Shown: positions 1 through 56,612 of the stretch, one piece after another
How positions within the stretch are numbered: the first letter of the stretch is position 1
How the letters are laid out: each line of letters begins with the position of its first letter
From: an uncultured Nocardioidaceae bacterium
Lineage (GTDB): Bacteria > Actinomycetota > Actinomycetes > Propionibacteriales > Nocardioidaceae
Direction of reading: 5' to 3'
Assembly: GCA_902805855.1 (NCBI GenBank)
Contig: CADCUJ010000112.1
Span: forward strand, 1 to 56,612
DNA: 56,612 bases
The notes under the pieces: generated by a model
Database searches by the model: none
Told to the model about the DNA's origin: nothing
The model's input: the letters and a program-made list of their open reading frames with translations, nothing else
Program-made: the position numbers and the translations under genes

Positions 1-171
1 CACCTCGCGCAGCGCGAACGCTTCACGCCCGGCGTCGTCGAGGGCGTCCAACCCGTCGGCACGGATCAGCGCCCCGCTGCGTGTCGCCCCGCCGTCGCGA
101 GCGGGCAGGCCGCCGAGGTCACGCACGTTACGGCAACCACTCCAGATGAGCTGTTCGGCGACGTAGTCCAC
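1..171 (-). CDS. Tyrosine-protein phosphatase family protein (N-terminal part, cut by window edge)
   Basis: An open frame reads leftward off the start of the window. Its product contains NVRDLGGLPARDGG followed by TRSGALIRADGLDALDDAG, the characteristic N-terminal block of bacterial tyrosine/serine phosphatases of the Y_phosphatase3 family (PF13350). In that family the catalytic HCxxGKDR loop lies further downstream, here outside the window. I chose GTG at 171, which gives VDYVAEQLIWSG before the conserved block; an ATG at 195 in the same frame is also possible. The gene diverges from priA with little or no space between the starts. The substrate is unknown. Family assignment is confident; the start is uncertain. 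Confidence 0.75.
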   Translation of the reverse strand, partial: MDYVAEQLIWSGCRNVRDLGGLPARDGGATRSGALIRADGLDALDDAGREAFALREV

Positions 172-226
172 ACCGCTATTGAAGCAACCGAGCATCGGGT
201 CGGCGCACGCTGGTAAGACTGGGCCG

Positions 227-2272
227 GTGAGCGAGGACGGGTACGACGACGCGCAGCCGGCGCTGATAGCGGCCGCACCGCCCGGACCCGTCCACCCGGC
301 CATCGACCGACCGGTCGCCCGGTTGCTGGTCGACGTCCCGCTGGCGCACCTGGATCGGCCGTTCGACTACCTCGTGCCGCCCAAGCATGCCGACACTGCG
401 ACGCCGGGAACGCGCGTCAAGGTGCGCTTCGCCGGGCAGGACGTCGACGGGTTCGTCCTGGACCGGCTCGAGCGCAGCGACCACGGCGGTCGGCTCGCCC
501 CGCTGCGCCGGGTGGTGAGCCCCGAGCCGGTGCTCTCGGCCGCTGTCGCGCAGCTTTCCTCCTCGGTGGCCGCCCGGTACGCAGGCACCCGCTCCGACGT
601 ACTCCGGCTTGCCGTCCCGGCGCGGCACGCAGGCGTCGAGAAGGAGGAGCGGGCGGCAACGCCGTCGCCACCTTCCCCCGTCGACGTCGTGGCGGCGACG
701 AGCGCGTGGAGCCGGTACGTCGGGGGAGCGGACTTCGTGACAGCACTCGTCGGCGGAGAGGCGCCACGAGCAGTGTGGTCGGCGTTGCCGGGAGAGCACT
801 GGCCCAGCGCCTTGGCGCACGCCGCGGCGGCGACCTACTCCGGAGGTCGGGGAGTCCTGCTCTGCCTGCCCGACGGCAAGGACGTCGCCCGGGTGGACCG
901 AGCGCTGCGCGCCCTGCTCGGTGACGAGCACCATGTGGTGCTCACCGCCGAGCTGGGTCCGGCAGCCCGCTACCGGGCCTTCCTCGCTGTGTCTCGCGGG
1001 ACGGTCCGCATCGTCGTCGGCACCCGGGCGGCGGCGTTCGCGCCGGTGCACGACCTGGGCCTGGTCGCGCTGTGGGACGACGGCGACGACCTGCACGCGG
1101 AGCTGCGGGCGCCGTACCCGCACGCCCGTGAGGTGCTCCTGCTCCGGGCGCACGAGGAGCAGTGCGGCGCGCTGGTCGGTGGTCACGCGCGCACCGTCGA
1201 GGGGCAGCAGCTGTTGTTATCGGGCTGGGCGGGGGAGCTGGTCGCCTCGCGCGAAGCCGTGCGCGCCGCAGCTGCCCGGGTGTCCATCGCCGGTGCCACC
1301 GACGCGGAGCTCGCCCGGGACGCGTTCGCCCGCTCGGCCAGGCTGCCGACAGCGGCTCATGTGGCGATCCGCGAGGGGCTGGCGATCGGCCCGGTGCTCG
1401 TGCAGACACCGCGTCACGGGTATGTCACCGGCCTCGCGTGCGACCACTGCCGGAACCCGGCACGGTGTGCCCGCTGCGCCGGGCCGATGGCGCTTCCTGG
1501 CCCGCAGCAGCCACCGACGTGCCGGTGGTGCGGCGCCACCGAGCACGGATGGGCCTGCTCCGTGTGTGGCGGGCGTGGCCTGCGCGCGCCGGTCCTGGGC
1601 GAGCGTCGTACCGCCGAGGAGATCGGTCGCGCGTTCCCTTCGGTGCCGGTGCGCACGTCGGCGGCGGAGCGCGTGCTTGCGCAGGTGCCCGCGAAGTCGT
1701 CGATCGTGGTGGCCACGCCGGGCGCCGAGCCGGTCGTCGACGGCGGCTACGCGTTGGTCGTGCTGCTGGACACCTGGCTGATGCTGGCCAGGCCGGACCT
1801 GCGCACCACCGAGGAGTCGCTGCGACGGTGGCTGAACGCGGCCGCGCTCGCTCGGCCTGTCGAGCGAGGAGGCAGGGTCGTGGCCGTGGGGGACAGCAGG
1901 GAGCCCGCGCTGCAGGCGCTGGTCCGCTGGGACCCCGCAGGCTTCGCCGGCCGGGAGCTGGCCGCGCGGCAGTCCGCGCACCTCCCGCCGGCCTCCCGGC
2001 TCGCCACGCTCAGCGGCGAACCGGGCGCCGTGTCGGCGTTCGTCGACGCGCTGGAACTCCCGTCGAACGCGGAGCTGCTCGGCCCGGTGCACGTCGAACC
2101 CGGGCCAGGGCGGCCCGCGGCGTCGCAGCAGCCGCAGGTGCGCGCGGTCGTCCGGGTGCCCCGGGCGTCGGGCTCGCAGCTGTCCCGGGCGCTGGTGGTG
2201 ACCCAGGGCGCTCGGGACGCGAAGAAGCTGCCTCGGGTGCGGGTGCAGGTCGACCCGGTCGCTCTCGGCTGA
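227..2272 (+). CDS. priA: PriA-like primosomal protein N' (degenerate actinobacterial type)
   Basis: This 681-residue protein matches the actinobacterial PriA family, which acts at stalled replication forks to restart DNA synthesis. The N-terminal DNA-binding domain is visible (ARLLVDVPLAHLDRPFDYLVP). The paired zinc-binding cysteines typical of PriA lie at roughly residues 404-450 (CDHC, CARC, CRWC, CSVC). The Walker A helicase motif expected around residue 220 is not recognisable, as is usual in actinobacteria, so helicase activity is doubtful. The start is taken at GTG 227; TTG 179 is possible but would overlap the divergent phosphatase gene. The neighbours def and fmt are the normal partners. 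Confidence 0.88.
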   Translation: MSEDGYDDAQPALIAAAPPGPVHPAIDRPVARLLVDVPLAHLDRPFDYLVPPKHADTATPGTRVKVRFAGQDVDGFVLDRLERSDHGGRLAPLRRVVSPEPVLSAAVAQLSSSVAARYAGTRSDVLRLAVPARHAGVEKEERAATPSPPSPVDVVAATSAWSRYVGGADFVTALVGGEAPRAVWSALPGEHWPSALAHAAAATYSGGRGVLLCLPDGKDVARVDRALRALLGDEHHVVLTAELGPAARYRAFLAVSRGTVRIVVGTRAAAFAPVHDLGLVALWDDGDDLHAELRAPYPHAREVLLLRAHEEQCGALVGGHARTVEGQQLLLSGWAGELVASREAVRAAAARVSIAGATDAELARDAFARSARLPTAAHVAIREGLAIGPVLVQTPRHGYVTGLACDHCRNPARCARCAGPMALPGPQQPPTCRWCGATEHGWACSVCGGRGLRAPVLGERRTAEEIGRAFPSVPVRTSAAERVLAQVPAKSSIVVATPGAEPVVDGGYALVVLLDTWLMLARPDLRTTEESLRRWLNAAALARPVERGGRVVAVGDSREPALQALVRWDPAGFAGRELAARQSAHLPPASRLATLSGEPGAVSAFVDALELPSNAELLGPVHVEPGPGRPAASQQPQVRAVVRVPRASGSQLSRALVVTQGARDAKKLPRVRVQVDPVALG

Positions 2273-2340
2273 TCTGACGGGCACGACCTCCGTAGACTGA
2301 TCTGCTGCATCCCGCCGTCGACAGCACCCGAGGAGCTGCC

Positions 2341-2886
2341 TTGGCCATCGCACCCATCCGCCTGTTCGGCGACCCGGTGCTGCGCACCCCCGCCAGCCCG
2401 GTCGTCGACTTCGACAAGGAGCTGCGCCGGCTCGTCGAGGACCTGACCGACACCATGCGCGACGCCCCCGGCTCCGGGCTGGCGGCGCCCCAGATCGGCG
2501 TCGGGCTGCGGGTCTTCACCTGGGACGTCGACGACGAGCTCGGCCACCTGGTCAACCCGAGGCTCGACCTGTCCGAGGAGCAGCAGGAAGGCCCCGAGGG
2601 GTGTCTGTCGATCCCCGAGCTGAGCTTCGACTGCCGACGCGCGATGTCGGTGGTGGCGACGGGGTTCAACATGTACGGCGACCCGGTGCGGGTCGAGGGA
2701 TCAGAGCTGCTTGCCCGCGCGATCCAGCACGAGACCGACCACCTCGACGGCATCTTGTTCGTCGACCGGCTCGACCGGGAGACCCGCAGGCAGGCGATGA
2801 AGGCGATCCGTGAGGCGGAGTGGTTCGGGAACCCACGTCCCACGATCAAGGTCTCCCCGCACGCGACGAACGGCCTCGGCCTCTGA
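2341..2886 (+). CDS. def: Peptide deformylase
   Basis: The 181-residue protein removes the formyl group from the N-terminal methionine of new proteins. All three metal-site motifs are present: GSGLAAPQ (residues 44-51), EGCLS with metal ligand Cys88, and QHETDHLDG with His130, Glu131 and His134. The TTG start at 2341 follows a good ribosome binding site, GAGGAG, five bases upstream. The stop overlaps the ATG of fmt by one base (TGATG), so the deformylase and the enzyme that adds the formyl group are translationally coupled. Confidence 0.97.
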
Positions 2887-3851
2887 TGCGGGTGGTGTTC
2901 GCCGGGACGCCGGAGGCTGCGCTTCCCGCCCTGGATGCCGTCGCCGCGAGCTCTCACCGGCTGGTGGGGGTGGTGACCCGACCGGACGCTCCGGCGGGCC
3001 GGGGCCGACGGCTGGTCCCCTCGCCGGTGGCCGTGCGCGCCGAGGAGCTCGGGGTCCGGGTGCTCAAGCCGGGCCACCCCCGCGAGCCCGACTTCCAGAG
3101 TGAGCTGAGGTCGCTCTCTCCGGACTGCTGCCCGGTCGTGGCCTACGGGGCGTTGCTTCCGCGCGATGCGCTCGACATCCCGGCTCACGGGTGGGTCAAC
3201 CTGCACTTCTCGCTGCTGCCGGCGTGGCGTGGGGCCGCGCCGGTGCAGCACACGCTGCTGGCCGGTGACGAGGTGACCGGGGCGACGACGTTCCGCATCG
3301 TCGAGGACCTCGACGCCGGCCCGACCTTCGGCGTGGTCACCGAGACGGTGCGGCCCGCTGACACCGCGGGGGAGCTCCTCGAGCGGTTGTCGGTCAGTGG
3401 CGCGGGTCTGCTGGTGGCGACGCTCGACGGGATCGAGGAAGGCTCGCTCGAGGCGCGTGAGCAACCGGCCGACGGAGTCAGCTTCGCCCCGAAGATTCGC
3501 GTGGAGCACGCCGAGGTCGACTGGTCCGCGCCGGCCACGGTCGTGGACCGGCGTGTCCGGGCCTTCACGCCGATACCCGGCGCCTGGTCGACGTACTCCG
3601 GTGAGCGGATCAAGGTCGGGCCGGTCAGCATCACCGACCGCGAGACGCTGGCGCCGGGAGCGCTCGAGGTCACCAAGAACGCCGTGTACGTCGGCACCGC
3701 CACCGCGCCGGTGATGCTGGGTGCGGTGAAGGCCTTCGGCAAGCAGCAGATGGCCGCTGCGGACTGGGCTCGTGGGATCCGGCTGGAGCCGGGTGCCTCG
3801 CTGGGGGCGCGCGGTGGCCCGGTCGGCGCTGATAGCCCGGTCGATGGCTGA
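2886..3851 (+). CDS. fmt: Methionyl-tRNA formyltransferase
   Basis: The 321-residue enzyme transfers formyl from 10-formyltetrahydrofolate to initiator Met-tRNA. The catalytic region is intact: [17 protein letters not shown] from residue 105, with Asn105 and His107 of the active site, and Asp143 in [10 protein letters not shown]. The C-terminal tRNA-binding domain is visible from about residue 205 ([23 protein letters not shown]). The start overlaps the def stop by one base and the end overlaps rsmB by eight bases, so def-fmt-rsmB form one operon. Confidence 0.97.
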
Positions 3852-5214
3852 GCCGGACCCCGCCCGGCTGGCCGCTTTCGAGGTGCTCACCGCAGTCCGG
3901 GAGCAGGACGCGTACACGAACCTGGCGCTACCTGGAGCGCTGCAGCGGCGTGGTGTGTCCGGGCGGGACGCGGCGTTCGCCACCGAGCTCGTCTCGGGCA
4001 CGATCCGGCGGCAGGGAAGCTACGACGCGGTCCTGGCCGCTGGGGTGGACCGGTCGCTGACCGATGTCGACCCGGCGGTGCTCGACGCGCTGCGGCTGGG
4101 GGCGCACCAGATCCTGGCGATGCGGGTGCCCGCCCATGCGGCGGTGGGCACGACCGTCGACCTGGTCCGGTCCGCGGTCGGTCACCGGCCGGCCGGCTTC
4201 GTGAACGCCGTGCTGCGGCGGGTCACTGCGCATGACCTGCCCGCATGGCTGCGAACAGTGGCTCCCGACCCGTCGTCGGACCCGGTCGGCTACGTCTCGG
4301 TGGTGCACTCCCACCCGCGATGGGTGGTCACCGAGCTGGCGGCCGCTCTGGACGTGCCGGTCGAGGACCCGGAGGTCGAGGAGCTGCTCGCGGCCCACAA
4401 CGCAGCCCCGCGGGTGACCCTGGCGGCCCGACCGGGCCTCAGCGCCGTCGAGGAGCTGGTCGCCGCCGGCGGTGTGCAGTCCTCGACGTCGCCCTTCGCG
4501 GTGACGCTGTCTCGCGGAGACCCGGGCTCGGTCCCGGCCGTCGCCGAGGGCCGGGCGGGCGTGCAGGACGAGGGCTCGCAGCTGGTCGCACTGGCGGCGG
4601 CCGGCGCTGCGGTCGCGGGCAGTGACGAACGCTGGCTGGACATGTGCGCGGGGCCAGGTGGCAAGTCGGCGCTGCTCGCCGCCCTGGCCGCGTCGCGCGG
4701 AGCCCGGCTGCTCGCCTCTGACGCGTTGCCGCACCGGGCTCGCCTGGTGGCATCCGCCGTGCGCCGAGCCCGCTCCGGGCTGCTCGGCGTGATCACCGCG
4801 GACGGCCGGAGGCCGGCGTGGCGCCCGGCCACCTTCGACCGGGTGCTGGTGGACGCTCCGTGCTCCGGGCTCGGGGCGCTGCGCCGCAGGCCCGAGGCGC
4901 GGTGGCGCCGCAAGCGGGCCGACCTCGATGACCTGGTGCCCCTGCAGAAGGCGCTCCTGGCGTCGGCGATCGAGTCGGTGCGGGTCGGCGGCGTGGTGGC
5001 CTACGCGACGTGCTCGCCGGTCCTCGCCGAGACTGCCGAGGTGGTCGCGCCCGCGCTCGAGGGGCGGGCGGACGTCGTTCTCGAGGATGCTGCGCCGTTG
5101 TTCGACGGGTTGGCGACGCCATACGAGGGGCCGCTGCCGGGGACCGTCCAGCTCTGGCCGCACCGGCACGGTACGGACGCGATGTTCCTGGCGCTGCTGC
5201 GCCGGGTCGGCTAG
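3844..5214 (+). CDS. rsmB: 16S rRNA (cytosine-C5)-methyltransferase RsmB
   Basis: This 456-residue protein has an N-terminal NusB-like RNA-binding domain ([21 protein letters not shown], about residues 8-140) and a C-terminal methyltransferase domain. The SAM-binding loop [10 protein letters not shown] is at residues 266-275. The two cysteines of the m5C mechanism are Cys340 in DAPCSGLG and Cys390 in ATCSP. The family methylates C967 of 16S rRNA (E. coli numbering). ATG 3844 was chosen because it begins the NusB domain directly; a longer frame upstream has no family match. The last four bases CTAG also hold the stop of the convergent esterase gene. Confidence 0.95.
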
Positions 5215-6230
5215 CCCTGGTCAGCAGCGCTGAGGCGATGCGCCAGCCAGGCAAGTGCGAGTGGGTAGCGGTACTCGATGGCACCATGGCCGGCCTCGAA
5301 CAGCTCGAAGTGCACCCGCTCGTCCGGCACGCCGAGCCGCTGCAAGCCGTCGCGGAACGCGGTGGCGCCGATGTCGAGGTACCACTCGTCGCGCGTGCCT
5401 GCGTCGATCCACGCGGCGGTCAGGTTGCGCAGCGCGTCGGCGTACTCTGCCCGTTCGAGCATGCGGACCGGATCCCAGTCGAGCCATCGCTGCCACACCG
5501 GTTCCACCAGTCGGCCGGTGTGTGGGTCGAACGGCAGCCGCACGGTCCCGTCGTCGTCGGCGGAGAAGCACGCGGCGACACCGAGCTGCATGAGGAGCTT
5601 CTGGTCCGCCTCCTTGGTGAACGCGACGCGCGAACCGAAGTCCTCCCACCAGCGCCAGATGTCGCCGTCGTACTCGCGTAGCGCACGGACGGCGTCGGCG
5701 AACTCGGGGACGTAGCAGTACTCGTACAACGCATCGCCGGCGTGGGTCGCCAGGGCTCCGAAGAGGTCGGGCCTGAGCATCGGCGTGATCATCGCCCCGA
5801 AGCCGCCGCTGGACTTGCCCGTGATCGCGCGGTGCTGCGGGTCGGGGAGGGTGGCGTAGTGGTCGTCGACGAAGGGCACGACCTCGTCACAGAGGTACGA
5901 GTGGTAACGACCGGTCCCGGGCGAGTCGACGAACTGGCTGCCGCCGTACGACGTCCAGGCATCGACGTAGACCACGAGGACATCTGGCACGTCGGGGTCG
6001 GCGAGCACGCCGTCGAACAGCTCGGGCGCTGGCTGGCGGTAGGCGGATCGGTTGCGCCACATCGTCAGGTGGCCGGTGAATCCCTGGATGGCGTAGACGA
6101 CGGGGTACCGACGGCTCGGGTCGTAGCTCGGCGGGAGGTGGACCCACAAGGGGCGCTCGTGCGGATCGCCGAGTGGGTTGTCGCGCAGCAGAGCGCTGGC
6201 AAGTACGTGTTCTTCGATCCGTCCCGACAT
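5211..6230 (-). CDS. Alpha/beta-hydrolase esterase (PF00756-like)
   Basis: The 339-residue product looks like a cytoplasmic esterase of the esterase-D/antigen-85 fold. It has a strand-loop LWVHLPPSYDPSRRYPVVYAIQGFTG, a nucleophile elbow GKSSG with Ser140 as the likely catalytic serine, and a C-terminal catalytic-type histidine in EAGHGAIEYRYP. Family members such as enterochelin esterases and S-formylglutathione hydrolases share these elements, so the substrate cannot be named. ATG 6230 follows AGGTGAG, a good ribosome binding site; an ATG at 6251 has none. No signal peptide is visible with this start. It ends in a CTAG shared with rsmB. Confidence 0.8.
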   Translation of the reverse strand: MSGRIEEHVLASALLRDNPLGDPHERPLWVHLPPSYDPSRRYPVVYAIQGFTGHLTMWRNRSAYRQPAPELFDGVLADPDVPDVLVVYVDAWTSYGGSQFVDSPGTGRYHSYLCDEVVPFVDDHYATLPDPQHRAITGKSSGGFGAMITPMLRPDLFGALATHAGDALYEYCYVPEFADAVRALREYDGDIWRWWEDFGSRVAFTKEADQKLLMQLGVAACFSADDDGTVRLPFDPHTGRLVEPVWQRWLDWDPVRMLERAEYADALRNLTAAWIDAGTRDEWYLDIGATAFRDGLQRLGVPDERVHFELFEAGHGAIEYRYPLALAWLAHRLSAADQG

Positions 6231-6312
6231 CTCACCTGACCACGGCAGCATGCGGGGGAGCCTAGCCGACAGCGCGGCCCGAAGTGTCGGCGGTCGCACA
6301 TAAAGTGAACGT

Positions 6313-7737
6313 ATGTTCGACACCACGGCGATCACTGATCTGGACGGAGAGGGTGTGCTGGTCTTCGTCGCCGAACAGGCTCGAGCGCGGCTCGAAACCG
6401 AGGTGTCGATCTATCTCGCGGTGGCGCACTTCGCGGACGTGAACAACGGTGACGCGGTGGACTCCCGTGGCCAGGTCCTGCCGGGGATGGAGCAGGCCAA
6501 GCGACTCGGCGGCCCCGGGACTCCGCGGGTGCGGGAGTTCGCGGCGGCCCGTCTGGCGGTCCAGCTCGGTGTCTCCTCGACCGCGGCGAGGTACCTGATG
6601 GCCGATGTGCTCGACCTCCGCCACCGGCTGCCGATCCTGTGGGGCCGAATGGCGGCCGGCGAGGTCGCGACCTGGCTGGCGAGCAAGGTGGCCAAGGCGA
6701 CCCGGCACCTGAGCGTAGAGGCAGCCGGCTTCGTCGATGCGGCGCTCGCGCCGGTGGCCGATGGACGCTTGCCGTTCTCCCGCTTCCAGACGGTGCTGGA
6801 GGCGAAGGTCATCGAGGCCGACTTGCAGGCCGCGGCCAAGGCGGAAGCGGAGGCGGCGCGGTCCCGGTTCGCGCGCGTCGGTCGCAGCAACGAGCACGGT
6901 GTCCGTTCCATGTACATCCGCGCGCTCGGTCGTGACATCACCTGGTTCGACGCCGCGGTCGCCCGGGTCGCCGACGCGCTTCAGCACTTCGGCGACAACG
7001 GGACAGAAGACGTACGTCGCTCACGCGCGGTGGGAGTGTTGGCCAACCCGCTCGAGGCGATGCAGCTGCTGCAGGACCACGCCGATGCCCATCCACCATG
7101 CGAGGAAGAGTTGGACGAGCTGGACGCGGTGGGCGAGGGTGAGCCGCCTGAGGCTGAGGTTCCGACAGCATTCGCGCAGCCCCCGCGGTTCGATCCGTCG
7201 GTGTTCCGCCCGAAGGCCGTGCTGTACCTGCACATCGCGGCCGACACGGTGACCCGGAACGAGGACGGCGTGGTGCGGTGGGAGGGAGAGGGACCGGTCA
7301 CGGCCCAGCACCTCAGGGACTTCCTCGGACCGCGCTGCCGGTTCTCCGTCAGGCCCGTCCTCGATCTGGCGAACTTGGCTCCGGTCGACGGCTATGAGAC
7401 ACCTGGTCGGCTGCGGGAAGGTGTCCACCTCGTGTCACCGGCAGACGTCTTCCCCTTCGGCACGAACACCAGCCGCGGCAAGGACGTCGACCACACCGAT
7501 CCGTACACCGGCACCGGCCAGCCCGGTCAGACCCGGATCGGCAATCTTGCGCCGATGAGTCGATTCCACCATCGCGTCAAGACCTTCGGTCACTGGCAGG
7601 CTCGACAACCGTTCCCGGGGATCATGCTCTGGCAGTCCCCGGGTGGCGAGTACTTCCTCGTCGACAACACCGGGACCAGACGAGTCCGGGGTCCAGCAGT
7701 CGACGCCATCCCGGCTACCGCGCCGACCGCCTGCTAG
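6313..7737 (+). CDS. DUF222/HNH endonuclease domain protein (13E12 repeat family)
   Basis: This 474-residue protein belongs to the actinobacterial DUF222-HNH family, which includes the mycobacterial REP13E12 proteins. The N-terminal DUF222 part spans about residues 20-260 with a charged coiled stretch (AKAEAEAARSRFARVG). The C-terminal HNH nuclease is seen in DVDHTDPYTGTGQ, then GNLAPMSRFHHRVKTFGHW, giving His, Asn and His-His ligands. Such genes are often multicopy and behave as mobile or selfish elements, though no terminal repeats are visible here. A TAAAGT hexamer ends seven bases before the ATG, suggesting a very short leader. It lies in the region that interrupts the usual rsmB-rpe order. 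Confidence 0.88.
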   Translation: MFDTTAITDLDGEGVLVFVAEQARARLETEVSIYLAVAHFADVNNGDAVDSRGQVLPGMEQAKRLGGPGTPRVREFAAARLAVQLGVSSTAARYLMADVLDLRHRLPILWGRMAAGEVATWLASKVAKATRHLSVEAAGFVDAALAPVADGRLPFSRFQTVLEAKVIEADLQAAAKAEAEAARSRFARVGRSNEHGVRSMYIRALGRDITWFDAAVARVADALQHFGDNGTEDVRRSRAVGVLANPLEAMQLLQDHADAHPPCEEELDELDAVGEGEPPEAEVPTAFAQPPRFDPSVFRPKAVLYLHIAADTVTRNEDGVVRWEGEGPVTAQHLRDFLGPRCRFSVRPVLDLANLAPVDGYETPGRLREGVHLVSPADVFPFGTNTSRGKDVDHTDPYTGTGQPGQTRIGNLAPMSRFHHRVKTFGHWQARQPFPGIMLWQSPGGEYFLVDNTGTRRVRGPAVDAIPATAPTAC

Positions 7738-8126
7738 CGCCAGACACTCACGATCGCGGTGACGACGATCAGCTTCACGAGCCAGTCGCCGGCGTGGATG
7801 GCCGCGAGCTTCCAGGGCGTCCTCTCGTGGAGCATCGCCCCGGTCCACAGCACGAGGGGAAAGCCAACCCATAGCGCCACTGCGAGGAGCACCCCGTCGC
7901 CGACGCCGTCGGCACCGACCGCTGACGCCACACCCGCGAGAACCGAGGTGAGCACCAAGCACCGCAGCAGCTCTCCGGCTACCTGCCACGCCTGCGGCTG
8001 GCCGCCCTGTGCAGCCGCCTCACTGACCTTGGCCAGCTGCCCACCCAGCACTGCGTAGTATCCAGCGCCCAGGGCAAGGCACACGAAAGTGCCGACCAAC
8101 ACAGCGGCAAGGTTGATGTCAGGCAT
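7734..8126 (-). CDS. DUF1761 family membrane protein
   Basis: The 130-residue hydrophobic protein has four predicted transmembrane segments, beginning with LAAVLVGTFVCLALGAGYYAVLG. The C-terminal WKLAAIHAGDWLVKLIVV is typical of DUF1761 proteins, whose function is unknown. ATG 8126 has an excellent ribosome binding site, AGGAGG, five bases upstream. The stop shares a CTAG tetranucleotide with the stop of the convergent HNH gene. Confidence 0.8.
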   Translation of the reverse strand: MPDINLAAVLVGTFVCLALGAGYYAVLGGQLAKVSEAAAQGGQPQAWQVAGELLRCLVLTSVLAGVASAVGADGVGDGVLLAVALWVGFPLVLWTGAMLHERTPWKLAAIHAGDWLVKLIVVTAIVSVWR

Positions 8127-8208
8127 CGCAACCTCCTCAGCACTACCGACCAGTCGCCAGCCGAGGAGTCATCGAGTGAGGCCTCCGGCAACCGATAGGT
8201 TGGCGTGC

Positions 8209-9180
8209 GTGGCAGCCGACGCGAAGAAGAGCCCGGCAGTCGAGCTCGAGGTCGGCGACCGGACCGTGCGGATCACCAACCCGGACCGGGTGTACTTCCC
8301 CGCGCGAGGCGAGACGAAGCTGGATCTCGTCAACTACTACCTGGCCGTCGGTGACGGCGTCGTCAACGCGCTGCGCGAGCGACCCTGCATGATGCACCGG
8401 TTCCCCACCGGTGTCAGCGGCGAGAAGGTGCACCAGAAGCGCGTGCCATCCGGCGCGCCGCCCTGGCTGGAGACGGTGCGGGTGGAGTTCCCGCGCTACA
8501 ACCGGCACGCCTACGAGCTCTGCGTCACCGAGGTCGCCTCCGTGGTGTGGGCGGTCCAGATGTCCACGGTCGAGTTCCATCCCTGGAACTCCCGCCGGGC
8601 CGACACCGAGAAGCCCGACGAGTGGCGCATCGACCTCGACCCCGGGCCCGCGTGCGACTTCGAGACCGTCCGGCGGACGGCGCACGTGTGCCGCGAGGTG
8701 CTCGACGAGCTCGGCGCCGTCGGCTGGCCGAAGACCTCTGGTGGCAACGGCTTGCACGTCTACGTCCGGATCGAGCCACGCTGGGGCTTCAAGGACGTAC
8801 GACGGGCGGCGTTGGCGTTCGCACGGGAGGTCGAGCGCCGTACGCCTGACGACGTCACCACCGCCTGGTGGCGCAAGGACCGCGACCCGGCGATGCTGTT
8901 CGTCGACTACAACCAGAACGCACGCGACCGCACCATCGCCAGCGCGTACTCGGTCCGCGGCGTGCCCGAGGCCAAGGTCTCCACCCCGATCCGCTGGGAG
9001 GAGGTCGACGACGTCGCGCCCGCCGACTTCACGATCGCGACCGTCCCGCAGCGTTACCGGGAGCTCGGCGACCTCCATGCCGGCATCGACGAGGCGGTGT
9101 TCGCCTTCGAGCGGCTCATCGACTGGGCCGACCGCGACGAACGCGAAGGGCACGACGTCCCGGAAGAGCCCGAGCACTAG
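8209..9180 (+). CDS. Stand-alone LigD-type polymerase/primase domain protein
   Basis: The 323-residue protein matches the polymerase domain of bacterial LigD (archaeo-eukaryotic primase superfamily), used in non-homologous end joining and gap filling. Visible elements are TNPDRVYFP near the N-terminus, the metal-binding pair in [20 protein letters not shown], and [21 protein letters not shown]. No ligase or nuclease domain is fused and no Ku gene is nearby, so it is like the PolD1/PolD2 proteins of mycobacteria. GTG 8209 is chosen; TTG 8200 in the same frame is an alternative. It diverges from the DUF1761 gene and lies 11 bases before rpe. Confidence 0.88.
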
Positions 9181-9191
9181 GATCACCCAGC

Positions 9192-9860
9192 GTGGGCATC
9201 CAGATCTCACCGAGCCTGTTGGCATCCAACTTCGCGGACCTCGCCGGCGAGGCGGCACGTGTGCCCAACGCCGACTGGCTGCACGTCGACGTGATGGACA
9301 ACCACTTCGTCCCCAACCTGACCATCGGACAGCCTGTCGTCGAAGCCCTCGCCAAGTCGAGCAGCACACCGCTGGACTGCCACCTGATGATCGAGGACCC
9401 GGACCGATGGGCGCCGGGGTACGTGGAGGCCGGCGCCGGCTCGGTGACCTTCCACGTCGAGGCTGCTGACGCGCCCGTCCGGCTGGCCCGGGAGCTGCGC
9501 GGGCAGGGCGCCCGCGCGGGGATGGCGCTTCGACCGGCCACTCCGGTCGACCCCTACGAGGAGCTGCTTCCCGAGCTCGACATGTTGCTGGTGATGACCG
9601 TGGAGCCGGGGTTCGGCGGACAAGCCTTCCTGGAGCTGTGCCTGCCGAAGGTGCGGCGGACGCGGGAGCTGGCCGACAAGCACGGCCTGGATCTCTGGCT
9701 CCAGGTGGACGGCGGGATCTCAGCGGACACGATCGAGCAGTGTGCCGACGCCGGCGCCGACGTCTTCGTTGCTGGGTCCGCGGTGTTCAAGGCCGAGGAC
9801 CCCAGCGCCGTCATCGACTCTCTGCGGGCACAGGCGGAAGCCACACTCGAAGCGTCGTAG
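9192..9860 (+). CDS. rpe: Ribulose-phosphate 3-epimerase
   Basis: The 222-residue TIM-barrel enzyme interconverts ribulose 5-phosphate and xylulose 5-phosphate in the pentose phosphate pathway. Diagnostic sequences are [13 protein letters not shown] at the N-terminus, [19 protein letters not shown] with catalytic and metal-binding Asp and His, CHLMI, and [12 protein letters not shown]. The substrate link to riboflavin synthesis (ribulose 5-phosphate feeds RibB) suits its place before the rib operon. The GTG start at 9192 begins directly with the conserved N-terminus. Confidence 0.96.
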
Positions 9861-9861
9861 C

Positions 9862-10576
9862 CCCGGGCGCGAGTCGATGTCGATCTGGCCGCCGTGCCGC
9901 TCGACGACCACTCGGCGGGCGATGTCTAGACCCAACCCGGTGCCCCTGCCCACATCCTTGGTCGTGTAGAACGCCTCGAAGGCGCGGGCGACCACCTCCG
10001 GTGACATCCCGGTGCCGGAGTCGCCGATCTCGACCACGACGTCTTCCCGTCGGTGCGCGTGGTCACCTCAAGAGTGCCCGTGCCGTCCATCGCGTCGACC
10101 GCGTTGTCGATCAGGTTGGTCCACACCTGGTTCAGCTCGCCCGGGTACGCCTCGATCTGGGGTACGTCGGCGTCGTAGTGCCGCACGACGGTGACGCCCT
10201 CCCGGAGCTTGTGGCCCAACACGACCAGCGTGCTCTCGAGGCCCTCGGTCACGTCGATGCGCTGCAGGGAGGCGCGGTCGACCTGCGAGTAGGACCTGAC
10301 CGCGGCGACCAGCTCGGAGATGCGCCGGGTGGACTCCTGGACCTCGCTGAGCAGCGACGCCACCGAGATCGTGCTCGCCACCCACTCCAGGGTCGGCGCC
10401 AGAGCACCGTCGAACAGCACCGCACGCACGGGCCCTCGGGTCTCGACGCGGTAGTCGGTGCCGTACTGACGGCCGAGGTCGCGGCCGATGGCGGCAGATA
10501 CCTGCGGGTCGTCGTCGACCGTCAGGATGGTCGGTCTCCCATGACATCCGCCCTCGGTCGGCTGGCTTCGCAGCAT
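9862..10576 (-). pseudogene. Decayed response-regulator / histidine kinase fusion remnant
   Basis: Reading leftward from an ATG at 10576, the product begins with PTILTVDDDPQVSAAIGRDLG, the first strand and helix of a receiver domain. It then jumps to the C-terminal half of a sensor kinase: SLLSEVQESTRRISELV, then ELNQVWTNLIDNAVDAMDG (the N box). The receiver core, any reductase domain and the kinase H box are missing. Around 10040-10050 the reading frame shifts; the G boxes continue in another frame as VVVEIGDSGTGMSP and GTGLGLDIARRVVVERHGG, consistent with loss of one base. The end is cut at about 9862, beside the rpe stop. In relatives a receiver-thioredoxin reductase gene is followed by such a kinase gene, so one large internal deletion would explain the fusion. 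Confidence 0.8.
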
Positions 10577-10640
10577 GGTGGGGATGGTGGACGCTGCCCA
10601 CCAATATGGCAGGCTGGTGCCGAGGAGTAAGAGCTCGCGT

Positions 10641-10706
10641 GCTCTGGGGTCGATGTAATTCCGAGCCGGCGGTGATGGCCCCGGAGTCCGCGCAGGACGA
10701 GAGGGC
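10641..10706 (+). promoter_or_regulatory. FMN riboswitch (RFN element), apparently truncated
   Basis: Just upstream of ribD the sequence GGGGTCGATGTAATTCC followed by GAGCCGGCGGT closely matches the first conserved module of the FMN riboswitch. AGTCCGCGC and GGACGAGAGGGCAGC resemble its later conserved blocks. GCTCT at 10641 can pair with AGAG at 10700 to close a P1-like stem. The second module (GGTGAAATTCC ... CCGACGGT) is absent and the element is about 66 bases instead of over 110. The AGAGGG at its 3' end also serves as the ribosome binding region of ribD. Homology is clear; function of so short an aptamer is doubtful. Confidence 0.7.
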
Positions 10707-10713
10707 AGCTGAC

Positions 10714-11754
10714 ATGGCACCCGCCGGCAGTGCCGAGCTGGCTGCGATGCGTCGTGCCCTCGAGCTGGCGCGGTCGCCAGGCGTCCCCACTGGCCCGAAC
10801 CCGCGGGTGGGCTGCGTGCTGCTCGGCGACGACGGCGGGACCCTTGGCGAGGGCTTCCACCGCGGCGCCGGTACGCCGCACGCTGAGGTGGACGCGTTGA
10901 GGGGAGCCGGTGACCGAGCCCGTGGGGCGACCGCTGTGGTGACCCTGGAACCGTGCAGCCACACCGGCCGCACAGGCCCGTGCACCGAGGCGCTCATCGA
11001 GGCCGGGGTGCGGCGGGTCTGCTACGCGCAGGCCGATCCGAACCCCGTCGCAGCCGGAGGTGCGGCGGCGTTGGCAGCAGCCGGCGTGGACGTCGAGGGC
11101 GGTCTGCTGGAGGAGCGGGCACACGCGGTCAACCGAACGTGGTCGTTCGCCATGCGGCACGGCCGGCCGTTCGTGACCTGGAAGCTCGCGAGCACGCTGG
11201 ACGGTCGGATCGCGGCAGCCGACGGCAGCAGCCGGTGGATCACGTCCCGAGCCGCGCGCGACGACGCGCACCGACTCCGCGCCGAGTGCGACGTGATCCT
11301 GGTCGGCACCGGGACGGTCCTGGTCGACGACCCGCAGCTCACCGTCCGCGGATCGGACGGCGAGCCCACCGCGATGCAGCCACTGCGGGCGGTGATGGGG
11401 CACCGCCCGATCCCTGGGAGCCACCGAGTCCTCGACGACGCAGCGGAGACCACGGTGCTCGCCACCCACGACCCGACCGCGGCGCTGCAGGAGCTCTACC
11501 GGCACGACCGGCAGCACGTCCTGCTGGAGGGCGGCGCCACCCTGGCCGCCGCGTTCCTGACCGCCGGCCTGGTCGACGAGGTCGTCGCCTACGTCGCGCC
11601 GGCCCTTCTCGGCACGGGTACCCCGTCCGTCGGCGAGCTGGGCATCGAGACGATCGCCGACATGGTGCGCTTCGCCATCGGCGACGTGAGCACGATCGGC
11701 CAGGGGTCCGAAGCCTGCGTCCGGATCACGATGAGCCCGAAAGGCGGCGGTTGA
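10714..11754 (+). CDS. ribD: Bifunctional riboflavin deaminase/reductase RibD
   Basis: The 346-residue enzyme carries out the deamination and reduction steps that convert the GTP cyclohydrolase II product to the ribityl-uracil intermediate. The N-terminal deaminase zinc site is intact: HAEVDAL, then LEPCSHTGRTGPC. The C-terminal reductase domain begins near TWKLASTLDGRIAAADGSS and contains ILVGTGTVLVDDPQLTVR and LLEGGATLAAAFL. ATG 10714 is the first start that gives a normal N-terminus (AELAAMRRALELA); earlier starts would translate the riboswitch. First gene of the operon ribD-ribE-pnuC-ribBA-ribH. Confidence 0.96.
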   Translation: MAPAGSAELAAMRRALELARSPGVPTGPNPRVGCVLLGDDGGTLGEGFHRGAGTPHAEVDALRGAGDRARGATAVVTLEPCSHTGRTGPCTEALIEAGVRRVCYAQADPNPVAAGGAAALAAAGVDVEGGLLEERAHAVNRTWSFAMRHGRPFVTWKLASTLDGRIAAADGSSRWITSRAARDDAHRLRAECDVILVGTGTVLVDDPQLTVRGSDGEPTAMQPLRAVMGHRPIPGSHRVLDDAAETTVLATHDPTAALQELYRHDRQHVLLEGGATLAAAFLTAGLVDEVVAYVAPALLGTGTPSVGELGIETIADMVRFAIGDVSTIGQGSEACVRITMSPKGGG

Positions 11755-11755
11755 G

Positions 11756-12367
11756 ATGTTCACCGGGATCATCGAGGAGCTCGGCTTCGTGGAGGGGGTC
11801 GAGGACCAGGGCGACGCCGTACGTCTGATCGTCCGCGCACCGCACGTCCTCACCGACGCCGGCCTGGGTGACTCGATCGCGGTCAACGGCTGCTGCCTCA
11901 CTGTCGCAGAGCGCGAGCTCGACACGTTCACCGCCGACGTCATGCGAGAGACGCTGGACAAGACTTCGCTCGGTGCGCTCGAGCCCGGCTCGAAGGTGAA
12001 CCTCGAACGAGCCGTGACCGCCGGCACCCGGCTCGGCGGCCACATCGTCCAAGGCCACGTCGACGCTCGCGGCACAATCCGCACCCGCACGCCGGCCGAG
12101 CACTGGGAGCTGGTCGACATCGAGCTGCCGCCCGAGCTGGCGCGGTACCTGGTGCCCAAGGGCTCGGTCACGGTCGACGGGATCAGCCTCACCGTGGTCG
12201 ACGTGGAATCAAACAGCTTCACCGTCTCGTTGATCCCGGAGACACTCGCGCGGACCACACTTGGCTCCAAGGAGCCCGGTGATCCGGTCAACCTCGAGGT
12301 GGACGTGATCGCGAAGTACGTCGAGCGTCTGCTCGGCGCGCGCCCGGACGGCAGGGAGAACGACTGA
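11756..12367 (+). CDS. ribE: Riboflavin synthase alpha subunit
   Basis: The 203-residue protein makes riboflavin by dismutation of two 6,7-dimethyl-8-ribityllumazine molecules. Two tandem lumazine-binding barrels are visible: MFTGIIEELGFVEGVE begins the first, and GGHIVQGHVDARGTI with TVDGISLTVVDV marks the second. Length and motifs are normal. It starts one base after the ribD stop and ends immediately before the ATG of the pnuC-like gene. Confidence 0.97.
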   Translation: MFTGIIEELGFVEGVEDQGDAVRLIVRAPHVLTDAGLGDSIAVNGCCLTVAERELDTFTADVMRETLDKTSLGALEPGSKVNLERAVTAGTRLGGHIVQGHVDARGTIRTRTPAEHWELVDIELPPELARYLVPKGSVTVDGISLTVVDVESNSFTVSLIPETLARTTLGSKEPGDPVNLEVDVIAKYVERLLGARPDGREND

Positions 12368-13057
12368 ATGGACTTCTTGAACTGGTTGCTCGAAGGCACC
12401 ATCCCCGTGGGCGACGGCGTGCTGCGCGTCCCGGAGGTGCTCGGCAACGTCTTCGGCCTGGCCAGCGCGATCTTGGGCATGCGCCGCAAGGTATGGGCCT
12501 GGCCGGTCGGGCTGCTCGGGAACGTCTTGCTGTTCATGGTCTTCGCCGGCAACGAGGTGCTGCGCCCGGACACCGAGCCGCTGTGGGGACAGGCCGGTCG
12601 GCAGATCTTCTTCGCCGCGGTGAGTGTCTACGGGTGGTGGCGGTGGAGCCGGGCCCGACGGCTCGGCGGCGCGGCCGACGGCGGAGCGATCACGCCCCGG
12701 TGGGCGGGCCGCACCAACCTGCTCCTGCTCGTGGTGGGCGCCGCCGCACTGTACGTCGTGACCTACCAGGTGCTGCTCCGGATCGGCTCGTACGGGCCGC
12801 CGACCGAGGCCTGGATTCTCACCGGCTCCATTCTCGCCACCTACGGCATGGCCCGAGGGTGGGTGGAGTTCTGGCTGATCTGGATCCTGGTCGACGTCGT
12901 GGGTGTCACCACCTTGGTCCAGGCCGGCTTCTACCCGACCGCGGCGATGTACCTGCTCTACGGCGCCTTCTGCGTCTGGGGATTCCTGACCTGGCTGAAG
13001 GTGCAACGTGAGCTGGCCGCGGTCGCGCCGGACGGCCGCGAGAGCGTGACCCGGTGA
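12368..13057 (+). CDS. PnuC-family vitamin transporter in the riboflavin operon
   Basis: This 229-residue integral membrane protein has about six or seven hydrophobic segments and the PnuC-family signature VSVYGWWRW. Classical PnuC proteins carry nicotinamide riboside, but the same family contains PnuX of Corynebacterium, a riboflavin permease regulated with flavin genes. Position inside the rib operon, with zero gap to ribE and a GTGA overlap with ribBA, makes a flavin-related substrate more likely than a nicotinamide one. The substrate is inferred from context only. Confidence 0.85.
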
Positions 13058-14292
13058 CCGCTGCGCCCGGAGTGAGGCTCGACACCGTCCAGGAAGCGAT
13101 CGACGACATCGCGGCCGGCAAGGCGGTGGTCGTGGTCGACGACGAGAACCGGGAGAACGAGGGCGACCTGGTGTTCGCCGGCAGCAGGGCCACACCAGCG
13201 CTGATGGCGTTCACGATCCGCTACTCCTCGGGCGTGATCTGCGCTCCGGTCGCCTCGGAGATCCTCGACCGGCTGGCGATCCCGTTGATGACCCCGCACA
13301 ACCGGGAGCGGTTGCGCACCGCCTACACCGTCTCCGTGGACGCCCGAGACGGAGTCAGCACCGGGATCTCGGCTGCGGACCGGGCGCACACGGTGCGGGT
13401 GCTCGTCGACTCGGCGACCGAGCCGTTCGAGATCGTCCAACCGGGCCACGTCTTCCCGCTCCGCTACCGCGAGGGCGGAGTGCTGGTGCGCCCCGGACAC
13501 ACCGAGGCAGCCGTCGACCTGGCCCGGCTCGCCGGGCTCACGCCGGCCGGCGTGGTGGCGGAGATCGTCAACGACGACGGCACGATGAAGCGCGGCCAAC
13601 AGCTGCGTGACTTCGCCGACGAGCACGGGCTGGTGATGATCTCGATCGAGGCGTTGATCCACCACCGCCGCCGACACGAGAACCATGTGCAGCGAGTCGC
13701 CGAGACCCGGCTGCCGACGGCACTGGGCGACTTCACCGCCTTCGGCTACCGGATCACGATCGACGGGTCCGAGCACATGGCGCTGGTGCACGGCGACGTA
13801 CGCACCGACCCGGATGCCGTGCTCACCCGGGTGCACTCGGAGTGCCTGTCCGGTGACGTGTTCGGCTCACGTCGGTGCGACTGCGGGCCACAGCTCGACG
13901 AGGCGTTGCAGCGCATCGTCGAGGAGGGCAGGGGAGTGGTGGTCTACCTGCGCGGTCACGAAGGTCGCGGCATCGGGCTGCTCGCCAAGCTGCAGGCCTA
14001 CCAGCTGCAAGACGGCGGGCGAGACACCGTCGACGCGAACCTCGATCTCGGTCTGCCTGCTGACGCGCGCCACTACGGGGCAGCCACGCAGATCCTGCAC
14101 GACCTCGGTGTCCGGTCGGTTCGGCTGTTGACCAACAACCCCGCGAAGACGACCAGCCTCGAGGAGTACGGCGTCCCGGTCACCGACCGGGTGGCGTTGA
14201 CCCCGCGGCCCAACGACCACAACCTGAGCTACCTGTTGGCCAAGCGCGACCGGATGGGCCACGACCTACCGGATCTGGAGCGCGCCCCGTGA
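13054..14292 (+). CDS. ribBA: Bifunctional DHBP synthase / GTP cyclohydrolase II
   Basis: The 412-residue fusion supplies both precursors of riboflavin. The N-terminal half (about residues 8-205) is 3,4-dihydroxy-2-butanone-4-phosphate synthase, with [15 protein letters not shown] and [13 protein letters not shown]. The C-terminal half is GTP cyclohydrolase II, with the zinc cysteines in [18 protein letters not shown] and the catalytic stretch [10 protein letters not shown]. The GTG start overlaps the stop of the pnuC-like gene, and its own stop overlaps the GTG of ribH, so translation is coupled throughout. Confidence 0.97.
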
Positions 14293-14768
14293 GCCGCGGA
14301 GGGTCGCCGGGCATCGAGCCGGTCGACGGCAGTGGCCTGCGGGTGGCGGTGGTGGCGGCGTCGTGGCACCAGCAGGTGATGGACGGTCTGCTCGCCGGTG
14401 CGCTCCGGGCGCTGGCGGAGGCACAGGTACCCGAGCCAGCGGTGGTACGTGTGCCGGGCTCGTTCGAGCTCCCGGTGGTGGCAGCGGCGCTGGCCGACCA
14501 GGGGTACGACGCGATCGTGGCCCTCGGCGTGGTGATCCGTGGCGGGACACCGCACTTCGACTACGTCTGCTCGGCCGCGACCGACGGCCTGAGCCGGGCC
14601 GCGCTGGACAGCGGAGTCCCGGTCGGGTTCGGCCTGCTCACCTGTGACACCGAGGAACAGGCGCTGGACCGCGCCGGGCTGCCGGACTCCTCGGAGGACA
14701 AGGGCGCGGATGCCGCGAACGCGGCGATCCTCACCGCGTCCACGCTGCGTCGTGTCCGCCGCTCATAG
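14289..14768 (+). CDS. ribH: 6,7-dimethyl-8-ribityllumazine synthase
   Basis: The 159-residue enzyme condenses the ribityl-uracil and the four-carbon phosphate to lumazine. Key segments are the substrate loop [23 protein letters not shown] with the catalytic histidine, and a C-terminal GADAANAAI. In place of the common GxKAGNKG helix it has [13 protein letters not shown], a normal actinobacterial variant. The GTG start overlaps the ribBA stop by four bases. It ends the rib operon and faces the RTX-like gene with a 20-base gap. Confidence 0.96.
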
Positions 14769-14788
14769 TTTCCGGAACGCGGTCGGGC

Positions 14789-15400
14789 TCAGTCCTCGGC
14801 GCCGACCTGTTCGCAATCGACCAGCCTGTCTCGGGTGTCAACTTGTCCGGTGTAGTAGAAGACCTCGTCGAACCCGGGTCCGCACCGGATGACGTCGCGC
14901 TCGTCGTCCGAGTTGTGGATCTCGACCAGGTCGTTCCCGCGGCCCGCTGCGACCCACTCGGGGCCGTGACCGGCTCCGACCCGCTGCTCCAGAGAGATCT
15001 GGTCCGGGCCGCCTCGCCCATAGACGGTGTCGTCCCCGGCCGAGATGACGGAGTCCGCGCCGGGACCGCCGATGAGCGTGTTGCTCCCGCCGCCGTAGCC
15101 CATCACGTCGGCACCGGGACCGCCCAGCACGGTGTTGTTGCCGCCACCGACGTTGGCCTCGTCGTTGCCCAGGCCGAGGTCCAGCATGTCGTTGCCCGGT
15201 CCGCCGGAGACGTCATCGGACCCTTCCAGCGAACGAACACGGTCGTTCCCACCGAGTGCGTCGATCGTATCGGCCTCAGGAGTACCCACCAGGGAGTCTG
15301 CGGCGGGCGTCCCGACGATCTGCGCGGCGTAGGCCGGCAACGCCAACGCGCTGCAAACTCCGAGCACGGCGGCAGCAACCGCAATCGTTCGTGTTCTCAC
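14789..15400 (-). CDS. Secreted calcium-binding RTX-like repeat protein
   Basis: The 203-residue product begins with a signal peptide (MRTRTIAVAAAVLGVCSALALP, cleavage probably after PAYA). It then has glycine-aspartate-rich nonapeptides of the hemolysin calcium-binding type, such as GGNDRVRSL, GGPGNDMLDLGLGNDE and GGPGADVMGYGGG. These form a calcium-stabilised beta roll in known proteins. No catalytic domain is present. The C-terminal stretch (VIRCGPGFDEV, RLVDCEQVG) has a cysteine pair also common in secreted actinobacterial relatives. GTG 15400 follows AGGAGGGACT, an excellent ribosome binding site. Confidence 0.85.
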   Translation of the reverse strand: MRTRTIAVAAAVLGVCSALALPAYAAQIVGTPAADSLVGTPEADTIDALGGNDRVRSLEGSDDVSGGPGNDMLDLGLGNDEANVGGGNNTVLGGPGADVMGYGGGSNTLIGGPGADSVISAGDDTVYGRGGPDQISLEQRVGAGHGPEWVAAGRGNDLVEIHNSDDERDVIRCGPGFDEVFYYTGQVDTRDRLVDCEQVGAED

Positions 15401-15541
15401 AGTCCCTCCTCGAGCCACCCCGTCCCCCTCCACCGTCCTCCTGGTTGGCAGCTGCGTCCATGGCCCGTCCGGGTCACTGCCGGCACCCGGGGGCCGGCAA
15501 CGGGGGGTGGGCCGAACAGTCCCGCGCCGTAGGCTTTGCAC

Positions 15542-15805
15542 GTGAAGACGTTCGAGCAGCTCTGGGAGGAACTGACCGAGAAGGCGCAGACTCGGCCGGA
15601 CGGTTCAGGCACCGTTCGAGCGCTCGACGACGGGGTGCACGCGATCGGGAAGAAGCTGGTCGAGGAGGCTGCCGAAGCTTGGATGGCGGCCGAGCACGAA
15701 GGGCCCGAGCGAGCAGCCGAGGAGATCAGCCAGCTGCTCTACCACGCTCAGGTGCTGATGCTGGCTACCGGTCTCAGCCTTGACGACGTCTACGCGAAGC
15801 TCTGA
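15542..15805 (+). CDS. hisE: Phosphoribosyl-ATP pyrophosphatase
   Basis: The 87-residue protein catalyses the second step of histidine synthesis. It matches actinobacterial HisE from the first residue ([14 protein letters not shown]) and carries the [20 protein letters not shown] helix with the metal-binding glutamates. GTG 15542 is chosen over TTG 15536. A TAGGCT hexamer at 15530-15535 ends six bases before the GTG, so the mRNA is probably leaderless. hisG follows ten bases after the stop. Confidence 0.95.
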
Positions 15806-15815
15806 GGAGGCAGCC

Positions 15816-16661
15816 ATGCTGCGGATCGCGATCCCGAACAAGGGCTCCCTGTCGACGTCGGCGGCGGAGATCCTGCGCGAGGCCGGCTACAACCAGCGCG
15901 GCGACGCCAGGCAGCTCACCTTGACCGACCCGGACAACGACACCGAGTTCTTCTACCTGCGTCCCCGCGACATAGCGCTGTACGTCGGCGAAGGCACTCT
16001 CGATGTCGGCATCACCGGTCGCGACCTGCTGCTCGACTCGGGCGCGAAGGCAGAGGAGGTGCTCGGGCTGGGCTTCGGCGCCTCACGCTTCCGGTTCGCG
16101 GCACCTCCCGGAACCGTCGCGGCGATCGGCGACCTAGCCGGCAAGCGGATCGCCACGTCGTACGACGGCGTGGTGCGCCGCTACCTCGAGGAGCGCGGTG
16201 TGGAGGCGACGGTGACCCGGCTCGACGGCGCCGTCGAGACCAGCGTGCAGCTCGGCGTGGCCGATGTGATCGCCGATGTCGTGGAGACCGGCAGCACGCT
16301 GCGTCAAGCGGGGCTGGAGGTCGTCTGCGACCCGATCCTGGACTCCGAGGCGGTGCTGATCACCCGAGCCGGGGTGGCCGTTCCGGCCGGCTTCGAGACC
16401 TTCCAGCGCAGGCTGCAGGGTGTGCTGGTGGCCCGCGCCTACGTGATGATGGACTACGACATCCCCACCGAGCGGGTCGAGGAGGCCGTCGCCCTGACTC
16501 CCGGCATCGAGAGCCCGACGGTCTCGCCGTTGCACCGGCAAGGGTGGGTCGCCGTCCGCGTGATGGTGCCGCGCACCGGCGCTCAGCGCCTGATGGACGC
16601 GCTGTGGCAGATCGGCGCGCGGGGGATCCTGGTCACGGACATCCATGCCTGCCGACTCTGA
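15816..16661 (+). CDS. hisG: ATP phosphoribosyltransferase (long form)
   Basis: The 281-residue enzyme performs the first and regulated step of histidine synthesis. [15 protein letters not shown] opens the protein, [14 protein letters not shown] is the substrate-binding segment, and [19 protein letters not shown] contains the PRPP-binding loop. The C-terminal ACT-like domain, about residues 210-281, indicates the hexameric, histidine-inhibited long form that needs no HisZ. ATG 15816 sits five bases after AGGAGG. Confidence 0.96.
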
Positions 16662-17118
16662 GTCGGCCGTACCCGACTTGCCCTGGACCGTCCGGCCCCT
16701 CGGCGTCCGCGTCGCCGTCTACGTGCTCGGTGCTCTGCTCTACGGGACGACGCTGGTGATCTGGTTCGCCTTCAGCCCGGAGGTACGCGCGCAGTTCACG
16801 TTCTTCCAGCTGGCGACGGTCGCGGCGTTCGGCATCACCGCCGGTGTGGTGGGTTCCGCACTGGCCCGCAGCCGGGTGGAGGCGCGACAGGTCGGCGTCA
16901 CGGTCGTCAACGGCTACAAGACCCGGCGGTACGAGTGGAACGAGATCTTGGCGGTGCACCTGCCCCAGGGCAGCCCGTGGGCCACGCTCGACCTCAGCGA
17001 CGGTACGTCGGTTCCCGCGATGGGCATCCAGGGGTCCGACGGCCGGCGGGCGGTCGAGTCCGTACGACGGATCCGGGCGGTGTTGAGCGAGCAGAGCCGG
17101 ACCGAGCGCAACGACTGA
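16645..17118 (+). CDS. PH-domain membrane protein
   Basis: The 157-residue protein has two N-terminal transmembrane segments ([21 protein letters not shown] and [18 protein letters not shown]). A cytoplasmic bacterial PH-like domain (PF10756 type) follows from about residue 75, with [24 protein letters not shown]. Homologs follow hisG in many actinobacteria; their function is unknown. The ATG at 16645 overlaps the hisG end by 17 bases, so it belongs to the hisEG operon. Confidence 0.85.
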
Positions 17119-17124
17119 AGCGGG

Positions 17125-18780
17125 TCAGCCTTCCGGGATCGCCGACGTGCCGTCGGCGAGCCGGTACTCGTGCTCGTTGACCAAGTAGACCACCCGACCG
17201 GTCTCGGCCTCGGTCGTGCCCGGGTCGACCAGGATGGTGACTTCAGTGCCGACCAGACCGTCGAGCTCGCCCTGGTTGTCCTCCACCGCGGCGTCGGCGT
17301 CGAAGTCAGCAACCGCTGGAGCGATCAGCCACTCCTGGCTCTCCGGGTCTGCGAGGTCGCCGAGGAACAGCGGGTTGCCGTCCAGGCAGAAACCGGCGTC
17401 ACAGGCCTCCCAGAGACCGGTCTCCACCAGCGGCTCGAACGGATAGGGCTCCGGCTCTGGCTCGGGCTCCGGCTCAGGTTCCGGCTTCGGCTTCGGTGTC
17501 GAGTCGGGGTCCTTGGGAGGGTCCGGCTTGTCGGTCGGGTTGTCGGTCGGGTTGTCCGTCGGCTTGTCGGCCGGCTTGTCGGCCGGCTTGTCCGTCGGCT
17601 TGCTCGCCGGGTCGCGGTCGGCCGGCTTGTCGGCCGGCTTGTCGGCCGGCTTGCTCGCCGGGTCGCGGTCCGCTGGCTTGTCGGCCGGTCCGCGCTCCGG
17701 TGCCCGCGCTGGCTCGGGTGCACGCACCGCATCCGCTCCCAGGTCCGCGTCGCGATCACGACTTGGCTCCGACGACGGCCTGGGGCTCGGGTCTCGGGGG
17801 GCCGGGGAGATGCCGCGGGTCTCGCCGCCGCTCTTCTCGGCACTGCGGCTCGCCGATGCGGCGTTCCGGGCGACGCGCTGCTCCAAGGCCGCCGGGAGGT
17901 CCGCAACCTGCTGCCGCGCAGGCGCGCGCCGCTGGGAGACGGTGAACTCACCGGTGCGGTAGCTGCGCTCGTAGGCCATCACCAGCGCCACGTAGTCCGT
18001 GGAGTGGTTGTAGCGATGCAGCGCCTCGCGCATGCCTGCGGGGGAGTCGACTCCCGAGCTGCCGGCACACAGGTACACCGCCGCCGCGAGGGCGGCGTCG
18101 TCGATGTCGTTGGGCGAGCGGGTGCCGTCTCCGTCCCCGTCGACGCCGACCGCGGCCCAGGTGGTGGGGATGAACTGCATCGGGCCGACTGCGCGGTCCC
18201 ACCGGGTGTCCTGGTCGAAACGGCCGCCGTCGGAGTCCCTGATGGCGGCCACCGGGCCGACGCCGTTCAGCGGCAGGCCGATGATCAGCGGTCGGGACAC
18301 ACCGTCGGTCCCGAGCCGCGCGCCGGAGTACCGCCCGTGGTCGGACTCCACCCGGCCGATGCCGGCCAGCAGCGTCCAGCCGAGCCGGCAGGTCGGTGCC
18401 ACGTCACCGAGGATCCGAGCGCTGCGCTTGTAGGCGCGCACCGCCGCCTGTGGGATGTCGTGCTCGCCGAGCTGGCTGGCGCTGACCGTGCGGACGCCCT
18501 TGGGGGAGCGGACCCGCAGCGTGTTCGGCGTGCCCCGCTGCCCGGGCAGACGAGCCCGGTCCGTTGACCGCTCAGCCGGGTCGGCCACGCCGGCGAGCGT
18601 GGACGCCCGAGGCTCGGCGGGCTGCGGTGGGAAGGCGATCACCGACGAAGGCGAGCCGGACTGCATCGAGATGCGGAGCGGCGCCTCCCCGGCCGACCAG
18701 GCACTGGTCAGAACGGTGGTGTTCAGGGCAAGCGGCAAGGCCGCCAGAGCCAAGGCGCAGCCGTTCAGCTTGATGCCCAC
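17125..18780 (-). CDS. Secreted lytic transglycosylase with low-complexity repeat region
   Basis: The 551-residue protein starts with a signal peptide (GIKLNGCALALAALPLALNTT). An MltB-type lytic transglycosylase domain (SLT_2) follows at about residues 110-290. Its catalytic glutamate is probably Glu145 in GRVESDHGRYSG, and GPMQFIPTTWAAVGVDGDGDG is typical of the family. Residues about 354-450 are low complexity, built of DKPA/DKPT units, then EPEPEP. The C-terminal 100 residues (CDAGFCLDGNPLFLGDLADP onward) are unassigned. The enzyme would cleave peptidoglycan outside the membrane; the repeat may span the wall. GTG 18780 follows GGGGAAG; longer starts lack the signal peptide at the N-terminus. 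Confidence 0.88.
   Translation of the reverse strand: MGIKLNGCALALAALPLALNTTVLTSAWSAGEAPLRISMQSGSPSSVIAFPPQPAEPRASTLAGVADPAERSTDRARLPGQRGTPNTLRVRSPKGVRTVSASQLGEHDIPQAAVRAYKRSARILGDVAPTCRLGWTLLAGIGRVESDHGRYSGARLGTDGVSRPLIIGLPLNGVGPVAAIRDSDGGRFDQDTRWDRAVGPMQFIPTTWAAVGVDGDGDGTRSPNDIDDAALAAAVYLCAGSSGVDSPAGMREALHRYNHSTDYVALVMAYERSYRTGEFTVSQRRAPARQQVADLPAALEQRVARNAASASRSAEKSGGETRGISPAPRDPSPRPSSEPSRDRDADLGADAVRAPEPARAPERGPADKPADRDPASKPADKPADKPADRDPASKPTDKPADKPADKPTDNPTDNPTDKPDPPKDPDSTPKPKPEPEPEPEPEPEPYPFEPLVETGLWEACDAGFCLDGNPLFLGDLADPESQEWLIAPAVADFDADAAVEDNQGELDGLVGTEVTILVDPGTTEAETGRVVYLVNEHEYRLADGTSAIPEG
17440..17720. repeat. In-frame 12-base tandem repeats inside the transglycosylase gene
   Basis: The plus strand shows repeated GTCGGCCGGCTT units with variants, and a longer block containing TTGCTCGCCGGGTCGCGGTC occurs twice. 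On the coding strand these encode repeated DKPA and DRDPASKP segments, then an EPEPEP run. All units are multiples of three bases, so copy number changes would keep the frame. Confidence 0.9.
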
Positions 18781-18945
18781 AGTTGTCTTCCCCGATACGT
18801 CGCGAACTCCCGGAGCTCGTGCCTCGACCCTACGCCGCGGGAGGTGCTCCCAGGTAGCCGGCTGGGCGAAAATCAAACGGCTCGCGTCGGATCAGACATG
18901 GGCTGACCGCCAAGGAGGCCCCGTGCCTCACACCCGCCCCGTCAG

Positions 18946-20349
18946 TCACACCTGGGCCCTCTCGGCCAGCGCGAGGAGGGCCTGGGTGAAGCACTCCATC
19001 GGCGGCGTGACCAGTCCGGCGCCGACCTGCCCGGTCCCGGCAACCCTCCCGGCCATGCCGGTGTTGATCTGGGGAAGCACCTGGGTTCGGGCGACGGCGG
19101 TGACGTCTATTCCGGTGGGCGCCCCACGGAAGTCCAGGATCGGGATCGCATACGCCGGGTTCTCGCCGACGGTGATGTCGTACATCCGTTGCGTCGTGGC
19201 CAGCGCGTCCGGGACGCTGCCGCCCACGAACCGCACGATGGCCGGCGCGGTGGCCATCGCGAGGCCACCGATGCCCGCGGTCTCGGTGATCGCGGAGTCG
19301 CCGATGTCGGGGTTGGCATCCTCCGGCCCGAAGTCGCCCAGGAACAGTCCTCTTGGGGTGTGGGCCGGCGCGATGAACCAGCGGTCGCCGGTCCCGGACA
19401 CCTGGATCCCGAAGTCGGTTCCGTTGCGGGCCATGACGCTGACCACGGTGCAGCCGGGGATGTCCGCCGCGGCGGCTGTCTGCAGCTTGCAGGCCGGCAT
19501 CCCGAGGTTCAGGAAGAAGTGGTCGTTGCTGCCGATGAAACGGGTTGCTTCGGCGACGTCGCGGCTTGGTGCGCCCGAGTCGATCAGGGCCGGTGCGACC
19601 TCGCGCAGGAACAGCAGTGTTCCGGCGCGGTTGCGATTGTGGCCCTCGTCGCCCATCTGCACCATCTGCGCGAGGATCGCCTTGACGTCGATCGGGTCGC
19701 CGGCTCGGACGGCGCGCTGCAGCAGCGGACCGAGGACGTCGCCCATCCAGCGCAGGCGCTCGATCACCTCCGGCGCGTAGGCGCCGTATCGAAGGACCTT
19801 GCCGAGCCCCTCGTTCAGCGAGCACCAAGAGCTGGACTCGTGTGCGTCGTCACGCAGCTCGAACAGCCACATCGACGAAGAGACGACACCGGCCATCGGT
19901 CCCACCCCGCCGTGGTGGTGGCACGGCTCCAGGCTCACCCCGTCGCCGGCCTCGAGCCTGCGCTCCGCGGCTTCGGGCGAGTCGGCGAGCCCCTCGAACA
20001 GCATCGCGCCGATGAGTGCGCCGCGCATCGGACCGGAGGCGCGTTCCCAGGTGAGCGGCGGTCCCGCGTGCAGGAACTGGCCGGGTGCCAGGTCCAACAC
20101 TTGCGAGGCCGGCCTTACGTCGACCAGGGTGGCCTCGGCGGACAGCATGGCCTCGAGCGCCCGCGCGTTCGCGGCCCGGCGTCTCGGGTCGAGCGAGACG
20201 GCAGCCAGGGCGTCGTCCGCACCGGCCACCGGCGGTCGCCAGTCGACCCTGGCCGTCGGAACGCCCTGCTGGTCCAAGGCGTCGGCCAGCAGTCCGGCAC
20301 CCGCGGTCACCACGCCGGCGGGCGCCACGAGGGGATGCAGCGTGCTCAT
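18946..20349 (-). CDS. DUF1116 protein, AllG/YlbE-like (oxamic transcarbamylase-type subunit)
   Basis: This 467-residue protein belongs to DUF1116 (E. coli YlbE, now AllG), one of three subunits of oxamic transcarbamylase with AllF (FdrA) and AllH. Notable conserved segments are LEPCHHHGGVGPMAGVVS and GDEGHNRNRAGT. In E. coli the complex phosphorolyses oxalurate to oxamate and carbamoyl phosphate. Here all three genes are present as a leftward operon. The ATG at 20349 overlaps the FdrA stop by four bases. The neighbouring rightward operon holds carbamate kinase and a barbiturase-like enzyme, so the carbamoyl donor may be ureidomalonate rather than oxalurate; that is inference. Confidence 0.85.
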   Translation of the reverse strand: MSTLHPLVAPAGVVTAGAGLLADALDQQGVPTARVDWRPPVAGADDALAAVSLDPRRRAANARALEAMLSAEATLVDVRPASQVLDLAPGQFLHAGPPLTWERASGPMRGALIGAMLFEGLADSPEAAERRLEAGDGVSLEPCHHHGGVGPMAGVVSSSMWLFELRDDAHESSSWCSLNEGLGKVLRYGAYAPEVIERLRWMGDVLGPLLQRAVRAGDPIDVKAILAQMVQMGDEGHNRNRAGTLLFLREVAPALIDSGAPSRDVAEATRFIGSNDHFFLNLGMPACKLQTAAAADIPGCTVVSVMARNGTDFGIQVSGTGDRWFIAPAHTPRGLFLGDFGPEDANPDIGDSAITETAGIGGLAMATAPAIVRFVGGSVPDALATTQRMYDITVGENPAYAIPILDFRGAPTGIDVTAVARTQVLPQINTGMAGRVAGTGQVGAGLVTPPMECFTQALLALAERAQV

Positions 20350-21788
20350 GGCCCGCCACCCGCCACGAGCAGATCCAACGCCGTGCGGGTGGCCTGGGCA
20401 TTGGAGCCGAAGACCCATGCCCCGGCCTGATGCAGCACCTCCGCCTGGCGACCGCGGTCCTGCGGATCGTCCCGGGTGCCCACCAGGGAGACCAGGACCG
20501 GGACCCCGACCGTGGTCGCTGCGCGCACCGCGTCGGAGAGCTCAGCAGCCGGCTCCAGGGTTGCGCCGTGTCCGAGGACCAGGTCGAGCAGCAGCACGCC
20601 ACAGCGCTCGTCCTTGATCTCGGCGAGCATCGCGTCGACCCGGATCGAGCCGTCGATCATCGGGTGCGGGCGGCCCTGGGTGAGCTCGTCGTCCCCGAAG
20701 TCGAGCAGCAGGTGGCCGGCGGCGCCGAGGTCATCGGTGCCGAGCCGGTGCTTGGCCAAGATCATCGCCTCGTCGCGCAGAGTCCCGCCGGCGAACAGCC
20801 CGCGCAGTCGACCGCCGGGTCGGCCTTCGGCCACCGCACCCTGCCGGCGTTCTGGTGGCTGCCACTGCAGTCCGAGAGCGGTCACCACCTGGTGCGCTGT
20901 CTCGGTGATGTCGGGTCGGCCTTCCCCGAGCAGCCCGAGGACCACCGGCTTGCCCAGCCGGTCGGCATGGTCTTGGACCCGCTGCGCCACGCCGGGTGCC
21001 GGAGGCTTGGACACCACCACGACGAGCTCGGTCGCCTCGTCGGCCGCGAGCAGGTCCAGGGCAGCCACGGTGGACAGCGCGCCGACCTGCTCGCTGAGGT
21101 CGCGCCCGCCGACCCCGACGCAGTGGCTGACCCCGACGCCGCTTCCGTCGAGCAGAGTCATCAGGTGCTGGGCGCCTGTGCCCGAGGCGGCGACGATCCC
21201 CACGGGTCCTGGGCGGACGACGTTGGCGAACCCGAGACCGACGCCACCGATCACCGCGGTGCCGCAGTCCGGGCCCATCACGATCACACCGTCGGCGTCC
21301 CGGGAGGCGGCGTACCGCTTCAGCGCGACTTCGTGCTCCAGGGACACGTTGTCGCTGAAGATCATCGTGTGCAGCCCGGCGTCGATCGCGTCGACGGCGT
21401 CCGCGACCGCGTACCGGCCCGGAGTCGAGATCAGCGCCACCTGGGCGTCAGCGGAGCGAGCCGCTGAGCGGATGGTCAACGGCGCCGGGGCGCCCCCGAA
21501 CTCGGAGACGGCGGGGGCCGTGACGGCCGCGACGACTCGATCCACCTCCGCCAGTGCCGAAGTCAGCGCCTCCTCGGACTCTGCGGCTACCGCGACCAGC
21601 ATCTCGTTCGGGCTGACCTGAGCCGGCGGGGTGAAGCCCATGGTCGTGGCCAGGTCGAGGTTCAGCTCGGTAGCCATCGCGACCAGAGCGGAGTGGACAC
21701 CTGGCAGCGCGGCCACCGACCGGCTGGCCTGCATCAGCGTGACCGAGTCGACGTAGGCGCCCTTGCGGACCTGTAGCGACCGGCTCAC
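20346..21788 (-). CDS. fdrA: FdrA/AllF-like carbamoyltransferase subunit (succinyl-CoA ligase fold)
   Basis: The 480-residue protein matches FdrA, a homolog of succinyl-CoA synthetase alpha. A Rossmann CoA-ligase-like part is seen with GPDCGT at residues 172-177 and ASGTGAQ near residue 201. A second ligase-like domain follows (GLFAGGTLRDEAMILAK, DFGDDELTQGRPHPMID). E. coli FdrA is the AllF subunit of oxamic transcarbamylase. The family does not make succinyl-CoA; no CoA synthetase beta subunit is nearby. The GTG start overlaps the DUF2877 stop (GTGA) and its end overlaps the DUF1116 gene, so the three are co-translated. Confidence 0.9.
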   Translation of the reverse strand: MSRSLQVRKGAYVDSVTLMQASRSVAALPGVHSALVAMATELNLDLATTMGFTPPAQVSPNEMLVAVAAESEEALTSALAEVDRVVAAVTAPAVSEFGGAPAPLTIRSAARSADAQVALISTPGRYAVADAVDAIDAGLHTMIFSDNVSLEHEVALKRYAASRDADGVIVMGPDCGTAVIGGVGLGFANVVRPGPVGIVAASGTGAQHLMTLLDGSGVGVSHCVGVGGRDLSEQVGALSTVAALDLLAADEATELVVVVSKPPAPGVAQRVQDHADRLGKPVVLGLLGEGRPDITETAHQVVTALGLQWQPPERRQGAVAEGRPGGRLRGLFAGGTLRDEAMILAKHRLGTDDLGAAGHLLLDFGDDELTQGRPHPMIDGSIRVDAMLAEIKDERCGVLLLDLVLGHGATLEPAAELSDAVRAATTVGVPVLVSLVGTRDDPQDRGRQAEVLHQAGAWVFGSNAQATRTALDLLVAGGGP

Positions 21789-22513
21789 GCCGCCGCCTCA
21801 ACCGTGCTCGTGGTCAGGACGTGCAGCACGCCAGACACCAGCCCCGCGCCGGAGGTGTGCCCGACGGCGAGCAGAGCCGACCTCGTCCGGTCGAGCATGT
21901 CCGCATCCGGAGGAGACGCGCACACCGCGCCGACGAACTGTGCGAGCGGGTCGGTGGCGTACCCGTCCAACGCACACAGCAGCATCGCCCGGGACACCGC
22001 GGTCGTCCGCCCCCGGCCGAGCTCGCGACGCACCGCCCGCTGCCATCCGGGCAGCCGCGGGTCCGCGATGGCATGCGCTGCCACCAGCGCGCCGGCGAGG
22101 ACGTCATCGCCGACCGGGGTGAGGCCGGGCCCGGCGCCGACCAGTGCCTCGGGGTCGAGGGGACCGGCGGTCTCGACGGGGCGGACCGGCGGAGGAGCCA
22201 GTCCACGAGGACGTGCGGGCCGCCACCAGCGGGCGACCCGCCAGCACGCCGCCGAGTCGCTCAGACGCCCATCCCTCACCGTCACCGACCCGCTGGGCAG
22301 CTTCTTGGTCACGACCGCGTTCGGCAGCCGCACCGCCTCCGGGGTGCACACACTGAGCACCGGCATGCCAGGGTCGCCGGTCTCGTAGTGGACGCTGACC
22401 CGGGTCCGGGACACCTCGACGGGCTCGACACCCGGCTCGCCCGGCTCGTCGGCCCGGTCGAGGAGACCTGTCAGCAGCGACGAGGCGCTGCAAGGCAGCT
22501 CACGCGTGGGCAC
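21785..22513 (-). CDS. DUF2877 protein, AllH/YlbF-like
   Basis: The 242-residue product contains the DUF2877 signature GAGPGLTPVGDD at residues 126-137. E. coli YlbF (AllH) is the third subunit of oxamic transcarbamylase. I chose GTG 22513, giving VPTRELPCSASSLLTGLL, because homologs start close to the SxLL motif; a TATCGT hexamer six bases upstream suggests a leaderless mRNA. An in-frame GTG at 22633 would run through the inverted repeats in the intergenic region and is less likely. It is the first gene of the leftward operon and diverges from the permease. Confidence 0.8.
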   Translation of the reverse strand: MPTRELPCSASSLLTGLLDRADEPGEPGVEPVEVSRTRVSVHYETGDPGMPVLSVCTPEAVRLPNAVVTKKLPSGSVTVRDGRLSDSAACWRVARWWRPARPRGLAPPPVRPVETAGPLDPEALVGAGPGLTPVGDDVLAGALVAAHAIADPRLPGWQRAVRRELGRGRTTAVSRAMLLCALDGYATDPLAQFVGAVCASPPDADMLDRTRSALLAVGHTSGAGLVSGVLHVLTTSTVEAAA

Positions 22514-22578
22514 GTACCGACGATAGGCCAGGTCGACCGGCCCGCAGACGAGGTCGCCACCTGACGCCCACGCTGGAC

Positions 22579-22663
22579 GGTGTGGCGACACCCCGCCGCG
22601 TCGGTGCTGGGCACCGACGCCGTGCTGGTGCACAGTGAGAGCCTGATCCGTCCGCGGGGACGG
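22579..22663. promoter_or_regulatory. Inverted repeats between the two divergent catabolic operons
   Basis: The divergent intergenic region (22514-22686) holds three perfect inverted repeats: GGTGT/ACACC with a four-base loop at 22579-22592, GCGTCGGTGC/GCACCGACGC with a three-base loop at 22598-22620, and CCGTCC/GGACGG with a four-base loop at 22648-22663. The last ends about ten bases before the permease ribosome binding site. They could be operators for a regulator encoded elsewhere, or leader hairpins. No promoter is obvious. Confidence 0.5.
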
Positions 22664-22686
22664 TACGTGTGGGGCAGGAGGTCGCC

Positions 22687-24201
22687 ATGTCGATGTTCTC
22701 GTGGAAGGTCGTGCACGACGGGAAGACGCCGCCGCCGGGTGCCGCGGTGGCGCCGGACGAACGGCTCTCGTGGGGGAGGACCGCAGGCCTCGGCGCCCAG
22801 CACGTGGTGGCGATGTTCGGGGCGACGTTCGTCTTCCCGATCATCATGGGTCTCAACCCGCAGCTGGCGATCATGATGAGCGGCATCGCCACAATCGCCT
22901 TCCTGCTCATCGTGCAGGGCAAGGTGCCCAGCTACCTCGGCACCAGCGCCTCGTTCGTGGGTGGAGCGTTCGCGATCTACGGACAAGGCGGTGACGCCGC
23001 GGACGTCACCGGAGCCGTGCTGGTCGCCGGGGTCGTGCTCGCCGCGGTCGGCGTGCTGATCCACTTCCTCGGCTCCGGCGTGCTGCACGCGGTTCTTCCG
23101 CCGGTGGTCACCGGCGCGGTGGTGATGCTGATCGGGTTCAACCTGGCGCCGGTGGTGGCCAACGTCTACTGGCCGCAGGACCAGTGGATCGCGCTGATCA
23201 CGATGACCGCGGTGATCTTGATGGCTGTGGGCCTGCGCGGCTTCTTCGGCCGGATCGCGGTCTTCCTCGGGCTGATCCTCGGCTACGCACTGTCCTGGCT
23301 GTTCGACCGCGTCGGCCCGATCACCTCCGTGCTGCCCGGGCAGAACCTTCGCGGGCCCGACGGCCAGCCCTGCGACACCGAGGGCACCTACTGCGTGGCC
23401 ACCGCGTTCGAGCACGACCGGGTCAGCTGGGACGCCGTCCGCGCGGCCGACTGGATCGGCTTTCCTCCCGCCAGCGACTTTGCCAACGGCGTCGTGGGCT
23501 ACCACGCTCCGACGTTCAGCCTGGCTTTCGTGCTGCTGATGCTGCCGGCCGTGATCGCTCTCGTCGCCGAGAACACCGGCCACGTCAAGGCGGTCGCGGA
23601 GATGACCCGGCACGACCTCGACCCGGTGATGGGCAGGGCGATCGGGGCCGACGGCGTCGGCACCGTGATCGCATCCTCGGTGGGCGGCTCGCCGACCACG
23701 ACCTACGCCGAGAACATCGGGGTGATGGCGGCGACGCGGGTGTACTCGACCGCGGCCTACTACGTGGCGGCCGTGGTGGCGATCCTGTTCGGCCTGTGCC
23801 CGAAGTTCGGCGCCGTGGTCTCGGCGACACCGGGAGGGGTGCTCGGCGGTATCACCGTCGTCCTCTACGGGATGATCGGCCTGCTGGGCGCGAAGATCTG
23901 GAAGGAGAACCGGGTGGACTTCGCCAACCCGGTGAACCTGGTCCCGGTCGCCGCGGGCATCATCATCGCGATCGGCAACACCTCGCTACAGGTCACCGAC
24001 GACTTCGAGCTGTCCGGGATCGCGCTGGGAACCATCGTCGCCCTGGCCGCCTACCACCTCTCCCGCGCCGTGGCTCCGCCAGACCTGCGCGACGAGGGAA
24101 CGTTGATCGCGGTCGGCCGCGAAGGAGTGCACCACGACGACGCGGACCATCGCGACAACGCCGGACGACGAGGCGACTCGGAGCGGCCAACGACTTCGTG
24201 A
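22687..24201 (+). CDS. NCS2 family nucleobase permease (uracil/xanthine type)
   Basis: The 504-residue protein is a nucleobase:cation symporter of the NCS2 family with about 14 hydrophobic segments. The family's central motifs are present: AENTGHVKAV with the substrate-binding glutamate, and GGSPTTTYAENIGVMAATRVYS. The last is closer to UraA-type (uracil) transporters than to uric acid ones, but substrate cannot be fixed by eye. ATG 22687 follows CAGGAGG. As first gene of the ten-gene rightward operon it implies that a pyrimidine or purine is imported. The stop overlaps the GTG of the next gene. Confidence 0.92.
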   Translation: MSMFSWKVVHDGKTPPPGAAVAPDERLSWGRTAGLGAQHVVAMFGATFVFPIIMGLNPQLAIMMSGIATIAFLLIVQGKVPSYLGTSASFVGGAFAIYGQGGDAADVTGAVLVAGVVLAAVGVLIHFLGSGVLHAVLPPVVTGAVVMLIGFNLAPVVANVYWPQDQWIALITMTAVILMAVGLRGFFGRIAVFLGLILGYALSWLFDRVGPITSVLPGQNLRGPDGQPCDTEGTYCVATAFEHDRVSWDAVRAADWIGFPPASDFANGVVGYHAPTFSLAFVLLMLPAVIALVAENTGHVKAVAEMTRHDLDPVMGRAIGADGVGTVIASSVGGSPTTTYAENIGVMAATRVYSTAAYYVAAVVAILFGLCPKFGAVVSATPGGVLGGITVVLYGMIGLLGAKIWKENRVDFANPVNLVPVAAGIIIAIGNTSLQVTDDFELSGIALGTIVALAAYHLSRAVAPPDLRDEGTLIAVGREGVHHDDADHRDNAGRRGDSERPTTS

Positions 24202-25061
24202 AGCCCTCCCCGTTCACCTACCACCGCCCGCACAGCGCCGACGAGGCCGTCGAGCTGCTGCGCGCCTACGGCGACTCCGCGAAGGTGCTTGCCGGAGGAC
24301 AGTCACTGGTGCCGCTGATGTCGATGCGGCTCGCCGCACCGGAGCACCTCGTCGACATCAACCGGGTCGAGGCGCTGCAGTCGGTGGAGGTCGGCGAGGA
24401 CGAGGTGCGGGTCGGCGCCGCGGTGCGGCACTCGCGGCTCGAGCGCGACGAGGAGGTGTACGGCGCGGTCCCGCTGCTGCGCCAAGGCCTGGTCAACGTC
24501 GCCCATCCCGCCATCCGGAACCGGGGGACCACGGTCGGCAGCCTGGTGCACGCCGACCCGGCGGCGGAGATGGCCGCTGTGCTCCTCCTGCTCGACGGCG
24601 TGGTCGAGCTGCGGTCGGCCACAGACTCCCGGGAGGTCGCGGCGGCGGACTTCTTCCTCGGCCCCATGCAGTCCGCGACCGGACCCGGGGAGCTGGCAGT
24701 GGCCGCCCGGTTCGGCCGGCCGCCTCCCGGAAGCGGGTCGGCCTTCGTGGAGCTGTCCCGCAGGCAGGGTGACTACGCGATGTGTGGCGTCGGCGCGCTG
24801 GTCACCACCGGGCAGGAGTCCGAGATCACCTCGGCCAAGGTGGCCCTGGTCGGTGTCGGCGACGGCCCGGCGCTGGTCGACGTGACCTCGGCCGCGGCGG
24901 GGCCGGGCGGTGCGTTCCGCGAGCCGCAGCTGGCGGAGCTGCTCGCGTCGCAGATCGCCCCGGAGAGCGACATCCACGCCAGCGCCGAGTACCGTCGCCA
25001 TCTTGCGCTGGTGCTGACCCGCCGAGCGCTGGGTCAGGCGCACGAGCGGGCGGCGGCATGA
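24198..25061 (+). CDS. Molybdenum hydroxylase FAD-binding subunit (CoxM-like)
   Basis: The 287-residue protein is the medium, FAD-binding subunit of a xanthine dehydrogenase/CO dehydrogenase family enzyme. The two FAD-binding loops are AGGQSLVPLMSMRLA near residue 34 and NRGTTVGSLVHADPAAE near residue 110, and RQGDYAMCGVGA is also typical. It passes electrons from the iron-sulfur subunit to an acceptor. GTG 24198 overlaps the permease stop and the stop overlaps the next ATG. Confidence 0.93.
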   Translation: MKPSPFTYHRPHSADEAVELLRAYGDSAKVLAGGQSLVPLMSMRLAAPEHLVDINRVEALQSVEVGEDEVRVGAAVRHSRLERDEEVYGAVPLLRQGLVNVAHPAIRNRGTTVGSLVHADPAAEMAAVLLLLDGVVELRSATDSREVAAADFFLGPMQSATGPGELAVAARFGRPPPGSGSAFVELSRRQGDYAMCGVGALVTTGQESEITSAKVALVGVGDGPALVDVTSAAAGPGGAFREPQLAELLASQIAPESDIHASAEYRRHLALVLTRRALGQAHERAAA

Positions 25062-25600
25062 ACACCGGCAGCACGAACACCGAGCAGACCGTCGCGGTCT
25101 CGGTGACCGTCAACGGCACGCCCTACGTCGTCGACGTACCTCCTCGACGCCTGCTCTCCGATGCGCTGCGGCACGACCTCGGGCTGACCGGCACCCACGT
25201 CGGCTGCGAGCACGGCGTGTGCGGCGCCTGCACGGTGCTGGTCGACGGCGCCCCGATCAGGTCCTGCCTGGTCTTCGCGGTCAGCCTGGACGGGACACAG
25301 ATCACCACCGTCGAGGGGTGTTGTGCCGACGACGGCGAGATGGGACCGGTGCAGCAGGCTTTCCAGGACTGCCACGCCCTCCAGTGCGGCTTCTGCACGC
25401 CGGGTTTCATCACCTTGATCACCGGTTACCTCGAGGACAACCCGGCGCCGACGCCAGCGGAGGCGAGCGAGGCGATCGCGGGCAACCTGTGTCGATGCAC
25501 CGGCTACCAGAACATCGTCGCCGCCGTGCAGCGGGCCGCTGAGCTGCGGCGTCCGGTGGTGGAGGAGCGTGCCTCTCGAAGCCCCGGCGAGGACCGATGA
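25058..25600 (+). CDS. Molybdenum hydroxylase [2Fe-2S] subunit (CoxS-like)
   Basis: The 180-residue small subunit carries two [2Fe-2S] clusters. The plant-ferredoxin-type cluster uses Cys50, Cys55, Cys58 and Cys70 (GCEHGVCGACTVLVDG). The second uses Cys110, Cys113, Cys145 and Cys147 (CGFCTPG and CRCTGY). All eight ligands are intact, so the electron relay should work. The ATG overlaps the FAD subunit stop and its stop overlaps the large subunit ATG. Confidence 0.96.
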   Translation: MNTGSTNTEQTVAVSVTVNGTPYVVDVPPRRLLSDALRHDLGLTGTHVGCEHGVCGACTVLVDGAPIRSCLVFAVSLDGTQITTVEGCCADDGEMGPVQQAFQDCHALQCGFCTPGFITLITGYLEDNPAPTPAEASEAIAGNLCRCTGYQNIVAAVQRAAELRRPVVEERASRSPGEDR

Positions 25601-28005
25601 GCACCCGGCTGTTCGGGCAGCGGGTGCCTCGGTCGGAGGACCCGCGGCTGGTCACCGGCAACGGCCGTTACCTCGACGACCTGGGCCACGACGCGCTCGC
25701 GGCAGCCTTCGTCCGCAGCCCGCACGCGCACGCCCGGATCGGTGACGTGGACGTCTCCGACGCGGTCGACGTCGAGGGACTGGTGGCGGTCTACACCTAC
25801 GAGGACCTGGTGAGCGACCAGGCCGAGCACGGCTCCCGGATGGCCGAGGCGCTGCCGTTGCTGATCCCGCACCCGACGTTGACGCACGGACGCACGCCGT
25901 ACCCCCTCGCGAACGGGGAGGTCAACCACGTGGGCGAGGCGGTCGTGATGGTGGTCGCGGTCGACCGGTACGTCGCCGAGGACGCCGCTGGGCGGATCCA
26001 CGTCGACTTCGAGCCGCTGCCTGCCGTCGTGGGCATCGAACGCGCGCGCGACGGCGGGCGACTCGTGCACGAGGACGTGCCCGGCAACGTTGCCGCGGTC
26101 ATGGTCCAGCAGACCGGGGACGCCGACGCTGCCGTCGACGCGGCGCCGCACTCCCTGGAGCTGGAGCTGGAGATCGAGCGCAGCGCCTCGATGCCGATGG
26201 AGGGCAAAGGGGTGCTGGCCAGGTGGGACGCCGACGACCAGTCGCTGCTGGTGCACACCTCCACGCAGACCTCGACCAGCGTGCGGCAGGCGGTCGCGGC
26301 CAAGCTCGCCCTGCCGGTCGACCGGGTCGAGGTGGTGACCCCCGACGTCGGGGGCGGCTTCGGGGTCAAGATCATGCACCCGTGGCCGGAGGAGGTGCTG
26401 GTCCCCTGGGCGGCCCGCCGGCTCGGGCGGGCGGTGAAGTGGACCGAGGACCGTCGCGAGCACTTCGTCTCCAGCGCGCACGAGAGAGGGCAGCTGCATC
26501 GGGTGCGCGTCGGGTACGACGACGAGGGCCGGCTGCTGGGGCTGTCGGTGCGCTTCTGGCACGACCACGGCGCCTACATCCCCTACGGGCTCATCGTGCC
26601 GATCATCACCTCGACCCAGCTGCTCGGGCCGTACAAGCCGGGTGTCTACCGGGTGGAGTTCACCAGCCTCTACACCAACACCGTGATCGTCACCCCCTAC
26701 CGCGGTGCCGGGCGTCCGCAGGGCTGCTTCGTGATGGAGCGGGTGATGGACGCCATCGCCGCCGAGCGCGGGATCGACCGAACCGTGGTCCGCGAGCGGA
26801 ACTTCATCCGTCCCGAGGAGATGCCCTACGACCACCACCTGGTCTTCCAGGACGGCCGGGCGCTCCGCTACGACTCGGGGGACTTCCCGGCGTCCCTGGA
26901 GAAGCTGCGCAAGCTCGTCGGCTGGGACGACTTCGCGGCGTTCCGCGAGCAGGCCCGGGCTGAGGGCCGGCTCGTCGGCATCGGCCTGGCGTGCTACGTC
27001 GAGGGCACCGGAGTCGGACCCTACGAGGGTGGCCACGTGCGGGTCGAGAGCGATGGCACCGTGGTGGTCTCGACGGGTCTGACCAGCCAGGGCCAGGGCC
27101 ACCAGACGATGCTGGCCCAGATCGTGGCCGACGAGCTCGGCGTGCCCTTCGACCGAGTGCGGGTCACCACCGGAGACACCAGACGCTTCAAGTACGCCGT
27201 GGGTACCTTCGCCTCCAGGACCGCGGTGATGAGCGGGAGCGCGGTCGCGATGACCGCCCGCCGGGTGCGGGAGAAGGCGATGCGGATCGCAGCGGACGCG
27301 CTGGAGGCATCGCCGGAGGATCTCGAGATCGTCGACGGCCAGGTGCGGGTCAAGGGCACCTCGCCCAGTGGCGCGAACGTGAGCATCGACCTCGGGACCG
27401 TCGCCGTGCTGTCCAACCCGCTGCGGTACGCCTTCGACGACGCCGCGAGGAGGGCGACCCAGTTCGCGTCGCCGGCAGACCCCGCCCGGGCGCCGATCTC
27501 GCCTGGCGACGCGCCGGGGCTGGAGGGCACCGAGTACTACTCGCCGACCCAGTCCACCTTCGCCAACGGCATGCACGCGGTGGTCGTGGAGACCGACCCG
27601 GACACGTGTGAGATCAAGATCCTGCGCTACTGCGTGGTGCACGACTGCGGCACGATCGTCAACCCGATGATCCTCGAGGGCCAGATCCACGGCGGCGTCG
27701 CCCAGGGGGTCGGCGGTGCGTTGTACGAGCGGATGGAGTACGCCGATGACGGCCAGCTCTTGAACGCCTCCTTCATGGACTTCCTGATGCCGTACTCGAC
27801 CGAGGTGCCGACCGTGGAGATCGACCACCTGGAGACCCCCTCGCCGCTGAACCCACTCGGGGTGAAGGGAGCCGGTGAAGCCGGCGTGATACCGGGCTCG
27901 GCCGCGATCGCCTCGGCCATCGAGGATGCGGAGGGTTTCCCGATCCGGCGGATGCCGATCTCGCCCAGCGAGCTGTTCCACCTGAGGCAGGAGCACCAGT
28001 CATGA
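25597..28005 (+). CDS. Molybdenum hydroxylase catalytic subunit (CoxL-like, not form I CO dehydrogenase)
   Basis: The 802-residue subunit binds the Mo-cytosine-dinucleotide type cofactor and hydroxylates the substrate. Visible motifs are GGGFGVKIMHPWPEE (Mo-cofactor loop), PYRGAGRPQ at residues 367-375, and GVKGAGEAGV with the catalytic base Glu761. True form I CO dehydrogenases have AYRCSFR at the active-site loop, so this is not one; form II and other hydroxylases have xYRGAGR. With the permease and ring-opening enzyme in the same operon I infer hydroxylation of a pyrimidine, for example uracil to barbiturate. Substrate is not provable from sequence. Confidence 0.92.
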   Translation: MSTRLFGQRVPRSEDPRLVTGNGRYLDDLGHDALAAAFVRSPHAHARIGDVDVSDAVDVEGLVAVYTYEDLVSDQAEHGSRMAEALPLLIPHPTLTHGRTPYPLANGEVNHVGEAVVMVVAVDRYVAEDAAGRIHVDFEPLPAVVGIERARDGGRLVHEDVPGNVAAVMVQQTGDADAAVDAAPHSLELELEIERSASMPMEGKGVLARWDADDQSLLVHTSTQTSTSVRQAVAAKLALPVDRVEVVTPDVGGGFGVKIMHPWPEEVLVPWAARRLGRAVKWTEDRREHFVSSAHERGQLHRVRVGYDDEGRLLGLSVRFWHDHGAYIPYGLIVPIITSTQLLGPYKPGVYRVEFTSLYTNTVIVTPYRGAGRPQGCFVMERVMDAIAAERGIDRTVVRERNFIRPEEMPYDHHLVFQDGRALRYDSGDFPASLEKLRKLVGWDDFAAFREQARAEGRLVGIGLACYVEGTGVGPYEGGHVRVESDGTVVVSTGLTSQGQGHQTMLAQIVADELGVPFDRVRVTTGDTRRFKYAVGTFASRTAVMSGSAVAMTARRVREKAMRIAADALEASPEDLEIVDGQVRVKGTSPSGANVSIDLGTVAVLSNPLRYAFDDAARRATQFASPADPARAPISPGDAPGLEGTEYYSPTQSTFANGMHAVVVETDPDTCEIKILRYCVVHDCGTIVNPMILEGQIHGGVAQGVGGALYERMEYADDGQLLNASFMDFLMPYSTEVPTVEIDHLETPSPLNPLGVKGAGEAGVIPGSAAIASAIEDAEGFPIRRMPISPSELFHLRQEHQS

Positions 28006-28634
28006 AGATCTCCGGCACCGCCCAGCTCAGCTCCGACCGTGAGTCGGTGTGGCGCGCGCTGAACGACCCGGAGGTCCTGGTGCGCTGCATCCCGGGCTGC
28101 CAACGCCTGGAGGCGGTCGGCGCGGACGCGTTCAAGATGACGCTGAACGCCGGGGTCGGCTCCATCCGTGGCGTGTACGACGGCCAGGTCAGCCTGCACG
28201 ACCAGCAGGAACCGGGGTCGTTCCGGATGCAGGCCCGAGGCACCGGGGCTCCGGGCACGATCGGCGCCGACGTGCTGGTGAGGCTGGAGCCCGGGGACGA
28301 CGGCGGCACGTCGTTGTCCTACGAGGCAGACGCCACCGTCGGAGGGATGATCGGCGGCGTCGGCCAACGGATGTTGACCGGTGTCTCGAAGCGGATGGCG
28401 GCCGACTTCTTCGGCAACGTGGACACCGCGCTCGCCGGGACGCCCGAACCGGCCAGCACCGCTGCGTCCCCCTCGGACCGGGCGCCGGGCTCGCCGGCGG
28501 CTCCGGTGTTCACCGCACCGCAGTCGGTCCCGACGGGCGGGTCGTCGTTCGCGCTCGGCGTCGCCGTGGGCGCGGCTGCCGGGTTGGCGGGCGCCGTCGT
28601 CGGGGCCTGGATCGCGGGACGGCGGAGCGGCTGA
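28002..28634 (+). CDS. CoxG-like SRPBCC protein with C-terminal membrane anchor
   Basis: The 210-residue protein starts with an SRPBCC domain of the CoxG family (SGTAQLSSDRESVWRALNDPE, then CIPGC). The last 30 residues are a hydrophobic helix followed by RRSG, after a proline/serine linker. CoxG of Oligotropha recruits the Mo hydroxylase to the membrane, and the anchor here suggests the same job, linking oxidation to the respiratory chain. The ATG overlaps the large subunit stop. Confidence 0.9.
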   Translation: MKISGTAQLSSDRESVWRALNDPEVLVRCIPGCQRLEAVGADAFKMTLNAGVGSIRGVYDGQVSLHDQQEPGSFRMQARGTGAPGTIGADVLVRLEPGDDGGTSLSYEADATVGGMIGGVGQRMLTGVSKRMAADFFGNVDTALAGTPEPASTAASPSDRAPGSPAAPVFTAPQSVPTGGSSFALGVAVGAAAGLAGAVVGAWIAGRRSG

Positions 28635-30062
28635 GTGCACGACATCGACCGGCACAGCTCTGCCAGAGACATGGTGGCAGCGGTCGCCGCCAAGGCGATC
28701 TCCGCGCGCGAGCTGCTGGAGCTGCACCTCGCCCGGATCGCAGCGGTCAACCCGGCCGTGAACGCGGTCGTGTCGCTGGATCCGGAGCGCGCCCGCGAAG
28801 CTGCCGCGGCCGCCGACGAGGTGACTGCGGCGGGGGAGCGGCTCGGTCCACTGCACGGGCTGCCCTTCGCGTTCAAGGACACCCACGAGGTGGCCGGCTG
28901 GCCGACCACGTTCGGGTCGCCGCTGATGGCCGGCCACGTCTCGCAGCGAGACGACCTCGTCGTCGAGCGGATCCGGGCTGCCGGCGTCGTGGTGATCGGC
29001 AAGACCAACGTGCCGGAGTGGGCAGCGGGGTCGCACACGTTCAACCCGGTCTTCGGCACCACGCGCAACCCCTACGACCTCTCCCGCTCCGCCGGCGGGT
29101 CGAGTGGAGGAGCCGCCGCGGCCCTGGCCAGCGGCATGGTGCCCCTGGCCGACGGCAGCGACATGGGTGGCTCGCTGCGCAACCCCGCCTCGTTCTGCAA
29201 CGTCGTGGGCCTGCGTCCGAGCCTCGGGCGGGTGCCGAGCTGGCCAACCCGCAACGCGTGGGAGCCGCTGTCGGTCACCGGACCGATGGCCAGAGGCGTC
29301 GACGACCTGGCCCTGCTGCTCTCGGTCGTCGCCGGGCCGGATGCCCGCTCCCCCCAGGCACTGGAGACGCCCGGCTCCGCCTTCGCGAGAACCACACCCG
29401 CCGACCTGAACGGGCTGAGGGTCGCCTTCTCCGTCGACCTCGGCGGCGCCTTCGAGGTCGAGGACGACGTGGCCGGGGTGCTGAATGCCCAGCGTGAGCT
29501 GCTCAGCGGCACCGGGGCTCGCGTGGGCGAGGCGTACCCGGACCTCCGTGGTGCCGACGGGGCCTTCCGGACGCTGCGGGCGTGGCACTTCGCCCACCGG
29601 TTCGGCGCGCTGCTTCGCAGTGACCCGGACGCCTTCAAGGCCTCACTGGCCGGCAACATCCGCGAGGGCGAGCCGGTGACGGGTGCCGAGGTGGCGCGGG
29701 CGTTCCAGACCCGCACAGAGATCGGTGAGCGGGTCCGTGAGTTCTTCACCCAGCACGACGTGCTGGTGATGCCGGTCAGCCAGGTGCCGCCGTTCAGCGC
29801 GGACGAGGAGTACCCGTCGCTGATCAACGGCCGCGCCCAGCCGACGTACCTGGACTGGATGCGTTCTGCCTACCTGATCACCATGACCGGGTGCCCGGCG
29901 ATATCGGTGCCAGCAGGGTTCACCGGCCAGGGCTGGCCGGTCGGCGTCCAGGTCGTCGCCGCGCCGAACCATGAGCTGCGGCTGCTGCAGTTCGCCCGTG
30001 CCTTCGAGATGGCCAATCCGGCGGGTCGGCGCCGGGCTGTGCTCGGCGAGGAGGCGGCTTGA
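28635..30062 (+). CDS. Amidase signature family hydrolase (candidate ureidomalonase or malonamidase)
   Basis: The 475-residue protein has the complete Ser-cisSer-Lys triad of the amidase signature family: Lys81 in FKDTHEV, a serine in GGSSGG (156/157) and nucleophile Ser180 in GSDMGGSLR. The family includes malonamidase E2, which converts malonamate to malonate and ammonia. Ureidomalonase of the oxidative uracil pathway is an amidohydrolase acting at the same point of the pathway. In this operon it could hydrolyse ureidomalonate directly or malonamate after carbamoyl removal. GatA of the tRNA amidotransferase is unlikely because no gatB/gatC is near. GTG 28635 immediately follows the coxG stop. 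Confidence 0.88.
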   Translation: MHDIDRHSSARDMVAAVAAKAISARELLELHLARIAAVNPAVNAVVSLDPERAREAAAAADEVTAAGERLGPLHGLPFAFKDTHEVAGWPTTFGSPLMAGHVSQRDDLVVERIRAAGVVVIGKTNVPEWAAGSHTFNPVFGTTRNPYDLSRSAGGSSGGAAAALASGMVPLADGSDMGGSLRNPASFCNVVGLRPSLGRVPSWPTRNAWEPLSVTGPMARGVDDLALLLSVVAGPDARSPQALETPGSAFARTTPADLNGLRVAFSVDLGGAFEVEDDVAGVLNAQRELLSGTGARVGEAYPDLRGADGAFRTLRAWHFAHRFGALLRSDPDAFKASLAGNIREGEPVTGAEVARAFQTRTEIGERVREFFTQHDVLVMPVSQVPPFSADEEYPSLINGRAQPTYLDWMRSAYLITMTGCPAISVPAGFTGQGWPVGVQVVAAPNHELRLLQFARAFEMANPAGRRRAVLGEEAA

Positions 30063-32125
30063 GCATCCGGATCGGCATCGACACCGGAGGTACCTTCACC
30101 GACGTGGTCGCGGTCGACGACGAGACCGGCACGGTGGTGACCACCAAGACGCCCTCGACGCCGAACGACCCGGCGATGGGCTTCATGGCCGGCGTGCACA
30201 AGGTGCTCGCCGCACTCGGTCTGGCCGGTGACCAGGTCACCGCGGTGAGCCACGGCACGACGGTGGCGACGAACAAGCTGCTCGAGGGCAAGGTCGACGA
30301 CCTCGGCTTCATCACCACCGAGGGCTACGAGTTCGTGCTGGAGATCGCGCGGCAGTCGGTGCCGGACGGCTACGGGAACTCGTACTTCTGGGTGAAGCCG
30401 GACCGGATCGTGCCCGCGGACCGGGTCCGGACCGTCCCCGGCCGGTTCACGGCTCGAGGCGAGGAGGTCAGAGCCTTCGACGAGGCCGCTGCCGTGGACA
30501 CCGCGCGCTGGTTCCGGGAGCGGGGGATCGACTCGATCGGGGTCTGCTTCCTGCACTCCTATCTCGACAGCAGCCACGAGCGGGCGATGCGCGCGGCCCT
30601 CGAGCGTGAGCACCCGGGCGCCACGGTGTCGATCTCCAGCGACGTGCTGGCTGAGTACCGTGAGTACGAACGCAGCGTCACCACGTTGGTCGACGCCGCG
30701 GTCAAGCCGAGCATCCGCAGCTACGTCGAGAACATCGGCTCGCGGCTCGGCGAGCTGGGAGCTGAGGGTGCCGCACCGATCCCGTTCTACGTGATGAAGT
30801 CGAACGGCGGCGTGCTGTCGGCCGACGAGGTCGTCCATCAGCCGATCACGACGGTGCTGTCCGGGCCGGCCGCGGGAGCGCTGGGTGCTGCGGTGGTGGC
30901 GCAGAGCGCCGGATTCGCGCGCGTGGTCACCTGCGACGGTGGCGGTACCTCGACCGACGTCACCGTGGTGACCGACGGCCGGCCCGCCCTGACCACGGAG
31001 GGCACCGTGGGGGCGTATCCCAGCAAGATCCCGATGATCGACGTGGTGACCGTCGGTGCCGGGGGAGGGTCTGTCAGCTGGATCTCGCCCGAGGGGACGC
31101 TCAAGGTCGGGCCCCGGTCGGCCGGGGCCGACCCGGGACCGATGTGCTACCGGACCGGCGGCACCGAGCCGACCGTCACCGACGCCCATCTCCTGCTCGG
31201 GCGCATCCCACCGCACCTGCTGGGCGGCGAGGTGCCGTTGGACGTCGAGGTCGCGGCGAGCGGCATCGAGCAGCTGGGTGAGTCGCTCGCCCTGACGGGG
31301 GAGGCCTGCGCCAGCGGTGTGCTGGAGATCTCGGCGTGGAACCAGGCCAACGCCCTGCGGCAGGTCACGGTCCGCCGCGGCCTGGACATCCGCGAGTTCA
31401 CCCTGGTGACCTTCGGGGGATCCGGCTCGCTGCTTGCCTGCCGGCTGATCGACATCCTCGGGCTCGACGGGGTGCTCGTGCCGCTCAACCCGGGCAACCT
31501 CTCGGCGTTCGGCCTGCTGACGGTCGACGTCCGCAACGACTACGTGCAGACAGCAGTGACCCGTGCCTCGCAGCTCAACAGCAGCCGGGTGCAGGCGAGG
31601 TTCGAGGACCTCACCGGCCGGGCCGATGCCGCCCTGGAGCGTGCGGGCTTCCCACCGAGCCAGCGCAGCTTCTTGCGTACCGCCGACCTTCGGTACTTCG
31701 GTCAGGCCTACGAGGTGCGGGTGGACGTGCCCGACGGTCCGATGACCGACGAGCTGGCCTCGGCTGTCGGCGACGCGTTCCACGAGGAGCACCGGAGGTT
31801 GTACGGATACGACTTCCGAGACGACCAGCGGCAGGAGGTGGAGTGGGTGAACCTGCGGGTCAGTGGCGTCGGGCCGATCCGCAAGCCAGCGCTCGTCGAA
31901 GTCGCGCGTGGGACCGGCGCGGAGCTGGCGGGGACCGGATCCCGCCGCGTGTACTTCGAGGACTGGGTGGACACGCCCGTCTACGACCGTGCCCTGCTCG
32001 GGGCCGGAGACGAGATCCACGGTCCGGCGGTGCTGGAGGAGTTCAGCTCGACGGTTCCCCTGCACCCGGGCTTCACCGCACGCGTGGACGACTACGGCAA
32101 CCTGGTGATCCGGAGGAGCCCGTGA
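30059..32125 (+). CDS. Hydantoinase/oxoprolinase subunit A (HyuA family)
   Basis: The 688-residue protein belongs to the ATP-dependent hydantoinase/5-oxoprolinase A family. The actin-like ATP-binding fold shows GIDTGGTFTDVV at residues 5-16, SHGTTVATN, and DGGGTSTDV. With subunit B it would open or modify a lactam or cyclic imide at the cost of ATP; relatives also include caprolactamase and acetone or acetophenone carboxylases, so the reaction is open. The TTG start at 30059 overlaps the amidase stop (TTGA) and the stop overlaps the HyuB start. Confidence 0.9.
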   Translation: MSIRIGIDTGGTFTDVVAVDDETGTVVTTKTPSTPNDPAMGFMAGVHKVLAALGLAGDQVTAVSHGTTVATNKLLEGKVDDLGFITTEGYEFVLEIARQSVPDGYGNSYFWVKPDRIVPADRVRTVPGRFTARGEEVRAFDEAAAVDTARWFRERGIDSIGVCFLHSYLDSSHERAMRAALEREHPGATVSISSDVLAEYREYERSVTTLVDAAVKPSIRSYVENIGSRLGELGAEGAAPIPFYVMKSNGGVLSADEVVHQPITTVLSGPAAGALGAAVVAQSAGFARVVTCDGGGTSTDVTVVTDGRPALTTEGTVGAYPSKIPMIDVVTVGAGGGSVSWISPEGTLKVGPRSAGADPGPMCYRTGGTEPTVTDAHLLLGRIPPHLLGGEVPLDVEVAASGIEQLGESLALTGEACASGVLEISAWNQANALRQVTVRRGLDIREFTLVTFGGSGSLLACRLIDILGLDGVLVPLNPGNLSAFGLLTVDVRNDYVQTAVTRASQLNSSRVQARFEDLTGRADAALERAGFPPSQRSFLRTADLRYFGQAYEVRVDVPDGPMTDELASAVGDAFHEEHRRLYGYDFRDDQRQEVEWVNLRVSGVGPIRKPALVEVARGTGAELAGTGSRRVYFEDWVDTPVYDRALLGAGDEIHGPAVLEEFSSTVPLHPGFTARVDDYGNLVIRRSP

Positions 32126-33987
32126 CCGACAGCTCTGCGGTCTTGACCGAGATCGTCGATGGCTACCTCGCGTCGGTCGAGCAGGAGGTGGAGACGGCGA
32201 TCGGGCGCACGTCGAGGTCACCGATGATCCGCGACGCGCACGACTACCGCGCCGGCATCCACGACCGCAGGCTGCGCAAGCTCACCGGCCGGTCCTACTC
32301 GGCGCTGGTGCACCCGGTCGTGCGGGACTACCCCATCGAGACCATGCAGCCCGGTGACGTGTTCTTCCACAACGACGTGTACCTGTCCGAAGGGGGCATC
32401 GGCCACCTGCCGGACCTATGCGTGACCGCGCCGGTCTTCCACGATGACGGAGGCGGCCCGCAGGTGGTCGCGTTCGTCCAGGCCTTCGGGCACCACGACG
32501 ACATCGGCGGCGCCGTGCCGGGGTCGATGCCGAGCAACGCGACCAGCGTGTACGAGGAGGGCCTGATGGTGCCCCCGATCCGGCTCTGGCAGGCGGGCGT
32601 CCCGAACGAGGCGGCACTGAAGATCATGACCCGCAACTCCCGGATGCCCGACTCGCTCGCGGCCGACCTCGACGCCGAGTGCTCGGCGTGCCTGATGGGG
32701 GCTCGCCGGCTGGCCGAGCTGTTCGAGAGGTACGGCCGCGAACGGGTGGAGACGTGCTTCGACGCGCTACTCGAGAAGACCACCGCCACCTTCCGACGCG
32801 AGGTGCTGTCGAAGATTCCCGAGGGCTCCTACACCTGGGAGGACTACGCCGAGCACGACGGCGTCGACGAGCCGCGGCTGCACACCCAGCGGATCACCTT
32901 GACGAAGACCGCGCACTCCGACCCGGGTGGCGAGCGGCTGGTCCTGGACTTCGACGGCACCGCGCCCCAGGCGAAGGGGCCGATCAACCACTGCGGGGAC
33001 TACGCCGACGGGAACTTCTTGAAGAAGTGGCTGGCTCCGGTGCTGCGCAACCTCGCCGACACCCCCGAGCGGATGGCCCAGCTCGACGTGAACGAAGGCG
33101 TGGTCCCGCTGATCGAGATGCGCTTCCCACCACCCGGCACGCTGCTGACCCCGGTGTTCCCGGCGCCCACGAACGCGCGAACCTTCGTGATCCTGCGACT
33201 GCTCGGCGTGCTGGCCGGGGTGGTCGCCAAGGCGGTCGACGGGAGGATGCCTGCGGACCAGGAGACGATCCGCTACACCGGGGTGTACGGCGATGACCTC
33301 GACGGGACGCCGTACCTGATGCGTGAGGTCCTCGGCGGCGGATCCGGCGGCCGCTACTACGCCGACGGCGAGGACACGATCCACGTCGTCCCGGACTCTC
33401 GCAACCTGCCCACCGAGTTCTCCGAGGCGCGCTTCCCGTTCCTGGTCGAGCGGCTCGGCCTGGCCGTCGACAGCGGCGGGCCGGGCCGCTTCCGCGGCGG
33501 TCTCGGCTACGAGAAGCACATCCGGATGCTTCGGGACGCGCACTTCATGTCGATCGCGGACCGCTCGATCCTGTCCTGCTGGGGGGTTCGAGGCGGCAGG
33601 GCCGGCAAGTCGTTCTCGGTGACCATCGACCCCGGAGGGTCGGCCGAACGCGAGGTCGACGCGCTCGCGGACGCCGAGCCGGTGCGCGCCGGCGAGCTGA
33701 TCCGGATCCGCACCACCGGAGGTGGTGGCTGGGGTGACCCGCTGGAACGGCCCTACGACGAGGTGGTCCGGGACGTGCTCTGGGGCAAGGTGTCGGTCCA
33801 GGCCGCCCGCGAGGAGTACGGCGTCGTCCTGGGCGGTCTCGCCGACGCCCCCCTTCTGGACGCCCGGGCCAGCGACTCGTTGCGCGCGCGGATGCGCTCT
33901 GGTCGCGGGGAGGTCCCGTTCTTCGACCGCGGACCGGGCTATGCGAGGCTCTCCGGCGGGGCAGCCACCGCAGCGGTGGACTGGTGA
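32122..33987 (+). CDS. Hydantoinase/oxoprolinase subunit B (HyuB family)
   Basis: The 621-residue partner of HyuA shows the family's metal-site region: RSPMIRDAHDYRAGI, then GDVFFHNDVYLSEGGIGHLPD, and AFGHHDDIGGAVPGSMP. Later blocks include DFDGTAPQAKGPIN and GRFRGGLGYE. It would carry the substrate site of an ATP-dependent amide-hydrolysing or carboxylating complex. Which ring or amide is attacked is unknown; barbiturate opening is already covered by the amidohydrolase downstream. GTG 32122 overlaps the hyuA stop by four bases. Confidence 0.9.
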   Translation: MTDSSAVLTEIVDGYLASVEQEVETAIGRTSRSPMIRDAHDYRAGIHDRRLRKLTGRSYSALVHPVVRDYPIETMQPGDVFFHNDVYLSEGGIGHLPDLCVTAPVFHDDGGGPQVVAFVQAFGHHDDIGGAVPGSMPSNATSVYEEGLMVPPIRLWQAGVPNEAALKIMTRNSRMPDSLAADLDAECSACLMGARRLAELFERYGRERVETCFDALLEKTTATFRREVLSKIPEGSYTWEDYAEHDGVDEPRLHTQRITLTKTAHSDPGGERLVLDFDGTAPQAKGPINHCGDYADGNFLKKWLAPVLRNLADTPERMAQLDVNEGVVPLIEMRFPPPGTLLTPVFPAPTNARTFVILRLLGVLAGVVAKAVDGRMPADQETIRYTGVYGDDLDGTPYLMREVLGGGSGGRYYADGEDTIHVVPDSRNLPTEFSEARFPFLVERLGLAVDSGGPGRFRGGLGYEKHIRMLRDAHFMSIADRSILSCWGVRGGRAGKSFSVTIDPGGSAEREVDALADAEPVRAGELIRIRTTGGGGWGDPLERPYDEVVRDVLWGKVSVQAAREEYGVVLGGLADAPLLDARASDSLRARMRSGRGEVPFFDRGPGYARLSGGAATAAVDW

Positions 33988-34013
33988 GCCGAGAGGGAAC
34001 GGGAGGTGCGCAG

Positions 34014-34955
34014 ATGAGAGTGCTGCTGGCCCTGGGAGGCAACGCACTGGCCGCCGACGACGGACGGGTCCGACCGCAGGACCAGATAGCGGCTGCTCAG
34101 GCCGCCATGAAGTGCGTCGCAGACCTGCTCACCCGCGACATCGAGGTCGTGCTGACCCACGGCAACGGGCCACAGGTCGGGAACCTCCTGGTGAAGAACG
34201 AGATCGCGGCCTCCGTGGTGCCCCCGGTCCCGCTGGACTGGTGCGGCGCCTCGACCCAGGCCACGCTCGGTTTCGTGCTCATGCAGGCGCTCGACGACGC
34301 ACTTGCCGGGGGCGACCCGCAGGCCCGTAGCGCGACGATCGTCACGCGCACCCTGGTCGACCCCGACGACCCCGGCTTCGGCAAGCCGAGCAAGCCGATC
34401 GGGAGGTACCTGCCGAAGGAGGAGGCAGCGCTGCTGGTCGAGCACGGGGAGACGTGGCAGGACCGCGGCGCCAGGGGCTGGCGCCGCGTCGTGCCCTCGC
34501 CGCAACCGCTGGAGATCCTCGACGCACCGGCGGTCACCGCGCTCGTCGAGGCCGGCTTCGTCGTTGTCGCCAACGGCGGCGGAGGCATCCCGGTGGTGCG
34601 AGAGGCGGGTGGCCTGCGGGGCGTCGAAGCCGTGATCGACAAGGACCTCGGGGCGGCACTGCTGGCCAGGACGGTCGCTGCCGACGTACTGGTGATCGCC
34701 ACCGACGTGCCGGCGGCCGTCCTCGGCTTCGGCACGCCTGGCCAGAAGGCGATCGGCCGGATCGCCGTGAGCGCGATGCGCAAGTACGCCGACGAAGGTC
34801 ACTTCGGCAGCGGCTCGATGAGTCCCAAGGTCGAGGCTGCCTGCCGCTTCGTGGAGGCCGGAGGAAGGTACGCCGTGATCAGCGACCTCGACGGCATCAT
34901 CGACGCTGTGGCCGGGAAGACGGGCACTGTCGTGGTACCGGACGAGGAGAGCTGA
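34014..34955 (+). CDS. Carbamate kinase
   Basis: The 313-residue enzyme makes ATP from carbamoyl phosphate and ADP, releasing carbamate. [16 protein letters not shown] opens the protein, [11 protein letters not shown] binds the nucleotide, and [10 protein letters not shown] and [12 protein letters not shown] are also typical of ArcC. ATG 34014 follows GGGAGG by seven bases; a GTG at 33984 overlapping HyuB is possible but adds residues outside the family. No arginine deiminase or ornithine transcarbamylase for the ADI pathway is in this operon, so the carbamoyl phosphate must come from another reaction, plausibly the FdrA/DUF1116/DUF2877 complex. Confidence 0.93.
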
Positions 34956-36079
34956 TGCCAGAGCCGATCGAAGTACGCAAGGTCCCCATCCTCAGTGTCT
35001 CCGACGCGAGCGGTCTGGCCGGCCTGATCGATCAGGGCGTGCTCGAGGCGGATCGAGTCGTCGCGGTGATCGGGAAGACCGAGGGCAACGGCGGGGTCAA
35101 CGACTACACCCGCATCATCGCCGACCGCGCCTTCCGCGAAGTGCTCGTCGCGAAGGGCAGCCGCAGCGCGGAGGAGGTCAACCAGGTGCCGATCGTCTGG
35201 TCGGGGGGCACCGATGGTGTGCTCAGCCCGCACGCGACGGTGTTCGCGACGATCCCGGCCGACCAGGCCGAGCAGACCGACGAGCCGAGACTGACCGTGG
35301 GTTTCGCGATGAGCGAGATGCTGCAGCCCGAGGACATCGGCAGGACTGCGATGGTGACGAAGGTCGCGGAAGCGGTGGAGGTCGCGATGGGGCGCGCCGG
35401 GATCTCCGACCCCGCGGACGTGCACTACGTGCAGACCAAGACCCCGCTGCTGACGATCCACAGCATCCGGGACGCGAAGAGCCGCGGGAAGACCGTGTGG
35501 ACCGAGCACACGCACGAGTCGATGGACCTGTCCAACGGGTGCACCGCGCTCGGGGTCGCGGTCGCGCTGGGGGAGATCGACATGCCGCGCGACGAGGACG
35601 TCATGCACGACCGCTCGCTCTACTCGAGCGTCGCCTCGTGCTCCAGCGGCGTGGAGCTGGACCAGGCACAGGTGGTCGTGGTGGGCAACACGCGCGGTGT
35701 GGGCGGGCGGTACCGGATCGGCCACTCGGTGATGCGCGACGCCCTGGACGCGGACGGGATCTGGGCAGCGGTCAAGGACTCCGGTCTCGAGCTGCCGGAG
35801 CGGCCGCACGTCTCCGATCTCGATGGCCGCCTGGTCAACGTCTTCCTCAAGTGCGAGGCGTCCCAGGACGGTGAGGTCCGTGGCCGCCGCAACGCCATGC
35901 TCGACGACTCCGACGTGCACTGGCACCGGCAGATCAAGGCATGCGTGGGCGGGGTCACCGCCGCGGTGACCGGTGACCCGGCTGTGTTCGTGTCGGTCTC
36001 CGCGGCGCACCAGGGACCGGACGGCGGCGGCCCGGTGGCTGCGATCGCCGACCTCGGGCCAGGCGACGCGAAAACCTGA
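34955..36079 (+). CDS. Ring-opening amidohydrolase, barbiturase/cyanuric acid hydrolase family
   Basis: The 374-residue protein is a member of the small family containing barbiturase and cyanuric acid hydrolase. The three-fold repeat and its Ser-Lys pairs are visible: Lys41 ([15 protein letters not shown]) with Ser83 (VWSGGTDGV), Lys162 (QTKTPLL) with Ser231 (SCSSGVE), and Lys299 (FLKCEAS) with a serine at 347-349 ([15 protein letters not shown]). Family members hydrolyse six-membered cyclic imides. Neighbouring Mo-hydroxylase and NCS2 genes favour barbiturate over cyanuric acid, but eye inspection cannot exclude the latter. The ATG overlaps the carbamate kinase stop by one base. It ends the operon. 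Confidence 0.92.
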
Positions 36080-36114
36080 TGCAGGTCGGCCGACCACGGC
36101 CCTACGCTCGTCCG

Positions 36115-37113
36115 GTGCCCCCCGACCTCGACCTTCGGCTGCGCGCCCTGACCCACGCGGACATCCCGCAGTGGGCCGCCCTGCTCGCCGCCGTCGAGCA
36201 GGAGGACCGCACCGGGGAGCACTACAACGAGGCGGATCTCGCGGAGGAGATGGCCAACCCCGACATCGAGGTCGGCAAGGACATCGTCGGCGCGTTCGAC
36301 GAGGGTGCGGGCGGCGACCTGGTCGGCTACTTCTCGGTCTACCCGCGCTCCAGCGACCGCACGCACCAGAAGGTGCACGTGGAGGGCTCGGTGCGACCGG
36401 ACCTGAGGGGCAGGGGAGTGGGCACCGAGGTGCTGCGGGCGATGCTCGACCGGGCCGACGAGGTGCACGCCGAGCGGCATCCCGACCTGCCCGCCAAGTA
36501 CGCCGCGACGGGCCTGTCCGAGAACACCGCGCAGGTCGAGCTGCTGACCGAGCACGGGTTCCGGGCGGAGCGGTGGAACTTCGTCATGCGGGTGCAGACC
36601 ACCCAGACGCCCCCACCCGAGCCGCTGCCTGAGGGACTCGAGCTACGGCGCTACCAGCCTGCGTACGCCGAGCCGATGCACGCCGCGCACAACGAGGCGT
36701 TCCTCGACCACCCCAACTTCACGCCATGGACCGACGTGATGTGGAAGCAGTGGGTGACCGAGAGTCGGAACTTCCGGCCCGAGCTGAGCTTCGTCGTCGT
36801 CGAGCCCTCCGACCCGCAGCGGGTGGTCGCCTACCTGCAGAGCAACGAGTTCGACGCGTTCTTCGAGGCGACCGGTCGTCGTGAGGCATACGTCGCCAAG
36901 GTGGGCACCCGCCGAGAGTTCCGTGGCCGCGGCATTGCCGGGGCGCTGCTGCAGCATGCGCTGGCCGCCTACCGGGACGCCGGGTTCGACGAGGCCTCGC
37001 TCGACGTCGACTCCGAGAACCCCACCGGCGCCTTGGGCATCTACGAGAGAGCCGGATTCGAGGTCGAGACCCGCTGGACCAACTATGTCCTGGAGCGGCC
37101 CGCGCTGGGGTGA
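36115..37113 (+). CDS. Tandem GNAT acetyltransferase (MshD-like)
   Basis: The 332-residue protein has two GNAT domains. The first has the acetyl-CoA loop RPDLRGRGVGTEVL and the second has TRREFRGRGIAGALLQHAL. Mycothiol synthase MshD has the same tandem layout, but similar paralogs of unknown role are common, so I do not assign mshD. GTG 36115 is preferred because TACGCT lies eight bases upstream, suggesting a leaderless promoter separate from the catabolic operon; ATG 36079 overlapping the amidohydrolase stop is an alternative. Confidence 0.85.
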   Translation: MPPDLDLRLRALTHADIPQWAALLAAVEQEDRTGEHYNEADLAEEMANPDIEVGKDIVGAFDEGAGGDLVGYFSVYPRSSDRTHQKVHVEGSVRPDLRGRGVGTEVLRAMLDRADEVHAERHPDLPAKYAATGLSENTAQVELLTEHGFRAERWNFVMRVQTTQTPPPEPLPEGLELRRYQPAYAEPMHAAHNEAFLDHPNFTPWTDVMWKQWVTESRNFRPELSFVVVEPSDPQRVVAYLQSNEFDAFFEATGRREAYVAKVGTRREFRGRGIAGALLQHALAAYRDAGFDEASLDVDSENPTGALGIYERAGFEVETRWTNYVLERPALG

Positions 37114-37145
37114 GGGGTCCGGCGGGAGTGGTTGAATGAGCGGCC

Positions 37146-38231
37146 ATGACGGCCGCAAGACGGTGCTACCTGCACGTGGGACTGCCCAAGACCGGCACGT
37201 CGTACCTCCAGGACATCTTCGCGCAGTCTCGGGCCGCCCTGGCCGACCAGGGCGTGTCGATGCTGCTCGGCAGCACCGCGGACACCTTCCATCTTGCGCT
37301 GTCGGTGCTCGACGAGCTGAGCCCCGAGATGGACCCGCCGCGTGCCTTCAGGGCACTCGACCGGTTCCGGGAAGCCCTGGCCGGACTGTCCAGCCCGACT
37401 GCGCTGCTGAGCCAGGAGCTGCTCGGTGCGGCACAGCCACACCAGGCCGCGAGACTGCTGGACGCGCTCGGCGGCTACCAGCCTCACGTGGTGGTGACCG
37501 CGCGCGACCTTGCCCGGTACATCCCGTCGGCATGGCAGCAGCAGGTCAAGCAGCGCGGTCTGACGTCGTACGAGCAGTACCTGGGCGACTTCACCGACCC
37601 GGCCAAGGGCGCGCACTATCCGGCCTACGACCTGATCGGGGTTCTCGAGCGGTGGCGGGAGTGCGTGGCACCGGACCGGATCCACGTCGTCACGCTGCCA
37701 CCGTCCGGAGCACCGTCCGCGGTCCTGCTGGAGCGCTTCTGCGCGGTCCTCGACGTCGACCCGAGTGCGATGGACCAGGAGACGGAGCGGCGAAACGACT
37801 CCCTCGGCATGGTCCAGGCCGAGCTGCTGCGCCGGGTGAACGTCGCCCTGGGGGACCGGCTGCCTCATCCGCGGGCCGGCTACCGCGAGCAGGGCAAGAG
37901 CTTCCTGGGTCAGACGATCCTGGCCGCGCAGCCCGGTGAGCCGGCCCGGCTGCCGAGGCGGCTGGAGCAGTGGTGCGTCGACGCGTCGCAGGACCTGGCC
38001 GACCGGCTCGCCGGCGGTGGGTACCACATCGTGGGCGATCTGGGGGACCTGGCTCCGGACCCGGACGCCTTCACCGATGACGACCGCGGCGTCGGCGACG
38101 ACGCGGTAGCACGAGTGGCGACGACCGCACTGGCCGAGATTTTGGTGGGCCGAGACGTCGAACGCAGGGAACGACAGGCTCTGCGCAGAGAGGTACGAGC
38201 CCTGCGGAAGCAGGCCGCGGACCCGACCTAG
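37146..38231 (+). CDS. Sulfotransferase-like P-loop protein
   Basis: The 361-residue product begins with LHVGLPKTGTSYLQ (residues 9-22), the phosphosulfate-binding loop of PAPS-dependent sulfotransferases. The rest is divergent, with VTARDLARYIPSAWQQ at about the position of the 3'-phosphate-binding region, and a basic coiled C-terminus. The acceptor substrate is unknown. Its final CTAG also contains the stop of the convergent kinase-like gene. Confidence 0.75.
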   Translation: MTAARRCYLHVGLPKTGTSYLQDIFAQSRAALADQGVSMLLGSTADTFHLALSVLDELSPEMDPPRAFRALDRFREALAGLSSPTALLSQELLGAAQPHQAARLLDALGGYQPHVVVTARDLARYIPSAWQQQVKQRGLTSYEQYLGDFTDPAKGAHYPAYDLIGVLERWRECVAPDRIHVVTLPPSGAPSAVLLERFCAVLDVDPSAMDQETERRNDSLGMVQAELLRRVNVALGDRLPHPRAGYREQGKSFLGQTILAAQPGEPARLPRRLEQWCVDASQDLADRLAGGGYHIVGDLGDLAPDPDAFTDDDRGVGDDAVARVATTALAEILVGRDVERRERQALRREVRALRKQAADPT

Positions 38232-38830
38232 TGCGGGTCGCGGACCACGGGTGAGCTGACACCGGTCCCGTCGACGAGCACGTCCGCGCGGGCGCGGGTG
38301 TCCTCGTGCGCGAACAGCTCTGCCTCGTCGCCCATCCACGCCAGCCACTGCGGAAGGACTTGCTGGCCGTCGCGCTCGACGCCGCGGGCGATCCGCACGT
38401 CCCTTGGCGCCTCGACCCAGACCAACGTGGTGATCACGTCGGCATAGCCCCGGGAGCCTGAGCCGACTCCCTCCAGCACCAGCAGGTCGACCGGCTCGAC
38501 CGTGCGCCACTCCGCGAGCCGCTCGCGGTGCCAGTCGTAGCGCTGGTACCGCGCAGTCGAACCGGCGGCCAGGGGTCGGACGAGATCGCGCTCCACGCGT
38601 TTCGACACGCGGCCCAGACCCTGCCATCCCTCGTAGATGTCGTCCATGTGCACCACCCGGCAGGACGCGGGACCCGCTCGACGCAGTGCGCGGGCAAGGG
38701 TCGTCTTGCCGGAACCAGCGGGGCCGTCGATGCACACGAAACGGCTCTCCGCCAGGGTGGCCGGACGGCGGCTCACGAGGATGGCGATCTGCTCAGCCAC
38801 CTCCGCGACGTTTGGCTGGCCGCCTCTCAC
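38228..38830 (-). CDS. Uridine kinase-like P-loop NTPase
   Basis: The 200-residue protein has a Walker A motif GPAGSGKTT at about residues 36-44 and the lid/acceptor pattern seen in uridine and phosphoribulokinase-like proteins: VVHMDDIYEGWQGL, RYDWHRERLAEW, and LLVLEGVGSG. The substrate is not clear; related actinobacterial proteins are annotated as uridine kinase without proof. It lies 16 bases downstream of a membrane protein gene on the same strand. The start is GTG 38830, without a clear ribosome binding site. Confidence 0.75.
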   Translation of the reverse strand: MRGGQPNVAEVAEQIAILVSRRPATLAESRFVCIDGPAGSGKTTLARALRRAGPASCRVVHMDDIYEGWQGLGRVSKRVERDLVRPLAAGSTARYQRYDWHRERLAEWRTVEPVDLLVLEGVGSGSRGYADVITTLVWVEAPRDVRIARGVERDGQQVLPQWLAWMGDEAELFAHEDTRARADVLVDGTGVSSPVVRDPH

Positions 38831-38846
38831 CGCAGGTGGTGCCGGA

Positions 38847-39278
38847 TCACGAGATCCCGCGCTTCTTCAACAGCGCCTCGATCTCGGCCATGTCGTCGTC
38901 GACGGCGCTGCCGGTCGTCACCGCGGACGCACCCTCCGGCCGCCCGTCCACCGCCGGACGGCTGCGGCCCGCTGCTCCGCGTCGGCGCAGCACGCCGGTG
39001 AGGAAGAAGAGCGCTGCGCTCGCTCCGGCGACGCCCACCCCGAGCCAGACCACGGGGCTGAACACGAACCGGACGCCCCAGGAGGCGACCGCGTTCCCGA
39101 TGTCCCAGATCAGCCTCCAGGTGCCGGTCAGCAGTGCAGCTACCGGGAGCAGCGACCAGGCGAGCCCACGCAACCCGGAGGCGAGACCCCGCAGCCGCCA
39201 CAGCACAACGCTCGCCACCAGCCCGGAGACCGTCAGCACCACGGTCAGGACCTGCCAGGTCACCTCGTCGATCCCCAC
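38847..39278 (-). CDS. Four-helix membrane protein of unknown function
   Basis: The 143-residue product has about three or four hydrophobic segments: QVLTVVLTVSGLVASVVLW, LAWSLLPVAALLTGTW, and VVWLGVGVAGASAALFFL. It ends in a charged tail with MAEIEALLKKRGIS. I do not recognise a named family; similar proteins occur next to infC in related actinobacteria. GTG 39278 follows GGAGGC. It diverges from infC. Confidence 0.65.
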   Translation of the reverse strand: MGIDEVTWQVLTVVLTVSGLVASVVLWRLRGLASGLRGLAWSLLPVAALLTGTWRLIWDIGNAVASWGVRFVFSPVVWLGVGVAGASAALFFLTGVLRRRGAAGRSRPAVDGRPEGASAVTTGSAVDDDMAEIEALLKKRGIS

Positions 39279-39319
39279 GCCTCCAGCCTACGGATGTGCA
39301 CTCCGCCATCAGGGCTTGG

Positions 39320-39325
39320 TAGTGT
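39320..39325 (+). promoter_or_regulatory. Candidate -10 element for the infC operon
   Basis: TAGTGT at 39320-39325 is identical to the -10 of the first rRNA promoter at the end of this window. No strong -35 is visible. A start near 39332 would give a leader of about 275 bases before infC, containing a stable GC hairpin (39377-39393) and an intrinsic terminator (39516-39551). Confidence 0.4.
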
Positions 39326-39515
39326 GTGCCCGACCGATCTGACTGGTCAGGCCGACGTGTCAGCGAGCGGAATACCCGCCGCCTCGCGGCGGTTGGAGCA
39401 GGCAGATCGAAAGCGGAGGTCCTCCTCCCACCCGCACCGACGGACAACGTCGTCGGGTCCGGTCACGCGAACACTCGTGGCGTCGTCGTAGGTGCGGCGT
39501 CGCAGTGTCGAGGCT

Positions 39516-39551
39516 GGCTTCCGCTGCAGTGCAGTGCGGGAGCCATTTTTT
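39516..39551 (+). terminator. Intrinsic terminator in the infC leader (attenuator)
   Basis: GGCTTCCGC at 39516-39524 pairs with GCGGGAGCC at 39536-39544 over nine base pairs (one G-U), with an 11-base loop, and is followed by A and six T. This is a textbook rho-independent terminator, and a T run is striking in such GC-rich DNA. It lies upstream of infC in the same direction, so it most likely works as an attenuator for infC-rpmI-rplT. Confidence 0.75.
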
Positions 39552-39606
39552 GTCCTGGTCTCCGGTGCGCACGGGTCGCGACGACAGAACCACAACTGGA
39601 GGACCT

Positions 39607-40281
39607 ATCAGCACAGACCTGCGTATCAACGACCGGATTCGGGTTCCCGAAGTCCGCCTCGTCGGGCCCAACGGCGAGACCGTCGGCATCGTTCCCACCG
39701 ACCAGGCGCTCAAGCTCGCCACCGAGGCCGAGCTGGACCTGGTTGAGGTCGCGCCCACCGCGCGTCCCCCCGTCTGCAAGCTCATGGACTACGGCAAGTT
39801 CAAGTACGAGAACGCGCAGAAGGCCCGCGAGGCGCGGCGGAACCAGACGAACACGGTCATCAAGGAGATGAAGCTCCGCCCGAAGATCGACCAGCACGAC
39901 TACGAGACCAAGAAGGGTCACGTGGTCCGCTTCCTGCGGCAGGGTGACAAGGTCAAGATCACCATCATGTTCCGCGGTCGCGAGCAACACCGTCCCGAGC
40001 TCGGGTTCCGGTTGCTGCAGCGCCTCGCGGAGGATGTCACCGACCTCGGCTTCGTGGAGTCCTCGCCCAAGCAGGACGGGCGGAACATGATCATGGTGCT
40101 CGGGCCGCACAAGAAGAAGTCCGAGGCGAAGGCCGAGGTGAAGGCGGAGCGGGCAGAGCGCGCTGCCACCCGGATGGCGGAGAAGGCAGCCGAGCGGGCC
40201 GAACGCACAGCCGTCCCACCGACCGAGCCGGAGGCGAAGAAGGAACGACGGCGCTCCGAGAGCCTCGACCCGGACATGTGA
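39607..40281 (+). CDS. infC: Translation initiation factor IF-3, probable ATC start
   Basis: The 224-residue factor binds the 30S subunit and checks start codon choice. [19 protein letters not shown] opens the N-domain, [11 protein letters not shown] and [17 protein letters not shown] span the linker, and the C-domain ends near VLGPHKKK, followed by a charged tail of about 50 residues. No ATG, GTG or TTG lies at the conserved start. Instead GGAGG at 39598-39602 is followed after four bases by ATC at 39607, matching where homologs begin (ISTDLRIND). A rare start codon in infC allows IF-3 to repress itself, as for AUU in E. coli. The longer frame from ATG 39505 has no homology and would cover the terminator. 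Confidence 0.9.
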
Positions 40282-40337
40282 CACCCGACAGAGCGCGAAG
40301 AGCCCGACAGCCGAAAGCCCAGACGAAGGACAACCTC

Positions 40338-40532
40338 ATGGCGAAGATGAAGTCGCACTCCGGTGCGAGCAAGCGGTTCAAGGTGACCGGCTCCGGGAAG
40401 CTGCGTCGCCAGAAGACCGGGATGCGGCACAACCTCGAGCGCAAGCCGTCGACGCTGACCCGTCGGCTCTCCGGCACCGAGGCCGTCTCCAAGGCGGACA
40501 CCAAGCGCGTCAAGAAGCTGCTCGGCAGGTAG
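40338..40532 (+). CDS. rpmI: 50S ribosomal protein L35
   Basis: The 64-residue basic protein matches L35 along its whole length: [20 protein letters not shown] at the start and a [10 protein letters not shown]-terminus. It sits between infC and rplT as in most bacteria, 56 bases after infC, and is probably cotranscribed with them. Confidence 0.97.
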
Positions 40533-40587
40533 CCGAACCCGACGTCCATTCGCACCAGCACCTGACCTGAGCACCGAGGAGTAAGAA

Positions 40588-40998
40588 GTGGCACGCGTCA
40601 AGCGGGCAGTCAACGCCCACAAGAAGCGCCGGGTGACCCTGGAACGCGCCTCCGGCTACCGCGGGCAGCGCTCGCGGCTGTACCGGAAGGCGAAGGAGCA
40701 GGTCACCCACTCGCTGGCCTACAGCTACCGTGACCGGCGCGCCAAGAAGGGCGAGTTCCGCAAGCTGTGGATCCAGCGCATCAACGCCGCCGCCCGCGCG
40801 CACGGGATGACCTACAACCGGTTCATCCAGGGTCTGCGTGCCGCCGGCGTCGAGGTGGACCGCAAGATTCTCGCGGACATGGCCGTCAACGACCCCGGCA
40901 CCTTCACCAGCATGGTCGAGCTCGCCAAGGCGAACTTGCCCGACGACGTGAACGCCCCGGCCGACGGGTCCCCGGCTGACCAGAAGGCCTCGGCCTGA
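40588..40998 (+). CDS. rplT: 50S ribosomal protein L20
   Basis: The 136-residue protein begins with [20 protein letters not shown] and contains [20 protein letters not shown] and YNRFIQGL, all standard for L20. GTG 40588 follows GAGGAG. The C-terminal 15 residues are an acidic, alanine-rich extension beyond the usual 118-120 residues, as seen in other actinobacteria. L20 represses its own operon in some bacteria, which may relate to the infC leader structure. Confidence 0.97.
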
Positions 40999-41051
40999 CC
41001 GGTCGCTCCACCCGGCCCGCATCCCCCGTCCTGACCGCACGCAGCGGGCGG

Positions 41052-41846
41052 GTGAAGGCGGCGAGGCAACTCACCCGACGCGCAACGCGGGCCGAGCGCC
41101 GGCTGTTCCTGGCCGAGGGCCGCCAAGCCGTCGGTCAGGCGCTCGCCGGCTCAGGCGGGGTCGCGGAGATCTACGCTCTGGCTGAGGTCGAGCGGAGCAG
41201 TCCCGACCTCCGAGCCACCGCGCGTGGCCAGGATGTGCCCTGGCACGTGGTCGACGAGCCGGCGTTGCGCTCGCTGGCCGACACCGTGCATCCGCAGGGT
41301 CTGGTCGCGGTGTGCCCGTTCCTCGACCACCCCCTGGCGGACCTGCTCGGTGCGGACACCCGGCTGCTGGTCATCTGCGCGGACGTGCGCGACCCCGGCA
41401 ACGCAGGGACGGTGATCCGCTGCGCCGATGCGGCCGGAGCCGACGGCGTCGTACTCGCCGGCTCCTCGGTGGACCCCTACAACGGCAAGGCCGTGCGCGC
41501 CAGTGCGGGCAGCTTGTTCCACGTACCTCTGACGGTGCACGGTGACATCTCGGAGGTGGTCAGCTCGCTGCGGTCCCTGGGGATGCATCTGCTCGCCGCC
41601 GACTCCCACGGTGAGACAGACCTCGACGACGCCGCGGACTCCGGCCTCCTGTCCCGACCGAGTGCCTGGGTTTTCGGCAACGAGGCGTGGGGGCTGCCGG
41701 ACGAGGTCGCGCGGCTCGCCGACCACCGGGTGTCCATCCCTATCTACGGCAGGGCGGAGAGCCTCAACCTCGCCACCGCCGCGGCGGTCTGTCTCTACGC
41801 GTCGGCCCGCGCGCAGCGCCGCCCGTCGAGCACGGGTCCGGCATAG
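41052..41846 (+). CDS. SpoU/TrmH family RNA 2'-O-methyltransferase
   Basis: The 264-residue protein has the three TrmH motifs: ADVRDPGNAGTVIRCADAAGADGVVL, FGNEAWGLPDEV, and IPIYGRAESLNLATAAAVCLY. These form the knotted SAM site; the target is probably a 23S rRNA or tRNA ribose. GTG 41052 is the first standard start, but codons just upstream read LTARSGR, matching the usual N-terminus of homologs, so initiation may be at CTG 41031. It follows rplT by 53 bases, a common arrangement. Confidence 0.92.
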   Translation: MKAARQLTRRATRAERRLFLAEGRQAVGQALAGSGGVAEIYALAEVERSSPDLRATARGQDVPWHVVDEPALRSLADTVHPQGLVAVCPFLDHPLADLLGADTRLLVICADVRDPGNAGTVIRCADAAGADGVVLAGSSVDPYNGKAVRASAGSLFHVPLTVHGDISEVVSSLRSLGMHLLAADSHGETDLDDAADSGLLSRPSAWVFGNEAWGLPDEVARLADHRVSIPIYGRAESLNLATAAAVCLYASARAQRRPSSTGPA

Positions 41847-41874
41847 CGCTGCTGACTCGGGGTAGGTCCACCCG

Positions 41875-45103
<3,229 letters not shown>

Positions 45104-45104
<1 letters not shown>

Positions 45105-47608
45105 TGCGGGCACCGATCTCCTGGCTGCGGGAGTACGTCGACCTGCCCGAGGGCCTGCGTCCGGAGCAGCTGGCGAACCGGCTGACCGACCTCGGCCTCA
45201 AGCTCGAGGCGCTGCACGCACCGGGCGCGGACATCGAGGGGCCGCTGGTGGTGGGTCGCGTGGTGTCGTTCGTCGACGAGCCGCAGAAGAACGGCAAGAC
45301 GATCCGCTGGTGCACGGTCGACGTCGGTCCGCAGCACAACGACGAGAGCGGCTCGCGCGGCATCGTCTGCGGGGCGCGCAACTTCGCCGACGGCGACCTC
45401 GTCGTGGTCTCGCTGCCGGGCTCGGTGCTTCCCGGCGGGTTCGCGATCTCCGCCCGCAAGACCTACGGCCATCTCTCCGACGGGATGATCTGCTCGACCA
45501 AGGAGCTCGGCCTCGGGGAGGACAACGAGGGCATCTTGGTCCTGGACGCCGCGCTCGGCTCGGACGTCGACGTCAAGCCCGGCGACGATGCCGTCGAGCT
45601 GTTGCACCTGCGCGAGGACGTGATCGAGTTCGAGATCAACCCCGACCGGTCCTACGCCCTGTCGATGCGGGGGATAGCCCGCGAGGCCGCCCTCGGCTAC
45701 GGGGTGCCCTTCCGTGACCCCGCCCGGCGCGAGATCCCGCCGGCCGACGGGGCAGGCTACCCGGTACGGGTCGAGTCACCTGACGGATGCCCGGTCTTCG
45801 TAGCCCGAACCGTCATCGGGTTCGACCCCACCGCGGCCACGCCGATGTGGCTGGCCCGTCGCATCCTGCTGGCCGGGATGCGCCCGATCTCGCTGGCCGT
45901 CGACGTCACCAACTACGTGATGCTCGAGCTCGGCCAGCCGATCCACGGCTACGACGCCGACAAGCTGGCCGGGCCGATCGTCGTACGCCGCGCCGCCGAG
46001 GGCGAGATACTGACCACCCTGGACGGGGCGCGACGCACGCTGTCCGGCGAGGACCTGTTGATCACCGACGACTCCGGACCCATCGGCATCGCCGGCGTGA
46101 TGGGCGGTGAACGGACCGAGCTGTCCGAGACCACCAGCAGCGTGGTCATCGAGGCCGCGCACTTCGACGCGGTCAGCACCTTCCGGACCGCGCGCCGGCA
46201 CCGGCTGCCCTCCGAGGCGTCCAAGCGCTTCGAGCGAGGCGCGGACCCGTTGCTGCCGGCCTACGCGGCGGACCGCGTCGCACACCTGCTCGTGGAGTAC
46301 GGCGGGGGTCAGGTGGAACCGGGCATCACCTGTGTCGGCCGGCCGCCGGCAGCGCCGACGATCGCGGCATCGGTGGACCTCCCGGCCCAGATCACCGGCA
46401 TGGACATCGCCCCGGAGACCAGCGTCGAGCACCTCCGCGGGGTGGGCTGCGCAGTGACGGTCGAGGACCGGACGCTGCGGGTGGTTCCGCCGAGCTGGCG
46501 TCCGGACATCACCGATCCCTACGACCTGGTCGAGGAGGTCGCCCGGCTCGTCGGCTACGACCGGGTGGACTCGGTGCTGCCGGTCGCGCCGGCCGGACGC
46601 GGCCTCACCCACGGGCAGCGGCTGCGGCGTCGGATGGGCCTGGCCCTCGCCGGCGCCGGGTACGTCGAGGTGCACACCTATCCGTTCGTGGGTGAGGCTG
46701 ACTGGGACGCACTCGGCATGCCGGGCGACGACCCACGGCGGCGATCGCTCCGGATCGCGAACCCGCTCTCGGAGCAGGAGCCAGCGATGCGCACCACGTT
46801 GTTGCCCGGACTGCTGAAGACACTCGGACGCAACGTCGGCCGCGCCCAGTCGGACCTGGCACTGTTCGAGACGGCGCCGGTGTACCTGCCCCGGCCGGGC
46901 GCCGGCCCGGCCCCCATCCTGGGCGTGGAGCAGCGCCCGACCGAGGAGCAGCTCGCCGACCTGATGGCCGCCGTGCCGGACCAGCCGTTGCATCTCGGTG
47001 TCGTCCTGTCCGGGCTGCGGGAACGCAGCGGATGGTGGGGGCCGGGACGCACGGCGACGTGGAGCGACGCGATCGAGTGCGCGCGCCGGGCCGCTGCGAC
47101 GGCCGGCGTGCGGCTGGCGGTCCGCTCGGCGGCCATCTCGCCCTGGCACCCGGGCCGGTGCGCCGCGCTGATGGTCGAGGGAGCCGTGGTGGGGCACGCC
47201 GGCGAGCTGCACCCCACGGTGTGCCAGGCCTACGGCGTGCCAATGCGGACATCTGCCGCCGAGCTGGATCTCGACGCGGTCCTGGCCAGAGCCGTCACGA
47301 TCACCCCTGCGCCGCAGTTCTCCTCCTACCCGGTTGCCAAGGAGGACGTCGCCTTGGTGGTGGCCGCCGACGTCCCGGCAGCCTCCGTCGCGGCGACGCT
47401 TCGCGAGGGAGCGGGCGACCTGGTCGAGTCGGTGCGACTCTTCGACGTCTACACCGGCGCCCAGATCGGCGGGGGGCAGAAGTCGCTGGCATTCGCGCTA
47501 CGCTTCCGCGCCCTCGACCGCACCCTCACCGAGGCGGAGACTGCCGCTGCGCGCGATGCCGGGATCGCGCTCGCCACGGCACGCCACGGAGCCGTCCATC
47601 GCGGGTGA
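45104..47608 (+). CDS. pheT: Phenylalanyl-tRNA synthetase beta subunit
   Basis: The 834-residue subunit completes the alpha2-beta2 synthetase and carries the editing site. Visible parts are the N-terminal ISWLREYVDL, the tRNA-binding EMAP-like region (CGARNFADGDLVVVSLPG), the B3/B4 editing domain (MRPISLAVDVTNYVMLELGQPIHGYDADKL), B5 (SWRPDITDPYDLVEEVARLVGYD), and the C-terminal anticodon-binding domain (AKEDVALVVAADVPA). Starts at ATG 45104 with a TGATG overlap. Downstream one would expect argC, but argF follows. Confidence 0.97.
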
Positions 47609-47616
47609 GCCGGAAG

Positions 47617-47697
47617 TTGCATAGTCATGCCATGCTGCGTATGGTGATGCGGTAGCGGCCTGCCTACGTACCGCGCTCAGGTTGCATTCTACCGCTC
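47617..47697. promoter_or_regulatory. Candidate ArgR binding sites upstream of argF
   Basis: Two imperfect palindromes lie side by side: TTGCATAGTCATGCCA at 47617-47632 and CTGCGTATGGTGATGCGG at 47635-47652. Their centres are about 19 bases (nearly two helical turns) apart, as in paired ARG boxes. A further half site GTTGCATTCT is at 47681-47690, just before argF. argR is encoded in this operon. The sites are called by eye from resemblance to the TTGCAT/ATGCAA core. Confidence 0.5.
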
Positions 47698-47717
47698 CCG
47701 ACCAGAACGGAAACCAC

Positions 47718-48698
47718 GTGACTCGGCACTTCCTGCGCGATGACGACCTCAGCGCGGGCGAGCAGGCCGAGGTGCTCGAGCTGGCGAAGCGGCTCAAGGC
47801 CGACCGTTACGCCGAGCGCCCACTGGAGGGACCGCGGACCGTGGCGGTGGTCTTCGACAAACCCACGCTGCGCACGCAGGTCTCGTTCGTCACCGGCATC
47901 GCCGAGCTCGGCGGCTTCCCGATGGTCGTCGACGGGCGGCTGGCCAGGATCGGGGAGCGGGAGTCGGTCGCGGACACCGCCCGGGTCCTCGGTCGCCAGG
48001 TGAGCGCCATCGTCTGGCGCACCTACGACCAGTCCCGGATCGAGGAGATGGCCGACTACTCCGGTGTGCCGGTCGTGAACGCACTGACCGACCAGTTCCA
48101 TCCCTGCCAGCTGCTCGCGGACCTGCAGACCATTGCCGAGCACAAGGGTCGGCTGAGCGAGGTGACCGTGTCGTTCCTGGGCGACGCGGCCACGAACATG
48201 TCGCACTCCTACCTGCTCGCCGGCGCCCGGGCCGGGATGCACGTGCGGGTCAGCGGTCCGGACGGCTTCGGCCCCCAGCCGCACTTCCTGGTGGCGGCAC
48301 AGCAGATCGCCGCCGACACCGGTGGGTCGGCGTCGTACCTGCTGGACCCGCACGAGGCGGTCGACGGCGCCGACGTCGTGGTCACCGACACCTGGGTCTC
48401 GATGGGCAGAGAGGACGAGGCCGAACAGCGGGCCAAGCCGTTCGAGCCGTATGCGGTCACCGAGAAGCTGCTGACCGAGGCGGCCGACGACGCGATCGTG
48501 ATGCACTGCCTGCCCGCCTACCGAGGCAAGGAGATCTCCGCCGAGGTCCTCGACGGGCCCCGCAGTGTGGTCTGGGACGAAGCGGAGAACCGGTTGCACG
48601 CGCAGAAGGCACTGCTGGTCTGGCTGCTGCGCCAACCAGAGAACCAGCCCAAGAAGCAGCCCCAGAAGCAGCCCAAGAAGCAGCGGGAGAACCGATGA
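47718..48698 (+). CDS. argF: Ornithine carbamoyltransferase
   Basis: The 326-residue enzyme makes citrulline from ornithine and carbamoyl phosphate. HPCQ and DTWVSMG (ornithine side) and HCLPAYRG are present. The carbamoyl-phosphate loop reads [11 protein letters not shown] (residues 47-57) instead of the common STRTR; the arginine and following threonine are kept, so activity is likely. I believe this variant is shared by related Propionibacteriales. The C-terminus has an added lysine/glutamine-rich tail ([13 protein letters not shown]). GTG 47718 is chosen; TTG 47682 lies inside the candidate operator. The stop overlaps argR. Confidence 0.93.
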
Positions 48699-49317
48699 GG
48701 GGCGAGGTGGACCGCGGGGGCGCCCACGGGCCGGATGCTCCGTCAGGACACAGCATCCCGACCACCAAGGGAGCCCGTCAGCAGCGAATCGTGGCGCTGC
48801 TCGGCCAGCACCAGGTGCGCTCCCAGACCGAGCTCGCCGAGCTGCTCGCCGAAGTCGGCGTCTCGGTCACCCAGGCGACGCTCTCACGCGACCTTGTCGA
48901 GCTGGACGCGGTCAAGGTGCGCATCCCCTCCGGCGCCCTGGTCTACGCAGTACCCGCTGAGGGCGGCGACCGGACCCCGCGCATCGGCGGGGAGACCGAT
49001 GCGTCGGAGGCGCGGCTGGCCCGGCTGCTCGGCGAGCTGCTGGTCTCCGCGGACGCCTCGGCCAACATGGCCCTGCTGCGCACGCCGCCCGGAGCCGCGC
49101 AGTTCCTTGCCTCCGCCTTCGACCGGGCTTCGATCGGCAGCATCCTCGGCACCATCGCCGGCGACGACACGTTGCTGGTGATCAGCCGAGACCCGACCGG
49201 CGGCGAGGCGCTCGCCCGGCGGCTGCTGGCCCTGGCCAACGACCCCCGCACCACCTTCGCCATCGACGCGGCGGAGACAGCAAGCACCTTCCCCACGACA
49301 GATCTCGAGGATGCACC

Positions 49318-49321
<4 letters not shown>
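48695..49321 (+). CDS. argR: Arginine repressor ArgR
   Basis: The 208-residue protein has the winged-helix DNA-binding domain ([32 protein letters not shown]) and the arginine-binding hexamerisation domain with [15 protein letters not shown]. In the presence of arginine it should repress arginine genes through the ARG boxes upstream of argF. The N-terminus has about 20 extra residues. ATG 48695 overlaps the argF stop and the stop overlaps the argG ATG. Confidence 0.95.
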
Positions 49322-52557
<3,236 letters not shown>

Positions 52558-52613
52558 GACACTCCGACACCTTGACGGCACGGCTGCTGCCGGCTGATGA
52601 CTAGGGTCGGGCC

Positions 52614-53951
52614 ATGTCCCAGATCGGAGAACGGACCGGCCGGCAGCTGCGGCACCTCGTCCTCGAGCGCCAGCGCAGGCATCGCGTCCCGGGGATCCAC
52701 GGCAGCGTCGTCCGTGACGGCGCCCCGCTGTGGCAAGGCGGCGTGGGCTGCGCGGACGTCGGCGCCCCTGAGTCGCCGCCGGACGCGGACTCGCAGTTCC
52801 TGATCGCCTCCATCACCAAGACCTTCACGGCCGTGCTGGTGATGGCCTTGCGCGACGAGGGAAAGCTGGCCCTCGACGACTCGGTCGAGAAGTTCGTGCC
52901 CGAGTCCGGACACACCGCACTCTCCCTGCGCCAGATGCTCGCGCACGTGTCCGGAATGCAGCGCGAGCCGGTCGGCGACAGCTGGGAGCAGCTGGAGTTC
53001 CCCGACCGGGAGGCTCTGGTCCGTGGTTTCGGTGAGGCCGAGCGGGTGCTGCGACCCCACCACCTCTGGCACTACTCGAACCTGGCCTACGCCATGCTCG
53101 GCGAAGTCGTCAGCCGCGTGGAAGGACGGCCGTGGGCGGAGTGCCTGCAAGCACGGGTTCTGTCGCCGCTGGGGATGAGCCGTACCACCGTCGGGCTCGC
53201 TTCCGGTGCGGTGAGCGGGTACTACGTGACCCCCTACAGCGACGTTCCGGTGCCGGAGCCTGTGGTCGACCAGCGGGCGATGGCGCCCTGTGGTGCTCTG
53301 GCGAGCACGCCCGACGACATGGGCAGGTGGGCAGCCTTCCTCGCCGACCCCGTCGAGGAGGTGCTGCACCCGGACACGCTCGACGAGATGTGCCAGCCGC
53401 AGATCCTGGCCGACCTCGACCGCTGGCAGCTCGCCTGGGGACTCGGTCTCATGCTGCTGCGTCGCGGTGAGCGGATCTTCGTCGGCCACACCGGCGGGAT
53501 GCCCGGACACGTGTCGGGTCTGTTCACCCACCGCCCGTCTGGCACCGGCGCAGTCGCGCTGATGAACAGCACGTCGTCGCCCGACCCGGCGGCGCTCGCG
53601 GTCGACCTGGTCGAGTGCGTGCTCGACCAGGACCCAGCCGACCCCGAGCCGTGGCAGCCTGGGCGGCAGGTCCCCGCCGAGCTGCGCGGGATCATCGGGC
53701 ACTGGTACTCCGAAGGCTCGCCCTACGCCTTCTCCGTGCGGGAGGGGCATCTTGAGGCACGGGCCACGGACGCTCCGGAGCACCAGCCCCCATCGGTGTT
53801 CGCACCGGTCGGGGAGAACCTCTACCGGACCGTCTCGGGCCGGGAGACCGGCGAGCTGCTCCGGATCACCCGCGACGAGCGTGGCGAGGTGGTCAAGATG
53901 AACTGGGCGAGCTACCGGGTGACCCGTGAGCCACTGGGGTTCGGGCAGTAG
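52614..53951 (+). CDS. Beta-lactamase-like serine hydrolase (class C/PBP4* family)
   Basis: The 445-residue protein has the class C beta-lactamase fold: SITK (SxxK) near residue 65, the YSN triad element in WHYSNLAYAMLGEV, and HTGGMPG as the KTG equivalent. No signal peptide is visible, so it is more likely a cytoplasmic esterase or peptidase than a resistance enzyme. An additional C-terminal beta domain (about residues 350-445) is similar to those in D-aminopeptidase-like members. The substrate is unknown. Confidence 0.88.
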   Translation: MSQIGERTGRQLRHLVLERQRRHRVPGIHGSVVRDGAPLWQGGVGCADVGAPESPPDADSQFLIASITKTFTAVLVMALRDEGKLALDDSVEKFVPESGHTALSLRQMLAHVSGMQREPVGDSWEQLEFPDREALVRGFGEAERVLRPHHLWHYSNLAYAMLGEVVSRVEGRPWAECLQARVLSPLGMSRTTVGLASGAVSGYYVTPYSDVPVPEPVVDQRAMAPCGALASTPDDMGRWAAFLADPVEEVLHPDTLDEMCQPQILADLDRWQLAWGLGLMLLRRGERIFVGHTGGMPGHVSGLFTHRPSGTGAVALMNSTSSPDPAALAVDLVECVLDQDPADPEPWQPGRQVPAELRGIIGHWYSEGSPYAFSVREGHLEARATDAPEHQPPSVFAPVGENLYRTVSGRETGELLRITRDERGEVVKMNWASYRVTREPLGFGQ

Positions 53952-53966
53952 GGCAGGCTGGGGACG

Positions 53967-55229
53967 GTGAGCACCCAGCATGTCCTGGACGACCTGGAGT
54001 GGCGGGGACTGGTCGCTGTGTCGACCGACCGCGACGGGTTGCGCTCTGCGCTGGAGGACAGCCTCAGGTTCTACGTCGGTTTCGATCCCACCGCGCCCAG
54101 CCTGCACCTGGGGAACCTGGTGCAGATCCTGACCGCGAAGCGGCTCCAGGATGCCGGCCACACGCCGTACGCCCTGGTCGGCGGCGCGACCGGGATGATC
54201 GGTGATCCCAAGGAGTCGGGCGAGCGGAGCCTGAACTCGCTCGACGTGGTCAAGGACTGGGTCGGTCGGGTGCGTTCGCAGATCGAGCCCTACCTGTCCT
54301 TCGAGGGGCCGAACGCGGCGACGATGGTCAACAACTACGACTGGACCGCGAGCCTGTCCACGATCGACTTCCTCCGCGACGTCGGCAAGCACTTCCCGGT
54401 CAACCGGATGCTCGCCCGCGATGTCGTGCGCACTCGCCTGGAGGCGGGGATCAGCTACACCGAGTTCAGCTACGTGCTCCTGCAGTCGATGGACTACCTG
54501 AACCTGTTCCGCGACTACGGCGTCACGCTGCAGTTCGGGGGCAGCGACCAGTGGGGCAACCTGACCGGCGGCGTGGAGCTGGTGCGCCGCACCGAAGGTG
54601 CCAGGGTGCATGCCTTCGCGACGCCGCTGGTGACCCGTGCCGACGGGACCAAGTACGGCAAGTCAGAGGGCGGCGCCCTGTGGCTGGACCCGGCCCTGCT
54701 GTCGCCGTACGCGTTCTACCAGTTCTGGCTCAACGTCGAGGACGAGTCCGTAAGCAGGCTGTTGCGGGTGTTCACCTTCTTGGCCCGCCACGAGATCGAG
54801 GACCTCGAACAGCAGACGGCGGAGAAGCCGGCGCTTCGGGCGGGGCAGAAGGTGCTCGCGGAGCACGTCACCACGCTGGTGCACGGCGCGGAGGAGACCG
54901 ACCGGATCAGGGCCGCGTCCGCCGCGCTCTTCGGCGGCGGGGAGCTCCGTGAGCTGAGTCCGGAGACCTTGTCCGTCGCCCTGACCGAGGCCGGTTCGCT
55001 CCAGGTCGCCCGCGACGGGGTGCCCCCGCTCGTCGAGCTGTTGGTCGAGTCGGGACTGTGCGCCAGCAAGGGCGCCGCTCGACGCACGATCGCCGAGGGC
55101 GGGGCCTACCTGAACAACCGCCGGGTCGAGGACCCGGAGCTGATCCCCGGGGAGGACGACCTCCTGAGAGGTCGATGGCTGGTGCTGCGCCGCGGGAAGA
55201 AGCACTTCGTCGGCGTCGAGGTCACCTAG
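53967..55229 (+). CDS. tyrS: Tyrosyl-tRNA synthetase
   Basis: The 420-residue class I synthetase charges tRNA-Tyr. FYVGFDPTAPSLHLGNLV contains the HIGH-like HLGN, QFGGSDQWGNLTGG binds tyrosine, and KYGKSEGGALWL contains the KMSKS-like KYGKS. The C-terminal S4 RNA-binding domain covers about residues 352-418. GTG 53967 gives a normal N-terminus. It begins 15 bases after the hydrolase gene. Confidence 0.97.
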   Translation: MSTQHVLDDLEWRGLVAVSTDRDGLRSALEDSLRFYVGFDPTAPSLHLGNLVQILTAKRLQDAGHTPYALVGGATGMIGDPKESGERSLNSLDVVKDWVGRVRSQIEPYLSFEGPNAATMVNNYDWTASLSTIDFLRDVGKHFPVNRMLARDVVRTRLEAGISYTEFSYVLLQSMDYLNLFRDYGVTLQFGGSDQWGNLTGGVELVRRTEGARVHAFATPLVTRADGTKYGKSEGGALWLDPALLSPYAFYQFWLNVEDESVSRLLRVFTFLARHEIEDLEQQTAEKPALRAGQKVLAEHVTTLVHGAEETDRIRAASAALFGGGELRELSPETLSVALTEAGSLQVARDGVPPLVELLVESGLCASKGAARRTIAEGGAYLNNRRVEDPELIPGEDDLLRGRWLVLRRGKKHFVGVEVT

Positions 55230-55240
55230 GCGCGGCCGCG

Positions 55241-56344
55241 GTGACGTCGTCGGCTGGGCAGTCGCCCGGGCAGTCAATCGGGCAGTCAACCGGGCAGTGG
55301 GTGGCATCCCTCGAGGACCTGGCCCGCGAGGCATTGCCGGAGGCCGTTCACCGCTACTTCCGCCAGGGCTCGCGGGACGGGCTCGCCGCCGCCGAGGCGA
55401 CTGCGGCCTGGGACACCTTCCGGGTGCTTCCCCGCATCCTGCGCGATGTCACCGAGGTCGACATCGCCGCCAGTGCTCTCGGTACCCCGGTGCAGACACC
55501 GATCGCAGTCGCGCCGACCACGCTGCAGCAGGCGGCACGTCCCGAGGGCGAGGTCGCGATGGCAAGGGCCGTCGCCGACAGCGGGTCCCTGCTGGTGGTC
55601 TCCAGCAACGCCGGGTCCAGCTTCACGGCCATCGCGGCCACGGGGGTCAGGTGGTGGCTGCAGGCCTACCTCACCGCGGACCGGTCGGCCATCCTGCCGC
55701 TGCTCGAGCGGGCGAGCGAGGCGGGGGCCTCGGCAGTGGTGCTGACCGCGGACACGCCGGTGGTCGCGACGAAGTACGACGTCGGCCCCTCGGTCTGGGA
55801 GACAGTCGACCCGTCGTGGCTGCGAGGCAACCACCACGATGGCCGCGCATCTGTGCCCGGCTCGGAGAAGGCGACCGACCTCGGACCCGACGACATCGGC
55901 TGGCTGGCCGCGGTGACGGGGCTTCCAGTCGTGGTCAAAGGCGTGCTCCGCGCCGATGACGCCAGGATGTGCGTCGACGCCGGCGCCGCGGCGGTGTGGG
56001 TCTCCAACCACGGGGGGCGCCAGCTGGACCGCACCACCAGCACGGCGCATGTGCTGGAGAGCATCCGCGCCGCGGTGAGCGCGGCGGCGCAGGTCTACGT
56101 CGACGGTGGGGTGCGGCACGCGCGCCACGGTTTCACCGCACTGGCCCTCGGGGCGGACCTCGTCTTCCTTGGCCGCCTCCCGCTCTACGCGCTGGCGGTG
56201 GACGGCGACCTCGGGGTGCGCCGCCTCCTCGCCGAGATGGACGCCGACCTCGTCGAGACGATGCGGCTGGCCGGCTGCCACGACCTGGCCTCGGTGACTC
56301 GTGACCTGCTCGCGGAGCCCGCCGAGCCCCGAGAACCACACTGA
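55241..56344 (+). CDS. FMN-dependent alpha-hydroxy-acid oxidase/dehydrogenase
   Basis: The 367-residue TIM-barrel flavoprotein belongs to the lactate/glycolate oxidase family. FMN and active-site motifs are APTTLQQAARPEGEVAMARA, VLTADTPVVATKYD, the catalytic histidine in WVSNHGGRQLD, and the FMN-phosphate site VDGGVRHARHGFTALALGA. Length is normal. Whether it is an L-lactate dehydrogenase, lactate 2-monooxygenase or other oxidase is unclear. GTG 55241 precedes a GQSxGQS repeat; a GTG at 55301 would start at VASLEDLAREALPE, directly at the conserved region. Confidence 0.9.
   Translation: MTSSAGQSPGQSIGQSTGQWVASLEDLAREALPEAVHRYFRQGSRDGLAAAEATAAWDTFRVLPRILRDVTEVDIAASALGTPVQTPIAVAPTTLQQAARPEGEVAMARAVADSGSLLVVSSNAGSSFTAIAATGVRWWLQAYLTADRSAILPLLERASEAGASAVVLTADTPVVATKYDVGPSVWETVDPSWLRGNHHDGRASVPGSEKATDLGPDDIGWLAAVTGLPVVVKGVLRADDARMCVDAGAAAVWVSNHGGRQLDRTTSTAHVLESIRAAVSAAAQVYVDGGVRHARHGFTALALGADLVFLGRLPLYALAVDGDLGVRRLLAEMDADLVETMRLAGCHDLASVTRDLLAEPAEPREPH
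55256..55299 (+). repeat. Four 12-base tandem units at the start of the hydroxyacid oxidase gene
   Basis: GGGCAGT recurs exactly every 12 bases, at 55256, 55268, 55280 and 55292. If translated from GTG 55241 it encodes GQSPGQSIGQSTGQ. It precedes the conserved part of the protein, so it may be either a flexible N-terminal tail or untranslated leader. Confidence 0.85.
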
Positions 56345-56390
56345 TGTGGTTCATCGGCGAGGCGCGTGACTGGGGACACCCTGCGGCGAT

Positions 56391-56420
56391 TTGACGCAGC
56401 GCGCGGCGGCTCCGTAGTGT
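56391..56420 (+). promoter_or_regulatory. rRNA operon promoter P1
   Basis: TTGACG (56391-56396) and TAGTGT (56415-56420) are separated by 18 bases. This is a good sigma-70/SigA-type promoter about 130-190 bases upstream of the conserved rRNA leader, in the orientation of the rRNA operon. Confidence 0.65.
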
Positions 56421-56467
56421 TCCGATCTCGCTCCCGCGGAGGCTCGGTCGACGGCCGGGCAACCGGT

Positions 56468-56496
56468 TTGACTGGGTCTGCCGGAGCGGGTAAGTT
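56468..56496 (+). promoter_or_regulatory. rRNA operon promoter P2
   Basis: TTGACT (56468-56473) and TAAGTT (56491-56496) are separated by 17 bases. It is the proximal of two tandem promoters before the rRNA leader, a common actinobacterial arrangement. Confidence 0.75.
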
Positions 56497-56551
56497 TTAC
56501 CAGGTTGCCCCACGCTCGGTCGCGAGGCTGTAGGTGGTGCGCGCTTGATCC

Positions 56552-56612
56552 TTGAGAACTCAACAGTGTGCTAAAAGTCGACGAATTAGTTTGTAACGCC
56601 AGTCGGCAGGTT
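56552..56612 (+). other. rRNA operon leader upstream of 16S rRNA (16S gene outside window)
   Basis: The block TTGAGAACTCAACAGTGTGC at 56552-56571, followed by CTAAAAGTCGACGA, is the conserved leader motif found upstream of actinobacterial 16S genes, where it takes part in antitermination and processing. The window ends before the mature 16S 5' end, so no rRNA gene itself can be annotated. Confidence 0.8.

Follow-up and report, generated by a model that had tools for sequence, protein, structure and literature searches.

Introduction

The oxidative route of pyrimidine degradation described by Soong, Ogawa and Shimizu reportedly relies, in Rhodococcus, on barbiturase and on a ureidomalonase that yields malonate and urea. 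AllFGH, for its part, converts oxalurate to oxamate and carbamoyl phosphate. To our knowledge, no gene has been assigned to uracil dehydrogenase, nor to a transcarbamylase that cleaves ureidomalonate and forms malonamate. In a search that took in little of the subscription literature, no paper was found to join barbiturase with AllFGH, carbamate kinase or hydantoinase, which is weak evidence of absence.

The locus described here lies in a stretch of 56,612 nt (the window, that is, the whole DNA that was analyzed), contig CADCUJ010000112.1 of assembly GCA_902805855.1, from an uncultured Nocardioidaceae bacterium. The locus probably encodes oxidative pyrimidine catabolism with a branch that is phosphorolytic and conserves ATP. 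Uracil appears to be degraded here in a little-known way, in which a portion of it is recovered as ATP rather than urea being released.

Gene organization of the locus

Thirteen genes form two divergent operons at positions 18946 to 36079. All were located where the initial annotation had put them, including the full FdrA/DUF1116/DUF2877 trio, for which PF00549, PF06545 and PF11392 were all matched on the minus strand. The features are:

18946 to 20349, minus: AllG-like protein (DUF1116; PF06545, 312 bits), proposed ureidomalonate transcarbamylase subunit
20346 to 21788, minus: AllF/FdrA-like protein (PF00549, 93 bits; NF004760 'FdrA', 374 bits, cut-off of 433 not reached)
21785 to 22591 (or start 22633), minus: AllH-like protein (DUF2877; PF11392, 78 bits)
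22592 to 22686, no strand: divergent intergenic stretch of 95 bases, presumed to hold both promoters
22687 to 24201, plus: NCS2 nucleobase permease, RutG-like (PF00860, 254 bits; best NCBI model TIGR03616 RutG, 339 bits, cut-off of 759 not reached)
24198 to 25061, plus: Mo hydroxylase FAD subunit (PF00941, PF03450)
25058 to 25600, plus: Mo hydroxylase 2Fe-2S subunit (PF01799, PF00111)
25597 to 28005, plus: Mo hydroxylase molybdopterin subunit, proposed uracil dehydrogenase (PF20256, PF02738, PF01315; NF040766)
28002 to 28634, plus: CoxG-like protein, presumed Mo-enzyme accessory (PF06240, 99 bits)
28635 to 30062, plus: amidase-signature hydrolase, proposed malonamate amidohydrolase (PF01425, 356 bits; NF005686, 470 bits)
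30059 to 32125, plus: HyuA-like protein, relative of ATP-dependent hydantoinase/oxoprolinase (PF01968, PF05378, PF19278)
32122 to 33987, plus: HyuB-like subunit (PF02538, 447 bits)
34014 to 34955 (from 33984 if GTG), plus: carbamate kinase (TIGR00746, 341 bits, just under the cut-off of 358; NF009007, 317 bits, above its cut-off)
34955 to 36079, plus: barbiturase (PF09663, 487 bits; PDB 5hwe, 698 bits)

The overlaps of 1 to 4 bases reported in the initial annotation stand for most same-strand junctions, with nine of -4 bases and one of -1 (carbamate kinase/barbiturase), but not for CoxG/amidase, where the distance is 0, while HyuB/carbamate kinase depends on the start codon chosen. A -4 overlap at the latter requires GTG 33984; ATG 34014, which leaves a 26-base gap, looks the likelier start, with GGAGGT ahead of it. 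The start of AllH is uncertain (22591 or 22633 among other candidates), and the distance of 95 bases between the operons is obtained with 22591. A GNAT gene overlaps the 3' end of the barbiturase gene by 1 base. In relatives, the divergent intergenic position is occupied by a PucR regulator.

The ring-opening enzyme and the molybdenum hydroxylase

By orthology, the ring-opening amidohydrolase is a barbiturase and not a cyanuric acid hydrolase. It scores 698 bits against the solved barbiturase versus 331 against the best cyanuric acid hydrolase, is 86% identical to the orthologue of R. erythropolis, which differs from 5hwe in one aligned residue, and groups with this R. erythropolis barbiturase in the tree. 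The barbiturase-like character first noted for this enzyme is thus borne out and, so far as sequence can tell, it is not the cyanuric-acid-only ring opener that had been named beforehand as the outcome speaking against the proposed pathway. The NCBI cyanuric acid amidohydrolase model NF052395 does give 484 bits on the window barbiturase, above its cut-off of 360, as would be expected of a cluster for degradation of cyanuric acid or another s-triazine. Such a cluster is nevertheless rejected on the bit scores and the tree placement, and with a RutG-like permease in the window and a cytosine deaminase-like family in five related loci also speaking against it, this function is extremely improbable.

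The large subunit of the Mo hydroxylase (gene moL) is named by NF040766 as 'CODH group 5' with 1491 bits, above the cut-off of 950, and the CoxG gene adjoins the Mo subunits. Both observations would suit an aerobic CO dehydrogenase, in which case the locus would bring together CO oxidation and a catabolic operon with no functional tie to it. However, in the alignment the protein reads YRGAGR where the CO dehydrogenases 1n5w and 1ffu have YRCSFR, the Cys of which we take to be the CO dehydrogenase active-site residue, and the identity was rejected because this Cys is missing. Among solved relatives, quinoline 2-oxidoreductase (1t3q, 452 bits) and 6-hydroxypseudooxynicotine dehydrogenase (448 bits) score above CO dehydrogenase (382 bits), the Glu of the KGxGE motif is kept, and moL is almost wholly confined to barbiturase genomes. 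A CO-oxidizing function therefore has hardly any probability left. Proteins with YRGAGR are called form II CO dehydrogenases in some papers.

Amidase and HyuAB

The closest solved relatives of the amidase include GatA, which is the closest in the PDB, urethanases and biuret hydrolase (181 bits), with malonamidase E2 at only 88 bits, matches that do not settle the substrate. The slot between coxG and hyuA holds either an amidase or a CN hydrolase, never both, and 12 of 34 stretches have neither. HyuA finds its best PDB match in N-methylhydantoinase (7hk5, 462 bits), and together with HyuB (PF02538) it is homologous to the subunits of ATP-dependent hydantoinases. HyuAB stands outside the proposed pathway scheme, which is a point against that scheme.

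AllFGH and carbamate kinase

AllF, AllG, AllH and carbamate kinase are all present together in the window. AllG is 47% identical to E. coli AllG, its sole solved relative found being the uncharacterised protein 3clq, and AllF is 37% identical to E. coli AllF. These are the same families as in E. coli, and PucR-type regulators, named for purine catabolism, lie near the clusters in relatives. Both facts would agree with an ordinary oxamic transcarbamylase for allantoin-derived oxalurate, placed next to a pyrimidine operon by chance or through shared nitrogen control. Nonetheless, AllD, the known oxalurate-forming enzyme (TIGR03175), is above cut-off in none of the 71 genomes with barbiturase, 16 of which contain weaker relatives, and it has no match in the window's genome, although oxalurate may have another source. 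In the trees, AllG (clade support 99/95) and AllF (97) of barbiturase genomes, the window's among them, form clades of their own that exclude the E. coli proteins, and these clades are confined to barbiturase genomes. Moreover, moL and AllG lie at most 50 kb apart in 40 of 44 named genomes. An ordinary oxalurate system is thus disfavoured by the lack of AllD above cut-off and by the separate clades, and is quite improbable.

Conservation of the gene set

In a phylum sample of 396 genomes, the window's own included, barbiturase was defined by at least 65.6% identity and moL by at least 66%. AllG occurs in all 22 genomes with barbiturase (window's own counted) and in none of the five with only a distant PF09663 ring opener, while moL occurs in 21 of the 22 and in 3 of the other 374. 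Carbamate kinase was found at 88 of 101 loci. The two closest plasmid matches had unannotated records, and their genes were mapped in the present analysis. The co-occurrence in relatives proposed as a check by the initial annotation is therefore found, and given that the set recurs in many genomes, the arrangement is more than chance.

Exceptions exist. In one genome (G304), barbiturase and AllFGH are accompanied by another Mo hydroxylase, of 29% identity, and HyuB is absent; P. acaciae (G402) combines barbiturase with carbamate kinase and AllFGH but lacks HyuB and a close moL; Arachnia (L080) has AllG but no carbamate kinase beside barbiturase; and in Nonomuraea (L302) carbamate kinase, moL and AllFGH are all missing within 17 kb. 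Conversely, five genomes (G013, G028, G032, G135 and G157) have AllFGH with relatives of moL and HyuAB and lack any PF09663, which shows that barbiturase is not the sole partner of AllFGH. An alternative ring opener was sought in three of them, which have a moL relative, HyuAB and AllFG: in G032, a PF04199 cyclase stands beside AllH and an AMP-binding protein, and G135 has an AMP-binding ligase. G157 was also mapped, and an M29 peptidase is the one extra gene scanned there.

The Rhodococcus exception

Among named genomes, 45 of 49 with barbiturase have AllG, and the four without it are the four Rhodococcus. These also lack carbamate kinase beside barbiturase and carry an amidase after it, but they keep HyuAB and barbiturase, and three of the four keep moL; in R. 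erythropolis (L060/L249), barbiturase and a Mo-type oxidizing enzyme share one cluster, as in the window. Urease is found in 4/4 Rhodococcus and, at E < 1e-20, in 11/67 AllG-bearing genomes, and the window's genome has no urease match. Since the four Rhodococcus are one lineage, the amidase/AllFGH swap and the difference in urease amount to a single event, and this, like the 11 AllG-bearing genomes with urease, counts against the phosphorolytic reading.

These observations bear on whether the locus follows the classical route, with barbiturase and amidase taking ureidomalonate to malonate and urea while AllFGH and carbamate kinase serve another ureido acid of the regulon, such as the HyuAB product. 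NF005686 fits both the window amidase and the R. erythropolis amidase beside barbiturase, HyuAB is otherwise without a step, and the five PF09663-free genomes point in the same direction. Yet Rhodococcus keeps HyuAB without AllG, so HyuAB can do without AllFGH; identity between the window amidase and the Rhodococcus amidase adjoining barbiturase is just 39%; an unrelated CN hydrolase replaces the window amidase in relatives; and given that 56 of the 67 AllG-bearing genomes have no strong urease match, the nitrogen of urea would not be recovered by urease. The classical route is accordingly unlikely here, though less so than the other alternatives weighed.

Proposed pathway

In the phosphorolytic pathway that is favoured, uracil would enter through the NCS2 permease and be oxidized to barbiturate by the three-subunit Mo hydroxylase, a putative uracil (perhaps also thymine) dehydrogenase. 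Barbiturase is predicted to open barbiturate to ureidomalonate by orthology to the characterised enzyme; every other step we infer. The barbiturase-specific AllFGH subfamily would convert ureidomalonate and phosphate to malonamate and carbamoyl phosphate, a reaction proposed by analogy with that on oxalurate, since ureidomalonate is the N-carbamoyl derivative of malonamate just as oxalurate is that of oxamate. Carbamate kinase would then turn carbamoyl phosphate into ATP, ammonia and CO2, and malonamate may be converted to malonate by the amidase, whose place a nitrilase-type hydrolase would take in relatives. Malonate may reach acetyl-CoA via a type III CoA-transferase, found at 50 of 101 loci, and an AccDA-like protein; the window's genome encodes both elsewhere. 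The ATP-yielding oxidative pathway originally suggested for this DNA thus gains support from the barbiturase-specific AllG and AllF clades, the Rhodococcus contrast and the lack of AllD above cut-off, its enzyme steps staying conditional.

A broader reading, doubtful when all its parts are taken jointly, is that the phosphorolytic ATP-yielding form is common and older and the malonate-plus-urea route of Rhodococcus was derived in urease-bearing bacteria, that the Mo enzyme which databases call CO dehydrogenase group 5 is the uracil dehydrogenase so far missing, and that HyuAB, as a further ring opener that uses ATP, acts on thymine-derived 5-methylbarbiturate and feeds the same AllFGH.

For uracil dehydrogenase and for the ureidomalonate-cleaving, malonamate-forming transcarbamylase, the locus offers candidate genes, and because numerous related bacteria carry the set as well, these are testable candidates for the missing steps. 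It suggests that substrate-level phosphorylation may let many actinobacteria gain ATP from uracil, and it would extend the reach of the AllFGH family beyond oxalurate. A further implication is that parts of the pathway are mislabelled in public genomes by two NCBI naming models, those for CO dehydrogenase group 5 and for cyanuric acid amidohydrolase.

Comparison with known systems

In nitrifiers, AllFGHK lies beside triuret/biuret genes and, as in the window, adjoins genes of ureide degradation; PMC12625717, from whose text 'barbitur' is absent, interprets that set as oxalurate degradation, unlike the proposal made here. Quinoline 2-oxidoreductase and other N-heterocycle Mo hydroxylases share with the window enzyme the three-subunit family and the Glu of KGxGE, but the substrate proposed here is uracil, and databases name its subfamily CO dehydrogenase group 5.

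The E. coli oxamic transcarbamylase AllFGH with carbamate kinase (PMC11326118) has the same three subunits and carries out the kind of phosphorolysis, of an N-carbamoyl amide, that is proposed here. The window set differs in belonging to separate AllG and AllF clades, in being linked to barbiturase and Mo hydroxylase rather than to allantoin genes, in having no AllD above cut-off, and in its probable substrate, ureidomalonate. With the oxidative pyrimidine pathway (PMC3758960), the window shares barbiturase and, as proposed, oxidation before ring opening and malonate as product. It has AllFGH and carbamate kinase where ureidomalonase acts in that pathway, and its carbamoyl unit is proposed to exit as carbamoyl phosphate, giving ATP, and not as urea.

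Gene organization of the locus

The initial annotation proposed that uracil is converted by way of barbiturate and ureidomalonate to malonamate plus carbamoyl phosphate, and then to malonate plus ATP, and this reading stands and is strengthened. The backbone of the pathway and each of the protein families were already known; what would be new is the proposed phosphorolytic branch, of AllFGH type, in the oxidative breakdown of pyrimidines, of which no published description was found in a literature search whose coverage left most subscription papers outside. All thirteen genes attributed to the module are present, where moM, moS and moL denote the FAD, 2Fe-2S and molybdopterin subunits of the Mo hydroxylase:

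18946-22591, minus strand: allG, allF, allH
22687-36079, plus strand: permease, moM, moS, moL, coxG, amidase, hyuA, hyuB, carbamate kinase, ring-opening amidohydrolase

The overlaps of one to four bases claimed for these operons occur at most of the 11 same-strand junctions, with four bases in nine and one base in one (plus strand), while one pair (coxG and the amidase, plus strand) abuts. The overlap of the carbamate kinase depends on the start chosen, given that ATG 34014, which is preceded by GGAGGT, would give a small gap instead. A GNAT gene overlaps the end of the module by one base, and was left out because its family has only four members among the 101 ring-opener loci compared and does not adjoin barbiturase in the loci shown. 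Further downstream, the window encodes a small kinase-like ATPase (38231-38830; PF13238, PF00485) and translation initiation factor IF-3 (39505-40281, judged from its translation alone), and both families were also found after barbiturase in several relatives.

Identity of the ring opener

The ring opener scores 698 bits against the PDB entry 5hwe, "Barbiturase", versus 331 bits against the best cyanuric acid hydrolase. It is 86% identical to its R. erythropolis NBRC 15567 orthologue, which itself has one mismatch to 5hwe in 368 aligned residues, and in a tree of 58 proteins it groups with this orthologue, away from five distant proteins of the family (PF09663). Score, identity and tree placement thus bear out the barbiturase-like assignment. 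The NCBI cyanuric acid amidohydrolase equivalog NF052395 nonetheless matches 34955-36079 with 484 bits, over its cut-off of 360, so databases may misname the barbiturase. The model NF040766 (aerobic CO dehydrogenase group 5) matches the window's moL with 1491 bits and the R. erythropolis protein with 1401 bits. Together, NF040766 on the Mo subunit (25597-28005) and NF052395 on the barbiturase (34955-36079) probably mislabel this pathway.

Conservation of the gene set

In a phylum sample of 396 genomes, PF09663 was found in 27, of which 22, the window's own included, carry a protein at least 65.6% identical to that of the window and five one at 37-43%. The 22 close-barbiturase genomes span seven family codes. 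AllG is present in 49 of the 396 genomes, including all 22 of the close set and none of the five with distant ring openers, while moL at 66% identity or more is confined to 24, namely 21 of the 22 plus G013, G028 and G378. The gene set is conserved in relatives; one-sided Fisher tests of co-occurrence with barbiturase, which ignore kinship, give 7e-23 for AllG and 1e-30 for moL. One genome, G304, has a reduced set of barbiturase and AllHFG with a different three-subunit Mo hydroxylase. In genome G181 (L048/L264), which has no AllG, a 53%-identical Mo hydroxylase adjoins an amidase and a 41%-identical ring opener; this group may be a hydrolytic relative of the module. Relatives of the ring opener were also seen on 132 plasmid records, 130 of them less than 60% identical, among which 67 are from Rhizobium and many from enterobacteria.

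Fifty named genomes were chosen from 80 named loci, and AllG was searched in 49. The 80 loci rank best among 557 relatives and were taken as 10-kb stretches; they were joined by 20 unnamed loci, two of which hold distant ring openers, and the window, for a total of 101. Gene counts are thus lower bounds for a set of close loci: carbamate kinase occurs in at least 88 loci, HyuB in at least 52 and CoA-transferase III in at least 50. The layout of the window, with AllGFH divergent from permease-moM-moS-moL-coxG, recurs in G397, G406, G062, G085, G424 and others, where coxG is followed by an amidase or a nitrilase-type hydrolase and then hyuAB. In these relatives a PucR-family regulator sits between AllH and the permease, and it is absent from the 95-base gap of the window (22592-22686). 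Other classes are reordered, as in locus L044, which runs barbiturase, permease, carbamate kinase, AllH, AllF, AllG, an NmrA-like gene, moM, moS, moL, coxG and amidase.

Carbamate kinase and AllG are on the same contig in 40 of 44 named genomes, no more than 50 kb apart in 39, and moL lies within 50 kb of AllG in 40 of 44. Among the same-contig cases, the scattered exception is Phycicoccus elongatus (G429). Outside the 101 loci, an Embleya replicon holds most of the set in 35 kb, with AllG outside that stretch. In the stretch from a Nonomuraea replicon, barbiturase is accompanied only by relatives of CoA-transferase and AccDA and by a distant CN hydrolase.

The Mo hydroxylase would act on uracil, its likely substrate given that moL is nearly restricted to barbiturase genomes. 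At 63% identity or more, moL is present in 47 of the 49 named barbiturase genomes; none was found at this identity in P. acaciae, and none in Rhodococcus sp. AW25M09, whose barbiturase locus ends within moM. The window's protein has YRGAGR where the CO dehydrogenase loop has YRCSFR, and among solved enzymes it comes closest to quinoline 2-oxidoreductase and 6-hydroxypseudooxynicotine dehydrogenase. To our knowledge, no gene has been assigned to uracil dehydrogenase, and none was found in the literature searched.

The AllFGH subfamily and its proposed substrate

Of 55 AllG proteins placed in a careful tree, the 31 that come from barbiturase genomes make up a single clade (99/95), with E. coli AllG outside it; a quick AllF tree (n = 41) agrees, with support of 97. 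A second AllG of the barbiturase genome G386 lies outside the clade. The sister group (joint support 98/95) consists of the AllG of G013, G028, G032, G135 and G157, genomes that have HyuB and moL relatives and no PF09663 match, an absence that is less sure in G013 and G028 because their assemblies are fragmented. AllD is the oxalurate-forming enzyme in E. coli. It exceeds its cut-off in none of 71 barbiturase genomes (weaker relatives in 16); among 14 control genomes it was matched in four, including E. coli, and over the cut-off in one. The substrate of AllFGH would be ureidomalonate, given that this is N-carbamoyl-malonamate just as oxalurate is N-carbamoyl-oxamate.

AllF and AllG occupy one open frame in nine loci (L268, 9612-12617; L275, 7778-10873; L165, L166, L167, L170, L172, L177 and L179). 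Seven of the nine belong to the barbiturase-linked set, their frames being truncated by the locus edge, and two lie outside it. These sequences suggest natural AllF-AllG fusions. Loci L257, L258 and L259, from G032, G135 and G157 of one family, combine moL relatives, HyuAB and AllFG without PF09663, and in G032 a PF04199 cyclase adjoins AllH; this set may represent a sister pathway acting on another ring. In G157 the HyuB frame contains a stop.

Downstream steps and HyuAB

Between coxG and hyuA, 34 stretches from 32 genomes (L093 and L277 share one genome, L060 and L249 another) have an amidase in 12, a CN hydrolase in 10, both in none and neither in 12. Two unrelated amide hydrolases sharing one slot fit a single amide-hydrolysis step, which from family and position would yield malonate from malonamate. 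CoA-transferase III and an AccDA-like protein are repeatedly near barbiturase, and in the window's genome the pair lies together on another contig; by the same reasoning it would fit the conversion of malonate to acetyl-CoA. One member per family was scanned for these assignments.

HyuB is present in 48 of the 49 named barbiturase genomes, in 19 of the 22 sampled ones (exceptions G086, G269 and G304), and in six of six compared genomes with moL or AllG relatives and without barbiturase (G013, G028, G378, G032, G135 and G157). It is not tied to AllFGH, given that it is kept in Rhodococcus, and it tends to accompany moL, although G086 and G269 have moL without HyuB. As a guess, HyuAB would fit a second ring-opening step, for example on 5-methylbarbiturate from thymine.

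The Rhodococcus lineage and urease

AllG was found in 45 of the 49 named genomes searched, and not in Rhodococcus sp. IEGM 1409, R. erythropolis, Rhodococcoides (Rhodococcus) fascians and Rhodococcus sp. AW25M09. In these four loci, barbiturase has no adjoining carbamate kinase and is followed by an amidase. Three of the genomes have no strong carbamate kinase match anywhere (best 37-39 bits), while AW25M09 has one away from barbiturase (325 bits). Carbamate kinase is also missing beside barbiturase in one AllG-bearing genome of this set of 49, Arachnia (L080), where one lies near a second AllG, and the locus L051, from a metagenome-assembled genome, has carbamate kinase before barbiturase and an amidase after it.

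Ureidomalonase is reported from R. erythropolis. In the classical route, as given in PMC3758960, barbiturase and ureidomalonase convert barbiturate to malonate and urea. Within the tree of barbiturases, those of the four Rhodococcus genomes form one group (support 99) nested within the set from other genomes, its placement next to four others being supported at 84, and this position suggests a replacement in the Rhodococcus lineage, not an older state. Urease alpha is present in all four of these AllG-less genomes, a contrast that counts as one and not four because they are a single lineage, and in 11 of 67 AllG-bearing genomes at better than 1e-20, with two more marginal; no match was found in the window's own genome. 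PMC11326118 describes urease-negative enterics that have AllFGH and carbamate kinase, and urease-positive Klebsiella that lack both, a split that is mirrored by the urease contrast among the barbiturase genomes.

Follow-up and report, generated by a model that had tools for sequence, protein, structure and literature searches.

The gene trio at positions 18946–22513 on the minus strand of the window, which is the whole 56,612-nt stretch of DNA from an uncultured Nocardioidaceae bacterium analysed in this study, probably encodes an AllFGH-type carbamoyltransferase that acts as a ureidomalonate phosphorylase in the oxidative breakdown of pyrimidines. The trio sits with the genes of the barbituric acid route of uracil breakdown in most of the barbiturase-carrying actinobacteria examined. 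The initial annotation had suggested that the trio phosphorolyses ureidomalonate rather than oxalurate, and this suggestion is supported, at the level of sequence and gene neighbourhood, by the co-occurrence of AllG with barbiturase, the existence of compact operons, the loss of AllG in rhodococci, the missing source of oxalurate, and the clade to which AllG belongs. The chemistry that it put forward was also right in substance, with the carboxylate of ureidomalonate being separated from the amide carbonyl by the extra CH2.

The AllFGH trio and its facing operon

The presence of the trio was borne out by profile matches to all three members on the minus strand. AllG (DUF1116, YlbE-like; 18946..20349), a proposed subunit of the ureidomalonate phosphorylase, matched PF06545 with 312 bits and AllH (DUF2877, YlbF-like; 21785..22513) matched PF11392 with 78 bits, both over the cut-off, and AllF (FdrA), a succinyl-CoA-ligase-like subunit (20346..21788), matched NF004760 with 374 bits, below the cut-off of 433. 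The genes for AllH, AllF, and AllG are neighbours that overlap end to start by 4 bp each, and 22513 was preferable as the start of AllH, for which the longest open reading frame runs from 22633. Just past AllG, the protein encoded at 17125–18876 showed a weak match to a lytic transglycosylase model (NCBIfam MltB_2, 31 bits) and also contains long proline-rich charged repeats.

A short gap (22514..22668), which probably holds divergent promoters, separates the trio from a facing operon on the plus strand. The first gene of this operon encodes an NCS2 nucleobase permease (22669..24201; PF00860, the best NCBIfam match being RutG with 338 bits, below the cut-off), for which an alternative ATG at 22687 is preceded by AGGAGG. 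It is followed by the genes for a CoxM-type FAD subunit of a molybdenum hydroxylase (24198..25061; NF041019, 204 bits, below the cut-off), a CoxS-type iron-sulfur subunit (25058..25600; NF041020, 201 bits, below the cut-off), and a CoxL-type molybdenum subunit (25597..28005; NF040766, 1491 bits with a cut-off of 950), which are proposed to form a dehydrogenase with uracil as the presumed substrate, and then by that for a CoxG-type accessory protein (28002..28634; PF06240). An amidase-signature hydrolase (28635..30062; PF01425, 356 bits; NF005686, 470 bits with a cut-off of 465) is proposed to be a malonamate amidase, with ureidomalonase as the rival role. A HyuA-like subunit (30059..32125; caprolactamase alpha model, 502 bits with a cut-off of 1000) and a HyuB-like subunit (32122..33987; PF02538, 447 bits) are also encoded within this operon (30059–33987), and one guess for their role concerns thymine-derived 5-methylbarbiturate. 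The carbamate kinase gene (34014..34955; TIGR00746, 340 bits with a cut-off of 358; NF009007, 317 bits with a cut-off of 266), the reading frame of which is open from 33984, has the barbiturase gene (34955..36079) directly downstream. The carbamate kinase and the amidase that had been placed in the facing operon were, hence, both confirmed by model matches. The amidase has a conserved Arg following its catalytic Ser, which was considered as a marker of malonamidase and dropped; such an Arg is generally found in amidase-signature enzymes, and malonamidase E2 ranked low among the solved-structure matches.

The barbiturase of the window scored 698 bits against barbiturase (PDB 5hwe) and 331 bits against the best cyanuric acid hydrolase. 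All three Ser-Lys dyads are retained, and Asn194 occupies the position of the Arg of cyanuric acid hydrolase; glutamine has been reported for barbiturase at the position of Arg188 in PMC4051656, with which the asparagine here is aligned. Its predicted function of opening the barbiturate ring to ureidomalonate is, thus, strongly supported by its score and active-site residues.

In the proposed pathway, uracil would be imported by the permease and oxidised to barbiturate by the CoxMSL-type hydroxylase, and barbiturase would open the ring to give ureidomalonate. AllFGH would then split ureidomalonate with phosphate to malonamate and carbamoyl phosphate, the latter of which would be converted by carbamate kinase to ATP, CO2, and ammonia, and malonamate would be hydrolysed to malonate and ammonia by the amidase or, elsewhere, by a CN-hydrolase of the same slot. 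No urea would arise, and ATP would be gained. Because the equilibria of carbamoyltransferases lie toward carbamoylation (PMC4016543), the proposed direction would depend on the pull exerted by carbamate kinase.

Co-occurrence and neighbourhoods of AllG and barbiturase

A set of 396 evenly drawn Actinomycetota genomes was searched for AllG and the barbiturase/AtzD family. As a result, AllG was found in 49 genomes and the barbiturase/AtzD family in 27; 22 genomes have both. AllG is present in all 22 genomes that have a barbiturase-clade enzyme, and the two genes lie on the same contig in 17 of the 22 that have both. With relatedness ignored, Fisher's test for the association gave 4e-18 when the whole family was counted and 7e-23 when only the barbiturase clade was. 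The five family members from genomes lacking AllG were divergent, all departing from the barbiturase clade at at least one compared residue, and three of them (those in the stretches examined) were 37–43% identical to the window enzyme. AllG was also present in many genomes lacking barbiturase, indicating that the AllG family is not specific to barbiturase.

A scan with a barbiturase alignment yielded 80 named loci, in 73 of which carbamate kinase adjoins barbiturase. Outside the class, the linkage was reduced to barbiturase-NCS2-ArcC-AllH-AllF-AllG on one strand, as represented by L062 (L065 and L066 being similar), where the compact cluster is faced by a gene matching PmfR/AdeR-type regulator models and where the amidase and HyuAB were absent from the 11 kb examined. 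Such compact operons, in which AllFGH is the sole candidate for the ureidomalonate step, support the assignment of this step to AllFGH as a putative phosphorylase. Among 14 out-of-class stretches with barbiturase and AllF/AllG, carbamate kinase was found in 12, the amidase in 3, and a HyuA match in 1. These counts bear on the possibility that the substrate of the trio comes from HyuAB and not from barbiturase, which would accord with the shared operon and with the CoxMSL-HyuAB-AllF-AllG clusters of three related genomes (L084, L085, and L086); no match to the barbiturase family was obtained in these genomes, as though ring opening there fell to HyuAB. However, HyuAB are very unlikely to be the source of the substrate, because most of the out-of-class clusters had no HyuA match.

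Other genes near barbiturase are consistent with the later steps proposed for the ureidomalonate route. The slot between CoxG and HyuA held an amidase-signature enzyme in 12 loci, an unrelated CN-hydrolase in 6, and nothing recognised in 6, and its filling by unrelated hydrolases agrees with a repeated requirement for amide hydrolysis. A class III CoA-transferase, with the succinate-glutarate CoA-transferase model as its best match, was present in 50 of the 80 loci, and 16 loci had a fused carboxyltransferase; given their presumed substrates, both fit malonate as the product. In a genome lacking AllG, CoxL lies by a divergent ring-opening enzyme, an amidase, and a malonyl-CoA synthase-like acyl-CoA synthetase (L096:7028-13574), a set that is possibly a hydrolytic variant.

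Genomes lacking AllG and the supply of oxalurate

Among the 49 named barbiturase genomes that were searchable for AllG, 45 had it. Neither AllG nor AllH was found by genome searches in the other four, namely Rhodococcus sp. IEGM 1409, R. erythropolis NBRC 15567, Rhodococcoides fascians, and Catenulispora rubra. Urease was present in all four, compared with 8 of the 45 genomes with AllG (Fisher's test, 0.002, with relatedness ignored and three of the four being close relatives). In the three rhodococci, an amidase is directly downstream of barbiturase and ArcC was not found beside barbiturase; in Catenulispora, ArcC adjoins barbiturase despite the lack of AllG and AllH. The work on the barbiturase/ureidomalonase pathway was reportedly done on R. 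erythropolis. The window differs from the Rhodococcus-type arrangement, in which an amidase is beside barbiturase in a genome lacking AllG, in that AllG is present and its amidase is in the slot between CoxG and HyuA.

The pathway described in PMC3758960, which cites Soong 2001 and 2002, proceeds from barbiturase to ureidomalonase, which produces malonate and urea. The operon amidase might, therefore, be the ureidomalonase, with the trio acting on another ureide, as the window amidase narrowly passes NF005686, the same subfamily model that the R. erythropolis amidase next to barbiturase matches with 713 bits. However, this assignment is unlikely in view of the lack of urease in the source genome and of the amidase in compact barbiturase-AllFGH clusters such as L062. 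In addition, the rhodococcal amidase lies beside barbiturase where AllG is absent, whereas the window-type amidase occurs in AllG-bearing genomes, and carbamate kinase beside barbiturase would be left without a role if the amidase were the ureidomalonase.

It is also conceivable that oxalurate is the substrate and that the trio works as a normal oxamic transcarbamylase, given that E. coli AllFGH converts oxamate and carbamoyl phosphate to oxalurate (PMC11326118) and that the window AllG and AllF are 47% identical and 37% identical (over 500 columns), respectively, to the E. coli proteins. In a profile search of the source genome (97.9% complete), however, neither the Ldh_2/AllD family nor urease alpha was found, and no allantoinase was over the cut-off (best, 227 bits with a cut-off of 358). 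The absence of allantoinase and urease that had been pointed out for the window, thus, extends genome-wide at these cut-offs, and none of the allantoin genes that would supply oxalurate (AllD and allantoinase) scored over the cut-off. Among the 22 genomes with AllG and barbiturase, the AllD family was missing from 16 and urease from 17, with allantoinase over the cut-off in 14, the source genome not being one of them.

The descent of AllG also argues against oxalurate. In a tree of 74 AllG sequences, with a few long branches flagged by the program, all 52 barbiturase-linked ones, including that of the window, fell on one side of a branch with an SH-aLRT of 95, and the E. coli AllG clustered with those of L081 and L082, the latter of which has AllFGH adjoining a true AllD. 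Because many of the barbiturase-linked sequences were picked for their barbiturase, the even draw described above is the unbiased part of this evidence. As oxalurate-producing genes were not found and the window AllG is in another clade, oxalurate is very unlikely to be the substrate. A ten-position signature of AllG that distinguishes the oxalurate type from other types was kept as a lead only, being post hoc and derived from three sequences of one clade; PDB 3clq, in our reading of the alignment, has neither residue at two of these positions.

Relation to known systems and a possible wider family

The proposed ureidomalonate phosphorylase resembles the E. coli AllFGH/AllK system (PMC11326118) in having the same three subunit families with a co-encoded carbamate kinase and in the type of reaction, in which an N-carbamoyl amide would be split with phosphate. 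It differs in that the window trio is beside barbiturase, not beside allantoin genes, in that its AllG is in a separate clade and its genome lacks AllD, and in that its proposed substrate is one CH2 longer. Compared with the oxidative pyrimidine pathway as presented in PMC3758960, barbiturase, ureidomalonate, and malonate as the carbon product are shared, whereas the ureidomalonase step is apparently replaced here by AllFGH and carbamate kinase, with ATP and ammonia being produced instead of urea. The ureidoglycine carbamoyltransferase of Rubrobacter xylanophilus, encoded next to a carbamate kinase gene, likewise splits a ureide with phosphate to give carbamoyl phosphate, but it is an ATCase-like single-gene enzyme acting on allantoate, called pseudo-ATCase, with no AllFGH trio (PMC4016543). 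In the open literature searched, we found no paper joining DUF1116 with barbiturase, ureidomalonate, or ureidomalonase, and the single paper found to mention cyanuric acid together with carbamate kinase interprets its allFGHK genes as serving oxalurate degradation. If the proposed role is true, the oxidative pyrimidine pathway would be rewritten as urea-free and ATP-yielding for most of the barbiturase-carrying actinobacteria examined, and the urea-releasing ureidomalonase branch would be confined to lineages such as Rhodococcus. The DUF1116/DUF2877/FdrA genes would also gain a second substrate, with a third being suggested in cyanuric acid breakdown.

This third substrate concerns plasmids of Klebsiella and Aminobacter (L178 and L180; NZ_CP084773.1 and NZ_CP062120.1), in which fdrA and the DUF1116 gene adjoin those for a ring-opening amidohydrolase and carbamate kinase, together with atzF in the former and a DUF2877 gene in the latter. 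The Klebsiella ring-opening enzyme aligned with the TrzD-type PDB 5t13 over its full length with zero differences in the alignment shown, and the Aminobacter copy shares its protein accession. Furthermore, an IS26-flanked AtzD-NCS2-AllH-AllF-AllG-ArcC cassette (L181:8710-17639) was found in Enterobacterales plasmids, with at least 80% of it being present in 47 plasmid records, mostly from Citrobacter, Klebsiella, and Enterobacter and some from showers. The AllG of the TrzD plasmids and that of the cassette are in different places in the tree. It is possible that 1-carboxybiuret, which is ureidomalonate with NH for CH2, would be split to carbamoyl phosphate and allophanate. The presence of AllFGH and carbamate kinase beside cyanuric acid hydrolases suggests a wider phosphorylase family for N-carbamoyl amides (X-CO-NH-CO-NH2 + Pi to X-CO-NH2 + carbamoyl phosphate) with oxalurate, ureidomalonate, and 1-carboxybiuret branches, to which we give an even chance. 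If this is true, plasmid-borne cyanuric acid breakdown in Enterobacterales and Aminobacter would be ATP-yielding, with allophanate as a co-product. In comammox contigs without trtB, allFGHK have been reported beside triuret and biuret genes and read as serving oxalurate degradation (PMC12625717). A further plasmid, pAPEC-O2-ColV (L182; NC_007675.1), carries DUF1116, arcC, cytosine permease, and LysR genes, and its AllG is matched in 96 Escherichia plasmid records.
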